Assembly (NCBI RefSeq): GCF_000385925.1
Contig: NC_021175.1
Span: forward strand, 1,123,501 to 1,187,500
Length of the DNA stretch: 64,000 bases
Source: Streptococcus cristatus AS 1.3089
Lineage (GTDB): Bacteria > Bacillota > Bacilli > Lactobacillales > Streptococcaceae
Direction of reading: 5' to 3'
Shown here: in pieces, positions 1 to 64,000 of the stretch
How the letters are laid out: each line of letters begins with the position of its first letter
Numbering within the stretch: position 1 is the stretch's first letter
The notes under the pieces: model-generated
What the model saw: only the letters and a program-made list of their open reading frames with translations
Databases searched by the model: none
Told to the model about the DNA's origin: nothing
Translations under genes and position numbers: made by a program

Positions 1-39
1 CGTCAGGCCAATTTGCCTGATTTTACGCTCTCTTGTCAT
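1..39 (-). CDS. Partial CDS at window edge, probably ispA (farnesyl diphosphate synthase)
   Basis: Only the first 13 codons lie in the window ([13 protein letters not shown]). The ATG at 39-37 overlaps the xseB stop codon as ATGA, a translational-coupling arrangement, so a downstream operon gene clearly starts here. In streptococci and other Firmicutes xseA-xseB is usually followed by ispA, which makes the C15 isoprenoid precursor. The assignment rests on gene order alone; 13 residues are too few to recognise a family. Confidence 0.4.
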
Positions 40-248
40 TCTATATCCGTTTCTGTACCGTCCGCCTGCATGACCTTGACCAAGGTCTTTTCTGCCTGAT
101 CTAGCGTCTTTTGCAAGTCTTTAGACAGCTGCATGCCCTTCTGGAATTCAGCAATCGCCTCTTCCAAGGCCACATCTCCATTTTCCAGCTTCTGGACAAT
201 GGCTTCCAAATCAGCTAAATTTTCTTCAAATTTTTTGTCTTTTGACAT
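36..248 (-). CDS. xseB: Exodeoxyribonuclease VII small subunit
   Basis: 70 aa, the normal size for XseB. The protein is a short helical hairpin rich in Glu and Lys; the [14 protein letters not shown] segment is the typical XseB core. Several small subunits bind each XseA large subunit to form exonuclease VII, which degrades single-stranded DNA in both directions to acid-soluble oligonucleotides in the cytoplasm. The start overlaps the end of xseA by 23 bp and the stop overlaps the next gene by ATGA, so all three genes should be co-transcribed and translationally coupled. Confidence 0.95.
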
Positions 249-1566
249 CTTTTACCTCAACTTGGACCTGACCATCCCGCATAAGAATGGTCAATTGGTC
301 CTTCTCCTTGATATCCTGACTGGACTCGATTACTGTTTCATTTTTTTGGATAATAGCGTAGCCCCGCGCCACAATGCGACTGGTGTCCAGCATGAGTAGC
401 GCATCCGATAGCCGCTTGGCTTCAGCCACCTTATGGTCATAGATCACTGCCATATTGCTACGCAACAAGCGTTCTTGCTGGTGAAGTTGCTCCTGATAGC
501 GCTGCACCTGTCGCAGAGGTGACAAAGACTCCAAGCGATGCTGTAGAATCTTGACCTGCTGGACTTCTTCACTATAATATTCGCGAATTTTTTGCTTTAA
601 ACGCAGATTAAGCTGGTCTAGCTTTTGCAGATAGCCATCATAAAGTCGCTCTGGCTGCCGAAAAATAACAGAGGAAGCCAGCTTGTGCAAGCGTTCTCGC
701 TGGTAAGCCAGACGATTTGAAGCTGCATTTGCCAGACGATTTTGCTGCTGACTCAAATGCCCCAGAAGATCCAGCTTGGTGACTGGCGTCGCCAATTCCG
801 CTGCTGCTGTGGGGGTTGCTGCTCGTTGGTCTGCCACAAAGTCAGCCAGAGTCGTGTCCGTTTCATGCCCCACACTGGAAATAATCGGAATCTGAGACTC
901 AAATATGGCTCGCACGACGATTTCCTCATTAAAAGCCCAAAGATCCTCGATGGACCCGCCACCCCGACCAATAATCAAAACATCCAAATCTTCTCTCTCA
1001 TTGGCTCGACGGATATTAGCCACCACCTCGGCGGCAGCTCCTTCGCCCTGAACCTTGGTCGGATAAAGCAGGATATCCACGCCTGGAAAACGGCGGCTGA
1101 CTGTCGTGATGATATCTCGGATGACAGCCCCGCTAGGACTGGTCACCACCCCAATTTTCTTAGGAAATTGAGGTAAGGGCTGTTTAAACTTATCTTGGAA
1201 AAGACCTTCTTCTCCCAGTTTTTTCTTGAGCTGCTCGAACTGAACAGCCAAGGCGCCAATGCCGTCTGGCTCAGCCTTTTCAATGACAATCGAATAAGAC
1301 CCACTTGGCTCATAGAGCTGCACACGGCCGATGACATTGACCTTCATGCCCTCTTCTAGTTCAAAACCAAGCTTTTTATAAACACCTGACCAAATAGTCG
1401 CCTGAATAACTGCCTTCTCATCCTTGATGGAAAAATACTGGTGATTGGGGCGCTTGCGAAAATTAGAGACCTGACCTGTCAGATAAACCCGTTCCAAATA
1501 AGGATCACGGTCAAACTTCATCTTCAGATAACGGGTCAAAGTCGAAACCGATAAATAATCCGGCAT
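226..1566 (-). CDS. xseA: Exodeoxyribonuclease VII large subunit
   Basis: 446 aa, full length. Residues about 1-100 form the N-terminal OB-fold that binds ssDNA ([17 protein letters not shown]). The central catalytic domain carries [14 protein letters not shown] and the glycine-rich [16 protein letters not shown] signature with the conserved [13 protein letters not shown] block. The C-terminal third is coiled coil that binds XseB. The ATG at 1566 follows an AAAGGGAG ribosome-binding site. An extended -10 promoter lies about 45 bp upstream, so this gene heads the xseA-xseB operon. Confidence 0.97.
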
Positions 1567-1605
1567 GTCGCTCCCTTTCTATTTTCTAGTATTTGCGTAA
1601 CTTTT

Positions 1606-1614
1606 ATTATACCA
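1606..1614 (-). promoter_or_regulatory. Extended -10 promoter for xseA
   Basis: The minus strand reads TGGTATAAT at 1614-1606, a TGnTATAAT extended -10. There is no good -35 hexamer at 17 bp, as expected for this promoter class. It lies about 40 bp before the xseA start codon. Confidence 0.6.
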
Positions 1615-1634
1615 AAAATGGTGTAAGTCAGTGA

Positions 1635-1678
1635 TTCCAAGTTCCTGATTTTCATCATAAAATCACTATCACTTGGAA
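1635..1678 (-). terminator. Two-stem hairpin between the HTH gene and xseA
   Basis: Arms TTCCAAGT (1635-1642) and ACTTGGAA (1671-1678) pair, and an inner TGATTTT/AAAATCA stem (1646-1652 and 1659-1665) closes on a CATCAT loop. One arm lies in the last codons of the HTH gene and the whole structure lies just upstream of the xseA promoter. It has no clear U tract, so it may be a weak terminator or a binding site. Confidence 0.4.
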
Positions 1679-1890
1679 CTTTCTTTGATAATTTGATACA
1701 TTTCGATGTGCAACTGCTGCGCAATGAATTCTAAGGTTAGTAAACTAGGAATCGAATCGCCTGCCTCGATCCGAGCAAGCTGTCTGACTGTCAAACGAGT
1801 CTCATCCTCACACAGCAATTCCCTTGTCATTTTACGTTGTTCCCTCAATTCTCTAATTTTTTTTCCAATTGCTATCCTTAACTCTGACAT
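1669..1890 (-). CDS. Stand-alone HTH regulator, ComR/Rgg-like N-terminal domain only
   Basis: 73 aa. Residues 5-67 form one XRE-type helix-turn-helix: IGKKIRELREQRKMTRELLC, then LTVRQLARIEAG, then SIPSLLTLEFIAQQL. The pattern (xLCxDxxxLTVRQLxRIExGxSxPSLxxLxxIA) is that of ComR and related Rgg/PlcR-class peptide-responsive regulators. Those proteins are about 300 aa with a C-terminal TPR peptide-binding domain, which is absent here. Only about 100 bp separate the stop from xseA, so no hidden C-terminus is present. It could be a truncated relic or a functional mini-regulator. It has its own promoter with flanking direct repeats, which suggests it may still be expressed. Confidence 0.75.
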   Translation of the reverse strand: MSELRIAIGKKIRELREQRKMTRELLCEDETRLTVRQLARIEAGDSIPSLLTLEFIAQQLHIEMYQIIKESSK

Positions 1891-1925
1891 AACACTTTTT
1901 GCACTTATCCATTTCTACTAAATTG

Positions 1926-1989
1926 TATAATATTAACTCTCATACTTTATTATTATTATAGCACAAAAAAGTTTTCTATCATATTAACT
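1926..1989 (-). promoter_or_regulatory. HTH-gene promoter flanked by direct repeats
   Basis: The minus strand reads TGCTATAAT, with the -10 hexamer at 1960-1955 (extended -10). A 13-nt direct repeat, AGTTAATATxATA, occurs at 1989-1977 (over the -35 position) and at 1938-1926 (just past the expected start of transcription), 51 bp apart. Repeats at these positions suit an autoregulatory operator; this is inference. Confidence 0.45.
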
Positions 1990-2110
1990 TTTTAATATAT
2001 ATTTAAAAATAGATCATGTAAAAAAGAAGAAAAATCCTAGTTTTTCTCAGTCGGGACAAGATTCCCAAAATCACAAAAAGAGACTCGAATTTTTCCAAGC
2101 CTCCCAAGAT

Positions 2111-2953
2111 TTATTGACTAAAATTTTTCATCCAAGTTGAAATTTGTTGACTCAATTCTGTCGGTAATACCACATAAACTTCTTTGGCTAACTCATCCGC
2201 AATGGCTGAATGCAAGTAGGTCGCAGCTGTTACTCTTTCAAAAAGTGAAACCTGCTCAAATTGACCTGCAAAGCCGGCAATCATCCCTGCCAAGGTATCT
2301 CCCATACCGCCAGTTGCTTGATAGGGACCACCAACCTGCAGTTGATAAACATCCTTTTCCCTACTCTGAAAAATTCGCGTTCCATTCCTTTTCTGTACAA
2401 CTAGAGTCCCCTTAGGAAATTGGTCAACAGCCTTTTGGCTAGATTTTTCGTCCTGTGACTCGATGGGCAGGCCAGACAAGCTTTCCCATTCTTTCTGGTG
2501 AGGAGTAAAAATTGTCTGGGAGTTTGGAAAAGGTAGAGCTTGCTTGGCAAAAAGCGAGATAGCGCCCCCATCCATAATCAAGATTTGTTGCTTGTTTACA
2601 AGCTGTAAAACCAACTGCAGCACCGATTTCTCTAAAGAATTTTCAGCCAAACCCGGTCCGATTAAAATAACAGTAGCCTTGCGGATCTGCTCCATCAGTC
2701 GCTCTTGCTCCCACAAATCAAAGGCCATAGCCTCTGGCAAATGGGCATGGAGGGCAGGAATATTTTCCCGTTCAGTTGCAACAGTCACCAAACCAGCTCC
2801 GCTCCTTACTGCGGCCAAGGCAGCCATGATAATAGCTCCACCATAGGGATAGGTCCCGCCAATCAAGAGCAGGCGACCATAGTCGCCTTTATGGCTGTCT
2901 GGCGATCGATTTATAATAACCTTTTTCAAAAGCCTGTCACTGACTAGTTTCAT
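2111..2953 (-). CDS. nnrD: ADP-dependent NAD(P)H-hydrate dehydratase
   Basis: 280 aa, a single-domain YjeF C-terminal (ribokinase-like) protein. It dehydrates the damaged S-form of NADHX/NADPHX back to NAD(P)H using ADP. Visible signatures are HKGDYGRLLLIGGT near the N-terminus, GAGLVTVAT, LIGPGL, FTPHQKEW and the catalytic block GGMGDTLAGMIAG near residue 225. The epimerase domain fused in E. coli NnrE-D is absent, which is usual in streptococci. The start follows GAGGATGAAAT. It appears to be transcribed alone. Some 700 bp of mostly non-coding DNA separate it from livF. Confidence 0.93.
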   Translation of the reverse strand: MKLVSDRLLKKVIINRSPDSHKGDYGRLLLIGGTYPYGGAIIMAALAAVRSGAGLVTVATERENIPALHAHLPEAMAFDLWEQERLMEQIRKATVILIGPGLAENSLEKSVLQLVLQLVNKQQILIMDGGAISLFAKQALPFPNSQTIFTPHQKEWESLSGLPIESQDEKSSQKAVDQFPKGTLVVQKRNGTRIFQSREKDVYQLQVGGPYQATGGMGDTLAGMIAGFAGQFEQVSLFERVTAATYLHSAIADELAKEVYVVLPTELSQQISTWMKNFSQ

Positions 2954-3438
2954 ATTTCATCCTCTATAATTATTTAAATGTTTTCAAAAACTAATATTAC
3001 CCGCTCAAGCACATCAAACAAAGAAACTCGACTGCCATTTTCTATCCCTGATAGGCATATCTCTATTGAATTCTAGTTGCGTAAGAGAATTGTGTAGAGA
3101 CGAACAGAAAAAAGCTTCTTTCTTCACTTCAAAATAAAAAGCTAAACTTACTCTCCATCTCGCCAGTTACCACCAATAAGCAAATCCTATACTTTGACAA
3201 ATTATTTCCGAAATTTCCAATCTTTATTTCGACCCGAGCAATTTTTCTTCACCCATATTTTACCATATTTTCGCTCGATACTTAAAATGAAGAAACAGAT
3301 TCAGAGAAAAGGTCATGTGGAACTGTTACATCGCTTACCACCACAGCACTTAAAAAATGGAGACTTTTATCAAAGAAAACTATACTACGAAACTCTAGCC
3401 TCATCTAAAAAGCCCCAGCGAATTTTAAAAAACGTACA

Positions 3439-3661
3439 GTTGCCAATGCAACTCTTTGGTTGTAACCAAAAACGGCTAACGGCCCATCCAAATAAACAAA
3501 TTTATCTTGAAAACAAAAAAGGTCCACTGGACCTTTTTAAAATGTTAAGTTACTACCGTAACTTTCTATCCACAATCTAAATATGTCTCCCAGACATTTT
3601 GAAGAAAACTCGCTACCGCGAGTTCCCATTTGCAGTCTGAAACAATCTCCCAGATTGTTTC
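3439..3661. repeat. Array of seven short hairpins, the last four in two 60-nt units
   Basis: Perfect stem-loops follow one another: GTTGC/GCAAC (3439-3452), TTTGGTT/AACCAAA (3456-3471), GGTCC/GGACC extended by A and T runs (3516-3537, terminator-like), AAGTTAC-TACC-GTAACTT (3547-3564), ATGTCT-CCC-AGACAT (3583-3597), AACTCGC-TACC-GCGAGTT (3607-3624) and GAAACAATCT-CCC-AGATTGTTTC (3639-3661). The last four form two units of exactly 60 nt that keep the TACC and CCC loops but use different stem sequences. The livF stop codon lies inside the final hairpin. It sits at the 3' end of the liv operon. The rest of the 2954-3438 gap shows no gene I can support. Confidence 0.75.
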
Positions 3662-4370
3662 AGCCACCTAGATATGCTTTGCGGACTTCGTCAGAAGTCA
3701 GGAGTTCTTGTCCTGTTCCGGACAAGACGATGTTACCTGTTTCAAGGACATAACCGCGGTTAGCGATAGAGAGCGCCTTGTTGGCATTTTGCTCGATCAA
3801 AAGCACAGTTGTTCCCTGTTTTTGGATGTCTTGAATGATGTCAAAGATTTCTTGGATGAAGATAGGAGCCAACCCCATTGACGGCTCGTCCAAGAGTAAG
3901 AGCTTAGGCGTAGACATAAGCGCTCGGCCCATAGCTAGCATCTGCTGCTCACCACCAGATAGAGTCGCCGCATCTTGGTTCTTACGCTCTTCCAAACGTG
4001 GGAAACGAGAGAAGACTTTTTTGAGATTGGCTTGGTTTTCTTCGCGATTTTTCTTAAGAAAAGCTCCCATTTCGAGATTTTCTAAAACGGTCAAACCTGG
4101 AAAGACATGGCGCCCTTCTGGAACCTGTGAAAGCCCCGCCGCTACAATCTTTTGAGCAGGTACTTTTTGAATTTCATTGCCTAAAAATTCAATCTTCCCA
4201 GCACTTGGGCGAACCAAACCAGAAATCGTGCGGAGGATGGTTGTTTTCCCAGCACCATTAGCTCCGATAAGGGAGACGACTTCTCCTTCGTTGACTTCAA
4301 AGCTGACATCACGGACAGCCTGAATCATGCCGTAGTGGACGGATAGATTTTCAACTTTGAGCATCGACAT
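3660..4370 (-). CDS. livF: Branched-chain amino acid ABC transporter ATPase LivF
   Basis: 236 aa. Walker A GANGAGKTT, signature LSGGEQQMLAMGRAL and Walker B LLLLDEPSMGLAP are in order, with the LivF-type continuation IFIQEIFDIIQDI. LivF and LivG form the cytoplasmic ATPase pair that powers uptake of Leu, Ile and Val through LivH-LivM. The ATG at 4370 overlaps the livG stop by one base (TAATG) and has GGAGG 9 nt upstream. A second ATG two codons later is less well spaced. This is the last gene of the liv operon and is followed at once by the hairpin array. Confidence 0.96.
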   Translation of the reverse strand: MSMLKVENLSVHYGMIQAVRDVSFEVNEGEVVSLIGANGAGKTTILRTISGLVRPSAGKIEFLGNEIQKVPAQKIVAAGLSQVPEGRHVFPGLTVLENLEMGAFLKKNREENQANLKKVFSRFPRLEERKNQDAATLSGGEQQMLAMGRALMSTPKLLLLDEPSMGLAPIFIQEIFDIIQDIQKQGTTVLLIEQNANKALSIANRGYVLETGNIVLSGTGQELLTSDEVRKAYLGG

Positions 4371-5134
4371 TAGGCTTCACCTCCTAGATAAGCTTCAATA
4401 ACGCGTTTGTCATTCTTAATCTCATCTGGTGTGCCGTGGGCAATCAAGCGACCATACTCTAGTACGTAGATGCGCTCAGTTACTTCCATAACCAGACTCA
4501 TATCATGCTCAATCAGCATGATGGTAATGTTAAATTCATTTTTAATCCGACGGATTAGGGCAGTCAGCTCAGCTGTTTCCTGTGGATTCATCCCAGCAGC
4601 TGGCTCATCCAAGAAGAGAATCTTAGGCTCTGTGGCAAGCGCTCGGACAATCTCCAGACGACGTTGCTGACCGTAGGCCAAATTTTTAGCCAAGGTTTCT
4701 GCTTCCTTATCCAAGTCAAAGATGGCCAGCAATTCCAAAGCTTTCGCTTTCAATTCTTCTTCATTTTTATAAAATGCTGGAAGGCGGAAGAAAGAAGCCA
4801 ACACATGAGGTTTATGGTGATTACCAAAAGCAATCAACACATTATCCAAGACTGTCAAATCTTTAAAAAGACGGATATTTTGGAATGTCCGGCTGAGCCC
4901 CAGAGTCGCAATTTTGTAAGGTTGCTTGCCATTCAGCAAGTGCCCATCCAAAGTGACCGTTCCCTCACTCGGCTCATAAACACCCGTCAAAAGGTTGAAA
5001 AGAGTTGTCTTTCCAGCACCGTTAGGCCCGATAAGACCGACCAGTTCCCCTTCGTTTAACTCCAGAGTTACGTCACTAACAGCTGTTAGTCCTCCAAAAT
5101 TTTTGGTTAATTTTTTTACATCAAGAAGTGCCAT
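4370..5134 (-). CDS. livG: Branched-chain amino acid ABC transporter ATPase LivG
   Basis: 254 aa. Walker A GPNGAGKTT, the LivG-type signature LAYGQQRRLEIVRAL and Walker B ILFLDEPAAGMNP are present, followed by the H-loop LIEHDMSLVM. The insertion between Walker A and the signature (residues about 85-130) and the C-terminal AYLGG tail are typical of LivG. It overlaps livM by one base upstream and livF by one base downstream, so the ATPases are likely made in equal amounts. Confidence 0.96.
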   Translation of the reverse strand: MALLDVKKLTKNFGGLTAVSDVTLELNEGELVGLIGPNGAGKTTLFNLLTGVYEPSEGTVTLDGHLLNGKQPYKIATLGLSRTFQNIRLFKDLTVLDNVLIAFGNHHKPHVLASFFRLPAFYKNEEELKAKALELLAIFDLDKEAETLAKNLAYGQQRRLEIVRALATEPKILFLDEPAAGMNPQETAELTALIRRIKNEFNITIMLIEHDMSLVMEVTERIYVLEYGRLIAHGTPDEIKNDKRVIEAYLGGEA

Positions 5135-6087
5135 TATTCTTTGACCTCCTTATTCTTTTTAAAGAGCTTAGCCAAGCTAAATTCCCAAGTACCAAGCAAG
5201 CCGCCTGGGCGGAAAATCATAACCAAAATTAAGGCAAGTGAATAAACGATCATCCGAACGCTTGAGATATCTTGTAAAAGCATATTGAGGATACCCAGTA
5301 CCACTGCCGCTACAATTGCTCCAGTCATTGATCCAAGACCACCAAAAACGACGATAATCAAAACGTTAATCGTATTGATGAAGGAGTAGTCTTTTGGCAC
5401 TACTGAACCGACAAATCCGGCCTGCAAAGAGCCTGCAATAGAAGCTGTAATAGCTCCAAAAACAAAAGCAATGACTTTAATTTTTGTTGTATTGACACCG
5501 ACAGACTCTGCCGCAATCTCATCCTCACGAACAGACAAGGTGCTGCGTCCAATAGGACTGCGGAGGAAGTTGAGGGTCAAAATAGTCGTAATCACAACAA
5601 AGGCATAAACCAGCTGCCAAGATGTAAATGGTGGAATAGACAGGATCCCTGCCGCACCATTGGTCAATTCGCCACCATTGACAATCAAAATCCGGATAAT
5701 TTCAGAAACACCCAAGGTCGCAATCGCCAAATAGTCTCCCTTTAAGCGAAGGGTAGGAATACCAACAAGCAGGGCCACCGCACCTGCAAGAACAGCGCCG
5801 ACCAACATAGCAATAAAGAAAGAACCGTAGGTTGGGGATTTAGAACCCATAATGGCTACTGCATAGGCACCAATGGCCATAAAGCCAGCATGTCCCAGTG
5901 AGAATTGCCCAGAGAAACCAACAATGAGATTAAGGCCAACAGCCAAAATAATATTAATCCCAATCTGCTCAAAGATTTGCAGATAAAAAGGATTGAGAAT
6001 ACCTGTGCTAGCAAGCACTGTCAGTAATAGGTAACCAAAAAGGATCAGAGCAAGCCATAACGCATTTACTTTTAAATTATTTTTCAT
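5134..6087 (-). CDS. livM: Branched-chain amino acid ABC transporter permease LivM
   Basis: 317 aa with about eight to ten hydrophobic segments. The N-terminus has one membrane span, then INIILAVGLNLIVGFSGQFS, LGHAGFMAIGAYA and VVFGGLGSMTGAIVAAVVLG, the conserved LivM motifs. It forms the membrane channel together with LivH. The start is 4 bp after the livH stop, with GAAGG upstream. Members from E. coli have a longer N-terminus; this length is usual for Firmicutes. Confidence 0.95.
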   Translation of the reverse strand: MKNNLKVNALWLALILFGYLLLTVLASTGILNPFYLQIFEQIGINIILAVGLNLIVGFSGQFSLGHAGFMAIGAYAVAIMGSKSPTYGSFFIAMLVGAVLAGAVALLVGIPTLRLKGDYLAIATLGVSEIIRILIVNGGELTNGAAGILSIPPFTSWQLVYAFVVITTILTLNFLRSPIGRSTLSVREDEIAAESVGVNTTKIKVIAFVFGAITASIAGSLQAGFVGSVVPKDYSFINTINVLIIVVFGGLGSMTGAIVAAVVLGILNMLLQDISSVRMIVYSLALILVMIFRPGGLLGTWEFSLAKLFKKNKEVKE

Positions 6088-6090
6088 ACA

Positions 6091-6972
6091 TTACACCTTC
6101 TCTTTCACATTTTTACCTAGAATACCAGCAGGACGAACCAATAGAATGATAATCAAAATTGCATACACAATCGCATCTCGGAAATCTGATAATCCAACTG
6201 CTGTTGCAAAAGTTTCCAAGAGACCGATTACAAATCCACCCAAAGCTGCCCCTGGGATGATACCGATTCCGCCCAAAACTGCGGCAACGAAGGACTTGAT
6301 CCCTGGGGTCATTCCCATCAGTGGCTCAAGCGAGTTGTAGTAAAGGGCAATCAGCACCCCTGCTGCTCCTGCCAAGGCTGAACCCAAAGCAAAAGTAAAG
6401 CTGATCGTACGATTGACATTGATTCCCATGAGCTGGGCTGCATCGCTATCCACGGAAACAGCCCGCATGGCTTTCCCCATTTTGGTTTTTTGCACGATAA
6501 ACTGCAATCCAACCATGAGTAAAATAGAAATTCCCAAAATCATTAGTTGGATATTGGAAATCGAAACTGGTCCAATCGTATAACGCACCGTTTCAATCAC
6601 CTGAGGGAAAGAACGAGTATTGGCACCTACAAAGAAGACCATCCCGTATTCCAAAAGGAAAGAAACCCCAATCGCCGTAATTAAGGCTGCAATCCGTGTC
6701 GAATTGCGCAGCGGACGATAGGCTAAGAATTCAATCACTACACCAAGGATTGCTGTACCAACCATAGATAAAATAAGGGCCACGAAGAAATTCAGGTGAA
6801 GGGTGTTAATCAGGTAATATCCCATGAAAGCACCGATCATATAAATGTCTCCATGCGCGAAATTAATCAATTTGATAATTCCGTAAACCATGGTATAACC
6901 CAAGGCCAGAAGCGCATAGACACTCCCCAAAATCAATCCATTGGCTAGCTGCTGAAGAATTTGTTCGAGCAT
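6091..6972 (-). CDS. livH: Branched-chain amino acid ABC transporter permease LivH
   Basis: 293 aa, hydrophobic throughout. Signatures are LANGLILGSVYALLALGYTM, YGIIKLINFAHGDIYMIGAF and KSFVAAVLGGIGIIPGAALGG, all typical of LivH. It is the partner permease of LivM. About 140 bp separate it from livJ, and that gap holds a hairpin that may reduce read-through so that the binding protein is made in excess. Confidence 0.95.
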   Translation of the reverse strand: MLEQILQQLANGLILGSVYALLALGYTMVYGIIKLINFAHGDIYMIGAFMGYYLINTLHLNFFVALILSMVGTAILGVVIEFLAYRPLRNSTRIAALITAIGVSFLLEYGMVFFVGANTRSFPQVIETVRYTIGPVSISNIQLMILGISILLMVGLQFIVQKTKMGKAMRAVSVDSDAAQLMGINVNRTISFTFALGSALAGAAGVLIALYYNSLEPLMGMTPGIKSFVAAVLGGIGIIPGAALGGFVIGLLETFATAVGLSDFRDAIVYAILIIILLVRPAGILGKNVKEKV

Positions 6973-7082
6973 TCCACACCACTCTTTCTAATATAAAATA
7001 AGAGCAGAAACAACAATCTCAGACGAAGCCTTGTCTTGCCGTCTCTACTCAAACATCATAAGCAAGTAAGAAACAAGTCAAA

Positions 7083-7108
7083 GACTGGGTTTGTCCCCAG
7101 CCTCAGAC
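7083..7108 (-). terminator. Hairpin after livJ (partial attenuator)
   Basis: On the minus strand, GGCTGGG and CCCAGTC pair around GACAAA just after the livJ stop, followed by a modest T-rich run. It resembles the terminal hairpin of the intergenic repeat family elsewhere in the window (GAGGCTGGGAC...). Its place inside the liv operon suits partial termination. Confidence 0.5.
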
Positions 7109-7111
7109 CCT

Positions 7112-8272
7112 TTATTCAGGTTTAACTGTCTCAACAGTATCTACTTTACCATCTTTCAAACCAATCATCAAGGCTGTCTTCACAGGGTTGTGATCTTTAT
7201 CAATGGTAATAGATCCAGTAACTCCTTCAAAGTCTTTTAACTTAGCAAGGTTATCTTTAATTTCTACAGATGTTTTTGCACCCTTAGATGCTTCTGCTGC
7301 CATATAAACTGCGTCATATGAAAGGGCTGCAAACATAGAAGGTTCTTCATTGTACTTAGCTTTGTAAGCTTCAACGAATTTCTTCGCTTTATCTGTCATG
7401 TCACCTGAAGTTGAGAAACCAGATACATAATAAACATTAGTTGCTGCTGCTGGAGTTGCTTGCTCAACGAATTTGGCATCGCTAAATCCATCAGGTCCAA
7501 CGATTGTTTGGTTAATTCCCAAACCACGCGCTTGGTTCACCAATTTACCAGCTTCTGTGTAGTAACCTAGTACAACCAGTGAATCAAATTCTTTGCTCTT
7601 GATCTTTGTCAAAGCTGCTTGGAAATCTGAGTCACCAGAAGCGAATGTTTCTGTCGTAACGATTTCACCCTTGTATTCTTTCTTGAAGGCTTCAGCCATT
7701 CCTTTAGCGTAGTCGCTTGAGTTGTCATAATAGAGTACAACTTTCTTAGCTTTCAAGTTTTCTGTTACATATTTAGAGATGACTTTACCTTGGTAACTAT
7801 CAGTAAAGGTTGCACGATACAGATAGTCTTGGTTTTTTGTCAAATCATCCTGTGTAGCACTTGGCGTTACCAAAGGCACACCAGCTTTACCAGCATTGGC
7901 AATTGCAGCCGCAACCCCACCTGAAGTCGCAGGACCGATGATTGTATTCACCTTATCTTGAGTCGCCAAGCTTGTAGAAATAGTAGCTGCTTCTGCTGTT
8001 TCTGATTTATTGTCTTTATCAGTGACTTCGATCTTCTTACCGTCTACACCGCCAGCTGCATTGATTTCATCAACAGCAAGCTGAGCACCGTGTTGTTCTG
8101 CAGTACCGTAAGCTGCTACAGCACCAGTTTCTTCAAAGTTGAAACCGAACTTAAGTGTTTTACCGATTTCTGTTCCAGTAGCGGATGAGTTGTTTGTCGA
8201 AACCTCTCCACAGGCTGCTAGAAGCGCAGCACTAGCAAAAGCTACAAGCGAAAGTGCAAATTTTTTCTTCAT
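7112..8272 (-). CDS. livJ: Branched-chain amino acid ABC transporter substrate-binding lipoprotein
   Basis: 386 aa. Signal peptide MKKKFALSLVAFASAALLAAC ends in a lipobox LLAAC with the lipidated Cys at residue 21, followed by a Ser/Thr/Asn linker. The rest is a type I periplasmic-binding fold (Peripla_BP_6): IGKTLKFGFNFEETGAVAAY, QHGAQLAVDEINAAGG, IIGPATSGGVAAA, VVLYYDNSSDYAKG and PTTSxx-like ends. It captures Leu/Ile/Val outside the membrane and delivers them to LivHM. It heads the liv operon behind a consensus promoter with a CodY-like box. Confidence 0.95.
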   Translation of the reverse strand: MKKKFALSLVAFASAALLAACGEVSTNNSSATGTEIGKTLKFGFNFEETGAVAAYGTAEQHGAQLAVDEINAAGGVDGKKIEVTDKDNKSETAEAATISTSLATQDKVNTIIGPATSGGVAAAIANAGKAGVPLVTPSATQDDLTKNQDYLYRATFTDSYQGKVISKYVTENLKAKKVVLYYDNSSDYAKGMAEAFKKEYKGEIVTTETFASGDSDFQAALTKIKSKEFDSLVVLGYYTEAGKLVNQARGLGINQTIVGPDGFSDAKFVEQATPAAATNVYYVSGFSTSGDMTDKAKKFVEAYKAKYNEEPSMFAALSYDAVYMAAEASKGAKTSVEIKDNLAKLKDFEGVTGSITIDKDHNPVKTALMIGLKDGKVDTVETVKPE

Positions 8273-8324
8273 GAATAATCTCCTCTATTTTGTTTTTTGC
8301 TATGTTTGCAAATGATATAGTAAG

Positions 8325-8353
8325 AATATACCGAATTATCTGACAATTGTCAA
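8325..8353 (-). promoter_or_regulatory. liv operon promoter with CodY-like box
   Basis: TTGACA (8353-8348), a 17-bp spacer and TATATT (8330-8325) form a near-consensus SigA promoter. The spacer holds AATTGTCAGATAATT (8348-8334), which matches the CodY box AATTTTCWGAAAATT at 13 of 15 positions. CodY bound there would cover the promoter and repress the operon when branched-chain amino acids are plentiful. The promoter is seen directly; CodY control is inferred. Confidence 0.75.
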
Positions 8354-8371
8354 CCCAAAGAAGCCATTTTT

Positions 8372-8641
8372 TTAAATAATAGCGTTTTCTTGGTTTCTAA
8401 ATAAACTTCCAACAAAATTCGTATCCAGATTTTGGATCTCGCAAGTCTGGATTTTTTTGATATAGGACTCTTTTGACAGGCTCTCCTTCAGAGAATCCGC
8501 CTGATCTTTTGCCACATAAAGCTGCAAATAACGGTGTTTCTTAGAATGATAAATAATATCTCCAACATGAGCCAGCTTCTTTGCATCGCGATTATAGTAT
8601 AGATGAATGATGAAACCCATTCGTTCCTCTTTTTTAAACAT
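8372..8641 (-). CDS. ylbG: YlbG family protein (UPF0298, DUF2129)
   Basis: 89 aa, the usual length. The core [21 protein letters not shown] and the segment [16 protein letters not shown] are characteristic of this small cytoplasmic family of unknown function. The gene lies between clpP and the liv operon and has its own extended -10 promoter. Two starts are possible: the ATG at 8641 (AGAGG 7 nt upstream) and an ATG seven codons later; streptococcal homologues favour the first. Confidence 0.9.
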
Positions 8642-8673
8642 GACAATCCTCTCTGGTCATTTGTACTCTATTG

Positions 8674-8709
8674 ATTATATCAAAAAAAGCCCACAAATGG
8701 GGCATTTTT
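8674..8709 (-). terminator. clpP... ylbG boundary: terminator stem overlapping an extended -10 promoter
   Basis: On the minus strand GCCC and GGGC (8703-8689) pair around CATTTGT and are followed by seven Ts, a good intrinsic terminator for clpP-side read-in. The T run leads straight into TTTGATATAAT, whose TATAAT is at 8679-8674. That is an extended -10 promoter for ylbG. Because clpP ends at 8729, the terminator ends the clpP transcript and the promoter starts ylbG within 30 bp. Confidence 0.75.
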
Positions 8710-8728
8710 TCCTAGTTATAAATGAAAA

Positions 8729-9319
8729 CTAGCTAAGATTATTATTAGCCATGATTTCATCGATGAAACCATATTCCAAGGTTTCTTGAGCACTCATCCA
8801 GTAATCACGTTCGGCATCTGCGTGAATTTGCTCAACCGATTTACCAGAATTATCAGCAAGAATTTGCTCCAAGGTCTTACGAGTCTTGAGCAAATGCTCT
8901 GCTGCAATGGCCATATCTGTTTGCTGAGTACCGCCACCAGTACCACCCATTGGCTGGTGGATCATATACTCTGCGTTTGGAAGCATGAATCGTTTGCCCT
9001 TAGCACCGCTAGAAGCAATGATAGTTCCCATGCTAGCTGCCATTCCCATGACAATCGTCTGCACATCAGACTTAATGAAGTTCATAGTATCTACAATCGC
9101 CAATCCCGCTGACACAGAGCCACCCGGAGTATTAACATAAAGATAGATGTCCTTGGTGCTGTCTTGTGCATCTAGGAAAAGCAATTGCGCAATAACAGAA
9201 TTAGCCATATTGTCCTCAACAGGACCTGTCAGCATGATAATACGGTCTTTTAAAAGGCGTGAGTAAATGTCATAAGAACGCTCACCACGGCTGGTTTGTT
9301 CAATAACTACAGGAATCAT
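8729..9319 (-). CDS. clpP: ATP-dependent Clp protease proteolytic subunit
   Basis: 196 aa from the ATG at 9319. I chose this start over an in-frame ATG at 9337 because AAGGAG lies 9 nt before it and families begin [18 protein letters not shown]. The serine-protease triad is visible: Ser96 in GMAASMG, His121 in YMIHQP and Asp172 in ERDYWMS. ClpP forms a double heptameric chamber that degrades proteins delivered by ClpC, ClpE or ClpX. The gene stands alone behind a CtsR operator. Confidence 0.98.
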
Positions 9320-9351
9320 GAATATTTTCTCCTTCATTCGATCTATTCATT

Positions 9352-9381
9352 ATTATATCTTTTTGGTCAAAAAAGGTCAAA
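9352..9381 (-). promoter_or_regulatory. clpP promoter with CtsR operator
   Basis: On the plus strand GGTCAAA-AAA-GGTCAAA (9365-9381) is an exact CtsR heptad direct repeat. On the minus strand its first half supplies the -35 (TTGACC, 9380-9375), followed by a 17-bp spacer and TATAAT at 9357-9352. CtsR binding would block the promoter until heat or protein-folding stress. Confidence 0.93.
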
Positions 9382-9490
9382 TATTTGCTTTCTCTGTCGG
9401 ATGACAGAAAGCAGCGCTGAGATTATCTTTGGTTTAGAAAGCACAAATCCACCGGTTTGGCAGAACTTTCCTTTTTGTAACTTCTAGCTA

Positions 9491-10120
9491 TTATTTTGTA
9501 CCAAAGAGGCGGTCACCAGCATCTCCGAGACCTGGAACGATGTAGCCGTGCTCATTAAGATGATCATCAAGGGCAGCAGTGAAAATATCTACATCAGGAT
9601 GAGCATCCTGCAAGGCTTTAACACCTTCTGGAGCAGACACTAAGCAGACAAAGGTGATGTTGCTTGCGCCACGTTTCTTCAGAGAATCTACAGCCAAAAT
9701 AGCAGATCCACCCGTAGCCAACATTGGATCGACAACAAAGATTTGACGTTGGTCAATGTCTTCTGGCAATTTTACCAAATATTCAACTGGCTTCAAGGTT
9801 TCTTCGTCACGGTACATTCCAATGTGGCCGACTTTAGCAGCAGGAACCAAGCTCAGGAGACCATCTACCATACCGATACCAGCCCGCAAGATTGGGACAA
9901 TCGCCAATTTTTTCCCTGCAATCTGCTTTTGAACTGTTTTCGTAATTGGTGTTTCAATTTCTACATCTTCAAGTGGTAAATCGCGCAAAACTTCGTATCC
10001 CATCAGCATTGCGATTTCATCTACCAATTCACGAAAAGCTTTAGTAGAGGTATCTGTACGACGCAAGATAGACAATTTATGCTGAATTAGTGGATGAGCA
10101 ATAACTTCAAGTTTTCCCAT
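9491..10120 (-). CDS. upp: Uracil phosphoribosyltransferase
   Basis: 209 aa from the ATG at 10120, the normal length and start ([16 protein letters not shown]). An upstream in-frame ATG at 10141 is rejected because AAGGAAA lies 9 nt before 10120. The PRPP-binding loop is [11 protein letters not shown], and the C-terminal [18 protein letters not shown] uracil-binding segment is complete. The enzyme converts uracil and PRPP to UMP in pyrimidine salvage. It is transcribed alone. I see nothing clear in the 170 bp between it and clpP apart from the CtsR-controlled promoter. Confidence 0.97.
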
Positions 10121-10153
10121 GATTGGATTTCCTTCTTTCATTTTATTCTTCTT

Positions 10154-10208
10154 ATTATATCAAAAAAGAAGAAAAAAGGCTTGCAACAAGCAAACCTTTT
10201 CATCTATT
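10154..10208 (-). terminator. ftsY terminator running into the upp promoter
   Basis: On the minus strand AAAGGTTTGC and GCAAGCCTTT pair around TTGTT (one G-T pair) and are followed by a run of Ts, at about 10205-10172. This ends the HAD-HAD-ftsY transcript about 60 bp past ftsY. The T-rich tail leads into TTTTGATATAAT with TATAAT at 10159-10154, an extended -10 promoter for upp. Confidence 0.8.
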
Positions 10209-10264
10209 TTGATTACTTTTTGATAGAAGAGTTTGATTTCAATTTAGGCTTTATTGATAGACTA

Positions 10265-11773
10265 TTACACCAAACCTTCTAGGAGACCTCTCATAAAGTT
10301 CTCAGAGTTAAACTCGCCGATATCGTCAATTTTCTCGCCAAAACCAATCAGCTTCACTGGAATATCCAGTTCCTGACGAATGGCAAGCACAACACCACCG
10401 CGCGCAGTTCCGTCAATCTTAGTCAGGACAATACCTGTCACAGGCGTAATTTTTGAAAATTCTTTGGCCTGAACCAGCGCATTTTGACCAGTGGAAGCAT
10501 CCAAAGCTAGGAAGGTTTCGTGCGGCGCTGCTGGATCCACCCGCTTGATAATGCGACCGATTTTTTCCAGCTCTGCCATGAGATTGTCCTTATTTTGCAA
10601 GCGACCTGCTGTATCAATCATGAGAATATCGACATTTTCAGCCTTGGCCCTTTCTAAACCGTCAAACACGACACTGGCTGGATCGCTCTTTTCTGGACCA
10701 GTCACAACAGGCACATCGACTCGGCGACCCCACTCAGCCAGCTGGGCAACTGCTCCAGCTCGGAAGGTATCTGCTGCCACCAGCATCACTTTTTTACCTT
10801 CTTGCTTGTATTTATAGGCCAATTTACCGATTGAGGTCGTCTTGCCTACGCCATTTACTCCGACAAAGAGCATGACAGTCAAACCGTTTTGGAAATTGAT
10901 TTTTTCATTAAAGCGGCCATCTTTCTCATAGATATCGACCAATTTTTCAATGATTAGTTGGCGCAAGGCTTCTGGTTTCTTAGCATTTTCCAGGCGTGCT
11001 TCATAGCGCAAGTCCTCAGTTAGATTGGAAGCTACCTGCACACCGACATCACTGGTAATCAGCAATTCTTCCAAGTCTTCAAAGAAATCTTCGTCAACTG
11101 AGCGGAAATTAGCAAAGAAGGCATTGAGACGAGCACCAAAGCCAGTCCGCGTCTTTTTTAGACTGCGGTCATACTTGTCTTGAACACTCTCTTCTTGGTA
11201 TTCAGTAGAACTCTCAGATGTTTCTGCGGGAGTCAGTTCTTCCTCTGCCTCTTCTCCATACTCGGTCGAGTCTACTTTTGAAGAAGTGCTTGCTTCCTGC
11301 TCACTAGATACTTCTTGCTCTGATTCGTAGTTAATTTGCTCTCTCGCTGCAGCCAAACGTTCCTGTAATTCTTGGTAATAATCTCTGCTTTCAGTCGCCG
11401 CTTCTGATTCGCTACTACTTTCCAACGCTTGATTTGCTGAAGTTTCAGACTGCTCTTCTGCCTCAGCCAAAACTTGTTCAGGACTTTCCTCGTCTTCAAG
11501 CACTGGTTCAGATAAGTCAGCTTGTTGAGTAGTTGGGGCAAATTCCTGCTCAGAAATTGCTGAATCTGTAGACTCTATCTTCTCTTCTAACACAAACTCT
11601 ACTTCCTGAGTTTCCGCTGTTTCTTCATTGGAAGCAGCAAGAGGCTGGGATTCTGCCTCAAATGGGACTTCAGTCTCTGTAGTCTGATAACTCTCCTCTG
11701 CCTGCTCCTCTAACTGGGGCTTTTCTTCAAGTTCCTCTTTTTTACGTCCAAAAAGACGGTCAAATAATCCCAT
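10265..11773 (-). CDS. ftsY: Signal recognition particle receptor FtsY
   Basis: 502 aa, longer than most because of an acidic low-complexity N-terminal domain (residues about 12-205) rich in Glu, Gln and Ser. A basic start MGLFDRLFGRKK can bind membrane. The NG GTPase domain starts near residue 215: P-loop GVNGVGKTTSIGKLA, DTFRAGAVAQLAEW, DTAGRLQNKDNLMAEL, and TKIDGTARGGV. It docks SRP-bound ribosomes at the membrane. It is last in the HAD-HAD-ftsY operon, 3 bp after the previous gene. Acidic A-domain length varies widely between species. Confidence 0.97.
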   Translation of the reverse strand: MGLFDRLFGRKKEELEEKPQLEEQAEESYQTTETEVPFEAESQPLAASNEETAETQEVEFVLEEKIESTDSAISEQEFAPTTQQADLSEPVLEDEESPEQVLAEAEEQSETSANQALESSSESEAATESRDYYQELQERLAAAREQINYESEQEVSSEQEASTSSKVDSTEYGEEAEEELTPAETSESSTEYQEESVQDKYDRSLKKTRTGFGARLNAFFANFRSVDEDFFEDLEELLITSDVGVQVASNLTEDLRYEARLENAKKPEALRQLIIEKLVDIYEKDGRFNEKINFQNGLTVMLFVGVNGVGKTTSIGKLAYKYKQEGKKVMLVAADTFRAGAVAQLAEWGRRVDVPVVTGPEKSDPASVVFDGLERAKAENVDILMIDTAGRLQNKDNLMAELEKIGRIIKRVDPAAPHETFLALDASTGQNALVQAKEFSKITPVTGIVLTKIDGTARGGVVLAIRQELDIPVKLIGFGEKIDDIGEFNSENFMRGLLEGLV

Positions 11774-11776
11774 TCT

Positions 11777-12595
11777 TTAGTTCTCCTTCAATACATATTT
11801 CCGAATGGCCCAAGCAACTGCATCTTCATCATTGGTCATCGGAGTGACAACTTCTGCGACTTCCTTGACTTCTGGCACAGCATTTTGCATGGCAACTCCT
11901 AGCCCAGCCCAAGCAATCATTGACAGATCATTGGCTTCGTCACCGCAGGCCATAACTTGGCTTTTATCAATTCCCAAGTGGGCAATCAGTTTCTCCAAAC
12001 CAGTCGCCTTGTGGACATTTTTCGGTGACCATTCCAGCAGCATTTCCCGTGATTTGAAAATCTCATACTGGTCAAACAGTTCGGGCGCAATATGAGGAAT
12101 GGCTGCATCCAGCGGTTCCTGAGCAAAGGCTGTGACGCACTTATTGTAGGTAATTTGGCTAGAAAGGTCTTCAAAAGCAATGGATTCAAAGTTCAGAGCT
12201 GGATTAAACTCCGCATAGAGCGATACTTGGTCTGATTGAATCTGATAAACCAAGCCCCCATCAATCGCATCCAGAGGCAGACCCAATTTCTCAGTCTCTT
12301 CATAAATTCTAGCTACATCATCGTAGGCAAAAACTGTTTTATCCAAAATTTCGCCTGTATTGCGCTGAACTAGACCACCATTAAAGGTAATGGTGTATTC
12401 ATCTGCCTGACCATCAGTGCCCAGCTCATGCAGGAAAAATTCCATAGCCTTAAGCGGACGCCCTGTGGTCAATACAACTTTGACACCTTGCTGCTGAGCC
12501 GCTTTGAGCGCTGCCAGATTCCCTTGAGAAATCTTTTTATCCGTAGTCAAAAGCGTCCCGTCCAAGTCCAAAGCGATCAATTTAATATCAGCCAT
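11777..12595 (-). CDS. Cof-type HAD-IIB sugar phosphatase
   Basis: 272 aa. Motif I LIALDLDGTLL has the nucleophile Asp and the acid/base Asp two residues later. Motif II is LTTGRPLKA, and the metal-binding motif is GDEANDLSMIAW near residue 215. The C2 cap lies between. These cytoplasmic enzymes hydrolyse sugar phosphates or FMN-type substrates; the substrate cannot be read from sequence. Its ATG overlaps the stop of the upstream HAD gene (TAATG), so the pair is coupled. Homologues sit between smc and ftsY in S. pneumoniae. Confidence 0.93.
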   Translation of the reverse strand: MADIKLIALDLDGTLLTTDKKISQGNLAALKAAQQQGVKVVLTTGRPLKAMEFFLHELGTDGQADEYTITFNGGLVQRNTGEILDKTVFAYDDVARIYEETEKLGLPLDAIDGGLVYQIQSDQVSLYAEFNPALNFESIAFEDLSSQITYNKCVTAFAQEPLDAAIPHIAPELFDQYEIFKSREMLLEWSPKNVHKATGLEKLIAHLGIDKSQVMACGDEANDLSMIAWAGLGVAMQNAVPEVKEVAEVVTPMTNDEDAVAWAIRKYVLKEN

Positions 12596-13386
12596 TATAA
12601 GCCCTCCATGTAGGTCATAACAGATTGGGCCGCATGGTGGCCAATCACTTCTTTCGCAACTGCCAAAATTTCCGGCCGTGCATTTTCTGGTGCAATCGGG
12701 TGCCCCACCACCTGCATCATATGCAGGTCATTGAGGTTATCGCCAAAAGCCATGACCTGGTCCATTTCTAGGCCTAGCTTCTTAGCTAGCTCGACAAGAG
12801 CCACGCCTTTATCCACATAGTCCAGCACGATATCAATCGACTTATAGCCTGTTGTCATCGCCTTGACACCTGCGACATTTTCATTGACCCAGGCTTCGCC
12901 GTCGGCCACTGTTTCTTCGCTGAAATTGGTCGTGAATTTAAAAATCTCGTCTGTAATCTCACTAAAATCAGCAACTTTTTGGATATTTTCATTATAATTA
13001 GCGCTGAAAGAGAGATAAGTCGGATCTACTGTCTCTAGCACATAACAGCCTTTTTTCCCTGTCAGAAGCAACTCATTGATATTGACAAAAGGCGACTCCT
13101 TAAGCTTGTCAAATACCTTTAGATAAAATTCTCTTGGCATGGTTGCTTCGTATAGATCTTTTCCTTGAAACTCTACTAGGCTACCATTTTCTGCGATAAA
13201 GATAATATCATCCCGAACTTCATGAAAGAGCTTCTCAAGAGAGAGAATCCCTCGACCACTGGCAACAGCAAAGTAGATGCCCTTTTCTCTAAACTGAGCT
13301 AGCAGGTGCTTGAGCCGCTCCATATCAAACTGACCCTTGTCATCTAAAAAAGTCCCGTCCATATCTGTGGCAATGAGTCTTATCAT
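12595..13386 (-). CDS. Cof-type HAD-IIB phosphatase
   Basis: 263 aa from the ATG at 13386, chosen because AAGGAGATAATTGT precedes it and the family motif follows at once (MIRLIATDMDGTFLDD). An 18-codon longer version lacks a ribosome-binding site. Motif II is VASGRG and the metal site is GDNLNDLHMMQ. Substrate unknown. It overlaps the next HAD gene by one base. In related streptococci this gene directly follows smc; here about 2.9 kb of extra DNA intervenes. Confidence 0.92.
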   Translation of the reverse strand: MIRLIATDMDGTFLDDKGQFDMERLKHLLAQFREKGIYFAVASGRGILSLEKLFHEVRDDIIFIAENGSLVEFQGKDLYEATMPREFYLKVFDKLKESPFVNINELLLTGKKGCYVLETVDPTYLSFSANYNENIQKVADFSEITDEIFKFTTNFSEETVADGEAWVNENVAGVKAMTTGYKSIDIVLDYVDKGVALVELAKKLGLEMDQVMAFGDNLNDLHMMQVVGHPIAPENARPEILAVAKEVIGHHAAQSVMTYMEGL

Positions 13387-13529
13387 ACAATTATCTCCTT
13401 TTTGAATTAGGGGTGTGCAAAGGGCATTTAGGGTATGCATCTTTTAAGGATTTAGGCAACCCCCATCATTTCTCATCTCTGTTAATCCTTTATATTATAT
13501 CATAAAACTAACACTTCATTCCACAGATG

Positions 13530-13569
13530 AAAAACAGTCAGATCATATTTCTATGACCTGACCGTTTTT
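13530..13569 (-). terminator. Strong intrinsic terminator at the edge of the inserted region
   Basis: The minus strand can form an 18-bp stem (two G-U pairs) with a 4-nt loop, ending in five Us. It lies about 75 bp past the reading frame that follows the tadA fragment. It would end any transcript leaving the inserted segment before the HAD genes. Confidence 0.85.
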
Positions 13570-13642
13570 GATATTGTTTATACTATATCTATTTACTTTT
13601 TATTTTATAAAATAACATCACATAAACTTTTTATATATTTAG

Positions 13643-13713
13643 TTATCCTAAATTCAATTTATGTTTTGCTATTTGGCAAATACGTTCTGGCGAAGCGTGG
13701 TCTACAAACTGAC
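13643..13713 (-). other. Unassigned open frame abutting the tadA break
   Basis: In a frame other than that of tadA, the 23 codons after the break read LLSQFVDHASPERICQIAKH and end ...KLNLG-stop at 13645-13643, 75 bp before a strong terminator. The composition looks protein-like and could be the C-terminus of a resident gene cut by the insertion. I cannot name it. Confidence 0.3.
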
Positions 13714-13944
13714 TTAGCAGTCTTCGAGTCGCCAGCTTCCAAGGTGTTGGTTTGCCTGGCGAATGGCTTTGATTTCGGCGTGCAGCGTGGCGTCTTGTTC
13801 CTTTTCACGTAAGTTATGACCACGCCCAATAATTTCACCATTCAAGACCACGACAGCCCCGATTGGCACTTCCGCTTGGTCATAGGCTTTCTGCGCTTCC
13901 TTCAACGCTTCCCTCATAAAGAATTCTTTTTCATGAAGTTCCAT
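13714..13944 (-). pseudogene. tadA: tadA fragment (tRNA adenosine deaminase, N-terminal 76 residues)
   Basis: The frame begins MELHEKEFFMREALKEAQKA and contains EVPIGAVVV, GRGHNL and the zinc/catalytic HAEIKAI motif of TadA. It stops right after GSWRLEDC, where intact TadA continues with the PCxxC zinc ligands. About half the protein is missing, so no deaminase activity is expected; the cell must carry an intact copy elsewhere because TadA is essential. The start is 4 bp after the upstream membrane-protein gene, suggesting that both came together from another genome. Confidence 0.85.
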
Positions 13945-13948
13945 GTTC

Positions 13949-15247
13949 TTACTGATAGACGCGCTTCGTCACGACTAGACTATGCGGTCTCTCAAACTCC
14001 TTATCTAAGTAATCTTGGTACGTTCCTGGTGAAATAAATCCTCGGGCGCTTAAAATATCGGTGCCTGCTGTCCCGACAATCGTATCGGCTAGCAATACAC
14101 AGTTGGTACTCATCACAAAATACGTCTTGAATTTTGAAGAGGTAAATTTATACAAGAGTGCATCTGCTTCTTGTTTGAGCTTGTAGGCATACATTGGTTC
14201 TTCTTTGTCGATTCCAGGATGCTTAGGTTTCACCATTTTCGGTGGATCCCAAGGCACTGTCAGCGACATCAATTTGGCGATTTCCTTATCGATGGCCGCG
14301 AGTTGTTCTGGAGACAAGGCAAGACCATATCCCAGTAGGGTCTTATGATTTTCGCGTTTACAAAATTCGATGTATTTTTCACGGTCGGCACTGAAAAGTA
14401 CCCCGTCCCCCATCGTTCCAAAGAGGCGCTCCGAATTCGTATCGTAGTTTCCGAATGAAATAATGCGGCCCTTATAACACAGGTCGACATGCCCGATGGC
14501 TCCAAACCCGTCTTTTGTGACATGAATAAACATCTCTAAGTTTGGTTCTGCATTTTCTTTGGCACGGTCGTAAATTTCTGAAGCCGTTTCGCCTTCTCCA
14601 AGTTCCAACGCATCATTAATTTTTTGTAAGGTTACTCGAGGAATCAGTGCAGCAAATACAAGCGGCATCCCACGACGCAAGCGTCTGCGAAGGACTTTCT
14701 TTCCAACTTCGGCCTCGAAGAACCAGCCGTCCCGAATATTGCTAATCCCATACCCGATAAAATAGAGCGAAAGGAAGAACATTTGCAAATTGCCGTCGCC
14801 CCCAAGAGAAATTAAAGTGGCTACCCCGACAACTGAAAGCCAAATGGTATCAAAGAGCAAGCGAAATCGCGGGCGAATATCATCTTTGACATAAATATAG
14901 TATGTCACACCACTAATTCCCGCCTTCATCACTTCATTGAGTCCCATCAAGATGCTTACAATCGCAATCGGCAATGACAGGAAGAATTGATTTCCTGCTA
15001 AAAATCCGTAAAGGGAAAATTTCCCTATATTCAGCCATAACGGGTCTTTAGATGCCGCTTTACTAAACCAACGGAATAAGAAATTCCATAGTTCACGGGC
15101 CCATAAGAATGTTAAAAACAGACGTAACATCAATTCTGGGAAGCTTGGTCCGAATATAAGGAGCAATATCCCAGCAACAAGGAACGCAATCCCTTCAAAG
15201 AGGAGCTTTTTCCCCGTAATCCCTAAGTCGCTAATTTTCTTCATCAA
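13949..15247 (-). CDS. Membrane protein with a C-terminal papain-like (YiiX/NlpC-type) domain, foreign-looking
   Basis: 432 aa. Residues about 1-180 are hydrophobic, with roughly six membrane spans arranged like HdeD/DUF308 proteins (GKKLLFEGIAFLVAGILLLI, LPIAIVSILMGLNEVMKAG). Residues about 225-430 are soluble and carry GAIGHVDLCYKGRIISFGNY and, later, MSTNCVLLADTIVG. That order (His first, Cys later) suits a circularly permuted papain fold as in YiiX/DUF830. Its job is unknown; cell-wall or lipid hydrolysis are possibilities. It is the only intact gene between two truncated ones (tadA, AI-2E permease). No homologue is expected at this site in streptococci. Confidence 0.65.
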   Translation of the reverse strand: MMKKISDLGITGKKLLFEGIAFLVAGILLLIFGPSFPELMLRLFLTFLWARELWNFLFRWFSKAASKDPLWLNIGKFSLYGFLAGNQFFLSLPIAIVSILMGLNEVMKAGISGVTYYIYVKDDIRPRFRLLFDTIWLSVVGVATLISLGGDGNLQMFFLSLYFIGYGISNIRDGWFFEAEVGKKVLRRRLRRGMPLVFAALIPRVTLQKINDALELGEGETASEIYDRAKENAEPNLEMFIHVTKDGFGAIGHVDLCYKGRIISFGNYDTNSERLFGTMGDGVLFSADREKYIEFCKRENHKTLLGYGLALSPEQLAAIDKEIAKLMSLTVPWDPPKMVKPKHPGIDKEEPMYAYKLKQEADALLYKFTSSKFKTYFVMSTNCVLLADTIVGTAGTDILSARGFISPGTYQDYLDKEFERPHSLVVTKRVYQ

Positions 15248-15937
15248 TAATACCTCCTACAGCTACCACTGGAGCAGCTTGTTCATGTTTCTCCATCCAT
15301 TCTTTCACGAGACGGTAAATCACGGCAAAGATTGGTGTGAAGAAAATCATTCCTACTAAACCAAAGAGATTTCCACCGATTAACGTAGTAGCAAGGGTTA
15401 GAGCCGTTGGCAACCCTACGGAACTGCCGACAACCCTAGGATAGACGACATTGCCTTCCACTGTTTGAACGACCATAAAGACGACAACCGAAATGAGTGC
15501 TTGAATTGGGCTTTCTGTAAAGATGAAGAGCATTACGATTCCGCACGCCATAAACGGCCCGATATTCGGAATGAACGAGAATACTCCGGCCAGCACCCCA
15601 ACAAGTCCTGCATATGGCAACCCTACAAGAGAGTATGCGGCAAAAATCATAACCCCAACAATTCCCGCCTCGATGATTTGACTCATCAAGAAACGGTCAT
15701 ACGTATCCACGATGACTTCCCCGACATAAGAATGTGCTCAATTTTGTCTTTTAGCAACACCACATTGAGAATGCGAAGCGTTAAACGTGCGAGTATTTCC
15801 TTACTTACGAGAATATTAATCATGAAGAAAATCCCCATAATCACAGAGAACACATTTGAGAAGAGCCTATAATATTCGTTGTAAATCCGCCAAGGAATGT
15901 AATGACAGACGATATACGCTTTTGTATTATCTATAAC
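15231..15937 (-). pseudogene. AI-2E family permease, 5'-truncated and frameshifted
   Basis: Codons from 15710 down to 15231 encode the C-terminal half of an AI-2E/PerM family permease (FSFIPNIGPFMACGI, GNVVYPRVVGSSVGLPTALT, LVGMIFFTPIFAVIYRLV). The frame stays open upstream to about 15865 (LFSNVFSVIMGIFF...). There the sensible protein jumps to another frame (SVITFLGGFTTNIIG), showing a frameshift, and both frames hit stops by 15938. The N-terminal half is absent. The 3' end overlaps the next gene by 17 bp. It marks one edge of the inserted DNA. Confidence 0.8.
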
Positions 15938-16004
15938 CTAGTTTATTTCCATCAACATACCTGTGCCTTCAAATTATTTTTTATTTATTATCCTCATTAT
16001 ACCA
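15938..16004 (-). promoter_or_regulatory. Orphan promoter and start codon at the insert edge
   Basis: TGGTATAAT on the minus strand (TATAAT at 16001-15996) is an extended -10. About 40 bp downstream an ATG at 15958 opens a frame MLMEIN that stops at once at 15938. This looks like the promoter and first codons of a resident gene whose body was replaced by the AI-2E fragment. The remaining gap to smc (16005-16281) holds only the smc terminator. Confidence 0.4.
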
Positions 16005-16184
16005 AGAATTCTCACAATTTACTATAACTCCTACTTTCTATTGACGAAAGAAATGTTATTATGCAGTTATACTGCCTCAAGATGATTGACTTTCGAAACA
16101 TGCAATTTAACGTTTAACAAATCAAGGGTGTCTCCATAGAATCAAAGTATTTCTGATACCCATTTCCTTCTATCTATAGACAGT

Positions 16185-16220
16185 AAAAAGCCTTGAAACA
16201 ACTTATTCAAAGGCTTTCTT
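16185..16220 (-). terminator. smc terminator
   Basis: On the minus strand AAAGCCTTTGAA pairs with TTCAAGGCTTT (one bulge) around TAAGTTGT and is followed by Ts. It lies about 60 bp after smc. It would separate smc from the HAD-ftsY genes that are part of the same cluster in relatives. Confidence 0.75.
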
Positions 16221-16281
16221 AGTATTCTATTGTATCAATTACCTTATTCCGATTTCTGTTGCTACTAATTTTATACTCATA

Positions 16282-19200
16282 CTATAAACTTTCTAAATCT
16301 TTTAACTTGACCGACACAATCTTGGAAACTCCTGACTCCTGCATGGTTACTCCATAGATGGAATCTGCCGCAGACATGGTTCCCTTACGGTGGGTCACAA
16401 CGATAAACTGGCTTTCTTTGTCAAAGCGATTGAGATAATCCCCAAAGCGCTTGACATTGGCCTCATCCAGAGCTGCCTCAACTTCATCCAAGATAACAAA
16501 CGGAATGGTCTTGACGCGGATGATGGAGAAGAGAAGGGCTAAGGCTGACAGGGCTTTTTCTCCACCACTCATAAGATTGAGAGATTGGATTTTCTTGCCC
16601 GGAGGCTGAACCGAAATCTCTACCCCAGCTGTCAGCAGGTCGCCTTCTGTCAAGATCAGGTCAGCTGAACCGCCGCCAAACATCTGGCTAAAGGTCAGCT
16701 TGAAGCTTTCACGAATGGCTTCAAAGGTTGTTTGGAAACGTTCCTTGACTTCGTCATTCATCTCTTCAATGGTTTCCAAGAGAAGATTTTTGGCTGAGAG
16801 GACATCGTCCCGCTGACTTTTGAGGAAATTCAGTCGGTTGCTGACTTCTTCAAATTGTTCTACTGCTTCCAGATTGACCGGTCCCAAAGCACGAATAGCC
16901 TTTTCTAAGTCTTTGACTTGGGCTTCTGCAGCTGCAAGATTTTCCAAAGAACGCGCTCTTTGATCAGCCTCTTCAAAGCTGATCTGGTAATTATCCGTCA
17001 GATTAGTCAGCAGACGACGCAAGGCATCTGAAAATTTCTCTTTTTCAGCCTCTGCCTTGGCCTGACGGCGAATCAGACTTTCGTTTTGCTGACGGGCTTG
17101 ATCTAAGTTCCCTAGAATATCCTCAGACTGGCCCTCTAAGTCGTCCAGCTCAAATTTGAGTCGGATGAGGCTCTGATCCAAGTCTGTCTTTTTCTCTTGG
17201 GCAGTCTTAAGCTGCTCTTCCAAGACGGAAATATCCACCTTCTGGCTGACCGCTTCTTCCTTTTGCTCTATCAAAAGCTGCAAAGTAACGACTTCCTTGT
17301 CCAGAGCAGCCTTCTCCTCTAGCAAACGCGACAAATCATTCTTCTCAAAGCGCTGGCTAGAAGTCAGCTCCGTGCTCTTCAATTTCAGTTCTGACAAGTT
17401 AGCCGATAGCTGATCGAAACGATCCTGAACAGCGTTTTTATTCGACTTGACTTGCTCGATTTCAGCAGTAATGGCTACTTTGGAAGCCTCGATAGCCGAC
17501 AGCCGCTCTTCCATTTTTTTCTTTTCAGCAAGGCCTGCTGCTTCAGTCTGATTAGCCAAATCTTGCTCCTGGAGTTGCTCCAGCTGGCTGAGTTCCGCAA
17601 CCCGCTCTGCAATCTGTTCGTAGGCCAACTTGACTCTTTGCTCCGTCAAGCGGGCTTGCTCACCCTCAGACTTGATGGCTTCCAAGGCTTGCTTGGCCTC
17701 TGATAGCTGAGACTGCAAGCTTTCGACTTGCTGCTCCTGAGCTTTCAGCTTCTGGGACTGCTGCTCCATTTCTCCAAGCAGGCTGTCCAGTTCAGGCTTG
17801 ATAAAGATTGTGTTATTATTGCGATTGGCTCCTCCGGCGTAAGAACCGCCTGTGCGCAGTTCCGTTCCGTCCAGCGTTACAATTCTGACTTGGTAACGTA
17901 CCTGACGAGCAGCCGCACGCGCATGCTCAATCGTATCAAAAATAGCGGTTGTCCCCAATAGATTTTGGAAAATATTCTCCAAACCTGGCTCATAGGTCAC
18001 CAGCTCCGAAGCTATACCTAAGAAGCCTGAACTAGCCTCAATTCTGGATTGATTTTGCTCGGGAAGTTGACGAGCCTTGATGGTCGTCAGAGGTAGGAAG
18101 GTAGCCCGACCAGCCCGATTTTTCTTAAGAAAATCGATGGCTCTGGTCGCTGCCCCTTCGTCCTCAACGATGATATGCTGACTACTTGCCCCCAGCGCAA
18201 TTTCCAAAGCGGTCTGGTAATGAGGATCGAAGCTCAATTTCTCGCTGACTGCCCCGACAATACCACCCAGACGATCAGCCTCCTGCAGAACGCTTTTTAC
18301 ACCTGCATAAAAATTGCTGTGATTTTTGAGGATGGCTTCTAAACTGGCTGCACGGGCTTTTTTATTTTTCAAATCATCCAGCAGGGCAAACATGCTGGTC
18401 TGCTCCTTTTGATAAGCAGTCGCCAACTTCTCGACCTGCCCCTGCTGCTCCTGATACTGATCTAGCAAGGCTCTGAGAGCAGCCTGTGACTCTTCTAATT
18501 CCGCCTGTCGAGCCGCTTCTTCTTCCCTACCAGCTTTTAAATCAGCCTGTAGTTTGCTAAACTCAGCCTGTTTGCTGGCAGCTTGACTCCGCTCATTCTC
18601 CAGTCGATTTTCTAGCGAGGTCAAGTCGTTGGACAAGTCCGCTTCTTCTTGCATGAGCTTGACGTAACGATCCCGCAGATTTTCAATCAGCTGGTCTGGG
18701 TCATCTGAAAAGTCAGCCAATTCTGCTTCCAACTGGCTCATAGCCTCTTGATTTTCTGTCAACTGGACTGCTAAATCAGCTAGATGAGCTTCTTTAGAGG
18801 AAATATCAGCTGTCAGCTGCTGGCTTTTTTCTCTCAGTCCAGCCAAACGTTCTTCATTTTCCAAACGACTGCTAGCCGCCTGACTAGATTCCAACTTAGC
18901 TAGGTCTATCTGGCGTTCCAAATCACTGATTAAACGAGTCAGCTCCAAAAGACTGGCCTGATCGTCAGACAGTTTTTGATTCACTTCCTGCCGTTTGACC
19001 TTAATCTCTTGGTTTTCACGCTCCAATTCGTCCCGTTTCGTATAATAGGCCGCCAGCTCCTGCTTGATGCTCTCCAAATCAGCCTCTGCTACCGTCAAAT
19101 CAGCTTTATTCGCCTTAATCTGAGCCACCAAGACATCCAGATAAAGCTCCTGACGCTCTTGATCCAGTTCTAAAAAGCGCTTGGCCGTTTCAGCTTGCTT

Positions 19201-19818
19201 TTCCAGTGGTTTGACTTGACTATCCAGCTCGTAGATAATATCTTCCAAGCGATCAAGATTGTCTTGGGTCTGCGCTAACTTACTTTCTGTTTCCTTGCGG
19301 CGGGTCTTATATTTGAGCACTCCGGCCGCTTCTTCAAAAATAGCCCGGCGCTCCTCTGGCTTGCTGTTAAAGATTTCCTCGACTTTTCCTTGGGAAATGA
19401 TGGAGAAAGAATCTCGTCCTAGCCCTGTATCCATGAAAAGGTCATGGACATCGCGCAGCCGAACCTTTTTACCATCAATCTTGTACTCGCTATCCCCACT
19501 GCGATAGATATGGCGCTCGACGCGGATTTCCTTGCCTGCTTGCTTGATAAACTGGTCCTGATTATCCAAAACCACAACGACCGAAGCATAGTTGAGGGGC
19601 TTGCGGTTCTCCGTCCCTGCAAAAATGACATCGGGCATCTTACCGCCCCTCAGACTCTTGACGCTCGACTCACCCAGAGCCCAGCGCAGGCTCTCCGTAA
19701 TGTTGGACTTACCAGAGCCATTGGGACCAACAACAGCAGTTACACCTTGGTCAAAAACCACCTTGGTCTTATCTGCAAATGACTTGAAGCCCTGAATTTC
19801 AATTTCCTTTAAAAACAT
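16282..19818 (-). CDS. smc: Chromosome segregation SMC ATPase
   Basis: 1178 aa, full length. Walker A GPNGSGKSNITES is near residue 32, the long coiled coils run about 165-500 and 670-1010, and the hinge lies between (GVKSVLQEADRLGGIVGAV through TLDGTELRTGGSYAGG). The C-terminal head has the signature LMSGGEKALSALALLF and Walker B FVILDEVEAALDEANV. SMC dimers with ScpA/ScpB extrude DNA loops and help separate replicated chromosomes. The ATG overlaps the rnc stop (TAATG), so rnc-smc form a coupled operon. Confidence 0.98.
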   Translation of the reverse strand: MFLKEIEIQGFKSFADKTKVVFDQGVTAVVGPNGSGKSNITESLRWALGESSVKSLRGGKMPDVIFAGTENRKPLNYASVVVVLDNQDQFIKQAGKEIRVERHIYRSGDSEYKIDGKKVRLRDVHDLFMDTGLGRDSFSIISQGKVEEIFNSKPEERRAIFEEAAGVLKYKTRRKETESKLAQTQDNLDRLEDIIYELDSQVKPLEKQAETAKRFLELDQERQELYLDVLVAQIKANKADLTVAEADLESIKQELAAYYTKRDELERENQEIKVKRQEVNQKLSDDQASLLELTRLISDLERQIDLAKLESSQAASSRLENEERLAGLREKSQQLTADISSKEAHLADLAVQLTENQEAMSQLEAELADFSDDPDQLIENLRDRYVKLMQEEADLSNDLTSLENRLENERSQAASKQAEFSKLQADLKAGREEEAARQAELEESQAALRALLDQYQEQQGQVEKLATAYQKEQTSMFALLDDLKNKKARAASLEAILKNHSNFYAGVKSVLQEADRLGGIVGAVSEKLSFDPHYQTALEIALGASSQHIIVEDEGAATRAIDFLKKNRAGRATFLPLTTIKARQLPEQNQSRIEASSGFLGIASELVTYEPGLENIFQNLLGTTAIFDTIEHARAAARQVRYQVRIVTLDGTELRTGGSYAGGANRNNNTIFIKPELDSLLGEMEQQSQKLKAQEQQVESLQSQLSEAKQALEAIKSEGEQARLTEQRVKLAYEQIAERVAELSQLEQLQEQDLANQTEAAGLAEKKKMEERLSAIEASKVAITAEIEQVKSNKNAVQDRFDQLSANLSELKLKSTELTSSQRFEKNDLSRLLEEKAALDKEVVTLQLLIEQKEEAVSQKVDISVLEEQLKTAQEKKTDLDQSLIRLKFELDDLEGQSEDILGNLDQARQQNESLIRRQAKAEAEKEKFSDALRRLLTNLTDNYQISFEEADQRARSLENLAAAEAQVKDLEKAIRALGPVNLEAVEQFEEVSNRLNFLKSQRDDVLSAKNLLLETIEEMNDEVKERFQTTFEAIRESFKLTFSQMFGGGSADLILTEGDLLTAGVEISVQPPGKKIQSLNLMSGGEKALSALALLFSIIRVKTIPFVILDEVEAALDEANVKRFGDYLNRFDKESQFIVVTHRKGTMSAADSIYGVTMQESGVSKIVSVKLKDLESL

Positions 19819-20504
19819 TAGTGACTTTCCTTTTCAAATGCATCCTTGGCAGCTTCCTGCTCAGCCAGTTTCTTAGAACGGCCTTGTCCCTGACCCGCTT
19901 TCTGACCATTGATTAACACAGCCACAGCAAAGTTCTTAGCATGGGCTGGCCCTGTCTCATCTGTAACCTGATAGACAATCTCCACATCCCCATTAACCTG
20001 TAGGAGTTCTTGCAGCTTAGTCTTATAGTCAGTCACCTGCTCAAAGTCACCTGCTTCTACCTTGGGAATCATGACTTGGTAAATAAAGTCTTTGACAGTC
20101 TCCACATCCTTATCCAAAAGAAGGGCACCCAAAAAGGCCTCAAATAAGTCACCCAGAATGGTATCGCGATTGCGGCCTCCTGACTTTTCCTCACCGCGAC
20201 CCAGCTTGATAAACTGATCGAACTGACAGTCCCGTGCAAAGCCAGCCAAACTCTCCTCCCGAACAATCATGGAGCGTAGTTTTGACAAATCTCCTTCTGG
20301 TTTTTGGGTATTTTTATATAAATACTCAGAAATAATCAGCTGCAGAACAGCGTCTCCTAAAAATTCCAGGCGTTCATTGTGTGAAATTTTTAAGAGGCGG
20401 TGCTCATTGGCATAGCTGGTATGAGTAAAAGCGGTCTCTAGCAGACTGCTGTCTTCAAACACCAGCCCAAACTGCTCCAGCAGTGCATCTTTTAATTGTT
20501 CCAT
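19818..20504 (-). CDS. rnc: Ribonuclease III
   Basis: 228 aa. The catalytic signature [20 protein letters not shown] lies near residue 42, with the second acidic pair in [14 protein letters not shown]. Residues about 155-225 form the dsRNA-binding domain ending [20 protein letters not shown]. The enzyme cleaves double-stranded RNA in rRNA maturation and regulation. It is the first gene of rnc-smc, behind an extended -10 promoter at 20593-20588. Confidence 0.97.
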
Positions 20505-20587
20505 AATTTCTTTTTCATGCTAGGCCAAGGCAGAGCATGAGTCCAATCCATCCTTTCTAAAATGATGTTCTTTGTGAACCATCTACC

Positions 20588-20621
20588 ATTATACCAAAAA
20601 CAAGTGCCAACGCACTTGTTT
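20588..20621 (-). terminator. Terminator of the ybaN-like gene overlapping the rnc promoter
   Basis: AACAAGTGC and GCACTTGTT pair around GTTG, followed by TTTTT on the minus strand (20621-20596). The next bases are TGGTATAAT with TATAAT at 20593-20588, an extended -10 that should drive rnc-smc. The terminator and promoter thus share the T tract. Confidence 0.8.
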
Positions 20622-20648
20622 ACTTGTCTTCTTAGCGTAATTCCTGGC

Positions 20649-21008
20649 CTATTCCTTATCTGGGATGACCTTGAAAAGATAATAGGTAATAAAGATTGTC
20701 AGGGCGAATAAGAAAATTTTTACCCAAATTATCGGAGCTAACGCAATGGAAATTCCCATCAAGATATAGATGGATACGATAATCTTTTTCTTGCGCTCCT
20801 TAGCAATCGAACCTGTCTCCCGAAAATCTGCAACATAGGTCTGATATAGCTTGGTGTGATAAAGCCAATTCTCAATCCGCTTGGAACTGCGCGAAAAGCA
20901 AGCAATAGACAAAAGTAAAAAAGGAGTCGTAGGAAGAAGGGGCAGAAAAATCCCCAGCACTCCTAAGGCCAAAGATAAGCAGGCAATCACAAAATAAATC
21001 AAGCGCAT
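20649..21008 (-). CDS. YbaN family (DUF454) inner membrane protein
   Basis: 119 aa with three membrane spans (about 3-22, 76-92, 96-114). The conserved stretch GVLGIFLPLLPTTPFLLLS followed by CFSRSSKRIENWLYH identifies DUF454. Function unknown. It stands between the rnc-smc operon and a copy of the intergenic repeat, with its own terminator. Confidence 0.9.
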   Translation of the reverse strand: MRLIYFVIACLSLALGVLGIFLPLLPTTPFLLLSIACFSRSSKRIENWLYHTKLYQTYVADFRETGSIAKERKKKIIVSIYILMGISIALAPIIWVKIFLFALTIFITYYLFKVIPDKE

Positions 21009-21126
21009 TTGGTTTCCTCACGTACGTTTTCATGGTCATTCTTTAGCTTCCTTTCTAGTATAAAAAACAAGCTAAAAAATATAAAACTAGTTTCCCATAA
21101 AAAGCAATCCTTGTCAATCCTAAAAA

Positions 21127-21302
21127 GAGAGTGGGACAGAAATCAGTAATTCGTTAGAATTCGATTTCATCGTCCCACCTCCGCACAGTTGAGTAGGGCT
21201 GTAAAAGCTGATGAAATCAGCGTAGTAGAGCCCACTCAACCACTGCGTCTTGCTCGACAATCCAAAGACAATTGAGAGGCTAGGACTTTTGTCCCAGCCT
21301 CT
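21127..21302 (+). repeat. Intergenic three-hairpin repeat, copy 1 (GAGAGTGGGACA end first)
   Basis: About 176 bp. The ends are imperfect inverted repeats: GAGAGTGGGACAGAA at the left and the complement of GAGGCTGGGACAAAA at the right. Inside are three hairpins: GTGGGAC/GTCCCAC with an inner GAAATC/GATTTC stem, GTTGAGT-GGGCT/AGCCC-ACTCAAC enclosing GCTGA-TTTCA-TCAGC, and the 26-nt GAGGCTGGGAC-AAAA-GTCCTAGCCTC hairpin. It ends 18 bp past the vicX stop and may terminate vicRKX. No gene lies in 21009-21319. Confidence 0.9.
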
Positions 21303-21319
21303 TTCTGAGCGACTGATGA

Positions 21320-22120
21320 TTAGATAGTTACCAAAGGCGTCGCTGTATCAGGAAAAGTATCAAAGACCTGAAAATCATGACCTACTGGCAAGTCAGCTTG
21401 AGCCAGTTGATTGACCATGGTCATATGAGCCAGCTCCTTGATATTATTTTCCTTACTCAAATGCCCCAGATAGATGCGCTTGGTGCGATTGCCAAGGGTG
21501 CGAATCATGGTTTCCGCACCATCTTCATTGGATAAATGTCCCAAGTCAGACAGGATGCGCTGTTTCAGGCTCCACGGGTAGGCACCGCTCCGGAGAATCT
21601 CGATATCATGATTGCTCTCAATCAAATAAGCATCCGCATTCTCAATCACTCCGGCCATGCGGTCACTAACATAACCCGTATCCGTCAGCATGACAAAGCT
21701 CTTGCCATCCTTCATAAAACGATAAAACTGGGGAGCAGCCGCATCGTGGCTAACCCCAAAACTTTCGACATCTAAATCGCCAAAAGTCTTCATTTTACCC
21801 ATTTCAAAGATATGCTTCTGACTGGCATCCAGCTTGCCCAAGTCCTTTTCCATCGCTCGCCAGGTTGCTTCGTTGGCATAAATATCTAGATTGTACTTAC
21901 GCGCCAAGACCCCTACACCATGGATGTGATCCTTGTGCTCATGGGTGACCAAAATAGCATCTAAATCCTCTGGTTTGCGGTCGATTTCGCTTAAAAGGCT
22001 CGTAATCTTTTTCCCTGATAGACCAGCATCGACAAGCAGGCGTTTTTGGTCTGTTTCCAGATAAAAGCAATTGCCGCTCGATCCCGATGCTAGAATACTA
22101 TATTGAAATCCCTTAGTCAT
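21320..22120 (-). CDS. vicX: VicX/WalJ metallo-beta-lactamase-fold hydrolase
   Basis: 266 aa from the ATG at 22120; a GTG two codons earlier is also possible. N-terminal FQYSILASGSSGNCFYLET, then the metal site THEHKDHIHG (HxHxDH) and later DTGYVSD and SNHDIEILRSGAYP mark the YycJ/WalJ group. The likely role is a nuclease or hydrolase linked to cell-wall and replication coordination. It overlaps vicK by 8 bp as the last gene of vicRKX and is followed by repeat copy 1. Confidence 0.95.
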   Translation of the reverse strand: MTKGFQYSILASGSSGNCFYLETDQKRLLVDAGLSGKKITSLLSEIDRKPEDLDAILVTHEHKDHIHGVGVLARKYNLDIYANEATWRAMEKDLGKLDASQKHIFEMGKMKTFGDLDVESFGVSHDAAAPQFYRFMKDGKSFVMLTDTGYVSDRMAGVIENADAYLIESNHDIEILRSGAYPWSLKQRILSDLGHLSNEDGAETMIRTLGNRTKRIYLGHLSKENNIKELAHMTMVNQLAQADLPVGHDFQVFDTFPDTATPLVTI

Positions 22121-23477
22121 GTTCACTTTCTACATTCTCTTCATTTTCCCAGTCATCTACACGGACAGCATCATTATCATAAGGAAGGACGATGGTAAAG
22201 GTAGAACCCTTACCGTACTCGCTCTTAGCCCAGATAAAGCCATGATGCTGCTTGATAATTTCTTTAGCAATAGCCAGACCCAAGCCCGTTCCTCCCTGGG
22301 CTCGACTGCGGGCCTTATCCACCCGATAGAAACGATCAAAAATCTTTGGCAGATCCTGCTTGGGAATGCCCAAACCTTCATCCGAAATCGAAAGAATCAA
22401 CTGAACATCTGTTGTCCTCACAGAAACCGTAATCGTCCCACCATCAGGTGAATACTTGATGGCATTGTTCATGATATTATCAATAACCTGAGTCATCTTA
22501 TCCGTATCAATCTCTACCCAAATCGGCGTAATTGAATAATCCCTGATAATCTCATATTTTTTGGTCTCATCCTGATTTTTAATCTTATCAAAACGGTTAA
22601 GGATATAGGTGATAAAGGCCGTAAAATTAGTCAGCTCAACGTCCAGATGGCTGGTATTATTATCAATCCGCGATAAGCTAAGTAAGTCCGTCACCATCCG
22701 CATCATCCGGTTTGTCTCAGTTAGTGAAACTTTGACAAATTCCGGTGCAACAGGCTCTGACAGAGCACCATCATCCAAGGCTTCCAGATAGGATTTTACA
22801 CTGGTTAGAGGCGTCCGCAATTCATGGCTAACATTGGAAACGAAAAGCCGACGCTCCCGTTCTTCCTTGTCTTGCTCCGTTGTATCGTGCAGCACTGCTA
22901 CCAACCCTGATATAAAACCTGACTCCCGTCTAATCAAGGCAAACCGAACCCGCAGGCTTACGTATTCGCCATTTTCATCTTGAGAATCAATGGTCAATTC
23001 TGGAACATTGGTAATCAATTCGCGCAAATCGTACTCATCAGCAATATCCAGCAAATCTAAAATACTAGTATTAAGCACATCATCACGTTTGACCCCCAGC
23101 TGCTTGGTCGCCATGTCATTGATAGTGATAATCTGTCCTCGACGGTTGGTCGCAAGTACGCCATCCGTCATGTAAGACAGGATGCTGGATAGACGCTTGG
23201 TCTCTTGCTCCAAATTTTCATGCGTCAGGCGAATGACTTCAGAAAGATCATTGATAGAATTGGTCATATCCGTGATTTCAGGACTTCCCTGCATATCTAA
23301 AACTTCTGAATAATCTCCTGCAATCAAGCCTTTAATCTTTTGATTTAATTGGACCAGTTTTCGAGTATCCCGTCGATTTTCCAGCAGCAAGAGGGCTACA
23401 ACGATGATAAAGCCGACAACGATCAGTGAAAAGACAAAGTCAGGAGACAGAACAAACTCTTTTATTTTTTCAATCAT
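22113..23477 (-). CDS. vicK: Sensor histidine kinase VicK (WalK)
   Basis: 454 aa. One membrane span (about 14-32) with almost no external loop, as in streptococci. A HAMP region (about 33-88) and a PAS domain (about 95-205, [16 protein letters not shown]) follow. His218 in [16 protein letters not shown] is the phosphoacceptor. The ATPase domain has [18 protein letters not shown] and [12 protein letters not shown]. It phosphorylates VicR in the essential wall-homeostasis system. It overlaps vicR by 8 bp and vicX by 8 bp. Confidence 0.97.
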
Positions 23478-24171
23478 TATTTCTTATGTAATAACCGACA
23501 CCGCGGCGAGTCAAGATGTACTCTGGACGGCTTGGAGTATCTTCGATTTTTTCGCGCAGACGACGAATGGTCACATCAACAGTCCGCACATCACCGAAGT
23601 AATCATAACCCCAGACCGTTTCTAGTAAGTGTTCACGTGTCATGACTTGACCGACATGGGTCGCCAAATGGTGCAAGAGTTCAAATTCACGATGGGTTAA
23701 TTCCAATTCTTTCCCGTGTTTTTTCACCACAAAAGCATCTGGAAGAATCTGCAAATCTCCAATAAACAATTCCTTTGGACTACTCTCATCCACATGACTA
23801 TCTGGGATGAGTTCAGAACGGCGCAGCAAGGCCTTGACCCGAGCCAGCAATTCACGATTTGAAAAGGGCTTGGTCACATAGTCATCAGCACCGATTTCCA
23901 GACCGATTACCTTATCGAACTCGCTATCTTTGGCCGAAAGCACAATGATTGGAACATTGCTGGTCTTACGAATGGTCCGAGCAACATCAAGTCCATCCAC
24001 TTCTGGCAACATCAAGTCCAGAATCAAGATGTCTGGTTGCTCCACTTCAAACATTTCCAAGGCTTCCTTACCATCAAAGGCAGTCAGCACTTCATAACCT
24101 TCCTTGGTCATATTAAACTTTATAATGTCCGAGATTGGCTTCTCGTCATCTACAACTAATATTTTTTTCAT
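23470..24171 (-). CDS. vicR: Response regulator VicR (WalR)
   Basis: 233 aa, OmpR/PhoB type. The receiver domain has the acidic pair DDE at residues 8-10, phosphoacceptor Asp52 in [12 protein letters not shown] and Lys in [13 protein letters not shown]. The winged-helix DNA-binding domain is about 133-231 ([45 protein letters not shown]). It controls wall hydrolase genes such as pcsB in streptococci. It is first in vicRKX and transcribed divergently from pepQ. Confidence 0.98.
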
Positions 24172-24250
24172 TTTTTACCTTCATATCTATACAATTTTTA
24201 AGCTTAGACATCTATTATTTTTTTATTTGTCCTACTGCTCCATAAGCACT

Positions 24251-24259
24251 ATTATATCA
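24251..24259 (-). promoter_or_regulatory. Extended -10 promoter for vicRKX
   Basis: TGATATAAT on the minus strand with TATAAT at 24256-24251, about 80 bp before the vicR start. The vicR ribosome-binding site is AAGGT, 6 nt from the ATG. The divergent pepQ start is at 24434; no clear pepQ -10 could be assigned. Confidence 0.6.
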
Positions 24260-24433
24260 AATTTTCCTTAAAAAATACTATTTTCGCACACTATATTCTA
24301 ACATTCTTGTAAAAATTTCACCTCAACTTTCTTTCTCTCAAAAATTTCAGCCAAGGATGAGGAATCCTCGCTAAAATCCTTGATTTTTTTCACTTTTTCT
24401 GCAAAAATAGAGGCATAGAAAGAAGGTTGAACT

Positions 24434-25516
24434 ATGACAAAAATCAATCAAATCATCACTTATCTTGAAAATGAAAAGCAGGATGTCACTGTTATCTCCG
24501 ATCCTGTAACCATTCATTACCTAACAGGCTTTTACAGCGATCCACATGAACGTCAGATGTTCCTATTCGTCTACACTGACCATGAGCCACTTCTTTTCGT
24601 ACCAGCACTGGAAGTTGAGCGTGCTTCCTCTACCGTAGATTTTCAGGTTGTGGGCTATGTCGATTCTGAAAATCCTTGGGAAAAGATCAAAACTTCCCTA
24701 CCATCTCAGACCTTCAAACAAGTGGCAGTCGAGTTTGACAATCTGATTTTAACCAAGTACCACGGCCTGCGTACTGTTTTTGATGGGGCTGAATTTGTCA
24801 ATCTGACTCCTTACATCAACCGCTTGCGCCTGATCAAATCAGCCGACGAAATCCAGAAAATGCTGGTAGCTGGCAAGTATGCTGACAAGGCTGTCAATAT
24901 TGGTTTTGACAATATTTCACTGGACAATACTGAAACGGACATCATCGCTCAAATCGACTTTGCTATTAAGCGAGAAGGCTATGAGATGAGCTTTGAAACC
25001 ATGGTTCTGACAGGCAATAACGCAGCCAATCCGCACGGCATTCCCGGAGCCAATAAAGTCGAAAATAACGCCCTCCTGCTCTTTGACTTGGGCTGCATGG
25101 TCAATGGCTATGCCAGCGATATGACACGGACCGTCGCTGTCGGCCAGCCAGACCAGTTCAAAAAAGATATCTATTATCTGACATTGGAAGCTCAGCAAGC
25201 AGCGCTTGACTTTATCAAACCAGGCGTCACAGCTCATGAAGTAGACCGAGCTGCCCGTGAGGTCATCGAAAAAGCTGGCTATGGTGAATATTTCAACCAC
25301 CGACTTGGCCACGGTATCGGTATGGATGTTCACGAATTCCCATCCATTATGGAAGGCAACGAAATGGTCATCGAAGAAGGCATGTGCTTCTCTGTTGAGC
25401 CTGGTATCTACATCCCTGGCAAGGTCGGCGTTCGTATCGAAGACTGCGGTTATGTTACTAAGAATGGTTTTGAACTCTTCACCGAAACTAGCAAAGACTT
25501 GCTGTATTTTGAATAG
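24434..25516 (+). CDS. pepQ: Xaa-Pro dipeptidase / M24B metallopeptidase
   Basis: 360 aa. The N-terminal creatinase-like domain (1-125) precedes the pita-bread metallopeptidase. The five dinuclear metal ligands are visible: Asp in LLFDLGCMVNGY, Asp in SDMTRTVAVG, His in LGHGIGMDVHE, Glu in SVEPGIYIPG and Glu in VRIEDCG. It releases proline-containing dipeptides in the cytoplasm. Start preceded by GAAGG. It is monocistronic and ends at a clear terminator. Confidence 0.95.
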   Translation: MTKINQIITYLENEKQDVTVISDPVTIHYLTGFYSDPHERQMFLFVYTDHEPLLFVPALEVERASSTVDFQVVGYVDSENPWEKIKTSLPSQTFKQVAVEFDNLILTKYHGLRTVFDGAEFVNLTPYINRLRLIKSADEIQKMLVAGKYADKAVNIGFDNISLDNTETDIIAQIDFAIKREGYEMSFETMVLTGNNAANPHGIPGANKVENNALLLFDLGCMVNGYASDMTRTVAVGQPDQFKKDIYYLTLEAQQAALDFIKPGVTAHEVDRAAREVIEKAGYGEYFNHRLGHGIGMDVHEFPSIMEGNEMVIEEGMCFSVEPGIYIPGKVGVRIEDCGYVTKNGFELFTETSKDLLYFE

Positions 25517-25524
25517 AATAGCAG

Positions 25525-25548
25525 AAAAGCACCGAATGGTGCTTTTTT
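25525..25548 (+). terminator. pepQ terminator
   Basis: AAAAGCACC-GAAT-GGTGCTTTT followed by further Ts, 8 bp after the pepQ stop. Confidence 0.93.
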
Positions 25549-25591
25549 GCTGCTCTTTTCAGGCTCTAAAACGGTGAAAAGGTTTCCCTTT

Positions 25592-26110
25592 TTATAGAGC
25601 TTTCTCAATTTCTTTTGCGATTTTGCTCTTTCTTAACTTCCTCTTTAGGAGGTATGTCAACAAAAGAGTAGGATTTAGACTGTAGGATAATTGCCATTTA
25701 TAATAATTGATCCACTCGATTACGGTGAATAGCCAAATAGCCATAGAGATGGCAAAAGCTGCAAAATTACTGTAGTTCCAGAATATTAACAGCACTCCCA
25801 CAGCTAGTAAGCAAGCATCTACTTTCTTCAATATTTTATAGATTTTCCCTGTATATTTTTCAGCAAATCTTGGCTTGGCAAGCCTTTTTATCAAAATCCA
25901 CCAGAAAACAGAGCCCTGTATTAGAATAAAACTCAGTACAAACAAGGAGAAGGAAATAGAAATTAGGGCTTGTGTGGTTACAAGCCACTTTTTGAGTAGG
26001 CAAAAATTGAACCAGAATACTAGAACAGCGACTAACTCGCCACTCGCTAGGCTAGTCAATTTTTGTTTCATCGACTTTTTCAAACGAAGCGCACACCTCC
26101 TCCACCCCAC
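25592..26110 (-). CDS. Uncharacterised membrane protein, four spans
   Basis: Up to 172 aa. Four hydrophobic segments are visible near residues 25-42, 48-70, 98-113 and 115-130, and the C-terminus is basic (LLKRKLRKSKIAKEIEKAL). I do not recognise the family. The GTG at 26110 is doubtful because the strong GGAGGAGG sequence lies just inside it; a TTG at 26083 or the ATG at 26071 is a better start, giving about 160 aa. Its 3' end lies 44 bp past the convergent pepQ terminator. The 230 bp upstream hold no gene I can support. Confidence 0.6.
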   Translation of the reverse strand: MGWRRCALRLKKSMKQKLTSLASGELVAVLVFWFNFCLLKKWLVTTQALISISFSLFVLSFILIQGSVFWWILIKRLAKPRFAEKYTGKIYKILKKVDACLLAVGVLLIFWNYSNFAAFAISMAIWLFTVIEWINYYKWQLSYSLNPTLLLTYLLKRKLRKSKIAKEIEKAL

Positions 26111-26340
26111 AGATAAACTTTACTAGACAAGCCTGCCTCTCCTGCATCTGAGCAGCTTCCTCCCCAAGACATTTCCAGCTCAATGATAGCTTTAACTTGA
26201 CATTCCTGTCAAAAGAGAATTTCATGGTTTATCATGCACAGGATTTCGAATTTATGTCCGCCAAATACTTATTTTATGTGCCAGTGATCTTAGGCTCAAC
26301 AAAGAAAGCCCTCGTCTCTAGGCTAAAAAGCCAAGCAGTC

Positions 26341-26790
26341 TTACGAAATGGAGTCTTTCGCCATTTCTTTTTCGGTTGCTGCAACAACCTCGGCCAGACT
26401 AGTTTGTGCCAGTTCAGCTTCCATCGCTTTCTGGATAGCCTCCAAACGATTATCTAAAACATTGTGGATATTTTTTCCGATAGGACATTCTGGATTGGGC
26501 TTGTCATGGAAGCTAAAGAGCTGCCCACTCTTGCCCAAACACTCGACCGCACAATAAATATCAAACAGGCTGATGTCTTCTAAATTCTTGATAATATCTG
26601 CCCCACCTGTCCCACGAGCAACACTAATCAGGCCAGCATTCTTAAGCTGGGACAGAGTCTTGCGGATAATAACAGGATTGACTCCGACACTGCCAGCCAA
26701 AATATCACTGGTCAGTTTTTGTTTTTTTCCTTCCAAAGCTAGGATAATCAGCATATGGGTAGCAATGGTAAAACGGCTAGAAATTTGCAT
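26341..26790 (-). CDS. Rrf2 family transcriptional regulator
   Basis: 149 aa from the ATG at 26790, chosen for the AGAGGAGAAAAAC leader; a 20-codon extension is unlikely. The start MQISSRFTIATHMLIILALE and winged helix (SDILAGSVGVNPVIIRKTLSQL, then GLISVARGTGGADI) are typical of the YwnA branch. Three Cys residues lie in the middle (YCAVECLG and ECPIG), so an Fe-S or thiol-sensing role is possible. No target gene lies beside it; the neighbouring locus upstream is decayed. Confidence 0.88.
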   Translation of the reverse strand: MQISSRFTIATHMLIILALEGKKQKLTSDILAGSVGVNPVIIRKTLSQLKNAGLISVARGTGGADIIKNLEDISLFDIYCAVECLGKSGQLFSFHDKPNPECPIGKNIHNVLDNRLEAIQKAMEAELAQTSLAEVVAATEKEMAKDSIS

Positions 26791-26920
26791 GTTTTTCTCC
26801 TCTCTACTGGTATCTATATTTATTATATAGCAAAAGAGTTGTAACTTCAAGTGTTACTTTTCAAAATCTCCTCTATTAACTCTTTTTTTGTTTGATAAAA
26901 TGTTTTATTTCTGTAAATGA

Positions 26921-26969
26921 TTGTGATTTTAGGACAATCTGCTATAATAGTATTAAGAAAGCGTTTTCA
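26921..26969 (+). promoter_or_regulatory. Plus-strand promoter with a cre site but no intact gene
   Basis: TTGTGA (26921-26926), a 16-bp spacer and TATAAT (26943-26948) preceded by TGC form a strong promoter. AGAAAGCGTTTTCA at 26956-26969 matches the CcpA cre consensus TGWAARCGYTWWCW at 13 of 14 positions, at the start of transcription where repression is expected. The nearest plus-strand coding remnant is the TPM-protein tail at 27041-27190. Confidence 0.65.
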
Positions 26970-27040
26970 ACAAACGCAATTCGAGTGCTTTTTTAGGCCA
27001 AAAGCCCAAGGCATTTGTTCGGCCAACATTCTTATTCTAA

Positions 27041-27190
27041 CAAAAGTTCGCTAGCAAAGAATTCTTCCTCTACTTAAATGTTAGTAAAAGAGCCATCCCC
27101 AAACCTAGCCAGAGCTCGAGCTCAGGTGGCAGTAGCACACATACTTCTTCATCTGGCAGAACGCACGGAGGTCGGGGCGGCGGATTCTAG
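27041..27190 (+). pseudogene. C-terminal remnant of a TPM-domain (YgcG-like) protein
   Basis: After a stop at 27038-27040 a frame runs 49 codons to TAG at 27188-27190. Its end is Ser/Gly rich: PSQSSSSGGSSTHTSSSGRT then HGGRGGGF. This is the kind of tail seen on TPM (DUF477) membrane proteins usually found beside LemA. The domain itself is missing. Repeat copy 2 begins 17 bp later. Assignment rests on a low-complexity tail and is tentative. Confidence 0.45.
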
Positions 27191-27207
27191 GAGCATCTAT
27201 AAACAAA

Positions 27208-27287
27208 GAGGCTGGGACAAAAGTCCTAGCCTCTCAATTGTCTTTGGAGTGTCGAGCAAGACGCAGTGGTTGAGTGGGCTCTATTAC
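27208..27287 (-). repeat. Intergenic three-hairpin repeat, copy 2 (truncated)
   Basis: About 80 bp from GAGGCTGGGACAAAAGTCC to the left arm of the middle hairpin (GTTGAGTGGGCTCTATTA). The rest is missing and the phosphoesterase stop codon follows 3 bp later. Only the GAGGCTGGGAC hairpin is complete; it could end the phosphoesterase transcript. Confidence 0.88.
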
Positions 27288-27289
27288 AA

Positions 27290-28132
27290 TTAATCTAGAT
27301 TGCGAATAAAGTCCTGAACATCCTCAAAATAGCCCTCCCGCTCACTGATTTCTCGCAGTAGGTCATGGTTATGAGTATGGTGGATGCCATTCACGAGGCT
27401 TTCCTCATAAATTTCGTAGTAAGGTAACTGGAGCTCACGCGCCCTAGCCAGCTCATGCTCTACATCATAAGCCACGCGACGCATATCGACATCTTTCAGC
27501 CCTGTCTCATCTATCTCTAAAATGGCATATTGAGCCCTCAAATCTTGGCGCAGAGTCGCATCTAAAAAGAAAGGTTGGCCGATGGAGCCTGGATTGATAA
27601 TCAGCTGACCACCTGTTCCATAGCGGAGAAACTGCTGGTGAATATGACCATAGATAGCAATAACCGCTTCATTGCCTTCAAAAAGTCGGTCAAAATCGCT
27701 CTGATTACCAATATGAATCAGCTCCCGTCCCCAGTTCTTATCTGGCAAGTGATGACTGACCGCAATCTTGAGACCTGCTACTTCTGTCAGGACTTGCAGG
27801 GGAAGCTCGCGCATACGGTCAATTTCTTCTGGAAGGATTTCCTCCAAAACAAAATGGCAGAGCTTGGTTAAATAAAGGTGGCTCGGTCGCGTCAAATCCA
27901 ATTTTTGATGCAGGGCATGCCAGAGGCTATCTTCCCAATTCCCACGTACTTGTAGACTAATCGGTAGCCGCTCCAGTTTATCCAAAATATTTCGCCGACC
28001 CGTTCCCGGCATGAGCAAGTCACCTAAAAACCAATAGTCTGTCACAGCCTGACTTTCTGCATCAGCTAGGACAGCCTCTAGCGCCGTCGCATTCCCATGC
28101 ACATCTGACAATAAAGCAATTCTTCTTTTCAT
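27290..28132 (-). CDS. Calcineurin-like metallophosphoesterase
   Basis: 280 aa from the ATG at 28132 (a GTG four codons upstream is the alternative). Metal-binding motifs occur in order: LLSDVHGNATALEAV, FLGDLLMPG, RGNWED, VSHHLP and YGHIHQQF, ending NPGSIGQPF. The fold is that of YfcE/DR1281-type phosphodiesterases. Substrate unknown. Repeat copy 2 abuts its 3' end. Confidence 0.9.
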   Translation of the reverse strand: MKRRIALLSDVHGNATALEAVLADAESQAVTDYWFLGDLLMPGTGRRNILDKLERLPISLQVRGNWEDSLWHALHQKLDLTRPSHLYLTKLCHFVLEEILPEEIDRMRELPLQVLTEVAGLKIAVSHHLPDKNWGRELIHIGNQSDFDRLFEGNEAVIAIYGHIHQQFLRYGTGGQLIINPGSIGQPFFLDATLRQDLRAQYAILEIDETGLKDVDMRRVAYDVEHELARARELQLPYYEIYEESLVNGIHHTHNHDLLREISEREGYFEDVQDFIRNLD

Positions 28133-28228
28133 TTTATCTTTCACTTTCTATCCAAGAAATATTATAACAAAGATCAAAAAAACTTCCACTCAAACACATT
28201 TAGGGAAGTTACAATATAAAATCTAGTC

Positions 28229-30952
28229 TTAATCCACTGACTTGAGCGCTTCTAGCATATCTAGCCGTTTCAGCTGATAATTGACAAAGAAGCCCAATAA
28301 AGTCAGAATGAAACTGACCGCTAGAATAGGCAGGAGATAAACTTCCCAGCCGACTTGCGGATTAAAGGCGATGAAGTTTGGCGCAATCATCTGAATCAAA
28401 AATCGATGGAGATAAAAACCAGCCAAGAGCCCTGTGCCAATACCCATGAGTGACAGCAAGATGGTCTCCCGATAGATATAGAGCGTGACTTCCTTACTAT
28501 GGAAGCCTAGTACCTTGATGGTCGATAGCTCCCGTATCCGCTCTGCGACATTGATATTGGTCAGATTATAGAGGATGACGATAGCTAGCAAAATCGAGAC
28601 AATCACCAGAACCAACATGGTAGAATTCAGTGAAGTTGCTAGTGTGTTAAATTGCTCGACCATACTGGTATTTTGAGAAACGCCTCTGACAGCTGAGAGC
28701 TTCATAAAGTCTCGTGCCTGAGACAAGGTCGCCTTTTCGGAGCGATTTTTGAGCTTGACGATATAGGCATTGTTGCTAGCTTTCTGACCAAAGACGGACT
28801 CATAGTCTGCCTGCGACATAAAAACAAAATGTCCCACGTAGTTTTCATTGATTGCTGCGACGGGAATTTTTTTGCCATCCAGTTCTAACTGATCTCCAAC
28901 GGAGACACCGGCTATCTTAGCCAGCTTGGCTGAAATAACGGCTCCTTTAGCCAAGGTCAATTTTTCCTGATTTTCTTGACTTTCCAGTCTGATAAAGGGA
29001 CTAAAGTCTGCCTTATCTGTCACCATCAGTGTCACAGTTTCTTTGTTTTTGCTCCCTTGATAGACTTCCTCGAAGCTCTGGCTAAAGATACTCTGATAGT
29101 CTGAAATAGCTGGGTCTTTTAGCTTCTTTTCCAGCTGTAATTTAGCAATTCGGTCAGCCTGACTCTTTTCTGAGATGATCAAATCATAGCTCAAAATCTG
29201 CTCAAACTGGCGATGCGGCACCCCGCTGATAGAAGACCGAATCCCTAGACCAGCAAAGAGCAGAGCCACCGAGCCAGCCACGCCAAAAATTGTCATCAGC
29301 ATCCGCTGCTTATAACGAAAAATATTGCGAGCCGTCACCTTATGGGTAAAGCTAAGTCTTTTCCAGATAAAAGGAAACCTCTCTAAAAGAATAGTCGCGC
29401 CCTTAACTGGTGGTTTAGGTAATAAGAGATGGGCAGCTTCCTCAGTCAACTCTCGGCGAGCAACCAGATAAGCCGGTAAAACGCTAGATAAAAAAGCTAA
29501 GCCCAGAGCCAAAAGACTGTAAAATGGATAAAAGTAAAGCCTGCTCTGGCCTACTACCATGCCCTGCGTGATGATTCGAGAAATAATCCCCGAGAAAAAA
29601 TAGTGCCCTAGAAAGATTCCCACGAGCGTACCCAAACTACCAGCCACCAAGCCATAGATAGTAAATTTGCGAATAATGTCTCGACTGTGATAGCCTAAGG
29701 CTTTGAAAACACCTGCATTCGTTCGCTCTTCATCCACAAAACGGGTCATGGTTGTAAAGGTCACCATCGCAGCCACTAGATAAAGAACCACTGGGAAGAT
29801 ATTGGCCACTGCAGCAATACTATTGGTGGCATTGCTATACATGAGATAACCTTGGCTACCTGGCAAACTCTTCCTCGTATAACTATGATAAGCTGGCTCC
29901 GTCAAACTTGCTAAGTCTTCCCGAGCTTGTTGCAATTCTACTTTCCGATTTTTTAGTTCTGCCGTCGCCTGCTCTAAGTCCTTTTTCTTCTGAGCCAGCT
30001 GGGTCTTTCCTTGTTCCAATTCAGACCGACTGCTGGCTAGACTTTCTTCAGCTAGTAAGCCGCTGGTTGCCGCTTGATTGAGTTTCTTTTCCTGCTCCTC
30101 TAGTTTAGCTTGAACCTGCTCTAGCTGCTTCTGCCCTTGAGCTATATCGGCTTCTGCATTCTTAATCTTTTCTGCTCCCGCTTGGATGGAAGCAATCGCA
30201 TTTGCCTGTAAGCTTTTTAGACGCGCTGCGCCATTATCCTTGAGGTCTTCATTTAATTGCTCTTGATGAGCCGCTAGCTTGTCCTGATAAATCCTTGCAA
30301 AAGAACCCAAATCTGCCAAATCTTGATAGCGCAATCGAGCGATACTATAGACATTTGACGAAAAGGCCTCTGGCGCAAGGACGGCATAGGCATCCAGATT
30401 GCCACTACCACTATTAGCATTGCCTAGGCTTCTATCAGACCAGAGCTCTGCCGAGTTGACAAAACCCACAATCTTATAAGTCTTATTTTTCAGAACTGAC
30501 GGCCGGCCTGCCTTCTCGGTCAGATCAATCTCCTGACCAAGCTTATATTTCTTAGACCAAAAACTAGCTAGGGCAATTTCTTGCTCATTCTGAGGAAGAC
30601 GGCCTGAGGTCACTTGAAAGTTTGAAATATCCTTGGTATCTGAGAATACTCGGAGAGCCTCTTCGCCTACGGTGACATCTGTCAGATAGCCAAACTCGAC
30701 ATCAGCTCCCTTAATAGTTTCCAGCTCTTTCTGATCCGCTGCATCCAAACCATAGTCCGCCATAACAGCCAAGTCCATGGTTCGTTGCTCTTTCAAGTAA
30801 TCTGTTGCTGTTCTGCGCATATTGGGTGGAGCGACCTTAAGTCCCACGAGAGCTAAAGAGCCCAGCATCATGAGGATTAAAATAGATAGGAAACGTCCTT
30901 TAGAGCTAGTGAAGGAGCGCAGAATATCTTTCCAATAAATCTTTCTCTTCAT
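28229..30952 (-). CDS. ABC exporter permease with two FtsX domains
   Basis: 907 aa. One span near residue 20, a large extracellular domain, then a coiled coil about 265-355 (repeated QKQLEQVQAKLEEQEKK-type heptads). An FtsX core with three or four spans lies at about 385-500, a second extracellular domain follows, and the final FtsX core is about 785-900 (NLTNINVAERIRELSTIKVL, GFHSKEV). It pairs with the ATPase encoded 1 bp upstream. Such pairs export peptides or lipids, or act on wall enzymes. The divergent TetR regulator suggests a drug- or ligand-induced exporter. Confidence 0.88.
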   Translation of the reverse strand: MKRKIYWKDILRSFTSSKGRFLSILILMMLGSLALVGLKVAPPNMRRTATDYLKEQRTMDLAVMADYGLDAADQKELETIKGADVEFGYLTDVTVGEEALRVFSDTKDISNFQVTSGRLPQNEQEIALASFWSKKYKLGQEIDLTEKAGRPSVLKNKTYKIVGFVNSAELWSDRSLGNANSGSGNLDAYAVLAPEAFSSNVYSIARLRYQDLADLGSFARIYQDKLAAHQEQLNEDLKDNGAARLKSLQANAIASIQAGAEKIKNAEADIAQGQKQLEQVQAKLEEQEKKLNQAATSGLLAEESLASSRSELEQGKTQLAQKKKDLEQATAELKNRKVELQQAREDLASLTEPAYHSYTRKSLPGSQGYLMYSNATNSIAAVANIFPVVLYLVAAMVTFTTMTRFVDEERTNAGVFKALGYHSRDIIRKFTIYGLVAGSLGTLVGIFLGHYFFSGIISRIITQGMVVGQSRLYFYPFYSLLALGLAFLSSVLPAYLVARRELTEEAAHLLLPKPPVKGATILLERFPFIWKRLSFTHKVTARNIFRYKQRMLMTIFGVAGSVALLFAGLGIRSSISGVPHRQFEQILSYDLIISEKSQADRIAKLQLEKKLKDPAISDYQSIFSQSFEEVYQGSKNKETVTLMVTDKADFSPFIRLESQENQEKLTLAKGAVISAKLAKIAGVSVGDQLELDGKKIPVAAINENYVGHFVFMSQADYESVFGQKASNNAYIVKLKNRSEKATLSQARDFMKLSAVRGVSQNTSMVEQFNTLATSLNSTMLVLVIVSILLAIVILYNLTNINVAERIRELSTIKVLGFHSKEVTLYIYRETILLSLMGIGTGLLAGFYLHRFLIQMIAPNFIAFNPQVGWEVYLLPILAVSFILTLLGFFVNYQLKRLDMLEALKSVD

Positions 30953-30953
30953 A

Positions 30954-31655
30954 TTAATACTCCAATGTACTTATGTCTTGAGGCGATTCATTCACCGTAA
31001 CACTTTTGACTTTCGCATCGTGCATACGGATGACCCGGTCAGCAATGGGAGCTAAGGCAGCATTGTGGGTCACGATAATGACAGTCGCTCCTTGATTGCG
31101 GGACATGTCCTGTAAGATTTGCAGCACTTGCTTACCGGTATTGTAGTCCAAAGCTCCCGTTGGTTCATCGCAGAGCAGAATCTTTGGATTTTTGGCCACC
31201 GCCCGAGCAATGGACACACGTTGCTGTTCTCCACCTGACAGCTGAGCTGGGAAATTATTGAGACGCTTTTCCAGACCAACCGCAGTCAGGGCAGCCACTG
31301 GATCCTGAGCATCCTTGACGATTTCTGAGGCCAGCTCCACATTTTCCTTTGCTGTCAGGTTAGGCACCAGATTGTAAAACTGAAAGACAAAGCCCACGTC
31401 ATTACGGCGATACTCGGTCAATTGATGAGCATTATAGGCCGCGATATTCTGTCCATCAATCAAGACTTCCCCCTCATCATTGGTATCCATACCACCGAGA
31501 ATATTGAGAACCGTTGACTTGCCTGCTCCAGAAGCTCCAAGAATAACAACCAGCTCTCCCTTTTCGATCTCAAAAGAGACATTCCGATTGGCGATTATTT
31601 CCGTATCCCCCATCTGATAACGTTTAAAACTATGTTTCATTTCAATATAAGCCAT
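30954..31655 (-). CDS. ABC exporter ATPase (MacB/LolD type)
   Basis: 233 aa from the ATG at 31655, which has AAGGAG 8 nt upstream; a 34-codon extension lacks support and crosses an operator. Walker [12 protein letters not shown]-loop [18 protein letters not shown], signature [16 protein letters not shown] and Walker [12 protein letters not shown] are all intact. It powers the FtsX-type permease. Its promoter region is shared with tetR and holds two copies of an inverted repeat. Confidence 0.94.
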
Positions 31656-31689
31656 ATCGCTTCTCTCCTTTTCAAACCTCATCTCCTTA

Positions 31690-31777
31690 AATAGACAAGG
31701 TGTTGATTCTAAATCACAGATATTATATAATGAGCTTAGATAAAAAGCAATAATCAAAAATCAACAAAGTGTTGATT
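31690..31777. promoter_or_regulatory. Divergent tetR/ABC promoters with two TetR operators
   Basis: Operator 1, AATCAACAAAGTGTTGATT (31759-31777), is a perfect 8-3-8 palindrome. Operator 2 at 31690-31708 matches it at 16 of 19 positions. Between them ATTATATAAT (31722-31731) supplies overlapping -10 boxes on both strands. For tetR, TTGATT (31703-31708), 17 bp and TATAAT (31726-31731) form the promoter, so operator 2 covers its -35. Binding at both sites would repress both directions. Confidence 0.8.
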
Positions 31778-31796
31778 TAATCAAAAAGGAAGAAAA

Positions 31797-32357
31797 ATGG
31801 CCCAGAAACGAAAAACTAGAACCAAAGAAGACATCAAAGAGGCCCTCATCCAACTACTTTCTGAGGATAAATTTGAGCATATCTCCATCAGCAAACTCTG
31901 TAAGCGGGCAGGGATTAATCGCGGCACCTTCTACCTCCACTACCAAGATAAGTATCAGATGGTTGATAGTCTCAAAAGCGAAATTATTTCCCAACTTTCT
32001 AGTTATAGCTTGTTTGAAGCGGAGAACGAATATCCCCAAAAGTTAATGATAGCAAAATTTCATATACTGCGTGCTAATGAGCGTCTTATCAACGCCCTGA
32101 CCAGAAGCCATTATATTGACTTTCGAGAGGCTATTCGGGAGTACATAACCACTATCATTCTGAGTGACAAGCAAGAGACTGCTACCCAGCGTTTTTTAGA
32201 GGAGAACTTTCACATCCCTCAGAAATATGCCTTGGAAATCTTCCTATCCAGTGTTGAGGGGATTATTTCTCTTTGGATAGCCGGTGGTGCTCAAGAAGAA
32301 CCCGAAGAAATCACGGACATAATCTTGGCTACTTTCAACTACGACTACTGGAGATAA
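31797..32357 (+). CDS. TetR/AcrR family repressor
   Basis: 186 aa. The N-terminal HTH is clear: TKEDIKEALIQLLSEDKFEHIS then KLCKRAGINRGTFYLHYQDK. The C-terminal domain (about 75-180) resembles the TetR_C group common in Firmicutes (FREAIREYITTIILSD). It should control the divergent ABC exporter and itself through the two palindromes upstream. RBS AAGGAAG is 6 nt from the ATG. It ends at a strong two-way terminator. Confidence 0.92.
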   Translation: MAQKRKTRTKEDIKEALIQLLSEDKFEHISISKLCKRAGINRGTFYLHYQDKYQMVDSLKSEIISQLSSYSLFEAENEYPQKLMIAKFHILRANERLINALTRSHYIDFREAIREYITTIILSDKQETATQRFLEENFHIPQKYALEIFLSSVEGIISLWIAGGAQEEPEEITDIILATFNYDYWR

Positions 32358-32383
32358 AGACTAGTATTCCCATTCTCTTACAT

Positions 32384-32429
32384 AGAAACTTAAAAAGGCA
32401 CAGACTAATCCGTGCCTTTTTAAGTTTCT
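32384..32429. terminator. Bidirectional terminator, perfect 18-bp stem
   Basis: Arms at 32384-32401 and 32412-32429 are perfectly complementary over 18 bp with a 10-nt loop; each has an AAAAA/TTTTT block. It serves tetR (plus) and the U32 gene (minus), which converge here. Confidence 0.93.
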
Positions 32430-32485
32430 GGTGATGCATTGGCCTTCTAAAAAAGTCTACTTAGATAAAGACAGCAAAACTAGAC

Positions 32486-33415
32486 CTATTTCACCATGTC
32501 TGGATCGTAATCATAAAATCCTGTATCGAGGAAACGATTCTTCGGATGCAGTTTGTGAAGCAACTCATCTAACAAGAAAGCTTGGTCATGACTAAATTCA
32601 CCTTTTTCAATCAAGTCCCTCGCCTGAACAAAAAGCTTAGCAATCTCAACAAAATTCTGACCAGGAGTGTAGAGCCCTTCCAACTTCCAATGCGTAAAGC
32701 CGTGGTCAACCAATTCTGTCAGCTTAGTCATCAGGTCTAAGTCATTATTGGCGAAAATATGCGTCCCGTGGTCGTCCTCAAAAATCGAATAATGGCTCTG
32801 AGGGTCACTCGGCTCAGCAAGAAAGAGGTCTCTCTCTCTTGATTTTTCATCATCAATGTGTGTAAAGTTATAGTAATTTTGCAAAAGCGGACGTTTAGAG
32901 TGGTGGATAACGCTCGCACCATAAACTAGGACTTCGGCTGGAATTTCAAGGATTTCCGGCATTTTAAAGAGTTCTGCCGATGGAATTTCCCGCGCCAAAA
33001 CAGCTTCCGATACACCAGCATTCTTGCCCCAAAAATTAATCTGGCGACTGCTGGTAACCATGGTCGAAGCATCATAAATCGTTTTCAGCTTATAGCCATC
33101 CCGCTGCAAAACGTAGAATACACCTGCATCACCGACGGTGATATAATCTACCTCAATCTCCTGAAGAAAATCCAAATAAGGCTTGATCTGATCCATCATG
33201 TCCTGATGCATCAAAGCATTGACAGCAACGGTCATTTCTTTTCCTGCCTGATGAACCATTTGAGAAATACGATTTAATTCGTCATAAGTGAAATTATGTG
33301 GCAATCGAAGGCCGTATTTTTTCTCACCGACATAAATACGATCCACACCAGCTTCCAATAAAGCTTGAACTTGTTCTATACTTTCAGCTGTCGCTGTAAT
33401 GATTATCTTTTTCAT
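32486..33415 (-). CDS. Peptidase U32 family protein (short form)
   Basis: 309 aa. TIM-barrel U32 signatures are TAESIEQVQALLEAGVDRIY at the start, GLRLPHNFTYDE, YITVGDAGV and, near the end, HWKLEGLYTPGQNFVEIAKL. It resembles the YrrN-like short member that is normally encoded next to a longer U32 partner with the catalytic-type Cys cluster. No partner gene follows here. Members are linked to collagenase-like activity or RNA/ubiquinone hydroxylation; the function of this form is uncertain. Confidence 0.85.
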   Translation of the reverse strand: MKKIIITATAESIEQVQALLEAGVDRIYVGEKKYGLRLPHNFTYDELNRISQMVHQAGKEMTVAVNALMHQDMMDQIKPYLDFLQEIEVDYITVGDAGVFYVLQRDGYKLKTIYDASTMVTSSRQINFWGKNAGVSEAVLAREIPSAELFKMPEILEIPAEVLVYGASVIHHSKRPLLQNYYNFTHIDDEKSRERDLFLAEPSDPQSHYSIFEDDHGTHIFANNDLDLMTKLTELVDHGFTHWKLEGLYTPGQNFVEIAKLFVQARDLIEKGEFSHDQAFLLDELLHKLHPKNRFLDTGFYDYDPDMVK

Positions 33416-33492
33416 ATCATTATTATACCAAAAAATAGGAATTATGATTTCTTAATTCGATTTTATTCGTTTTGTAACTATCTTGTAACATA

Positions 33493-33534
33493 CCTAATAG
33501 TAGAAACATGATAGAATGATAAGGTACTATTAGG
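33493..33534 (+). promoter_or_regulatory. Inverted repeat enclosing the DUF3270 promoter
   Basis: CCTAATAGTA (33493-33502) and TACTATTAGG (33525-33534) are perfect 10-bp arms 22 bp apart. Between them lies TGATAGAAT, an extended -10. The right arm contains the ribosome-binding AGG. The spacing suits a dimeric DNA-binding protein; a transcript starting just after the -10 would contain only the right arm. Confidence 0.55.
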
Positions 33535-33543
33535 AGAGAGATT

Positions 33544-33834
33544 ATGGCAGTAAGAGATTTTAAACAGTTTGAGTCAGCGCCCCTGCATGATTCGACAGAG
33601 CAAACCAAGGAAGTATCCTATCAAGAATACCTGCCTCAAGCAGAATCAGCATCGCAATTACGTGAGCTACTTTTCTTTATAAATATCGCTTTATTCTGTA
33701 TTTTGACAGTCTTTTTTAGCTTTATCTTCTTATCTGCAAAAATAAGTACCTTCCTATCTTTTACACTTGCTGTAGTCCTGAGTCTAATGGTTATTCAAGG
33801 CTACCGTACTGTTCGGAGAAAGAGACACCGTTAA
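33544..33834 (+). CDS. Small membrane protein, DUF3270-like
   Basis: 96 aa. A polar N-terminal half (MAVRDFKQFESAPLHDSTEQ) is followed by two membrane spans near residues 43-62 and 66-84 and a basic end (RTVRRKRHR). It resembles DUF3270, a Streptococcus-restricted family of unknown function. RBS TAGGAGAG lies 7 nt before the ATG. It is monocistronic between two terminators, behind an unusual palindromic promoter. Confidence 0.8.
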   Translation: MAVRDFKQFESAPLHDSTEQTKEVSYQEYLPQAESASQLRELLFFINIALFCILTVFFSFIFLSAKISTFLSFTLAVVLSLMVIQGYRTVRRKRHR

Positions 33835-33849
33835 TTCACGAATTAAATC

Positions 33850-33877
33850 AAACGAGATCAAAAGATCTCGTTTTTTT
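33850..33877. terminator. Bidirectional terminator
   Basis: AAACGAGATC-AAAA-GATCTCGTTT followed by more Ts. It ends the DUF3270 gene on the plus strand and, through the leading As, can also end the convergent lipoprotein gene. Confidence 0.93.
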
Positions 33878-33885
33878 TCTTTTCT

Positions 33886-34729
33886 TTACCAAGCGTAATT
33901 TGGTTCCTGACAAGCACACATCGCTGCCAATAATTCTTCTGGAGTCACCCTTTTCAGCCCTCCATAGACTGGATCCTGAACGGTATAGGATGGATCAATG
34001 TAATAAACTGCAAGGACATCACTGCCGTCTGCTGATAATTCATAGCCCGTCCCCACGACATTGTGTTCACCCTTGTGCCCTGGGTAGATGGAGGCATTAT
34101 CAATCGTATAGTAGAGCGGATAGCCATCATCAATATTCTTGCGCAGGCGCTCCTTAAAGAGCTGCATATCTTCAGAATTCGAGGCGCTACTAGTCACTGT
34201 CGCAAGATGATAGCCCGCTTGGCCTGCCGGCACTTCCTCATAGCCAAACAGATATTGATTTAAGACACGGATAGCATTGACATTATGGGTGCCAAAAGTC
34301 CCATCGGTGCCCATCGCTCGTGCCAATTCTTCCTGACTAGCCTGGACGCCCCTGTAAGCTAGAATCATACTGACAGAGGTCGGTGCGCAAGTATTCCAAG
34401 CTCGCTGGATCTGCATAGGAACTTCCAGACGTTTTCTGATTGGAGAAAGGCGCTTCTTTACTAGAAGGCTGTGTCTCCTCTTCTCTGACCTTTTCAGTTG
34501 TCTGACTGGAGCTTTCCGACTCCGCAGAAGCGGAACTCTGACTAGGGCTGGTTTGATTAGTACTGGCTTGACTACTACTAGCTGCTTTCGAGCTAGCTTG
34601 ACTCGCGCTCGAAGCTTTAGACGAAGGGTCAGAGCTTTTAGACCGAGGGGATTCTGAAGCTTTCTGCCGAGAACAAGCTAGTAAGCAGCAGCCCAGACCT
34701 AGCAAGGCAAGTATTTTTAAATTTTTCAT
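33886..34729 (-). pseudogene. C39-like peptidase lipoprotein, split by a frameshift
   Basis: The N-terminal frame starts at 34729 after AAAGGGGGTG: a signal peptide with lipobox LLAC (MKNLKILALLGLGCCLLAC), then a long Ser/Ala/Lys linker. The C-terminal frame encodes a Peptidase_C39_2-like domain with RAWNTCAPTSVSMILAY (Cys), HKGEHNVVGTGYE (His) and YYIDPSYT (Asp). The frames join if one base is removed from the A4 run at 34432-34435, giving NQKRLEVPMQIQ. As given, translation ends soon after the shift (at 34337) and the domain is lost. Its -35/-10 promoter is excellent. A sequencing error cannot be excluded. Confidence 0.85.
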
Positions 34730-34751
34730 ACCAACACCCCCTTTTACATAT

Positions 34752-34780
34752 ATAATAGCGCTTTCGCTGCGAAGTGTCAA
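34752..34780 (-). promoter_or_regulatory. Lipoprotein promoter with a cre-like site
   Basis: TTGACA (34780-34775), 17 bp and TATTAT (34757-34752). CGAAAGCGCTATTA (34766-34753) matches the cre consensus at 12 of 14 positions and overlaps the -10, so CcpA control is possible. Confidence 0.6.
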
Positions 34781-34869
34781 GACGCAGAGGATAGAACTAA
34801 AGAGTAATAAGTATCGCTTCCTAGCCCCATACGACTACTCATCAGCTACTGCGGGAAATGTCTACTTCG

Positions 34870-34906
34870 AATAAAAACGAGGCTAGGACTCTTTTGTCCC
34901 AGCCTC
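34870..34906 (-). terminator. Terminator built from a repeat-family hairpin
   Basis: On the minus strand GAGGCTGGGAC and GTCCTAGCCTC (34906-34879) pair around AAAAGA and are followed by GTTTTTATT. The hairpin is nearly identical to one end of the three-hairpin repeat, but the rest of the element is absent. It lies 24 bp after the YtxH gene and should end the hprK operon. Confidence 0.85.
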
Positions 34907-34929
34907 AGACTTGTATATCTAGTTTGAAC

Positions 34930-35361
34930 TTACTTATCTTCTAAATCAATGATGATTTCTTCTGAAGAAGCTTTTTCTCCTTCTTCCACCACGATATCAG
35001 AAATTTCTTCTTCAAGAATTTCCTCTTCTTTTTCAAACTTTTCTTTGATTTCTTGGAATTTATCCTGTGAATAGTCTACTACTGACTTGGTTGTATCCTT
35101 GACAGACTCCAATACTGTTTCAGCTGTAATTTCGCCATTTTCAACCTTTTCCTTGGTTTGGTTGATGGCCTTGACAGCCTGATCTGAAAAATCCTTTACT
35201 GATTGGACAACTGCTTCGTGAGTCTTATCTGGATCTTCACGATAGTCAACAACGAAGTCTTGAACTTTTTCAGTAATTTCTTTACCTTTTTTGCTAGTTA
35301 GAAAGTACGCTGCAGCTGCACCAGACACAGCACCTAATAAAAGTGATGAAATTTTTCCCAT
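34930..35361 (-). CDS. YtxH domain-containing protein
   Basis: 143 aa. One N-terminal membrane span with GKISSLLLGAVSGAAAAYFL then TSKKGKEITEKV is the YtxH motif. The rest is charged and helical, ending in an acidic tail (EEEILEEEISDIVVEEGEKA). YtxH proteins are membrane-anchored and general-stress associated in Bacillus; function unknown. It is last in hprK-lgt-DUF948-ytxH, 15 bp after DUF948. Confidence 0.88.
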   Translation of the reverse strand: MGKISSLLLGAVSGAAAAYFLTSKKGKEITEKVQDFVVDYREDPDKTHEAVVQSVKDFSDQAVKAINQTKEKVENGEITAETVLESVKDTTKSVVDYSQDKFQEIKEKFEKEEEILEEEISDIVVEEGEKASSEEIIIDLEDK

Positions 35362-35376
35362 AATAAACCTACTTTC

Positions 35377-35772
35377 TTATTTTTTAAATAATTTGCCAAC
35401 AAAACGAAGGGCCGTTAGACCTGCTGTTGTTTTGGCTGTCGTGCTTCCTGCTGCGACTGCTTTTTTTCCTAAAACACGCGCCTGATCGTTTAAATCAGAG
35501 ACTGATTCAGATAGGTCTGCCACCGCATTGAAAAGCGGATCAATCGTTGCTACTTTGTGGTTGATATCATCTGTCAACACATTGACTTTGGCAATCAAAT
35601 CATTGGTTTGATGCAGGGTGACATTGACATCAGAAGTCAAAACTTTGATAGTATTTTCTGTCTCATCCAGCATTTTAGCAGCCTTATCACCGAGAGTTTT
35701 GACGGTGATAGTCATATAGATTAGAAAAACAATCAAAGCGACAGCAACTAAAGTATAAGCAATTTCAAGCAT
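35377..35772 (-). CDS. DUF948 domain-containing protein
   Basis: 131 aa. An N-terminal membrane anchor ([20 protein letters not shown]) is followed by a helical region (about 30-100) typical of DUF948 ([20 protein letters not shown]). Function unknown. The ATG at 35772 has GAGAGGAG 8 nt upstream and lies 25 bp inside the lgt frame as given. It is normally found after lgt in streptococci. Confidence 0.88.
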
Positions 35773-36563
35773 AATATTCTCCTCTCATTCTTGATAATAG
35801 GGGGCTTGTTTTTTCTTTGGTAAATCATAATGCCGATGCCTAGTAAAATCAGAGCTGCAGACAGCCACTGAGATACACGAACACCCAAGAACATGAGACT
35901 GTCGGTCCGCATACCCTCAATAATCATCCGGCCAAAGCCGTACCAAATCAGGTAAAAGGCTGCCAATTCTCCCTGACGGAAGAATTTAGGCCGGCGTCGT
36001 AAAATCATCAGTAGGGCAAAACCAAGTAAATTCCAAAGGGACTCGTATAAGAAGGTTGGCTGGCGATAAGCACCATCTATGTACATATTGTTGCGGATGA
36101 AGGACGGCAGATAGTTAAGGTTTTTGACCACTGCTCCATAGGCTTCTTGGTTAAAGAAATTGCCCCAACGGCCGATGCTCTGGGCAATCAAGACGCTAGG
36201 TGCTGCAATATCCAAGAAATCAACAGGATTGATCAGCCTTCTCTGTGAAAAGAAATAAAGGACAAGCGCACCGGTAATCAAACCACCGTAAATGGCTAAA
36301 CCACCATTCCAAATCTGAAAAATCTCAATCAGAGAATGCTTGCCATAATAAGACCATTCAAAAATCACATAGTAGAGCCGCGCTCCAAGGATAGCCAAGG
36401 GAAAGGCAATCAGAATGAAATCAAGAATATCATCTGGAATCATCTTTTTGCGTGGCGCTTCCTTCATGGCCAAGTAAACGGCTAAAATCAAGCCAGTGAC
36501 AATGCAAATTGCATACCAACGAATACTAAAGGGACCAACTGTAAAAGCTACTGGATCAAGCAT
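35748..36563 (-). CDS. lgt: Prolipoprotein diacylglyceryl transferase
   Basis: 271 aa. The N-terminal [20 protein letters not shown] and the Lgt signature [14 protein letters not shown] (near residue 135) are intact, as are about seven membrane spans. It attaches diacylglycerol to the lipobox Cys of lipoproteins such as LivJ. The start overlaps hprK by 8 bp. The last 14 codons run into DUF948; restoring one base in the A6 or C5 run near 35800-35815 would give a natural end PYYQE-stop just before the DUF948 ribosome-binding site. Confidence 0.95.
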
Positions 36564-37491
36564 CTTTCACCTCATTCTGGCTAATTAGATTAGTCAGTCG
36601 TTCTTCAAAAATCTTGGTGGCATCAAAGCCCATTTCCTTAGCTCGATAGTTCATGGCTGCAGCCTCAATCACCACAGAGATGTTGCGTCCTGTCTTAACG
36701 GGGATGCGAATACGAGGAATTCTGACACCAGAAACTTCCAATTCTTCTGCATTATTACCCAGACGGTCAAAGGTCTTATTGGTATCATAATTTTCCAGAT
36801 AGACGGCAATCTGTACCTGTGAAGAATCCTTAACCGCACTAGCTCCGTAAAGGCTCATCACATCAATAATGCCGACACCACGAATTTCCAAGAGATGACG
36901 AAGAATCTCAGCAGGCTCTCCCCAGAGAGTCATTTCATCCTTGGCAAAAATATCGACCCGGTCATCTGCCACTAAACGATGGCCACGCTTGACTAACTCA
37001 AGACCAGTTTCACTTTTACCAATACCACTGTCTCCTTGAATCAGCACTCCCATTCCGTAGATGTCCATCAATACGCCATGAACACTGGTTCTGACCGCCA
37101 AACGTGAGTCAAGGAAACTAGAAATTTCCCCTGATAGACGGCTGGTTGATGTGCGGCTGGTAAGAATCGCGATTTGCTTTTCTTCCGCTGCTCGTCGCAT
37201 TTCTTCAGGAATCTCCAAATTGCGCGCCACAATGACAACTGGTGTTTCTGGTTGAAACATTTTCAGAAGGACTTGATGACGATTGTGGGATGTCATCTTC
37301 ATCAGATAAGACCACTCCTTCATCCCAATCAGCTGAATCCGTTCTGGCGTGTAGTAGTCAAAATAGCCGGTCATTTCAAGACCCGGCCGCGAAATATCCG
37401 ATGTCGAAATCTCCTTTTCTAAGAGGTCATCACTGCCGTAAACTATGCGTAAACGGACTTTTTCAATCAAATCTTTGACCTTTACAGACAT
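36556..37491 (-). CDS. hprK: HPr kinase/phosphorylase
   Basis: 311 aa. The P-loop GDSGIGKS is at residues 153-160 inside [20 protein letters not shown], and the HprK signature [16 protein letters not shown] follows near residue 205. The N-terminal domain (1-130) is complete. It phosphorylates HPr on Ser46 in response to fructose-1,6-bisphosphate and removes the group with phosphate, so it feeds CcpA-cre carbon control, for which candidate cre sites are seen elsewhere in this window. It heads the operon with an extended -10 promoter. Confidence 0.97.
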
Positions 37492-37521
37492 TCCCTGCTC
37501 CCTTCAAATTTATCTTTCTCT

Positions 37522-37530
37522 ATTATAGCA
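37522..37530 (-). promoter_or_regulatory. Extended -10 promoter for hprK
   Basis: TGCTATAAT on the minus strand, TATAAT at 37527-37522, about 30 bp before the hprK start; the RBS is GAAGGGAG. Confidence 0.6.
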
Positions 37531-37634
37531 AATTTTTACCCTAAAAGAGTTTTTAAGATTGGAAATTAAGCAGGATTTTTCCCTAGATGCTTGTAAAAAC
37601 ATCTGCCAGCCAGCAAAAAGGCCAGTCAAAACAA

Positions 37635-38126
37635 CTAGCCTATCCACCTTTGGAGAATTCTTTTTTGACTTTGAAAGCATGGATGGCTCTCGATAAAGGC
37701 TGGTATTTCTCTTAGAGCCAGCCAGATATGAGCATCAGTTTCGCCTACCTGATAGCAAACTTGGCTCTTGTCCCCAGACACCACCGCTTCATAGAAATCA
37801 AAGTGGCACTGGTCTTCGACAGAGCACACCTGCTCCAATAGTCTGATACTGTCAGGAACTAGGCCTGTTTCTTCTTCTAGTTCCCGCAGGGCGGCTGTCT
37901 GACTATCCTCTCCTGCCAATACACTACCTCCCGCTCCAAACTCATAGTAGCCAGGATAGAGACTTTTATTTGCTGATCGTCGCATACAGAGAAAATCACC
38001 ATCCTGATGGCGAACCAAGACATTGACACAAAGATGAAACTGGCCTTCAGGAATTTTTTCTCCTCGAATTAGGAGATGCGGGAGCTGACTTCGATTCAAG
38101 TCATAGGCATTCCAAACTTCTGTCAT
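37635..38126 (-). CDS. Nudix hydrolase
   Basis: 163 aa. The Nudix box is complete: GGSVLAGEDSQTAALRELEE followed by ETGL, fitting Gx5Ex7REUxEExGU. The N-terminus (VWNAYDLNRSQL) resembles the YfcD/IPP-isomerase-like group that hydrolyses nucleoside diphosphate derivatives. Substrate unknown. RBS AAGGAGG is 6 nt from the ATG. Only 142 bp, with no obvious terminator, separate it from hprK. Confidence 0.9.
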   Translation of the reverse strand: MTEVWNAYDLNRSQLPHLLIRGEKIPEGQFHLCVNVLVRHQDGDFLCMRRSANKSLYPGYYEFGAGGSVLAGEDSQTAALRELEEETGLVPDSIRLLEQVCSVEDQCHFDFYEAVVSGDKSQVCYQVGETDAHIWLALREIPAFIESHPCFQSQKRILQRWIG

Positions 38127-38173
38127 ATTTCCTCCTTGGATAAATGCTTAGGTTTTCTTTGAATTTGTAAGGT

Positions 38174-38623
38174 TCAGTCTATTTCACTCTGATTATTTTC
38201 AGTTTGAGAAATAGCTCGCTTTTTATAGTTAGAAAGGTTTATTGAATGAGCCATAGAGTATACAATTGTATTTGAAAGCAGCATACCAAAAACATAAAAT
38301 AGGCTATTAGGAAGAGAGTTGATAATGTTTTGGAAACCTCCAACAAAACCATAAATTACGAAACATAGAACTGGCAGAAATAAGATAGATACAAGTCCTA
38401 CTAAACGCTTTGAGCTTTGCTCCGGGGTTAAAACTTTCCAGAAAAAGAAGAAATTCCACAAGCCAAATGGAAAAGCTAAATTACCTATAAAGAAAACAAA
38501 GAAGGTAGCATAACCTCCTGCCACCATGCCTGCTGCAAAAATAAGAACTATATGTAGAATTAAACTAATAATCAAATACAGGAAAAATTTCAAAATATAT
38601 AATGGTAAAGAAAATTGTTTCAT
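38174..38623 (-). CDS. Uncharacterised membrane protein
   Basis: 149 aa with four hydrophobic spans near residues 8-32, 36-60, 76-96 and 104-124; the C-terminus is polar (KKRAISQTENNQSEID). No known family recognised. It lies 48 bp upstream of the Nudix gene on the same strand and may be co-transcribed with it. Its A/T-rich codons differ somewhat from the flanking housekeeping genes. Confidence 0.7.
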   Translation of the reverse strand: MKQFSLPLYILKFFLYLIISLILHIVLIFAAGMVAGGYATFFVFFIGNLAFPFGLWNFFFFWKVLTPEQSSKRLVGLVSILFLPVLCFVIYGFVGGFQNIINSLPNSLFYVFGMLLSNTIVYSMAHSINLSNYKKRAISQTENNQSEID

Positions 38624-38856
38624 TTAAATCTCTTTCTAAGCTTTAAGGTAATCGGTTGAATCAGCCTTTTCTATTTTTGGGGATGTCTGAAGCTAGGCAA
38701 ATCGTAAGCCTATGTAGCATAAGCTATATAAAATAACTACGAATACCGTTCTTCAAAATAACAATCAGGGATAGGAACGCTTAAAGCAGCAATTTGAGTG
38801 TTGGTAGCCTAATGGAAAATGTTTCTTATAATTGTTATCTTTCCTCTACATCTAGC

Positions 38857-38883
38857 AAAAATTCGGGAACACTACCCGAATTT
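38857..38883 (-). terminator. pspC-like gene terminator
   Basis: AAATTCGGG-TAGTGTT-CCCGAATTT with following Ts on the minus strand, 14 bp past the PspC-domain gene. It ends the tex-sprT-pspC cluster. The 230 bp from here to 38624 show no gene or clear element. Confidence 0.88.
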
Positions 38884-38896
38884 CTCTCTTTCATAA

Positions 38897-39169
38897 TTAC
38901 CAAAACCAGCCGTCATTGTCATTGATTGGCTCGGCATCTTTCATTTTACGAGGGCCTGTTCCATACATTTCCGCTTCCACATCTTCCTTGTAAGGCATCA
39001 CGACAGCCAGCAAAATATAAATCAAAATTCCTAAGCCAAAATTGAAAACTGTAAAAATGATGAATAAAAAGCGTAACAAACCAAGATCAAAGTTGAATTT
39101 ATCGGCCAGTCCCGATAAAACCCCTGAAATCACTCGGTTTCTTCTTAATTTATAAAATTTAGTTTTCAT
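38897..39169 (-). CDS. PspC domain-containing protein
   Basis: 90 aa from the ATG at 39169, with GAGG 9 nt upstream; an ATG 34 codons earlier is unlikely. The PspC core KLRRNRVISGVLSGLADKFN precedes one membrane span (LGLLRFLFIIFTVFNFGLGI) and the VMPYKED end of the motif. PspC proteins take part in envelope stress responses; streptococcal forms are single-domain. It lies 102 bp after sprT. Confidence 0.9.
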   Translation of the reverse strand: MKTKFYKLRRNRVISGVLSGLADKFNFDLGLLRFLFIIFTVFNFGLGILIYILLAVVMPYKEDVEAEMYGTGPRKMKDAEPINDNDGWFW

Positions 39170-39271
39170 GGTGACGACCTCAACTCTCATTCTTTCCTTC
39201 ATTTTATCATAGCGAAAGGGCAAAAAAATCAGCCCCAAGGCTGATTCTGCAGTTATCAGTTTTTCATTCAC

Positions 39272-39721
39272 TCAGCCTCTGTTTGTTTCCTCTTTGAGGA
39301 ATGCCAGTTGGCCTCTACAGCGTCCGCAACGGTATTTTTGAAGATTGACCCTACGTCTGCGACGGATAAGTGCTCCGCAGCTCAGGCATTCATAGATGAG
39401 AAGGGATTGCGAATCTGACAATGAGGGGGCGTAGCGCAGACCATCCACCTGCTTGAGTAATTCTTTAAAATCCCTATCTCCATGGCGGTAGCCTTTACCC
39501 TGATAATAAAGATGATAGTGGACCAACTCATGGCGGACAATTTTTCGGAAGATCTCCAGCCCAAAAGTTTCATAGATTTTTGGGTTAAAATCCAGATGGC
39601 CGTCTTTAGGAAAGAAGCGTCCTCCTGTAGTACGGAGACGCTTATTCCAAAAAGCTTGGTGGCTAAATTCCCAGCCAAAATCTTCCAGCGAAACTTGCTT
39701 AACGTAGTTAGTTAGATTCAT
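39272..39721 (-). CDS. SprT-like zinc metalloprotease family protein
   Basis: 149 aa. HELVHYH gives the HExxH zinc site near residue 65, in the block [20 protein letters not shown]. The C-terminus has a zinc ribbon ([12 protein letters not shown] ... YRCGRCRG). Bacterial SprT proteins have no firm function. The start overlaps the end of tex by 14 bp, a pairing common in Firmicutes. Confidence 0.92.
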
Positions 39722-41840
39722 TTGGTGCTATCAGAGAGAGGTTGACCCTCTCCCGCTCCACATCCAGTTTATCCACCCAGACAGTGACCAAATCGCCAAC
39801 CGACAAGACTTGACTAGGGTGTTTAATGAAATTTTTGCTGATTTTAGAAATATGGATAAGGCCATCTTCGTGGATACCGATATCCACAAAGGCTCCGAAA
39901 TCAACGACATTGCGGACAACACCCTCAAGTTTTTGACCGATGCGCAAATCCTTAATATCCAAGACATCCTGCCGCAGAACTGGCGCGTCAAAGGAATCAC
40001 GCAAATCCCGACCAGGCTTGAGCAGATCAGCAATAATATCTTTGAGGGTTTCTTCTCCCAAGCCTAGCTCTGTAGCCAAACTAGCAGTCTGCACTGCTTT
40101 TAATTTGGCTTGGGCTGCTTCATCCAAACTGCTAATTTCCAGACGCTTAAAGAGTTCTTCTACTGCCTTATAAGACTCTGGGTGAACGCCTGTATTGTCT
40201 AGCAGGTTATCACTTTCAGGAATACGCAGGAAGCCGGCTGCCTGTTCAAAAGCCTTTGCGCCCAGACGCGGCACTTTCTTGATGGCCTCGCGAGACCGAA
40301 TCAAGCCTTCCGTTTCCCGATACTTGACAATATTTTCTGAGATAGTTTTATTAAGACCAGCTACATGGGCCAGTAGGGCTGGACTGGCGGTGTTGATATT
40401 AACTCCGACTTGGTTAACCACGGTATCAACGACAAAGTCCAAACTTTCAGACAGCTTTTTCTGGCTGACATCATGCTGGTACTGACCAACTCCGATGGAC
40501 TTAGGATCAATCTTGACCAGCTCAGCCAAAGGATCCTGCAGACGGCGGGCAATGGAAATAGCTGAGCGCTTTTCAACCGTCAAATCTGGAAACTCATGAC
40601 GAGCCAGTTCACTAGCAGAGTAGACAGATGCTCCGCTTTCATTGACGATAACATAGCTGACATCTGGATGGGATTTCAAAACTTCAGCTACAAAGGCTTC
40701 GCTTTCTCGGCTAGCCGTTCCATTTCCAATGGCAATAATTTCCACGCCAAACTGCTCAATCAGCTCCGATAACTCTTTCTTAGATGCTTCAATCTGAGTT
40801 GGCTTTGCTGGTGGAACGGGATAGATGACATGAGTCGTCAGCATCTTTCCTGTCGCATCCACAACAGCTAGCTTGGCTCCTGTCCGAAAGGCTGGGTCAA
40901 AGCCCAGTACTACACGACCTTTGAGAGGGGCAATCAGGAGGAGATTGCGGAGGTTTTCTGAGAAGAGCTGAATGGCTCCATCCTCAGCGGCCTCAGTCAG
41001 CTCGGTCCGAATACGGCGCTCCATGGCTGGAATGATTTTCTTTTTAACCGCTTGCTGGATAGCTTCGATAATATAGGCATTTTTCACCTTGAAGCGTACT
41101 TCAAAGAAACGCAGAATTTTCTCAATATTGTGCTCAAAACCAACCTTGAGAATACCTAGCTTCTCACCACGGTTAAGAGCCAATGTCCGGTAGCCCTGCA
41201 TGGTCGCTACTTTTTCAGAAAAATCATAATAAATCTGGAAGACCTGCTTTTCATCCAAATCACCATCTTTGAGACTAGATACGATAGAAGAATTGGTCTG
41301 AATCTCATGGTAGGTCCAAGCCCGCAGCTTGGTATCTTCAGAAATCGCCTCAGTCAGAATATCCACTGCTCCAGCTAGAGCAGCTTCTGCTGTCGGAAAG
41401 GCTTCACTAGTCAGTTTCTCAGCTTCTTCCTGCAGATTAGCCGCATCCTGTAAGATTAGGCGGGCCAAAGGAAAGAGACCTGCTTCACGCGCAATAGTAG
41501 CCTTGGTACGGCGCTTCTCCTTGTAGGGCAGATAAAGTTCTTCCACATCAGCCAGCTTTTCAGCAGCCTCAATCTCAGAACGCAGTGCATCCGTTAGTTT
41601 TCCCTGCTCCTCAATCTTAGCTAAGACCGTTGCTTTACGCTCTGCCAAGGCAGTCATGCTCTTATCTAAGTCAATGATTGCCTTAATCTCGACCTCATCC
41701 AGATTTCCCGTCATTTCCTTACGGTAACGAGCAATAAAAGGAATGGTATTTCCCTCAGCGGTCAGTTCTAAGACCTGTGATACTTGTTTTTCTTTAAGGC
41801 CCAATTTCTGGGCAATTTTTTCAATATTTAAATTTTCCAT
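39708..41840 (-). CDS. tex: Tex family RNA-binding transcription accessory protein
   Basis: 710 aa. N-terminal Tex helical region ([18 protein letters not shown]), a YqgF-like RNase H fold at about 320-440 ([20 protein letters not shown]), helix-hairpin-helix motifs at about 490-550 ([19 protein letters not shown]), and a C-terminal S1 domain at about 640-705 ([20 protein letters not shown]). Tex binds RNA and affects transcription and toxin expression in several species. It leads the tex-sprT-pspC cluster. Confidence 0.96.
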
Positions 41841-42011
41841 AACGCTTCTATTATATCATAATATGAAGCTGAACAATCTATAAAGACTAGTTTAATCCAT
41901 CTTTTTCTTTCTTGGATAAATCCGCTGTCTCAGCTCCATCGTGGCTGAAAATATCATTTTTTTTCTTTTGGTAGTATAATAGAATTATTATTTTAGAAAT
42001 GAGGTACTTTT

Positions 42012-42149
42012 ATGGCTGTTAAATTTACTAAAACAGACGATTTAGACAAGATGTTCGAGGAATTTGCAACCCTGCCCAAGCTTGAAAAAGTCGAATTTCC
42101 AGATGGCAAAAAGAAAAAAGAAGCTGAAGACAAGGCTAAAAAAGCATGA
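42012..42149 (+). CDS. Small SPJ_0845-like protein (45 aa)
   Basis: 45 aa: MAVKFTKTDDLDKMFEEFAT, then LPKLEKVEFPDG and a Lys/Glu-rich tail. It is a small conserved streptococcal protein of unknown function. GAGGT lies 6 nt before the ATG, and TATAAT at 41975-41980 can be its promoter. The stop overlaps the next gene as ATGA, so translation of the permease is coupled to it. Confidence 0.8.
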   Translation: MAVKFTKTDDLDKMFEEFATLPKLEKVEFPDGKKKKEAEDKAKKA

Positions 42150-43051
42150 GTTTCTTTTCAAATCTTCCTTCCAGCGTCTTACAGGCTGGAGCTATTTTTC
42201 TCTCCATTATCATAGAGGCATTGCCATTTGTTTTGATTGGAAGTATCATTTCTGGCTTTATTGAGGTTTATGTCACGCCAGACAGGGTTTATCACTTCCT
42301 GCCCAAGAACAAATGGGCTCGGATTTTCTTTGGAAGTCTAATCGGTGTCGTCTTTCCTTCCTGTGAGTGCGGAATTGTTCCCATTATAAATCGGTTTCTG
42401 GAAAAGAAAGTTCCCAGTTACACGGCTGTGCCTTTTCTGGTAACAGCTCCAGTCATCAACCCTATCGTGCTCTTTGCGACCTACTCAGCCTTTGGTAATT
42501 CCTTCCGAATGGCTCTGCTTCGTGCTCTAGGTTCTATGGTCGTGGCTATTCTTTTAGGGATTTTTCTGGGCTTCTTTGCGGATAGCAATATCCAGAAAGA
42601 GAATCGCAAGGCTGTTCATGAGCATGACTTTTCACATCTCAGCAAAGGACAAAAGCTATTTCAGGTATTTGTGCAGGCCATTGATGAATTTTTCGATACA
42701 GGCCGCTATCTGGTTTTTGGCTGTCTCTTCGCCAGTATAGTACAAGTCTATGTGCCAACCAGAATCCTGACCTCTATCAGCTCGACACCAGCTGTCGCTA
42801 TTCTTCTGCTCATGCTGCTGTCCTTCCTGCTCTCACTGTGCAGCGAAGCTGATGCGTTCATCGGAAGCTCCTTGATTGCTAGTTTCGGCTTAGCGCCAGT
42901 CTTAGCTTTCTTGGTCATTGGGCCTATGCTAGATGTCAAGAATCTGCTGATGATGAAAAACTACTTTAAGACACGCTTTATCTGGCAATTTATCAGCCTA
43001 GTTACCGTCGTCGTCTTTCTTTACTCTTGGCTTGTGGGGGTAGTGCTATGA
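42146..43051 (+). CDS. Permease of the YraQ/UPF0718 (DUF318) family
   Basis: 301 aa, eight or so membrane spans. Signatures are LPFVLIGSIISGFIEVYVTP, FPSCECGIVPIINRFLEKKV, FLVTAPVINPIV and LSLCSEADAFIGSSL, with conserved Cys residues in PSCECG and SLCSEADAF. The family is proposed to move metal or other ions but the substrate is unproven. It is the middle gene of a coupled trio and is always paired with the downstream TIGR03943 protein. Confidence 0.9.
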   Translation: MSFFSNLPSSVLQAGAIFLSIIIEALPFVLIGSIISGFIEVYVTPDRVYHFLPKNKWARIFFGSLIGVVFPSCECGIVPIINRFLEKKVPSYTAVPFLVTAPVINPIVLFATYSAFGNSFRMALLRALGSMVVAILLGIFLGFFADSNIQKENRKAVHEHDFSHLSKGQKLFQVFVQAIDEFFDTGRYLVFGCLFASIVQVYVPTRILTSISSTPAVAILLLMLLSFLLSLCSEADAFIGSSLIASFGLAPVLAFLVIGPMLDVKNLLMMKNYFKTRFIWQFISLVTVVVFLYSWLVGVVL

Positions 43052-43863
43052 TTCGATTTTTAATCTTAGTCGGCTACTTTGAGATTACCATGTATCTGCA
43101 GCTGACGGGCAAGCTTAATCAATATATCAATCTCCACTATTCCTATCTGGCATATCTATCCATGATTCTGTCCTTTATCTTGGCAGTCGTGCAGCTCATC
43201 ATCTGGATGAAAAAGATGGAGGTCCATAGTCATTTAAGCACTCGCTGGGCCAAGCTAGGCAGCGTCCTGCTCCTTGTCATTCCGCTTTTTGTGGGAATTT
43301 TCTTTCCAACCGTCACCTTGGATTCGACAACCGTTTCGGCTAAAGGATTTCATTTCCCACTGGCTGAGGGAACTTCTGCAGCCGTCCAGCAGGACGAAGG
43401 TACGACAAGCCAGTATCTGAAGCCGGACACCAGCACCTACTTTACCAAAGGGGCTTACGAAAAAGAAATGCGGGCAGCCGCCAAGAAATATGTCAAGCAA
43501 GATACCATTCAGATCACAACTGAGAACTACATGGAGGTCATGGAGGTCATCTATGACTATCCCGACGAGTTTGTGGGCAAGACGCTGGAGTTCACCGGCT
43601 TTGTCTACAACGACCCCAGCGACCAGAAGAGTCAATTTCTCTTTCGCTTCGGTATTATCCATTGTATCGCCGACTCAGGTGTCTATGGCCTCTTGACGAC
43701 TGGAAATACTCAGCATTTCGAGAATAATACCTGGATTCATGCCAAGGGGAAACTTGCCATGCACTACCATAAAAGTCTTGGGCAAAGCCTGCCAACTCTA
43801 GAAGTTGAAAGTTTTGATAGGGTAGAAAAACCGGACAATCCTTATGTCTATCGGGTCTTTTAG
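43048..43863 (+). CDS. TIGR03943 family (YcgQ-like, DUF1980) membrane protein
   Basis: 271 aa from the ATG at 43048, which overlaps the permease stop (ATGA); a frame start at 43027 is less likely. Two N-terminal spans (MIRFLILVGYFEITMYLQLT; LSMILSFILAVVQLI) and one near residue 76 precede an extracellular domain with VMEVIYDYPDEFVGKTLEFT and HCIADSGVYGLL. It works with the UPF0718 permease; a link to metal homeostasis has been suggested for Bacillus relatives. Confidence 0.9.
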   Translation: MIRFLILVGYFEITMYLQLTGKLNQYINLHYSYLAYLSMILSFILAVVQLIIWMKKMEVHSHLSTRWAKLGSVLLLVIPLFVGIFFPTVTLDSTTVSAKGFHFPLAEGTSAAVQQDEGTTSQYLKPDTSTYFTKGAYEKEMRAAAKKYVKQDTIQITTENYMEVMEVIYDYPDEFVGKTLEFTGFVYNDPSDQKSQFLFRFGIIHCIADSGVYGLLTTGNTQHFENNTWIHAKGKLAMHYHKSLGQSLPTLEVESFDRVEKPDNPYVYRVF

Positions 43864-43868
43864 AGTCA

Positions 43869-43905
43869 AACACCTGTGAAAATCCATTTTCATGGGTGTT
43901 TCTTT
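43869..43905 (+). terminator. Terminator of the permease operon
   Basis: AAACACC and GGGTGTTT pair with an inner TGAAAA/TTTTCA stem, followed by a T-rich run (TTTCTTTT). Confidence 0.8.
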
Positions 43906-44046
43906 TATATGCCATTCTCTCCCCTTTACTAAGTTAGTCTGCTCGACTTTTATAAATTTGATTAAAGTTGCTATTTAACTTTTTTTCTCCTCTCTTAGAA
44001 AATCATGCTACAATAATACTATCTCATTTGAAAAGGAGTTGTTTTT

Positions 44047-45410
44047 ATGAATCAAGAAAAAGTAAAGAAACGAGATTTGCTTTCTATTCTGGCTGTGGCC
44101 TTAGTCACCTTTGCTGGAATTCTTTCAGAGACCAGTATGAATGTGACCTTTCCCCACCTCAGCAAAGTATTTGGTCTGAGCTTAGGAGTGCTGCAATGGA
44201 TTACGACTGGCTATCTGCTGGCCGTCGCCATCACCATAACTTTAGGCGCAACTCTAGCCCACAATTGGACGGAGCGTCGCATCCTCTTTACCTCACTTTC
44301 CATCTTTACTCTTGGTAATCTGATTGCTATGATTGCCCCAGACTTTACTTCCCTTATGCTGGGACGGATCCTTCAGGGGGGAGCGACTGGGATTGCCATT
44401 CCACTTATGTTTAATCTCATCGTGGAGCGGATTCCTCGGCAGAAAATCGGCTTTTATATGGGACTGAGTGGTCTAGTTATCAGTCTGGCACCAGCCATCG
44501 GCCCGACCTACGGAGGCTTCATGATTGGCTCCTTCGACTGGCACATGATCTACAGCTTTATCATGCCAGTTCCCATCCTCTCTTTTTGCTGGCTTATGTT
44601 AACTTGGAAAATTCAGCAGGAAAAAGCAAGCGTCCCTTTGATGTGCTGGGCTTTCTCTCGCTCACAACGGCTCTTTCCTTTTCTCTGATGACCATCTCCA
44701 GTTTAGAAGGTGGTGATAGTGTCAATTGGCTTTATCTAGCCATTTTCTTCCTTTCCTTTGCCTTTTTTATCTGGCGGAGTCTGACGGTTCAAGATCCGTT
44801 TCTGGACATCCGTATCTTGAAAGAACCAACAATTTTCTTTGGAATTCTGCCCTTTTTAATTTTCCAATTCTCCAACCTATCCAGTAATTTTCTCATTCCC
44901 AACTTTCTCGTGCTGGTCAAGAATGTCTCCACCGCCCAAGCTGGATTTTCCCTCCTTCCCGGAACCATGATCGGGGCTTTTATGTCGCCTTTTCTGGGGA
45001 AATTGTACGATAGCAAAGGCCCAAAACTATCTCTGCTAAGCGGCAATAGCCTAGTCTTTCTTGTCATGATTATCTTTAGCTTCTTTACAAACTGGCTCAA
45101 TCTGCCTTTAATCTTAGGATTTTATATCCTCTTTACTATGGGACGCAACATGGCCTTCAACAATACCATGGCTTTATCGGCTTCTCAAGTCAGCAGAGAT
45201 AAAACGGCGGATGTAACTGCCCTCTTTCAACTCGCACAAACCTTTGCTGGTGCCTTGGGAACGGCAATTGCAGCTGTCCTGCTCAATCAAGCCCCCGATA
45301 CGACAAGTGGCGCCCACAATGTTTTCAGCCTACTACTCCTTCTCGTGACAGGCAACTTTATTTTCTACTATTTCCTGTTTCGAGCGATTCATCAGAAGAA
45401 AGAAGCCTAA
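44047..45410 (+). pseudogene. MFS drug transporter (EmrB/QacA-like), split by a frameshift
   Basis: Frame 1 (44047-44688) starts after AAAAGGAG and holds spans 1-6 with MFS motifs (LQWITTGYLLAVAITITLGA; LGRILQGGATGIAIPLMFNL; GPTYGGFMIG). Frame 2 (joined at about 44621, to 45410) holds the remaining spans (GFSLLPGTMIGAFMSPFLGK). Adding one base to the A5 run at 44621-44625 restores a smooth join: QQEKSKRPFDVLGF. As given, translation would stop at 44688 after about half the protein. A 14-span family member of about 455 aa is restored by the correction. Real decay, slippage or sequencing error are all possible. Confidence 0.88.
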
Positions 45411-45414
45411 ATTT

Positions 45415-45446
45415 ATATCCCGACTTTCCCTCGGGATATTTTCTTT
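45415..45446 (+). terminator. MFS gene terminator
   Basis: ATATCCCGA-CTTTCCC-TCGGGATAT followed by TTTCTTT, a few bases after the MFS stop and about 85 bp before zwf. Confidence 0.88.
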
Positions 45447-45531
45447 GGTCAAATCCAGATTTTTCAAATACAATTTTTCTGAAAATTGTGATAAAATAGA
45501 GACAATCACATTTAGATAGGTAATAGATATC

Positions 45532-46995
45532 ATGTCTTCAAAAGTTATTATTACAATTTTCGGTGCCAGCGGAGACTTGGCTCAAAGAAAACTTTATCCT
45601 TCTCTCTTTAGACTTTATAAATCTGGCAATCTTTCGCAACATTTTGCCGTAATCGGAACTGCCCGCAGACCTTGGAGCAAGGAATATTTCGAGTCGGTCG
45701 TTGTCGAGTCAATCTCTGACCTAGCCGACAGTGCTGAGCAGGCTCAAGAGTTCGCCAGCCACTTTTACTATCAAAGCCATGACGTACAAGATACTGAGCA
45801 TTATATCGAATTGCGCAAGCTGCAAAACAAGCTCAACGAGCAATACCAGGCAGAAAATAACAAACTCTTCTTCCTTTCTATGGCGCCACAATTTTTCGGA
45901 ACCATTGCTAAGCATCTCAAGTCTGAGCAAATCGTTGATGGAAAAGGATTTGAACGCCTGATTGTCGAAAAACCTTTTGGGACAGATTTGGCAACTGCCA
46001 GCAAGCTCAATGAAGATCTACTGGCTACTTTTGATGAAGAACAGATTTTCCGTATCGACCACTATCTGGGCAAGGAAATGATTCAAAAGATTTTTGCCAT
46101 CCGCTTTGCTAATCTTCTGTTTGAAAATGTCTGGAACCGCCAATACATTGATAATGTGCAGATTACCTTTGCTGAAAAGCTGGGCGTTGAAGAGCGCGGT
46201 GGCTACTATGATGAGTCTGGTGCCCTCCGCGATATGGTACAAAACCACACCCTACAACTCCTTTCACTACTGGCCATGGACAAACCAAAAAGCTTTACCA
46301 AAGATCATATCCGTGCAGAAAAGGTCAAGGTCTTTGAACGCCTTGTTCAGCCGAGCGAAGAAGATTTGAAGCGCTTCTTCATTCGTGGTCAGTACAAGTC
46401 TGGCAATATCAATGGCAAAAAATACATTTCCTACCGTAGTGAGCCCAATGTCAACCCTGAGTCTACGACCGAAACCTTTGCCTCTGGTGCCTTCTTCATT
46501 GATAGCGATCGCTTCCGTGATGTTCCTTTCTTCTTCCGAACAGGGAAACGTCTCACTAAAAAAGGCACCCTCGTCAACATCGTTTTCAAACAGATGGACT
46601 CCATCTTTGGTGAACCTCTCAAACCAAATGTACTAACCATCTATATCCAACCAACTGAAGGCCTTTCACTCAGCCTCAATGGTAAGGAAGTGGGAGAACT
46701 CTTTAACCTAGCTCCTATGTCATTGGATTATCGGACAGACGCTACAGCTTCAGGAGCCTCTCCAGACCCTTATGAAAAACTGATTTTTGATGTCCTCAAT
46801 AACGACTCAACTAATTTCAGCCATTGGGACGAAGTAAAAGCCAGCTGGCAGCTTATCGATCGCATCGAAGAACTCTGGAGTCAAAATCAAGTACCACTCC
46901 ATGAATATCCTGTCGGATCTATGGGACCAGAAGCTTCCTTTGAGCTACTCGCCCAATTTGGAGCAAGCTGGCAATGGCAACCTGATAAAGAATAA
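45532..46995 (+). CDS. zwf: Glucose-6-phosphate 1-dehydrogenase
   Basis: 487 aa. The NADP-binding motif GASGDLAQRKL is at the N-terminus, and the active-site block RIDHYLGKEMIQ (catalytic His in RIDHY) is near residue 178, preceded by EKPFGTDL. It converts glucose-6-phosphate to 6-phosphogluconolactone with NADPH production, the entry to the oxidative pentose phosphate route. An extended -10 (TGATAAAAT) lies about 40 bp upstream. It is monocistronic; repeat copy 3 begins 12 bp past its stop. Confidence 0.98.
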   Translation: MSSKVIITIFGASGDLAQRKLYPSLFRLYKSGNLSQHFAVIGTARRPWSKEYFESVVVESISDLADSAEQAQEFASHFYYQSHDVQDTEHYIELRKLQNKLNEQYQAENNKLFFLSMAPQFFGTIAKHLKSEQIVDGKGFERLIVEKPFGTDLATASKLNEDLLATFDEEQIFRIDHYLGKEMIQKIFAIRFANLLFENVWNRQYIDNVQITFAEKLGVEERGGYYDESGALRDMVQNHTLQLLSLLAMDKPKSFTKDHIRAEKVKVFERLVQPSEEDLKRFFIRGQYKSGNINGKKYISYRSEPNVNPESTTETFASGAFFIDSDRFRDVPFFFRTGKRLTKKGTLVNIVFKQMDSIFGEPLKPNVLTIYIQPTEGLSLSLNGKEVGELFNLAPMSLDYRTDATASGASPDPYEKLIFDVLNNDSTNFSHWDEVKASWQLIDRIEELWSQNQVPLHEYPVGSMGPEASFELLAQFGASWQWQPDKE

Positions 46996-47006
46996 TACAT
47001 GCAAAA

Positions 47007-47181
47007 GAGGCTGGGACAAAAGTCCTAGCCTCTCAATTGTCTTTGGATTGTCAAGCAAGACGCAGTGGTTGAGTGGGCTCTATTACGCTGATTTCATCAG
47101 CTTTTACAGCCCTACGCAACTGTGCGGAGGTGGGACAACGAAATCGAATTCTAACGAATTACCGATCTCTGTCCCACTCTC
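47007..47181 (-). repeat. Intergenic three-hairpin repeat, copy 3 (full)
   Basis: About 175 bp, inverted relative to copy 1. It starts GAGGCTGGGACAAAAGTCC and ends GTCCCACTCTC. It fills the gap between the converging zwf and P-type ATPase genes, so it can end both transcripts. One stem base of the middle hairpin differs (ACGCAAC for ACTCAAC). Confidence 0.92.
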
Positions 47182-47215
47182 TTTTATACTTCTTAAACAT
47201 CTGCTAGTATTTCTA

Positions 47216-49876
47216 CTACAGCCATTCCTTGTAACGCTTGATATAAAGGCCTTTCACAAAGGTTACACTAATCATATAAAGCACGATAATCAAGAAAAGG
47301 AAAAGGAAATAGGTGCCATTGAGCGGGGCAGTCTTCAGAACTGACGCAAAGAGGCTGTATGGCAAGGAAGTAACAAAGAGCGCAGCCGCCATGGTCGTCA
47401 CAATGACGGAAAGGGCAGGACGGCTTTGCACAAAAGGCAGCTTAGGCGAACGCAGCATATAGATGACCATGGTCTGGGTCCACATAGACTCAATAAACCA
47501 GCCTGTTTGGAAAAGAGTGATAAAAATTGCTGCCTGCTCAGTACCAGCTTGATAATTTCCACCAGTCAGCATAGGCACAATAATAAAGTAAAGCACCAGA
47601 TAGGTCAAAACATCAAAAACGGATGAGATAGGCCCGATCCAAGCCATAAAGCGGGTGATGGAGCTAGCTGACCAAATATGAGGCTTCTTGAGAAATTCAC
47701 TGTCCACATTATCAAATGGCAGAGCTATACAAGACAAATCATAAACCAGATTGAGGACAATCAAATGAACTGGTGCCATAGGCAGAAATGGCAAAAAGAT
47801 ACTGGCAAAGAGGAGAGAAAAGATATTCCCAAAGTTGGAACTGACCGTCATCTTGATATACTTGGTCATATTGGCATAGACCTTGCGTCCCTCTACCAGC
47901 CCTTTCTCTAGAACCATAAGGTCCTTATCCAGCAAAATGACATCTGCCGTTTCCTTAGCAATATCGACAGCTGTATCAACAGAAATACCGACATCTGCTA
48001 CTTTCATAGAAGGCGCATCATTGATGCCATCACCCATATAGCCGACCTTATGGCCATTGGCTTTGAGCTGGAGGATAATCCGTGCTTTTTGGTCAGGTGA
48101 GAGCTTGGCAAAAACTGTTGTATCCTCTACTGCCTGGCTTAATTCCTCATCAGATAAAGTATCTACCTCAACGCCTAGCAATATATTTTCTACATCAAGG
48201 CCCACCTTTTCACAGACTGCCTGAGTAACCTTTTCATTATCGCCCGTCAAAATCTTAGTAGCAACGCCATACTCAGCCAAAGTTTCAATGGCTGGAGCTG
48301 CAGATGGCTTAGGCGGATCCAGAAAAGCTAGATAGCCCGTCAAAATCATGTCGGACTCATCCTTCACTTCATAGTCGTAATCTTCTTCTAGGTCTGACTT
48401 GTAGCTAACACCAAGCACGCGCAGCCCTTGCTCATTGAGTTGAGCCACTTCAGCAAGGATTTCCTGACGAATCTCTTCAGTCAGTTCCGTAATGCGGTTC
48501 TTGTATTCTACATAGCTAGAGATGGCCAGCATTTCCTCCAAGGCCCCCTTGGTCACCATGCTGATGACATCCTCATCATCCTTGACGATGACACTCATGC
48601 GGCGGCGTTCAAAGTCAAAAGGCAATTCATCAATTTTCTTAAAAGTTTGGTCTAGATCACGGACAATCTCATGTTTTTCTGCTTCTTTCTCCGTCCGGTT
48701 AATAATAGCCCGATCCATGAGATTTTTGAGACCGGTTTGATAATAAGAATTGAGAAAGGCACGACGGAGCACTGCTAAGTCCAAATCACCATGAATATCC
48801 AATGGGTATTCTAACACAATCTCGTCTTGGGTCAGTGTGCCCGTCTTATCCGTACAAAGGATATCAATCGCTCCTAAGTCTTGGATGGCATTCAGTTTTT
48901 TAATCACGACCTTTTCCTGAGCCATGATAATAGAACCTTTAGCTAAGCTCGCCGTGATAATCATAGGCAGCATTTCTGGCGTCAGGCCGACTCCAACGCT
49001 GAGGGCAAAGACACCTGCTTCCAACCAGTCGCCGTCTGCCAGCCCGTTGATGAAGAACACAACTGGCACCATGACCAGCATCAAACGAATCAAGAGCCAA
49101 GAAATGCTATTCATCTCGCGCTCAAAAGAGGTTGGCTCATCGTAGGTGTTCAATGTCTGCTCAATAGCACCCATCATAGTCTCATCACCAACCACCAGCA
49201 CCAGGGCCGTGGCTCTCCCAGAAATAACATTGGTTCCCATAAAGGCCAGCGACTCTGTTTCTAAAAGGCTATTGAAATTTTGCCCATCCGCCTTGTTCAA
49301 ACAGAGCTTTTCTACTGCGTCACTTTCCCCTGTTAGGCCAGACTGTTGTACAAAGAAATCGCGGGAATCCAGCAGCAAGACATCTGCGGGAATCATGTCT
49401 CCAGCACTAAGCTTGATGATGTCTCCTACAACAAGCTCATCAATCGGAAGTTCCTGCTCTGCTCCTTCTCGGATAACCGTAGCTGTGTTGACAATCAGCC
49501 GAGATAGATTGCTAGCAGCGCGGTCGCTCCGCAATTCCTGAATAAAACGGATGCCGCCGGAAATCAGCACCAGAACGACAATAATAATGGAAGTCGTCGG
49601 ATCTTCCTCACCAGGCTTGGCCAGCCAGACATTTGTCATTAAAGACACGAGGGCAATCACCAATAAGATGACTGTAAAGGGGTTAATAATAGACTCGTAA
49701 ATTTTCTTTAGAATGGAGTCTTCCTGACCCTTTGTGATAATATTTTCACCATAGAGATCACGATTTTCTTCGACCTGCTCTTCTGTCAGGCCCCGAAAGG
49801 AAGTCTTGTAAAATGCCAGAGTTTCTTGTACAGGAAGCTGCAGAGCAGCAACTAATCTTTCTTTTACTGTTTTCAT
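47216..49876 (-). CDS. mgtA: P-type cation ATPase (MgtA-like; probable Mn/Ca exporter)
   Basis: 886 aa from the ATG at 49876, which has AAGGAG 6 nt upstream; an upstream 16-codon extension is rejected. Actuator motif GLTGESDAV, phosphorylation motif ILCTDKTGTLTQDEI, and hinge MGDGINDAPSMKVAD are intact, with about ten spans. By sequence it is a P3-type (MgtA-like) ATPase. The yybP-ykoY riboswitch in its leader points to manganese induction, and the pneumococcal counterpart is reported to export Mn2+/Ca2+; Mg2+ import is the alternative suggested by the family name. Confidence 0.93.
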   Translation of the reverse strand: MKTVKERLVAALQLPVQETLAFYKTSFRGLTEEQVEENRDLYGENIITKGQEDSILKKIYESIINPFTVILLVIALVSLMTNVWLAKPGEEDPTTSIIIVVLVLISGGIRFIQELRSDRAASNLSRLIVNTATVIREGAEQELPIDELVVGDIIKLSAGDMIPADVLLLDSRDFFVQQSGLTGESDAVEKLCLNKADGQNFNSLLETESLAFMGTNVISGRATALVLVVGDETMMGAIEQTLNTYDEPTSFEREMNSISWLLIRLMLVMVPVVFFINGLADGDWLEAGVFALSVGVGLTPEMLPMIITASLAKGSIIMAQEKVVIKKLNAIQDLGAIDILCTDKTGTLTQDEIVLEYPLDIHGDLDLAVLRRAFLNSYYQTGLKNLMDRAIINRTEKEAEKHEIVRDLDQTFKKIDELPFDFERRRMSVIVKDDEDVISMVTKGALEEMLAISSYVEYKNRITELTEEIRQEILAEVAQLNEQGLRVLGVSYKSDLEEDYDYEVKDESDMILTGYLAFLDPPKPSAAPAIETLAEYGVATKILTGDNEKVTQAVCEKVGLDVENILLGVEVDTLSDEELSQAVEDTTVFAKLSPDQKARIILQLKANGHKVGYMGDGINDAPSMKVADVGISVDTAVDIAKETADVILLDKDLMVLEKGLVEGRKVYANMTKYIKMTVSSNFGNIFSLLFASIFLPFLPMAPVHLIVLNLVYDLSCIALPFDNVDSEFLKKPHIWSASSITRFMAWIGPISSVFDVLTYLVLYFIIVPMLTGGNYQAGTEQAAIFITLFQTGWFIESMWTQTMVIYMLRSPKLPFVQSRPALSVIVTTMAAALFVTSLPYSLFASVLKTAPLNGTYFLFLFLIIVLYMISVTFVKGLYIKRYKEWL

Positions 49877-50070
49877 TGGTTTCTCCTTTATGTATGATTG
49901 ATAATTTTCATACACAGGGACCAATCACTTTATGAGGACAGAACGACACAAATCAGCGATTGGCTGTGTATGTGCGGTTCCGGATGATCGTCAATTTGCA
50001 TCGTGCTACTCCTTTCTTTTATTCTTGATTTGCAGAGAATCCATCATTTACATACTTAAACTACTTTCAG

Positions 50071-50103
50071 CAAAAAAGAAGACCCTGCCATTATCGGCAG
50101 GGT
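50071..50103 (-). terminator. Riboswitch-controlled terminator upstream of mgtA
   Basis: ACCCTGCC and GGCAGGGT (50103-50082) pair around GATAAT and are followed by TCTTCTTTTTT on the minus strand. It stands between the riboswitch core and the mgtA start, the place of an attenuator. Confidence 0.9.
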
Positions 50104-50194
50104 TGTTTGCATGTCAGGTTATTCGCTTCACTATTTTAAACACAGATAAAGCAAGTATTGACCGTTCAAGCTTTAACTCCATAAGGCAATGTAA

Positions 50195-50310
50195 TGAACT
50201 TAGTCTTGACCTTGGCGATCAGGACTGTTGACCAACGAGTAGTGTCTCCACTGCTTTGCGGTAGTCATCCGTATCCTTATGGTAGCCTCACCTACCGATT
50301 TACACTCTTA
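50195..50310 (-). ncRNA. yybP-ykoY manganese riboswitch
   Basis: The minus strand has the conserved core GGTAGGTGAGGCTACC (50296-50281), then GGATACGGATGACTACCG, GTGGAGACAC and GTTGGTCAACAGTCC. The GGUGAGGCUACC loop and its tandem-helix partner are hallmarks of yybP-ykoY. Mn2+ binding stabilises the aptamer and should prevent the downstream terminator from forming, turning on mgtA. Confidence 0.88.
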
Positions 50311-50338
50311 CTATACTCCTCTTTAGAAAGATTGTCAA
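50310..50338 (-). promoter_or_regulatory. Promoter of the mgtA riboswitch transcript
   Basis: TTGACA (50338-50333), 17 bp, TATAGT (50315-50310). It starts about 20 bp past the end of patB and gives a leader of about 430 nt before mgtA. Confidence 0.75.
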
Positions 50339-50358
50339 TAAAGAGAGCTATTTTTATT

Positions 50359-51525
50359 TTATTTTGGCAAAACTTCCGCAATCCGTCGACAAATCTCTTT
50401 AATCATAGTCTTCGGCGCAGCTGTATTGAGACGAGCATGTCCTTTGCCTTCTTGACCAAAATCACTTCCTCGATTCAGGACAACCTTGGCTTCTTCTCGG
50501 AGCAAATGGAAGAGCTGGTCATCTGTCAGCCCATAAGCTGAAAAGTCCAGCCAAATCAGATAAGTCCCTTGAGGCTTCATGACCCGCAGACGCGGCGCTT
50601 CCTTGACAAAATAATCGACAACAAAATCAATATTTTCTTCTAAGACAGCCTTGAGCTCCGTCAACCAAGCTTTACCATAACGATAGGCTGCTTCTGTCGC
50701 TAGAAATCCAAGACCTGAAATTTCATGCTGGTTATTGGCCAGTTGGCGCTTTTGAAACTGCTGCCGCAGGCTAGGATTCTCAATCACCGCATAGGAATTT
50801 TTAGTCCCAGCAATATTGAATGTCTTCGTCGCACTGGCTAAAATCAAGCTGAAGTCCTTAAAGTCAGGCGAGACAGTATTGAAAGACTGATGTTCATGGC
50901 CAAACAGCGTCAAATCTTGGTGAATTTCATCTGAGACCACGAGAACACCGTATTTTTGGCAGAGACGACCAATTTTCTCTAACACTTCCCATTCCCAAAC
51001 TCGACCGCCAGGATTATGCGGATTGCAAAGAACATAAATCTTGACTTCATTGTCTATGATGTCCTGCTCCAGCTGCTCAAAGTCAATCTGAAAGAGACCG
51101 TCCTGTTCTATCAAGGAATTAGTAATCAACTGACGATTATTGAGCTTGACACTGCGGGCAAAAGGAGGATAAACTGGAGTGTTGATGAGCACGGCATCAC
51201 CTTCTTCGCTAAAGGCTTGGATAGCCGTCGAAATCGCAGGAACAACTCCCTCGATAAAGACCAAGGCTTCCTTATCAAATGTGTAGCCATGCTCATCCCG
51301 CTCCCAAGCTAGAACGGCATTGATCAACTCCTCACTAGCATAGGTATAGCCATAAACTAACTGATCCGCATAGTCATGGACGGCTTGCTGAATTTCAGGC
51401 AGGACTTCAAAATCCATATCTGCAATCCAGGCTGGCAGGACTTGACAGTCTTTCTCCGCTTCTTTCCATTTATAAGTATGCTGACCAATCCGATTGGGTG
51501 CTGTTTCAAAGTTATAATTTCCCAT
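50359..51525 (-). CDS. patB: MalY/PatB family cystathionine beta-lyase (C-S lyase)
   Basis: 388 aa, aminotransferase class I/II fold. N-terminal FETAPNRIGQHTYKW and WIADMDFEV are PatB hallmarks; the PLP-binding Lys is in ASATKTFNIAGTKNS, with CNPHNPGGRVW and SDEIHQDL upstream. It splits cystathionine or cysteine conjugates to a thiol, pyruvate and ammonia; oral streptococcal forms also release H2S from cysteine. The gene starts 1 bp after the upstream PLP enzyme, so the two should be co-transcribed. Confidence 0.92.
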   Translation of the reverse strand: MGNYNFETAPNRIGQHTYKWKEAEKDCQVLPAWIADMDFEVLPEIQQAVHDYADQLVYGYTYASEELINAVLAWERDEHGYTFDKEALVFIEGVVPAISTAIQAFSEEGDAVLINTPVYPPFARSVKLNNRQLITNSLIEQDGLFQIDFEQLEQDIIDNEVKIYVLCNPHNPGGRVWEWEVLEKIGRLCQKYGVLVVSDEIHQDLTLFGHEHQSFNTVSPDFKDFSLILASATKTFNIAGTKNSYAVIENPSLRQQFQKRQLANNQHEISGLGFLATEAAYRYGKAWLTELKAVLEENIDFVVDYFVKEAPRLRVMKPQGTYLIWLDFSAYGLTDDQLFHLLREEAKVVLNRGSDFGQEGKGHARLNTAAPKTMIKEICRRIAEVLPK

Positions 51526-51526
51526 A

Positions 51527-52621
51527 TTAGTCCTCCAAGGCTGCGCGTAAATCGTCTACCAAATCTCGACTATCCTCAATTCCAATCGACAGGCGCAGCA
51601 AATCATCGGTCAAGCCATAAGAATGACGCACTTCAACAGGAATGTCTGCGTGAGTCTGGGTCGTCGGATAGGTAATCAAACTCTCAACTCCTCCTAAACT
51701 TTCCGCAAAGGTAAAGACTTTCAGGCTATTTAAGAGATGAGGAATCTTGCCTTCGTCCACAACTTTAAAGGAAATCATACCACCCTTGCCTGGATAGAGC
51801 ACCTCTTTTACCGCAGGAGATGACTTCAGGAATGCAACGACTTCTTGTGCATTCTGAGTAGAACGCTCCATGCGGAGAGCCAAGGTCTTGAGACCGCGCA
51901 AAAGCATGTAGCTATCAAAAGGCGACAGGACTGGCCCAGTTGTATTGAGATTATAGAAAAGCTTGTCATAGATAGCAGCGTCATTGGTCATGATGGCTCC
52001 AGCCAAGACATCATTGTGCCCGCCCAGATACTTGGTCGCAGAGTGCAGGACAAGGTCCGCTCCATCTTCCAGCGGTCTTTGGTAGATGGGACTGTAGAAG
52101 GTATTGTCCACAATGACCCTTGCTCCTCTCTCGTGCGCCGCTTGGGAAATACGGGCAATATCAAACTCCACCATAAGAGGGTTAGTCGGTGTCTCGATAT
52201 AGACAATATCTATATCCTCTGTCAGATTGTTCAGAAGGTCTTCTTCCGTATTAGCATAAATAAAGGCAAAGCGCCCTTCTGCTTCGGCCTGAGCAAACCA
52301 GCGGAAAGAGCCGCCATAAAGATCCCGAACAGCCAAGACCTTACTGCCGACCGGAAAAGCACTAAAGGCCAGCACAATAGCCGACATACCTGAGCTAGTC
52401 GCTAAGGCGTAATCTGCACTTTCGATAGCAGCCAGAGTCTCTTCCAAGCTAACCCGCGTTGGATTCTTGGTCCGAGTATAGTCATATCCTGTGGACTGGC
52501 CAAACTCTGGATGCTGGTAGGTCGTCGAAAAATGCAGGGGGGTGGTTAAAGCACCCGTTGTTTGATCTGTCTTGACTCCCGCTTGAGCCAACAAAGTATT
52601 TAATTTCCGTTCTTTCTCCAT
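51527..52621 (-). CDS. Trans-sulfuration PLP enzyme (cystathionine gamma-synthase or beta-lyase)
   Basis: 364 aa, Cys/Met metabolism PLP family. Visible are TTPLHFSTTYQHPEF, YDYTRTKNPTR, SSGMSAI, DLYGGSFRW, ETPTNPLM, VDNTFYSPIYQRP and the PLP Lys in LVLHSATKYLGGHNDV. It makes or breaks cystathionine in methionine synthesis. Sequence alone does not separate MetB from MetC. Because patB can supply beta-lyase activity, gamma-synthase is the more likely role. A MetR-type box lies about 90 bp upstream. Confidence 0.88.
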   Translation of the reverse strand: MEKERKLNTLLAQAGVKTDQTTGALTTPLHFSTTYQHPEFGQSTGYDYTRTKNPTRVSLEETLAAIESADYALATSSGMSAIVLAFSAFPVGSKVLAVRDLYGGSFRWFAQAEAEGRFAFIYANTEEDLLNNLTEDIDIVYIETPTNPLMVEFDIARISQAAHERGARVIVDNTFYSPIYQRPLEDGADLVLHSATKYLGGHNDVLAGAIMTNDAAIYDKLFYNLNTTGPVLSPFDSYMLLRGLKTLALRMERSTQNAQEVVAFLKSSPAVKEVLYPGKGGMISFKVVDEGKIPHLLNSLKVFTFAESLGGVESLITYPTTQTHADIPVEVRHSYGLTDDLLRLSIGIEDSRDLVDDLRAALED

Positions 52622-52708
52622 CTAACCGTTCCTCATTTTTTAAAATATTTTACCTTTCTATTGTAACATCTTAAGAAAATCATGAGCTTTTTTCTTTTCA
52701 AGAGCCAG

Positions 52709-52727
52709 CTATAGTCTGAAACTATAG
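52709..52727 (-). promoter_or_regulatory. MetR (MtaR)-type box upstream of the metB-patB operon
   Basis: CTATAGTCTGAAACTATAG is a perfect 7-5-7 palindrome and fits the streptococcal methionine regulator motif TATAGTTtnaAACTATA with a single change. It lies about 88 bp before the start codon, upstream of a TGTTACAAT extended -10, where a LysR-type activator would bind. Confidence 0.75.
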
Positions 52728-52772
52728 AGTAACAATTCGCGAAAAAAGAGCCGCTGAACGACTCTTCATTTC

Positions 52773-54401
52773 TTATTTCATTCTCAAGCGTTGGCGCAAA
52801 CTGTCTGCTTTCTGTCCGATAAAACGGTCTATGAGACGAACCTTGAGGGAAAGTAGGATGTAGACGATCATTCCTACTCCTCCAACAGCCGCAACATAGA
52901 TAAAGCTGTTCATGCGATTAGTTGGTTGTAGGAAGAAACTCAATAGATACTCGACCAGAAGAACTAACATCACCATGACCATCGTGAGAATCATACTCAA
53001 GAGCATACGCTTCAAAAGGTTCTTTGGATTCAGACTAACAACCCTGCGGATTTCTCGGAACATGAAGAAGATGGGCAACAGGAGGCCGACAGTGGTTGAA
53101 ATCAAGGGGCCATAAGCATGGAAGAGATTAATCATCGGTACCTGCAGACTGAGCTTGACAAGGACTCCGTAAAAGAAATAAAGAATGGCCTTCTTATTTT
53201 GGAACAGGGCCTGAATCATCGGAGCCAGAACTGTATAAGTGCTGAGAATGATGGTTTGCAACATGGCGCAGATGAAGAGTCCCAAGGCCAGACTATCGGG
53301 CTTACCATAAAAAATGGTATAAAGTGGACTGGCTACCATAACCGCTCCCACCGTTGTCGGAAAGATAAAGAAGAGCAACATGCTAAGATTATCTTGCACT
53401 AGGCGAGCACCTGAGCGAAAGTCACCCTTGACATAATTTTCAGTCAAGAGAGGGATGCCGACACCACCGATAGAAGTCGCTACCGCAATTAAAATCATGG
53501 TGATTTTATTCGGATTAGCTGAGAAGTAAGCGAATTGCACTAGGAGCTCTGATTTCGTATAATCGCTAATCTGGGTCATGATATTGATAAAGGTCGCTTG
53601 GTCAATGATCTGGAAAAGCTGAATGGCAGAGCCTGTAATGATGAAGGGAATAGCTTCTCGTATAGTATCCCAAAGGAGGGAGCGGCTACTAATTCCCGCA
53701 GATTTTTTTGGCTTTTTCAAGATAGAGCGGAGCATACCCGTCTTTGCTAGATAGAAAAGTAAAACGAGCATACTTGCCAGCATCCCGACAAAGGCGGCAA
53801 AAGTAGACTGGGTCACAGCCTCAACATAGTCGCCTGAACCAATTTTCATAATGAAATAAGCTGTCAGCAGCATCCAGATCACCCGAATCACCTGCTCCGA
53901 AATCTGGCTGATGGCATACGGTTTCAGATTGTTAAACCCTTGGAAAAAGCCTCGTATGACACTCATGGACGGGAAAATGAGCACAGCCCAAGACAAACTC
54001 TGCATGACTGGAATCAAGTCAGCCCCGCCACCAGACATTGAGGCAAAAACCGGTGCCATCAAGTACATGATGACTGCAAAGATCAATCCCAATACCAGCA
54101 TGAACTTGAGGAACTCTCGAATGAGAGCAAAGCTGTGTTCCTCCTTGTCAATCGTATTATACTTAGCAACTTGCTTGGCCACAGCCACCGGCACTCCTGC
54201 TGTGGAAACCAAAAGGAACCAAGCATAGATATTGTACCCCATAGTAAAGAGACCATTCGCTTCCGCCCCATGCTGGCCCATCCAGATATACCAAGGGATG
54301 ATATAAACAGCTCCGAGAAGGCGGCTGATAAAATTACTAGCAGTCAGCCAGGCAGTGCCCCTTAGCATTTTCTGCTGCTGGCTTGTTGTTTCTTGGCTCA
54401 T
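52773..54401 (-). CDS. MATE/MVF flippase, YtgP/MurJ-type
   Basis: 542 aa, about 14 spans. N-terminal LRGTAWLTASNFISRLLGAV then YIIPWYIWMG, with FIFPTTVGAVMVASPLYTIF in the middle, match the polysaccharide-biosynthesis flippase group (SpoVB/YtgP). In streptococci YtgP moves lipid II across the membrane. The divergent neighbour murE makes an earlier precursor of the same pathway, which supports a role in peptidoglycan synthesis. O-unit or other lipid-linked substrates are the alternative. Confidence 0.87.
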   Translation of the reverse strand: MSQETTSQQQKMLRGTAWLTASNFISRLLGAVYIIPWYIWMGQHGAEANGLFTMGYNIYAWFLLVSTAGVPVAVAKQVAKYNTIDKEEHSFALIREFLKFMLVLGLIFAVIMYLMAPVFASMSGGGADLIPVMQSLSWAVLIFPSMSVIRGFFQGFNNLKPYAISQISEQVIRVIWMLLTAYFIMKIGSGDYVEAVTQSTFAAFVGMLASMLVLLFYLAKTGMLRSILKKPKKSAGISSRSLLWDTIREAIPFIITGSAIQLFQIIDQATFINIMTQISDYTKSELLVQFAYFSANPNKITMILIAVATSIGGVGIPLLTENYVKGDFRSGARLVQDNLSMLLFFIFPTTVGAVMVASPLYTIFYGKPDSLALGLFICAMLQTIILSTYTVLAPMIQALFQNKKAILYFFYGVLVKLSLQVPMINLFHAYGPLISTTVGLLLPIFFMFREIRRVVSLNPKNLLKRMLLSMILTMVMVMLVLLVEYLLSFFLQPTNRMNSFIYVAAVGGVGMIVYILLSLKVRLIDRFIGQKADSLRQRLRMK

Positions 54402-54452
54402 AGAAAACCTCTTCTATTTGTTCTTCTTTTATTATAAACTTTTCCTTGCCTC

Positions 54453-54481
54453 TTGTAAAACATAGCCTTTCGGTTTACAAT
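54453..54481 (+). promoter_or_regulatory. murE promoter giving a probable leaderless mRNA
   Basis: TTGTAA (54453-54458), a 17-bp spacer and TACAAT (54476-54481). The murE ATG starts at 54488, 7 bp after the -10, exactly where transcription is expected to start. No Shine-Dalgarno sequence lies before it. Confidence 0.7.
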
Positions 54482-54487
54482 AGAGAT

Positions 54488-55933
54488 ATGATAAAAATTG
54501 AAACAATACTAGATATTTTAAAAAAAGACCAAAATTTTCGTGAAATCATCGCTGATGGAGACTATTACTTCAACTATCAAGGCTTGTCCTTTGACAAGAT
54601 TAGCTATGATAGTCGCAAAGCAGATAGCAGAACTCTCTTCTTTGTCAAGGGTGAGCATTTCAAGCGGGAATTTTTAGAAAAGGCTGTAGCAGCTGGACTA
54701 GAGTTTTACCTGAGTGAGACTGACTTCGAAGTCGGCATTCCAGTACTCTTGGTCAATGATATTAAACAAGCTATGAGTCTCATTGCCATGGAATTTTACG
54801 GTCATCCAGAGCAAAAACTCAAACTTTTGGCCTTCACTGGTACCAAGGGCAAGACCACATCGGCTTATTTCGCTTATAATATTTTAAAACAAAGCCACAG
54901 ACCAGCCCTGCTTTCTACTATGAACACCACTCTAGACGGTGAAACTTTCTTTAAATCAACCTTGACAACTCCTGAAAGTTTAGACCTCTTTGAGATGATG
55001 GCTCAAGCTGTAGCCAATGGTCTTACCCATCTCATAATGGAAGTCTCCAGCCAGGCCTATCTTAAAAAGCGGGTCTACGGCCTGACCTTTGATGTAGGTG
55101 TCTTCCTCAATATCAGCCCTGACCACATCGGACCGATTGAGCATCCTACTTTTGAAGACTACTTCTACCACAAACGACTCTTGATGGACAATAGCCGAGC
55201 TGTTGTCGTCAATAGCGGCATGGACCATTTCCAAATCGTAAAAGAGCAAGTCGCTTCTATGGAACACGATTTCTATGGAGCAGACTCCGTCAACAATATT
55301 CAGCAATCGCAAGCCTTCTCCTTTGAAGCGCAAGGAAAGTTGGCGGGTTCCTACGATATCCAGCTGATTGGTCGCTTCAATCAAGAAAATGCCATCGCTA
55401 CTGGCCTAGCCTGCCTAAGACTTGGAGCTTCTTTGAAAGATATTCAAGCTGGTATTGCCCAGACACGAGTGCCGGGGCGCATGGAGGTCTTGACCCAGTC
55501 AAACGGTGCCAAGGTCTTCGTGGACTATGCCCACAATGGCGACAGTTTGGCTAAGTTGCTGTCCGTCGTACAAGAACATCAAAAAGGGCAGACCGTTCTT
55601 GTACTAGGAGCTACTGGAAATAAGGGAGAAAGTCGACGCAAGGACTTTGGTCTCCTACTCAACCAGCATCCTGAAATCAAAGTTATTTTGACCGCAGATG
55701 ATCCAAATCGTGAAGATCCGATTGCTATCGCAAGAGAAATTGCTAGCTACATCTCCTTTGAGGTGGACATGATTGCTGACCGCGAGGAAGCGATCAAAAA
55801 AGCCCTCAGCCTGACTAGTGCTGAAGGCGATGCAGTCATCCTTGCTGGCAAGGGAGCGGATGCTTACCAAATCATCAATGACCAAAAGGTTCCTTATCCC
55901 GGTGATTATGCACTAGCAGAAAAATACATATAG
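54488..55933 (+). CDS. murE: UDP-MurNAc-L-Ala-D-Glu:L-lysine ligase
   Basis: 481 aa from the ATG at 54488 ([14 protein letters not shown]); a start 14 codons earlier lies inside the promoter. ATP-binding [16 protein letters not shown] is near residue 115, the Mur-ligase centre has [15 protein letters not shown], and [10 protein letters not shown] is near 345. The specificity motif reads ADDPNRED, typical of L-lysine-adding enzymes rather than the DNPR of the diaminopimelate type. It makes the third step of stem-peptide synthesis in the cytoplasm. Five bases past its stop begins repeat copy 4. Confidence 0.96.
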
Positions 55934-55937
55934 GAAT

Positions 55938-56241
55938 CTGGGACAAAAAGATTTCAATTTTTAACAATCTTAATTATTAATCCCTTCAAACCTATAATTA
56001 AATGCAAAAAGCGAACAAAGCAGAATTCTGATTACCAGAAAACTAGTTTTGTTCGCTTTTTATATTTGAGGTTGGACTTTTGTCCCAAACTCCTCAATTG
56101 GCTTTGGATTGTCGATCAAGACGCAGTGGTTGAGTGGGTTCTATTACGCTGATTTCATCAGCTTTTACAACCCTACTCAACTATGCGGAGGTGGGACGAC
56201 GAAATCGAATTCTAACGAATTAGCGATTTCTGTCCCACTCT
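55938..56241. repeat. Composite intergenic repeat, copy 4 (module B then inverted module A)
   Basis: Module B (about 55938-56096) begins TGGGACAAAAAG and ends CTTTTGTCCCA; inside, AAAAGCGAACAAA pairs with TTTTGTTCGCTTTT around a CAGAATTCTG palindrome. Module A follows in the orientation of copy 3. In A's middle hairpin both arms differ from other copies (GGGTT with AACCC instead of GGGCT with AGCCC), keeping the pairing. It fills the convergent gap between murE and the CPBP gene. Confidence 0.9.
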
Positions 56242-56244
56242 ATA

Positions 56245-56994
56245 TTATCCATTCCACATTACTAAGACATAGAGCAAGCTGCTGCCTACCATATCCGCAA
56301 AGGCATGTGCCAAAAAGAAAGGCAGCAAGTTTTTAACCTTGTATTTATAAAAGAAATAATAGAACAGACCGAAGACCACGCCAATCAGAAAAGCAGAGAC
56401 TAGCCCCTGATAGGTATGGACAGAAAAGCGAACCAGCGTTGAAAAGGCTAAAACCCACCATTTGCTCTCTTCTTTTACTGATGTGAGCAATCCCAAGAAA
56501 AAGAATTCCTCATAGACCCCATTGAAGAGAGAATAAAGAATGACGACAGGTCCCAAGGCAGCGAGTTTGCGAAAAACTTCGACAAAGGTCCAGTCGATAT
56601 GCTGCAAGATTTCTAAGTCAAAATAATTATAGGAACCGACTAAGGCCGCTATTACATCAGAAGTCAGACCGACAACTGCAAAAATTAAGGGCGCCCACAG
56701 AATGGACCAAGACAAGCGTAGTTTCAGCTGTTTGAAATCATAATGACGGATACCTAGATAGAGCAGAGCCAGCACCAGCAAGAAAACTTGCAATTTCAAA
56801 TTGCTCAGTAAAGCCAAACTTTCATCTTCAGGTCTAGGTACGATTGCTTGTCCCGCAGAGCTGACCGTGGTGAGCCAATTTACTGTTGAGGAGTAAATAA
56901 ATTGGCCAAACATAATGGCAGCTAAAATCAACATATCAAACCATCTAAGGTTCTCCAGTGGTTGCTCGGGATAGATTTTTTTCAACATTGTCAT
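56245..56994 (-). CDS. CPBP family intramembrane glutamic endopeptidase (CAAX-like)
   Basis: 249 aa with six or seven spans. The Abi/CPBP motifs are FNGVYEEFFFLGLLTSV (motif 1, lacking the usual Arg of EExxxR), FSVHTYQGLVSAFLIG (motif 2 His) and FLAHAFADMVGSS (motif 3 His). Such proteins act in bacteriocin self-immunity or membrane-protein processing; the role here is unknown. Repeat copy 4 ends 3 bp from its stop. Confidence 0.85.
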   Translation of the reverse strand: MTMLKKIYPEQPLENLRWFDMLILAAIMFGQFIYSSTVNWLTTVSSAGQAIVPRPEDESLALLSNLKLQVFLLVLALLYLGIRHYDFKQLKLRLSWSILWAPLIFAVVGLTSDVIAALVGSYNYFDLEILQHIDWTFVEVFRKLAALGPVVILYSLFNGVYEEFFFLGLLTSVKEESKWWVLAFSTLVRFSVHTYQGLVSAFLIGVVFGLFYYFFYKYKVKNLLPFFLAHAFADMVGSSLLYVLVMWNG

Positions 56995-57100
56995 CCATAT
57001 TCCTTTCCCAGATTCTATATATTACTATAGCACAGAATATGGCAAAATGACAGGGGAGTTTATCTAATTTTCCCTCATTCGAAAACAGGGAGGAAAGAAG

Positions 57101-57127
57101 CAAGGCTGAGATACGATTATCCCAGCC
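57101..57127 (-). terminator. CsbD gene terminator, repeat-like hairpin
   Basis: AGGCTGGGATA and TATCTCAGCCT pair around ATCG on the minus strand, just after the csbD stop. The stem resembles a decayed GAGGCTGGGAC hairpin of the repeat family. Confidence 0.7.
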
Positions 57128-57134
57128 TCTGGTT

Positions 57135-57338
57135 TTAGTCTTCTTCTTTCTTGAAGGAGTTTTTCAAACCTTCTACTGCTCCCTCGACAGCTCCTTTTGC
57201 ATCTTCTACAACTTCCTTAGCTTTAGCAACTGTTTTTTCGACCGCACCTTCTGCTTCTGTCTTGCTATCGCCAGTGACTTTGCCAAGGCCTTCTTTAAGA
57301 GCGCCTTTGGCTTGATTGAGTTTATCTTCTAGTGACAT
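57135..57338 (-). CDS. CsbD family stress protein
   Basis: 67 aa, highly charged and helical: [20 protein letters not shown], then [20 protein letters not shown]. This is the CsbD pattern of a small general-stress protein of unknown biochemical role. RBS GGAGGCAG lies upstream of the ATG. Confidence 0.9.
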
Positions 57339-57434
57339 AAATCTGCCTCCATTCTTTTTCGGTATTTGATACCGTTTACATTAGTCTAAGACTTTTCAAG
57401 GCAAAGGTCAATTATTTTGCTCATTGCCAACATA

Positions 57435-58088
57435 TCAGTCCAATTGGAACACTAGACGCTCCTTGTCAAAGCTAGCCTGCAACTCATACTTGCCAGCCTC
57501 ATTCTGACGAATATAGCCTAAAATCACCAGACTATCAACAAAAATATCACGACGCTTCTGCATGAGCTCATCCTTGCGGACATACTTGAGGAGGAAAGTC
57601 GTCATATACTTGAGGGCATACTCTGGATTCACATCTCCCAAGACAGCATAGAGAGGCTTCTGTTCCTCAGACAGCGGATACTGATGCTGCATTTTATAGA
57701 AATAATTGGACAAGGTCAGTTTATCTCTCTGAAAATCGGTCTTTTCCAGTAAAATAGCCGTATTTGTTTGATTGGTAAGCAGGGTTTCAAAGCGCAAATC
57801 CAGAAATTCCTGATAGATCGAACCATCATCTCGAATAAAGATTTCCTGATCCAAAGTTAGATTTTTTAGATTGTCCAAAAGTGGAAGCTGCTGATAATAG
57901 CGCTTATTTTCCCGCCGAATATAGCCCGCCTTGATACATTCCTCTATGAAGCGATCTAGATTGGGAAAGCCCGCAAATTCGCGTTTAATTTCTCTTAAAA
58001 TCACATCATTATGCTGATCCAGATAAGTGATTAGTTTTTCAAATAAGGGCTGTCGCGTCAGCCGAGTCGGATTGATAATTTTAATCAT
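57435..58088 (-). CDS. DUF1803-like protein
   Basis: 217 aa, soluble. The start MIKIINPTRLTRQPLFEKLI then TYLDQHNDVILREIKREFAG, and KAGYIRRENKRYYQQLPLL, suggest a winged-helix-like N-terminal half; this pattern fits DUF1803, a family found in streptococci and lactococci. Function unknown. RBS AAGGAGAGCTCC; its start overlaps the end of the YiiX-like gene by 8 bp, so the pair is coupled. Confidence 0.8.
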   Translation of the reverse strand: MIKIINPTRLTRQPLFEKLITYLDQHNDVILREIKREFAGFPNLDRFIEECIKAGYIRRENKRYYQQLPLLDNLKNLTLDQEIFIRDDGSIYQEFLDLRFETLLTNQTNTAILLEKTDFQRDKLTLSNYFYKMQHQYPLSEEQKPLYAVLGDVNPEYALKYMTTFLLKYVRKDELMQKRRDIFVDSLVILGYIRQNEAGKYELQASFDKERLVFQLD

Positions 58089-58593
58089 GGAGCTCTCCTT
58101 TATAAATGAGCTTGGCTGACTGAGCCAACTGACTGGGATTGGTACCAGGCTGCCCTACGGGTACAGCCACGCCCAAGTCCTCATAATAAGCCTGCCAAAA
58201 TGCAGAAACAGCATTTTCACCATCAGCAAACTGCATGGGAATGGTCTCAAAAATCGGCAAAATCCTAGCGATATATTCCGAGCAGTAAAAGCCCTCGCTC
58301 TCAGGATAGAAACTAGCATTATAAAGCTTGCCCAGATGGGACTTAGCTTATTTAAAGGCGGCAGAGGCATCTATCTCTGGATAAGCAAAGACATGATAGA
58401 TGTCCTCTTCTTCCAAAAACTGGCTCAAGGGCTGATGGCTCACTCCCTTGTCCTGCGTCGCATGGTAAATCTCTCCATCAAAGAAGATGCCCACATGACT
58501 ATAAGAGCCTGTAGCTGTCCGAATTGCTGCTGCCATACCCGATTGCCCGACTGTGAACAGCAGATCACCATTTTGTAAATCTTGAATCTTCAT
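58081..58593 (-). pseudogene. YiiX-like permuted papain-fold hydrolase with an in-frame stop
   Basis: The frame from 58593 gives LQNGDLLFTVGQSGMAAAIR and TGSYSHVGIFFDGEIYHAT (catalytic His), then stops with TAA at 58350-58348 after SAAFK. The same frame continues without further stops for 88 codons with LGKLYNASFYPESEGFYCSE (catalytic Cys) to a stop at 58083-58081 overlapping the next gene. Reading TAA as CAA (Gln) would give a normal 170-aa protein. As given the Cys is lost. The family includes lipid- or peptidoglycan-active amidases. Confidence 0.88.
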
Positions 58594-58679
58594 TTCTATC
58601 GTCTATCAAAAAAGGAGCCGAAACTCCTTTACATGTGCGGAAAACAAGTGTTTCCTATTTTGAGCTGTTACTCAGGAAA

Positions 58680-59612
58680 TTAAGCATTAAAACTTTCTGT
58701 CAACTGAGGAACCACTTGTTTCTTACGTGAAACGGCACCAGCCAAGAAAGCATGATTGTTTTCAAGTTTAAAGTTGAAGGCTGCTTCTACCTTGTCCATA
58801 TTAGCACCGATTGCAAGGATTTCTGAGTTTGAATTCACGATATCTGTAATCATCAAAACAAAGTCAGAATAACCATTTTCCGAAATAGCTGCTTGCATTG
58901 CTGCTTCGATTTCTGCTTGGCGTTCCAAGACTTCAGCAATATCAACAGTGTTGACTTGGGCTACACGGACATTGTTTCCGTTGAGTTCAAAAGTCTTGGC
59001 GTCAATGTCGATCAATTCTTCAGCAGATTTGCTTGCCAAGTTTGTACCAGCCTTAAGCATAGCCAGACCATATTCTTCCAAGTTAACACCCGCCAATTCA
59101 GCCAATTCTGGTGCAATAGCTTTGTCAGATGGATGAGTTGTTGGTGATTTCAAAAGAAGAGTATCAGAAATCAAACCTGACAACATAAGACCTGCGATTT
59201 CTTTTGGAACTGCCACACCGTGCTCCTTGAACATACGGTAAACGATAGAAGAAGCTGATCCAACTGGCTCCAGACGCATGTAAAGCGGGCTCGCAGTCTC
59301 AAAGTTGGCTACACGGTGGTGATCCACAACGCCATAAACTTCCACTTCAGCAATATCTGAAACAGACTGTTGGAATTCGTTGTGGTCAGTCAAGATGACT
59401 TGCTCAGCCCCTTCTGCCTTAGCAGATGTGATCACGCGCGGTGCTTCTACTCCAAAATAATCTAAGACAAAAGCTGTTTCTTCATTTGGCGTTCCAAGTG
59501 CTACTACTTCTGTATCCAAACCGTAAGCTTCACGCGCTAGGTAAGCAAAAGCATAAGAAGACCCGATTGCATCTGAATCAGGATTTTGATGACCGAAAAC
59601 TAAAATTTTAAC
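58680..59612 (-). CDS. ppaC: Manganese-dependent inorganic pyrophosphatase
   Basis: About 310 aa. The DHH family motifs are [15 protein letters not shown] (residues about 5-19), [21 protein letters not shown] and, in the DHHA2 domain, [13 protein letters not shown]. It hydrolyses pyrophosphate with Mn2+ to drive biosynthesis. The expected ATG at 59614-59612 with AAGAGG 6 nt upstream is one base out of frame with KILVFGHQ. No in-frame ATG, GTG or TTG exists between the promoter and the conserved start. A lost base, an error or an unusual start codon must explain this. Confidence 0.93.
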
Positions 59613-59652
59613 ATGATGAACCTCTTCGTTTTTAATAATATTTATTCCACTT

Positions 59653-59681
59653 ATTTTACCACAATTATGGGCATTTCTCAA
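59653..59681 (-). promoter_or_regulatory. ppaC promoter
   Basis: TTGAGA (59681-59676), 17 bp, TAAAAT (59658-59653) preceded by TGG. Transcription would begin about 30 bp before the ppaC start region, which rules out long N-terminal extensions. Confidence 0.7.
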
Positions 59682-59868
59682 AAGCAGAAGGACATTTTCT
59701 TGAGAAAAATTGCAGCTTTGCAATAGAAGTCAAAGCTGAACCTTCAAAATAATCATCCAACCTTAACCTTCTATACAAGGATCATCTCTTATGAAACCTC
59801 TCCAGAAGAAAGGCTTGCCTTATCATTTTTATTTCCTGTAAAAGAACAAGAAATTTTTTATAAAAATC

Positions 59869-60044
59869 GAGGCTGGGACAAAAGTCCTAGCCTCTCAATT
59901 GTCTTTGGGATTGTCGAGCAAGACGCAGTGGTTGAGTGGGCTCTACTACGCTGATTTCATCAGCTTTTACAGCCCTACTCAACTGTGCGGAGGTGGGACG
60001 ACGAAATCTAATTCTAACGAATTACTGATTTCTGTCCCACTCTC
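59869..60044 (-). repeat. Intergenic three-hairpin repeat, copy 5 (full)
   Basis: About 176 bp in the same orientation as copy 3, starting GAGGCTGGGACAAAAGTCC and ending GTCCCACTCTC. It lies between the ppaC promoter and the 3' end of the amino acid permease, 39 bp from the permease stop. The rest of 59682-60082 shows no gene. Confidence 0.92.
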
Positions 60045-60082
60045 TGGAAGATTTATACATTTAAGGATATTGGCGATTGTCA

Positions 60083-61537
60083 CTATTGCTTAAGCGACTG
60101 TCTTTTCTCACGCTTAGCCAAAATAGGCAAGATGACTCCCAAACTAATCAAGACAATCGGCGTCAAGATATTTGTCATCAGAGAAAAGCGCCAACCTGCT
60201 GGATCCGCTGCGTAGTCTACCTTAGGAACCATTCCTAAAATACAAGCAAAGGCTGTAAAGAGGAAGCACCAAGCTCCGATAGCAAAGCCAACTTTTGGAT
60301 TTTTGGTAAACTTGTACTCTGCATCTTTGTACTTCTTCCAAGCTTTATTGAGCAGCATGTAAGCCACAAATACCCAGAGATAACGCATGGGCATAACTAT
60401 CGAATTAAGATTAGTCATCCATTTAACTAGGCCATCAATTTCTTTGATTCCAAAGATAGGCAGGATAATCAAGAAGCTGACCAAAATCCCTGTCAAGATG
60501 TAACCGTTAATCAACACACCTTTTGATGTCCGCTTGCGTAGCCAGCTCGGAACAAATTCTTCATCAGCATTATTGAGCAAGATTTGTAGAGGGGCATCAA
60601 TAGAGAAAGCTAAGGCCGCGATCTGTCCGACCATATTGGTCAGGGCATAGATAACGACTAGCACATTGCCCACACCCCAGTAGTTACCCAGCATTTGGAA
60701 GGCTTGATAGGCACCATTGCGCATCAAGTCTTCAGGAATATTGCTGCCGTCAAAAAGCATACCCATAGCTAGAGAGCCTAGAATAGCAGATGCGCCAACC
60801 ATGATGGCCATGATGATCATTCCTTTTGGAAATTCCTTGGCTGGATTGCGAGTCTGATTAACGTAAGGCGAGATTTTCTCAGCCCCACCGACTGCAAAGA
60901 CCAAGAGCGAAATAGTCGTAAAATATGAAAAATCAAAATTAGGAATATAAGTGCTGAGTTTGTCCATATTAGTCGTCGCAAACTGCATGTCCGGCTTGAT
61001 AAAAGGCGCGCCAACCGCTAAGAGAACAAAGAGGAAGGACATAATCAGCATGGCACTTCCGGCCAAGCCTCCAATCACCTTAAGTGTGGACAGCCCCTTG
61101 GTGGACAAATAGAGGAAGGCTCCGAAAATCAGCAAGCTAAGAATAACAATCCAATGGAAATCCAAGCTGCTCAAAAAATCACCATTGCCTTGGATAGCCC
61201 AACCTAAAGGAATCAAAACCCCTTGCGGCTTTTGAGCCAGATAGGGGATATGTACGACCCAGTAAGTCCAAGCTGCAAAATAAGCCAAGCGCTTAGTAGA
61301 AGTCTTTTCAACCCATGCACTAACACCGCCGCCACTTTCCTTGAAGGTCGATCCCAACTGCCCTACAATCAAAGCATAAGGAATAAAGTAAATGGCTAGG
61401 ATAAGAATCCAAGAAACAACAACTGAAATCCCCTGTTGGGAGTAGTTATTAACTACGTTTCCCAGACCCCAAACCATGTTAAAGGCAATCAAGGATACCA
61501 TCAGCCACGTCAGCTGGTTATGATCTTTTTTCATCAT
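60083..61537 (-). CDS. APC family amino acid permease (YjeM-like)
   Basis: 484 aa, 12 spans. The N-terminal LTWLMVSLIAFNMVWGLGNV and ESGGGVSAWVEKTSTKRLAY match the APC superfamily glutamate/GABA-antiporter-like group; NQTRNPAKEFPKGMI and FSIDAPLQILLNNADEEFVP fit YjeM-type members. The substrate is unknown. The start may be the ATG at 61537 or the next codon; AAAGGAG lies 5-8 nt upstream. Flanked by repeat copies 5 and 6. Confidence 0.88.
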   Translation of the reverse strand: MMKKDHNQLTWLMVSLIAFNMVWGLGNVVNNYSQQGISVVVSWILILAIYFIPYALIVGQLGSTFKESGGGVSAWVEKTSTKRLAYFAAWTYWVVHIPYLAQKPQGVLIPLGWAIQGNGDFLSSLDFHWIVILSLLIFGAFLYLSTKGLSTLKVIGGLAGSAMLIMSFLFVLLAVGAPFIKPDMQFATTNMDKLSTYIPNFDFSYFTTISLLVFAVGGAEKISPYVNQTRNPAKEFPKGMIIMAIMVGASAILGSLAMGMLFDGSNIPEDLMRNGAYQAFQMLGNYWGVGNVLVVIYALTNMVGQIAALAFSIDAPLQILLNNADEEFVPSWLRKRTSKGVLINGYILTGILVSFLIILPIFGIKEIDGLVKWMTNLNSIVMPMRYLWVFVAYMLLNKAWKKYKDAEYKFTKNPKVGFAIGAWCFLFTAFACILGMVPKVDYAADPAGWRFSLMTNILTPIVLISLGVILPILAKREKRQSLKQ

Positions 61538-61634
61538 ATCATCTCCTTTGAATATAAAATAAATAGATCCGTAATATTATAACATGTTTTAAAGATTTTG
61601 TAACCGTCTTCACCACATTTTGCCCCAAAAATAA

Positions 61635-61938
61635 TGGGACAGAAATCGGTAATTCGTTAGAATTCGATTTCGTCGTCCCACCTCCGCACAGTTGAGTAGG
61701 GCTGTAAAAGCTGATGAAATCAGCCTAGTAGAGTCCACTCAACTACTGCGTCTTGCTCGACAATCCAAAGACAATTGAGGAGTTTGGGACAAAAATATTT
61801 CAATTTTTAAAAATCTCAATTATTAAGCCCTTCAAATCTATAATTAAATGCGAAAAGCGAACAAAGCAGAATTCTGTTTACCAGAAAACTAGTTTTGTTC
61901 GCTTTTTATATTTGAGGTCGGACTTTTGTCCCACTCTC
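61635..61938 (+). repeat. Composite intergenic repeat, copy 6 (module A then module B)
   Basis: Module A (about 61635-61780) lies in the copy 1 orientation and leads straight into module B (about 61777-61938), which is in the same orientation as in copy 4. Relative to A, module B is therefore inverted compared with copy 4. B ends GTCCCACTCTC, the usual outer end of A, 11 bp from the rplA stop. It can end the rplK-rplA transcript. Confidence 0.9.
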
Positions 61939-61949
61939 AATTTATATTC

Positions 61950-62639
61950 TTAAAGTGAGTTTACATCAACTTTGATACCAGGACCTTGAGTTGTTGTAAT
62001 AGACAAGTTTGTTACGTAAGTTCCTTTTGCTGTAGCTGGTTTTGCTTTTTGGATTGTATCGTTGAAAGCTTTGAAGTTTTCAACCAATTTTTCAGCATCA
62101 AATGAAACTTTACCAATGACAGCTTGTACGTTACCTGCACGGTCTGCACGGTAAGTAATCTTACCACCTTTAGACTCTTCAACTGCTTTTGCAACGTCCA
62201 TTGTTACAGTACCAGTTTTAGGGTTTGGCATCAAGTTACGAGGTCCAAGGACACGTCCAAGGCGACCTACAAGAGCCATCATGTCAGGTGTAGCGATAAC
62301 TACGTCGAAGTCCAACCAACCATCGTTGATTTTAGCAACAAGGTCATCTTCACCAACGAAGTCTGCACCAGCAGCTTTTGCTTCTTCAGCTTTAGCACCA
62401 CGTGCGAAAACAAGAACGCGTGAAGTTTTACCAGTACCGTGTGGCAATACCATTGCGCCACGGATTTGTTGGTCAGCTTTTTTAACGTCGATGTTCAAGT
62501 TGTAAGCAACTTCTACAGTTGCGTCGAATTTTGCAAAGTTAGTTTCTTTTGCAAGTGCTACAGCTTCTTCTACGCTGTACGCTTTTGTGCTGTCGATTTT
62601 CTCAAGAGCAGCACGAAGTTGTTTGCTTTTTTTAGCCAT
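61950..62639 (-). CDS. rplA: 50S ribosomal protein L1
   Basis: 229 aa. L1 signatures are [54 protein letters not shown] and [22 protein letters not shown] repeats. It forms the L1 stalk that moves deacylated tRNA out of the E site and represses its own operon by binding the mRNA leader. It is 100 bp after rplK with an AAGGAGAAAGAT RBS. Confidence 0.98.
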
Positions 62640-62739
62640 TTTATCTTTCTCCTTGTAAGTGGTTCAATCGATTTTCATCTCCCACGTCACTCGTCAATCT
62701 GATCAAGTGTAATGCGGGCAAATGGGAATGAGTTATTGA

Positions 62740-63165
62740 TTAGTCAACAACAGTGAATCCCATAGAACGAGCAGTACCTTCAATCATACGCATTGCAGAC
62801 TCTACGTTTGCAGCGTTCAAATCTGGCATCTTAGTTTCAGCAATTTCTTGCACTTGCGTACGAGTAACTGTTGCTACTTTTGTTTTGTTTGGTGTACCTG
62901 ATCCCTTTTCAACACCGGCAGCTTTCTTCAAAAGAACTGCAGCTGGTGGAGTTTTGGTTACGAAGGTAAATGATTTATCTTCATATACAGAGATAACAAC
63001 TGGGATGATCATACCAGCTTGGTCAGCTGTACGAGCGTTGAACTCTTTAGTGAATCCCATGATGTTGATACCGGCTTGACCAAGCGCAGGACCAACCGGT
63101 GGAGCTGGTGTAGCTTTACCAGCAGGGATTTGCAATTTTACAAGTTTTTCGACTTTTTTAGCCAT
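62740..63165 (-). CDS. rplK: 50S ribosomal protein L11
   Basis: 141 aa, normal length. The N-terminal [20 protein letters not shown] and [13 protein letters not shown] bind the GTPase centre; the C-terminal domain has [21 protein letters not shown]11 is needed for RelA activation and factor function on the ribosome. It is the first gene of rplK-rplA, with RBS AAAGGAGGATTTAAAA and a structured leader. Confidence 0.98.
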
Positions 63166-63179
63166 TTTTAAATCCTCCT

Positions 63180-63239
63180 TTGTGGTTTTGGCGGTAATTA
63201 GAGATTTTTACCTCCCACAAGTATGCTTTTTGCATACTT
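63180..63239 (-). promoter_or_regulatory. rplK leader: 5' hairpin plus L1-binding-like structure
   Basis: At the very 5' end AAGTATGC-AAAAA-GCATACTT (63239-63219) forms an 8-bp hairpin. Next, TTGTGG (63220-63215) pairs with CCACAA (63185-63180), and GGTAA with TTACC inside, separated by GA on one side and GCCAAAA on the other. The strand GTGGGAGG and its partner resemble the L1 site in 23S rRNA, so it is a likely L1 autoregulation target just before the RBS. Confidence 0.6.
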
Positions 63240-63243
63240 TTCT

Positions 63244-63271
63244 ATTATACACTAATCTTTCTAAAATGCAA
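63244..63271 (-). promoter_or_regulatory. rplK-rplA promoter
   Basis: TTGCAT, 16 bp, TATAAT with the -10 at 63249-63244. Transcription would start at about 63237, within the first hairpin of the leader. Confidence 0.7.
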
Positions 63272-63300
63272 GAAAAAATTCTCGTCTTTTCTCATTTTTA

Positions 63301-63309
63301 TGGTAAAAT
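63301..63309 (+). promoter_or_regulatory. Extended -10 promoter for the DUF3397 gene, probably leaderless
   Basis: TGGTAAAAT with TAAAAT at 63304-63309. The ATG begins at 63316, 7 bp after the -10, and no Shine-Dalgarno sequence precedes it. Confidence 0.55.
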
Positions 63310-63315
63310 GGTTGT

Positions 63316-63663
63316 ATGATATTATTAAAAATTGCTTCTGTATTATTTATCTTTTTAACACTTATCTTATCGATTATCGCGGTGAAGGTCTTCAGGCTAA
63401 GAAAATTTGGCTTGAATTTTGCAGATTTGGCTTTCCCTTTTTTTGCTATAGAGTTGTATATCATTTCAGACAAAGCCTTCTACCATAGTCTTTTACCCCA
63501 CCTATTATTCGTCTTGTCTGGCCTGTCTATCGCTATCACAGCCTATTTTCTCAGGAAAAAACGGACTTTCTACTATCCCAAGTTCTTTAAATTCTTCTGG
63601 CGAGCTGGTTTTATCTTAACCTTCTTTATGTACCTAGCCATGGTCATCGCCCTCTTTTTATAA
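63316..63663 (+). CDS. DUF3397 membrane protein
   Basis: 115 aa with four spans: LLKIASVLFIFLTLILSIIA, LAFPFFAIELYII, HLLFVLSGLSIAITAYFL and AGFILTFFMYLAMVIALFL. The length and pattern match DUF3397, a Firmicutes family of unknown function. It has no ribosome-binding site and probably a leaderless message. It is divergent from rplK and ends at a strong terminator. Confidence 0.8.
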   Translation: MILLKIASVLFIFLTLILSIIAVKVFRLRKFGLNFADLAFPFFAIELYIISDKAFYHSLLPHLLFVLSGLSIAITAYFLRKKRTFYYPKFFKFFWRAGFILTFFMYLAMVIALFL

Positions 63664-63672
63664 TGTAAACCA

Positions 63673-63702
63673 AAACCCATCGGTCATAGCCGATGGGTTT
63701 TT
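63673..63702. terminator. Terminator between DUF3397 and the VOC gene
   Basis: AAACCCATCGG-TCATAG-CCGATGGGTTT followed by TT; the leading As allow action on both strands, suiting these converging genes. Confidence 0.93.
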
Positions 63703-63765
63703 CATATGTAAATCTTATGACTTATTCTTCTGCTAAGAAACGAAGTCCCTCCGAGTCTCCTAGTC

Positions 63766-64000
63766 TTATTCATGAATCTCTAGAGGCAGGCCATCGGGAT
63801 CAAAGAAGAAAGCCATCTTACGGCCATCAAAGTCGTCATAGCGCAGCTCGGTATGAGGAATCTCCAAACGGTCAAATTCCGCTAGCGTTTCTTCGACATC
63901 TGTCACTCGGAAAGCCAGATGCCGCAATCCAGTATGCTCTGGAGCTGGCAAGGCTGGCCGCTTGGGAGCCTCTTCCTTGATGAAAATTTCCAGCGTCAGA
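63766..64000 (-). CDS. VOC (glyoxalase/bleomycin-resistance) family protein, partial
   Basis: The last 77 codons lie in the window and the gene continues past its edge. The C-terminal half of a VOC module is visible: LEIFIKEEAPKRPALPAPEH, GLRHLAFRVTDVEETLAEF with a metal-binding His, and MAFFFDPDGLPLEIHE with the second-module Glu. Such proteins bind divalent metals and act as lyases or dioxygenases; substrate unknown. Confidence 0.88.
   Translation of the reverse strand, partial: LTLEIFIKEEAPKRPALPAPEHTGLRHLAFRVTDVEETLAEFDRLEIPHTELRYDDFDGRKMAFFFDPDGLPLEIHE

Follow-up and report, generated by a model that had tools for sequence, protein, structure and literature searches.

A 175-bp hairpin repeat of streptococci that stands in place of terminator hairpins and is very probably an IS1182-type MITE

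A 64-kb stretch of the genome of the oral streptococcus Streptococcus cristatus (the window) carries several copies of a short repeat at terminators near stop codons, which raises the question of what this repeat is, how it came to lie there, and whether it sits beside the terminators or takes their place. All six copies of the original prediction are present in the window, and the repeat is as described there, a multi-copy element of about 175 bp with three hairpins; the two other full copies are 96.0% and 95.5% identical to the copy at 47007 (E 1e-77 or better, far above chance). The first copy ends at 21301 and not at 21302, and two of the copies were resolved into two parts each. The features are:

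21127..21301, minus strand: full 175-bp element (blastn 96% over 175 bp)
27208..27287, plus strand: 3′-truncated element, first 80 bp (97.5% over 80 bp)
34879..34906, minus strand: stand-alone hairpin with the terminal sequence of the element (92.9% to element positions 1–26)
47007..47181, plus strand: full 175-bp element in place of a terminator hairpin, 3′ of the ORF ending at 46995
55934..56092, plus strand: 159-bp element in place of hairpin 1, with its own ends GAATCTGGGACAAAA/TTTTGTCCCAAACTC, then element position 26 onward
56093..56242, plus strand: remainder of the 175-bp element, positions 26–174 (93.3% over 149 bp)
59869..60044, plus strand: full element in place of a terminator hairpin (95.5%)
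61632..61779, minus strand: 175-bp element without hairpin 1 and the outermost bases (94.5% to positions 26–170)
61780..61938, plus strand: 159-bp element in place of hairpin 1 of the adjoining 175-bp element, opposite relative orientation, ends GAGTTTGGGAC/GTCCCACTCTC

The hairpin at 34879..34906 is possibly a minimal relative of the element, perhaps a solo end. A recount of the terminal inverted repeats gave the 12 matches in 15 positions from which MITE-like ends had been proposed, and an Rfam search returned no match at the gathering score over any window copy. The 304-bp forms at 55938 and 61635 had been taken for copies of the element itself; both are nested composites, in which a 159-bp element bounded by GGGACAAAA...TTTTGTCCC ends of its own stands in place of hairpin 1 of a 175-bp element, exact to within a base. 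This nested swap was found in three composites and in both relative orientations. Two inverted 159-bp elements flank a gene (H 3636-4967), which was considered as an autonomous unit and rejected, as its product is not a transposase; judged by eye, it presumably resembles a TraX-type membrane protein.

Empty sites in sister genomes, which had been suggested as a check, do exist, and they carry a native hairpin where the host has the element. All four window sites compared with seven relatives show the replacement of a hairpin by an element: at 47007 six of the seven have a short A-hairpin-T terminator and L036 has a 159-bp element, at 55938 six have a terminator hairpin and L033 has a composite, and all seven have a hairpin at 59869 and a simple hairpin at the 61635 composite site. 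We scored the exchanged native segment as a stem-loop when a single hairpin with dG ≤ −5 spanned at least 75% of it. By this fixed rule the segment, 15–37 bp long, is a single stable hairpin at 24 of the 29 unique sites with clean junctions, compared with 69/1094 neighbouring and 184/2868 random segments. Inspection by eye gave a hairpin at 27 of these 29 sites, and at five of six sites with unclear junctions, the sixth lying at an assembly gap. The two clean sites without a convincing hairpin (H222837 and H256991) count against replacement, but insertion at non-IR targets has also been reported for IS1272 (PMC5678879). An earlier and laxer end-pairing statistic with free offsets passed 28/29 sites against 306/1096 neighbouring and 1707/5688 random segments; it was too lenient, since 28–30% of controls pass, and folding energy was used instead. 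Hairpin replacement was also seen at four sites among 14 loci of the S. parasanguinis/S. australis group, and direct repeats at the borders of 30 copies did not exceed 4 bp. The element takes the place of the terminator hairpin and does not sit beside the terminator.

The same outcome could in principle be reached in two steps, by ordinary insertion beside or inside terminators and subsequent loss of the native hairpin once it was redundant, and the position of the elements at terminators close to stop codons, together with the known ability of other ISs to insert into hairpin loops, would fit such a history. Against it, none of 45 clean empty/occupied pairs retains native hairpin arms within 25 bases on each side, even genomes as close as the host and G043, 97% identical at murE, show the exchange, and repeated independent exact loss of whole stems is implausible; we regard this course as exceedingly improbable. 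One site can hold either orientation: at the site of the copy at 21127..21301, G043 has the element in the orientation of the host and G056 has it reversed, and opposite orientation was found in 6 of 22 same-site pairs compared (five sites), with G056 in all. This may reflect in-place inversion, independent insertion or copy-for-copy exchange. Same-site copies are mostly not more similar to each other than random copies, a point against the proposal below.

The ends of the element, which are of a kind that occurs on streptococcal IS1182-family insertion sequences, point to a mover. Its first 18 nt are identical to the left end of L255, whose transposase lies between GAGGCTGGGACAAAA and GAGTCTGGGACAAAA and passes the curated IS1182 model NF033551 (340.5 bits, cut-off 270). 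The transposase of L220 is also above this cut-off, ends similar to those of the element occur in L253, L254, L258 and L261, and 27 of the 30 IS loci examined have one or more such ends when up to 3 mismatches are allowed. At 175 bp the multi-copy element is too short to encode a transposase, and its sequence makes it very probably a non-autonomous IS1182-type element (MITE) that would be mobilised in trans. Two observations count against this: a search of the host gave no transposase of the matching subgroup, which in a set of 20 genomes with the element is intact only in G079, with fragments in four others, and the intact IS1182 copy of the host differs in its ends and duplicates a stem-loop. 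A Y1 (REP-type) transposase was tried as the mover and rejected, with no match in the host and matches in 6 of 12 genomes. For IS1272/TnSha1, which belong to the IS1182 family, transposition is described as replacing the target stem-loop (PMC4923244, PMC5678879).

We propose, with high confidence in the explanation as a whole, that the repeat is an IS1182-family MITE whose own hairpins take the place of terminator hairpins. A DDE transposase of the IS1182 type, working in trans, would recognise GAGGCTGGGACAAAA-type ends and place the element at a DNA stem-loop, in most cases that of an intrinsic terminator; the target stem-loop would be lost in the same event without target duplication, with the one-step exchange and its strand chemistry as presumed parts of the scheme, and the native A- and T-tracts would usually remain around the inserted element. 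A swap that needs no transposase, by template switching or ectopic gene conversion through microhomology of the A- and T-tracts, would suit the natural transformability of streptococci, the tracts that flank most element sites and the failure to find a matching transposase in the host. Some exchanges take the A/T tracts too (55938 site), one occurred where one tract is missing (R1 341274), the ends do not vary and are those of an IS, and IS1272 is known to give the same outcome (PMC5678879); these points leave a transposase-free swap very improbable.

The terminator-like build that had been expected of the MITE is borne out by the surrounding sequence: at least four T were present in the next 8 bases 3′ of the element for 61 of 64 gene-to-element directions, against 20% of random 8-mers, a control drawn from the whole genome and not from intergenic sequence. 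The frequent position between converging genes likewise held (16/61 elements versus 121/1076 background gaps, p 0.0017), and none of the 61 elements lies between divergent genes, compared with 129/1076 background gaps (p 0.0012). The window copies lie between genes, as had been claimed for all copies; the claim fails for one of the 35 elements in 464 kb (H256991), at whose position the two sister genomes carry an open reading frame of 140–169 codons. As the element consists of hairpins in series and mostly leaves the native A- and T-tracts standing, the result would again be terminator-like both ways, which would allow many copies to accumulate at gene ends. Judged from its build, the element may act as a terminator in both directions, and its spread probably rewires the ends of genes while leaving the genes intact.

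That the repeat is mobile, as had been predicted, agrees with its many copies genome-wide and in many related genomes. The 464 kb of the host analysed hold 35 elements of all types, and all 40 scored places genome-wide, from 152 first-look candidates, are full or near-full copies with 95–100% identity; the host genome probably has more than 100 copies. The proposed search of related genomes with a covariance model found further copies: 120 of 147 Streptococcus genomes gave a match, and relatives of the element were present in 16 genomes of the genus of Staphylococcus simiae. No longer transposon with the same ends was seen in the H, G043 and G056 stretches, which have 8, 9 and 14 motif matches outside known elements. 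One motif pair in G056 is an additional copy interrupted by an assembly gap.

The compensatory change GGGCT/AGCCC to GGGTT/AACCC was confirmed in the 55938 copy, and one such pair in one copy is weak evidence for a selected fold. The conserved fold was upheld by double changes at 9 pairs over 26 copies from several species (0/500 shuffles). The middle module is conserved in Streptococcus and Staphylococcus, and hairpin 3 has a weak local match to the S. aureus sRNA S35 of Rfam (31 bits, gathering score 69), while S35 gave no match at the gathering score on nine Staphylococcus loci. The covariation, the shared module and the S35 match would also suit an RNA element under host selection, such as a terminator, 3′ stabiliser or sRNA, that was placed by selection, with mobility secondary. 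We consider this unlikely, because sister genomes differ in copy number (35 elements in 464 kb, 29 in 685 kb and 13 in 760 kb), 27 of the 147 Streptococcus genomes have no match at 1e-6 with 18 candidates scored per genome, orientation relative to genes is even (33 versus 31), and a structure required for transposition would also covary. Within the MITE reading, we tentatively suggest a hairpin-only parasite that could be nearly neutral because it spreads by exchanging host terminators for itself, and whose internal hairpins might be functional, either as a DNA fold that the transposase recognises or as an RNA module giving many genes a common exchangeable 3′ end. On this reading the internal hairpins would be kept by compensatory change and be common to two bacterial orders (Streptococcus, Staphylococcus).

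The element resembles IS1272/TnSha1 (PMC4923244, PMC5678879) in that the target is a stem-loop and often a terminator, the stem-loop is lost without target duplication, and both orientations occur at one target. IS1272/TnSha1 are staphylococcal and carry a transposase or cargo gene, whereas the element has 175 bp, hairpins only and 35 elements in 464 kb. Stem-loop-replacing transposition by IS1272 is known; the open-licence literature searched gave no description of the streptococcal element or of a stem-loop-replacing MITE. Stem-loop-replacing transposition can now be followed at dozens of sites for which an empty and a filled allele can be compared, versus few IS copies before, which amounts to a natural experiment in terminator replacement. 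The streptococcal IS1182 subgroup with CAGATTGAAGACAAA ends has the same transposase family and is also found at terminator-like stem-loops, and this sister subgroup duplicates its target stem-loops; paired with it, the element makes what decides replacement versus duplication directly testable.

The element also offers a plausible origin for scattered 3′ repeats of streptococci and staphylococci. It is a small interspersed repeat like BOX, RUP and SPRITE of pneumococcus, of which SPRITE resembles a terminator and is found preferentially at 3′ ends (PMC3049150); it may differ from them in the partner IS family and replacement mode identified here. The start signature of the STAR repeats of S. 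aureus, given as GTGGGACAGAAATGAT in PMC3532100, resembles the hairpin 3 end, and srn_0335 is listed among repeated regions in PMC5826253. STAR consists of direct repeats with spacers, unlike the element, and the relation of STAR and S35 to the element is seen over only about 13–16 and 67 positions, respectively. EFAR repeats of Enterococcus faecalis, which are intergenic, palindromic, about 170 bp long and near gene ends, may be similar.

The 175-bp element is most probably a MITE of IS1182-type insertion sequences that spreads by swapping terminator stem-loops for itself. We read four window sites at orthologous places in seven loci of the S. cristatus cluster (L031-L036 and L066). Alleles without the element carried a terminator-like hairpin whose stem differed from site to site, and in occupied alleles the element stood instead of this hairpin, the exceptions being a composite at 55938 in L033 and the second, 159-bp type of element at 47007 in L036. 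Thus the empty sites in sister strains that had been proposed as a check exist, and the element replaces a native hairpin there. Genome-wide mapping gave 58 empty/filled pairs. One (673 bp of other sequence) was left out; the other 57 (up to 160 bp) were read, and 45 with clean junctions gave 29 unique sites, at which the exchanged native segment was 15–37 bp long. A fixed rule (a single hairpin, dG ≤ -5, covering at least 75% of the segment) classed 24 of these 29 segments as hairpins, compared with 69 of 1094 same-length segments taken up to about 330 bp away on each side and 184 of 2868 random segments. The segments at host sites H194687, H298560 and H461630 are hairpins by eye that fall short of the rule, that at H222837 is A/T-rich without a stable fold, and the 22 bp exchanged at H256991 fall within an open frame of 140–169 codons in the sister genomes. 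This frame, present in G043 and G056 (S. cristatus DD08) at the place of host about 980491-980666, has what we take to be a Nudix-like motif, and the host gene was probably broken by the element. Twelve rows with unclear junctions were judged by eye: nine showed a hairpin, one was H256991 again and two (G056, 682328) lay beside an assembly gap. The same hairpin exchange was found at four sites among 14 loci of the S. parasanguinis and S. australis group. Moreover, no flanking direct repeat longer than 4 bp was present around 30 copies, and because no intermediates were seen, we infer that the exchange is one step. One target site in the S. parasanguinis group is filled differently in L050 and L059 (near locus position 8150): in place of the element, these two genomes have an insert of about 290 bp whose ends resemble GGCTTGGCATAAATGTCC.

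The element is built of three hairpins: the terminal hairpin 1 (26 bp; GAGGCTGGGAC/loop/GTCCTAGCCTC), one in the middle, and hairpin 3, a long one that ends in GTCCCACTCTC. The two long window copies proved to be composites, in which a 159-bp element with its own ends GGGACAAAA...TTTTGTCCC occupies the place of hairpin 1 to within a base:

159-bp elements in the composites of the window
55934-56092, one orientation, 159-bp element taking the hairpin 1 place
61780-61938, other orientation, 159-bp element taking the hairpin 1 place

A third case was found in G043. Hence even the 175-bp element's own hairpin serves as a target, since the 159-bp element sits where hairpin 1 belongs.

All six copies predicted in the window are real by sequence reading and DNA comparison. 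A whole-genome DNA search of the host (a single contig of 2,142,100 bases, of which the window is G000:C1:1123501-1187500) gave 152 candidates, 40 of which were scored; all 40 were full or one base short at 95–100% identity, so the further genome-wide copies that the original prediction looked for are there. The window and a further 400 kb of the host, 464 kb together, contain 35 elements, of which 31 (including the truncated copy) are of the 175-bp type, two are of the 159-bp type and two are composites. The sister genomes have 29 in 685 kb (G043) and 13 in 760 kb (G056); by murE DNA, G043 is the nearest of 147 Streptococcus genomes (97%), followed by G008, G056, G017 and G162 (93–94%). At protein level, the murE product encoded in the window is closest to those of Streptococcus cristatus and Streptococcus sp. 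Marseille-P6264 (95–98%). Stand-alone terminator-like hairpins similar to the element's terminal sequence lie at window 34879-34906 and 57102-57129, and may be solo ends or represent the ancestral kind of target.

According to PMC4923244, the staphylococcal IS1182-family elements IS1272 and TnSha1 target hairpins and remove the stem-loop sequence with blunt ends, without target duplication and with one target entered in both orientations. This mode has been named inverted-repeat-replacing or stem-loop-replacing transposition in PMC5678879, which also suggests that, if joining took place at the stem-loop's 5′ feet, the whole stem-loop would be duplicated instead. The 175-bp element resembles IS1272 in that the stem-loop is replaced, whereas in a streptococcal IS1182 subgroup with ends CAGATTGAAGACAAA we observed duplication, the opposite outcome. 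We examined 15 loci of this subgroup; both ends were present in 14, and 10 of these have a complete, terminator-like stem-loop of 18–29 bp as an exact direct repeat on both sides:

Loci with CAGATTGAAGACAAA ends and exact stem-loop duplication
L215 (G000:C1:746640-747932)
L212-L214
L217
L218
L228
L231
L239
L240

The ten include the host's intact IS1182 copy, and two of them, L217 and L218, seem to represent the same site in different genomes. At an additional locus, L216, the repeat is present with one mismatch, and the other three have a shorter common word or none. For 13 IS copies with GGGAC or GGGCA ends, flank comparison alone found no word longer than 8 nt common to both flanks. In the open-licence literature searched on the element, its ends, its hosts and related mechanisms, we found no description of a MITE using stem-loop replacement.

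The curated IS1182 transposase profile NF033551 matched in 16 of 20 genomes, above cut-off in nine. One IS copy from this search, L220, has perfect terminal repeats GAGGCTGGGCAAAAA, and its transposase matched 34 of 147 Streptococcus genomes at 1e-40; by our own count, 27 of 30 fetched IS loci have at least one end of this kind within three mismatches. These loci fall mostly into two groups, with ends GAGGCTGGGCAAAAA or with ends like GAGGCTGGGACAAAA and GAGTCTGGGACAAAA. In the latter group the transposase frame has some 512 codons; the L255 transposase reaches 340.5 bits, where the IS1182 cut-off is 270, and the 175-bp element opens with 18 nt identical to the left end of L255. For the 159-bp element, matches were found to both ends of another locus, L254 (91% over 23, 78% over 41), and L267, a broken IS of this group in S. 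cristatus DD08, has GAGGCTGAGACAAAA at both ends. The transposase of this group was not found in the host, and among 20 element-carrying genomes searched it is intact only in G079, with fragments in four others; thus the element may now be an orphan in the host.

In three genomes 61 full copies could be placed, 45 in tandem-gene gaps, 16 in convergent and none in divergent gaps, against a background of 826, 121 and 129 gaps of at least 40 bp; convergent gaps are commoner (Fisher p = 0.0017) and divergent ones rarer (p = 0.0012), with genes taken as crude ORFs and sites common to the three genomes counted more than once. The closeness to stop codons noted in the window extends to 19 of the 34 placed host elements (≤20 bp). 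At least four of the next eight bases were T in 61 of 64 gene-to-element directions (gene within 200 bp), compared with 20% of random genomic 8-mers, which indicates that a terminator build is restored; the last hairpin is hairpin 1 in 33 directions and hairpin 3 in 31. Judged from this arrangement, the element would terminate transcription. Elsewhere in the window, an M-box (magnesium) riboswitch lies at 50154-50306 on the minus strand (88 bits).

Full copies at the same site were compared in 22 pairs; orientation agreed in 16 and was opposite in six (five sites), each of which involves G056, the more distant genome. Copies that share a site mostly resemble each other no more than random copies do, so that independent entry, copy-for-copy exchange and in-place inversion are indistinguishable.

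Selection on the fold had been suggested from a compensatory change in one stem, and covariation reaches beyond it. Over an alignment of 26 copies, 25 of them distinct, drawn from several species, 97.2% of cells pair, and nine pairs have changed on both sides (shuffled mean 3.5, none of 500 shuffles reaching nine; slid partners 0–3), with the structure taken from this same alignment. With no more than 18 candidates per genome scored, the covariance-model search proposed earlier had matches at 1e-6 in 120 of the 147 Streptococcus genomes. In a class-wide draw covering 118 genera, 32 of 299 genomes matched; they belong to two genera, 16 being Streptococcus and the other 16 from the genus of Staphylococcus simiae (FabG from one genome 100% identical), 13 of the latter 16 having, among the matches listed, full-length ones up to 115 bits. 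When 16 genomes from other genera within the order were searched earlier by DNA, two showed weak matches (E 6.9e-4, 2.9e-5). Aligned with the second-genus copies, the same three-part plan appears, with a middle module that is more strongly conserved than hairpin 1, and one S. simiae copy adjoins the end of an IS1182-type transposase (partial frame, scoring 269.2 bits where the cut-off is 270). Two Staphylococcus-genus loci, L326 (351-1173) and L330 (362-1161), hold relatives in short tandem arrays that recall STAR arrays, and the start signature published for STAR is similar to the hairpin 3 end of the 175-bp element. No phage record carries the element, and two plasmid records do, both from Streptococcus, one with a full copy. 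As to genome order, host about 727300-791300 is inverted relative to G043:C1:about 291400-352300, and its first 28 kb are inverted in G056 too.
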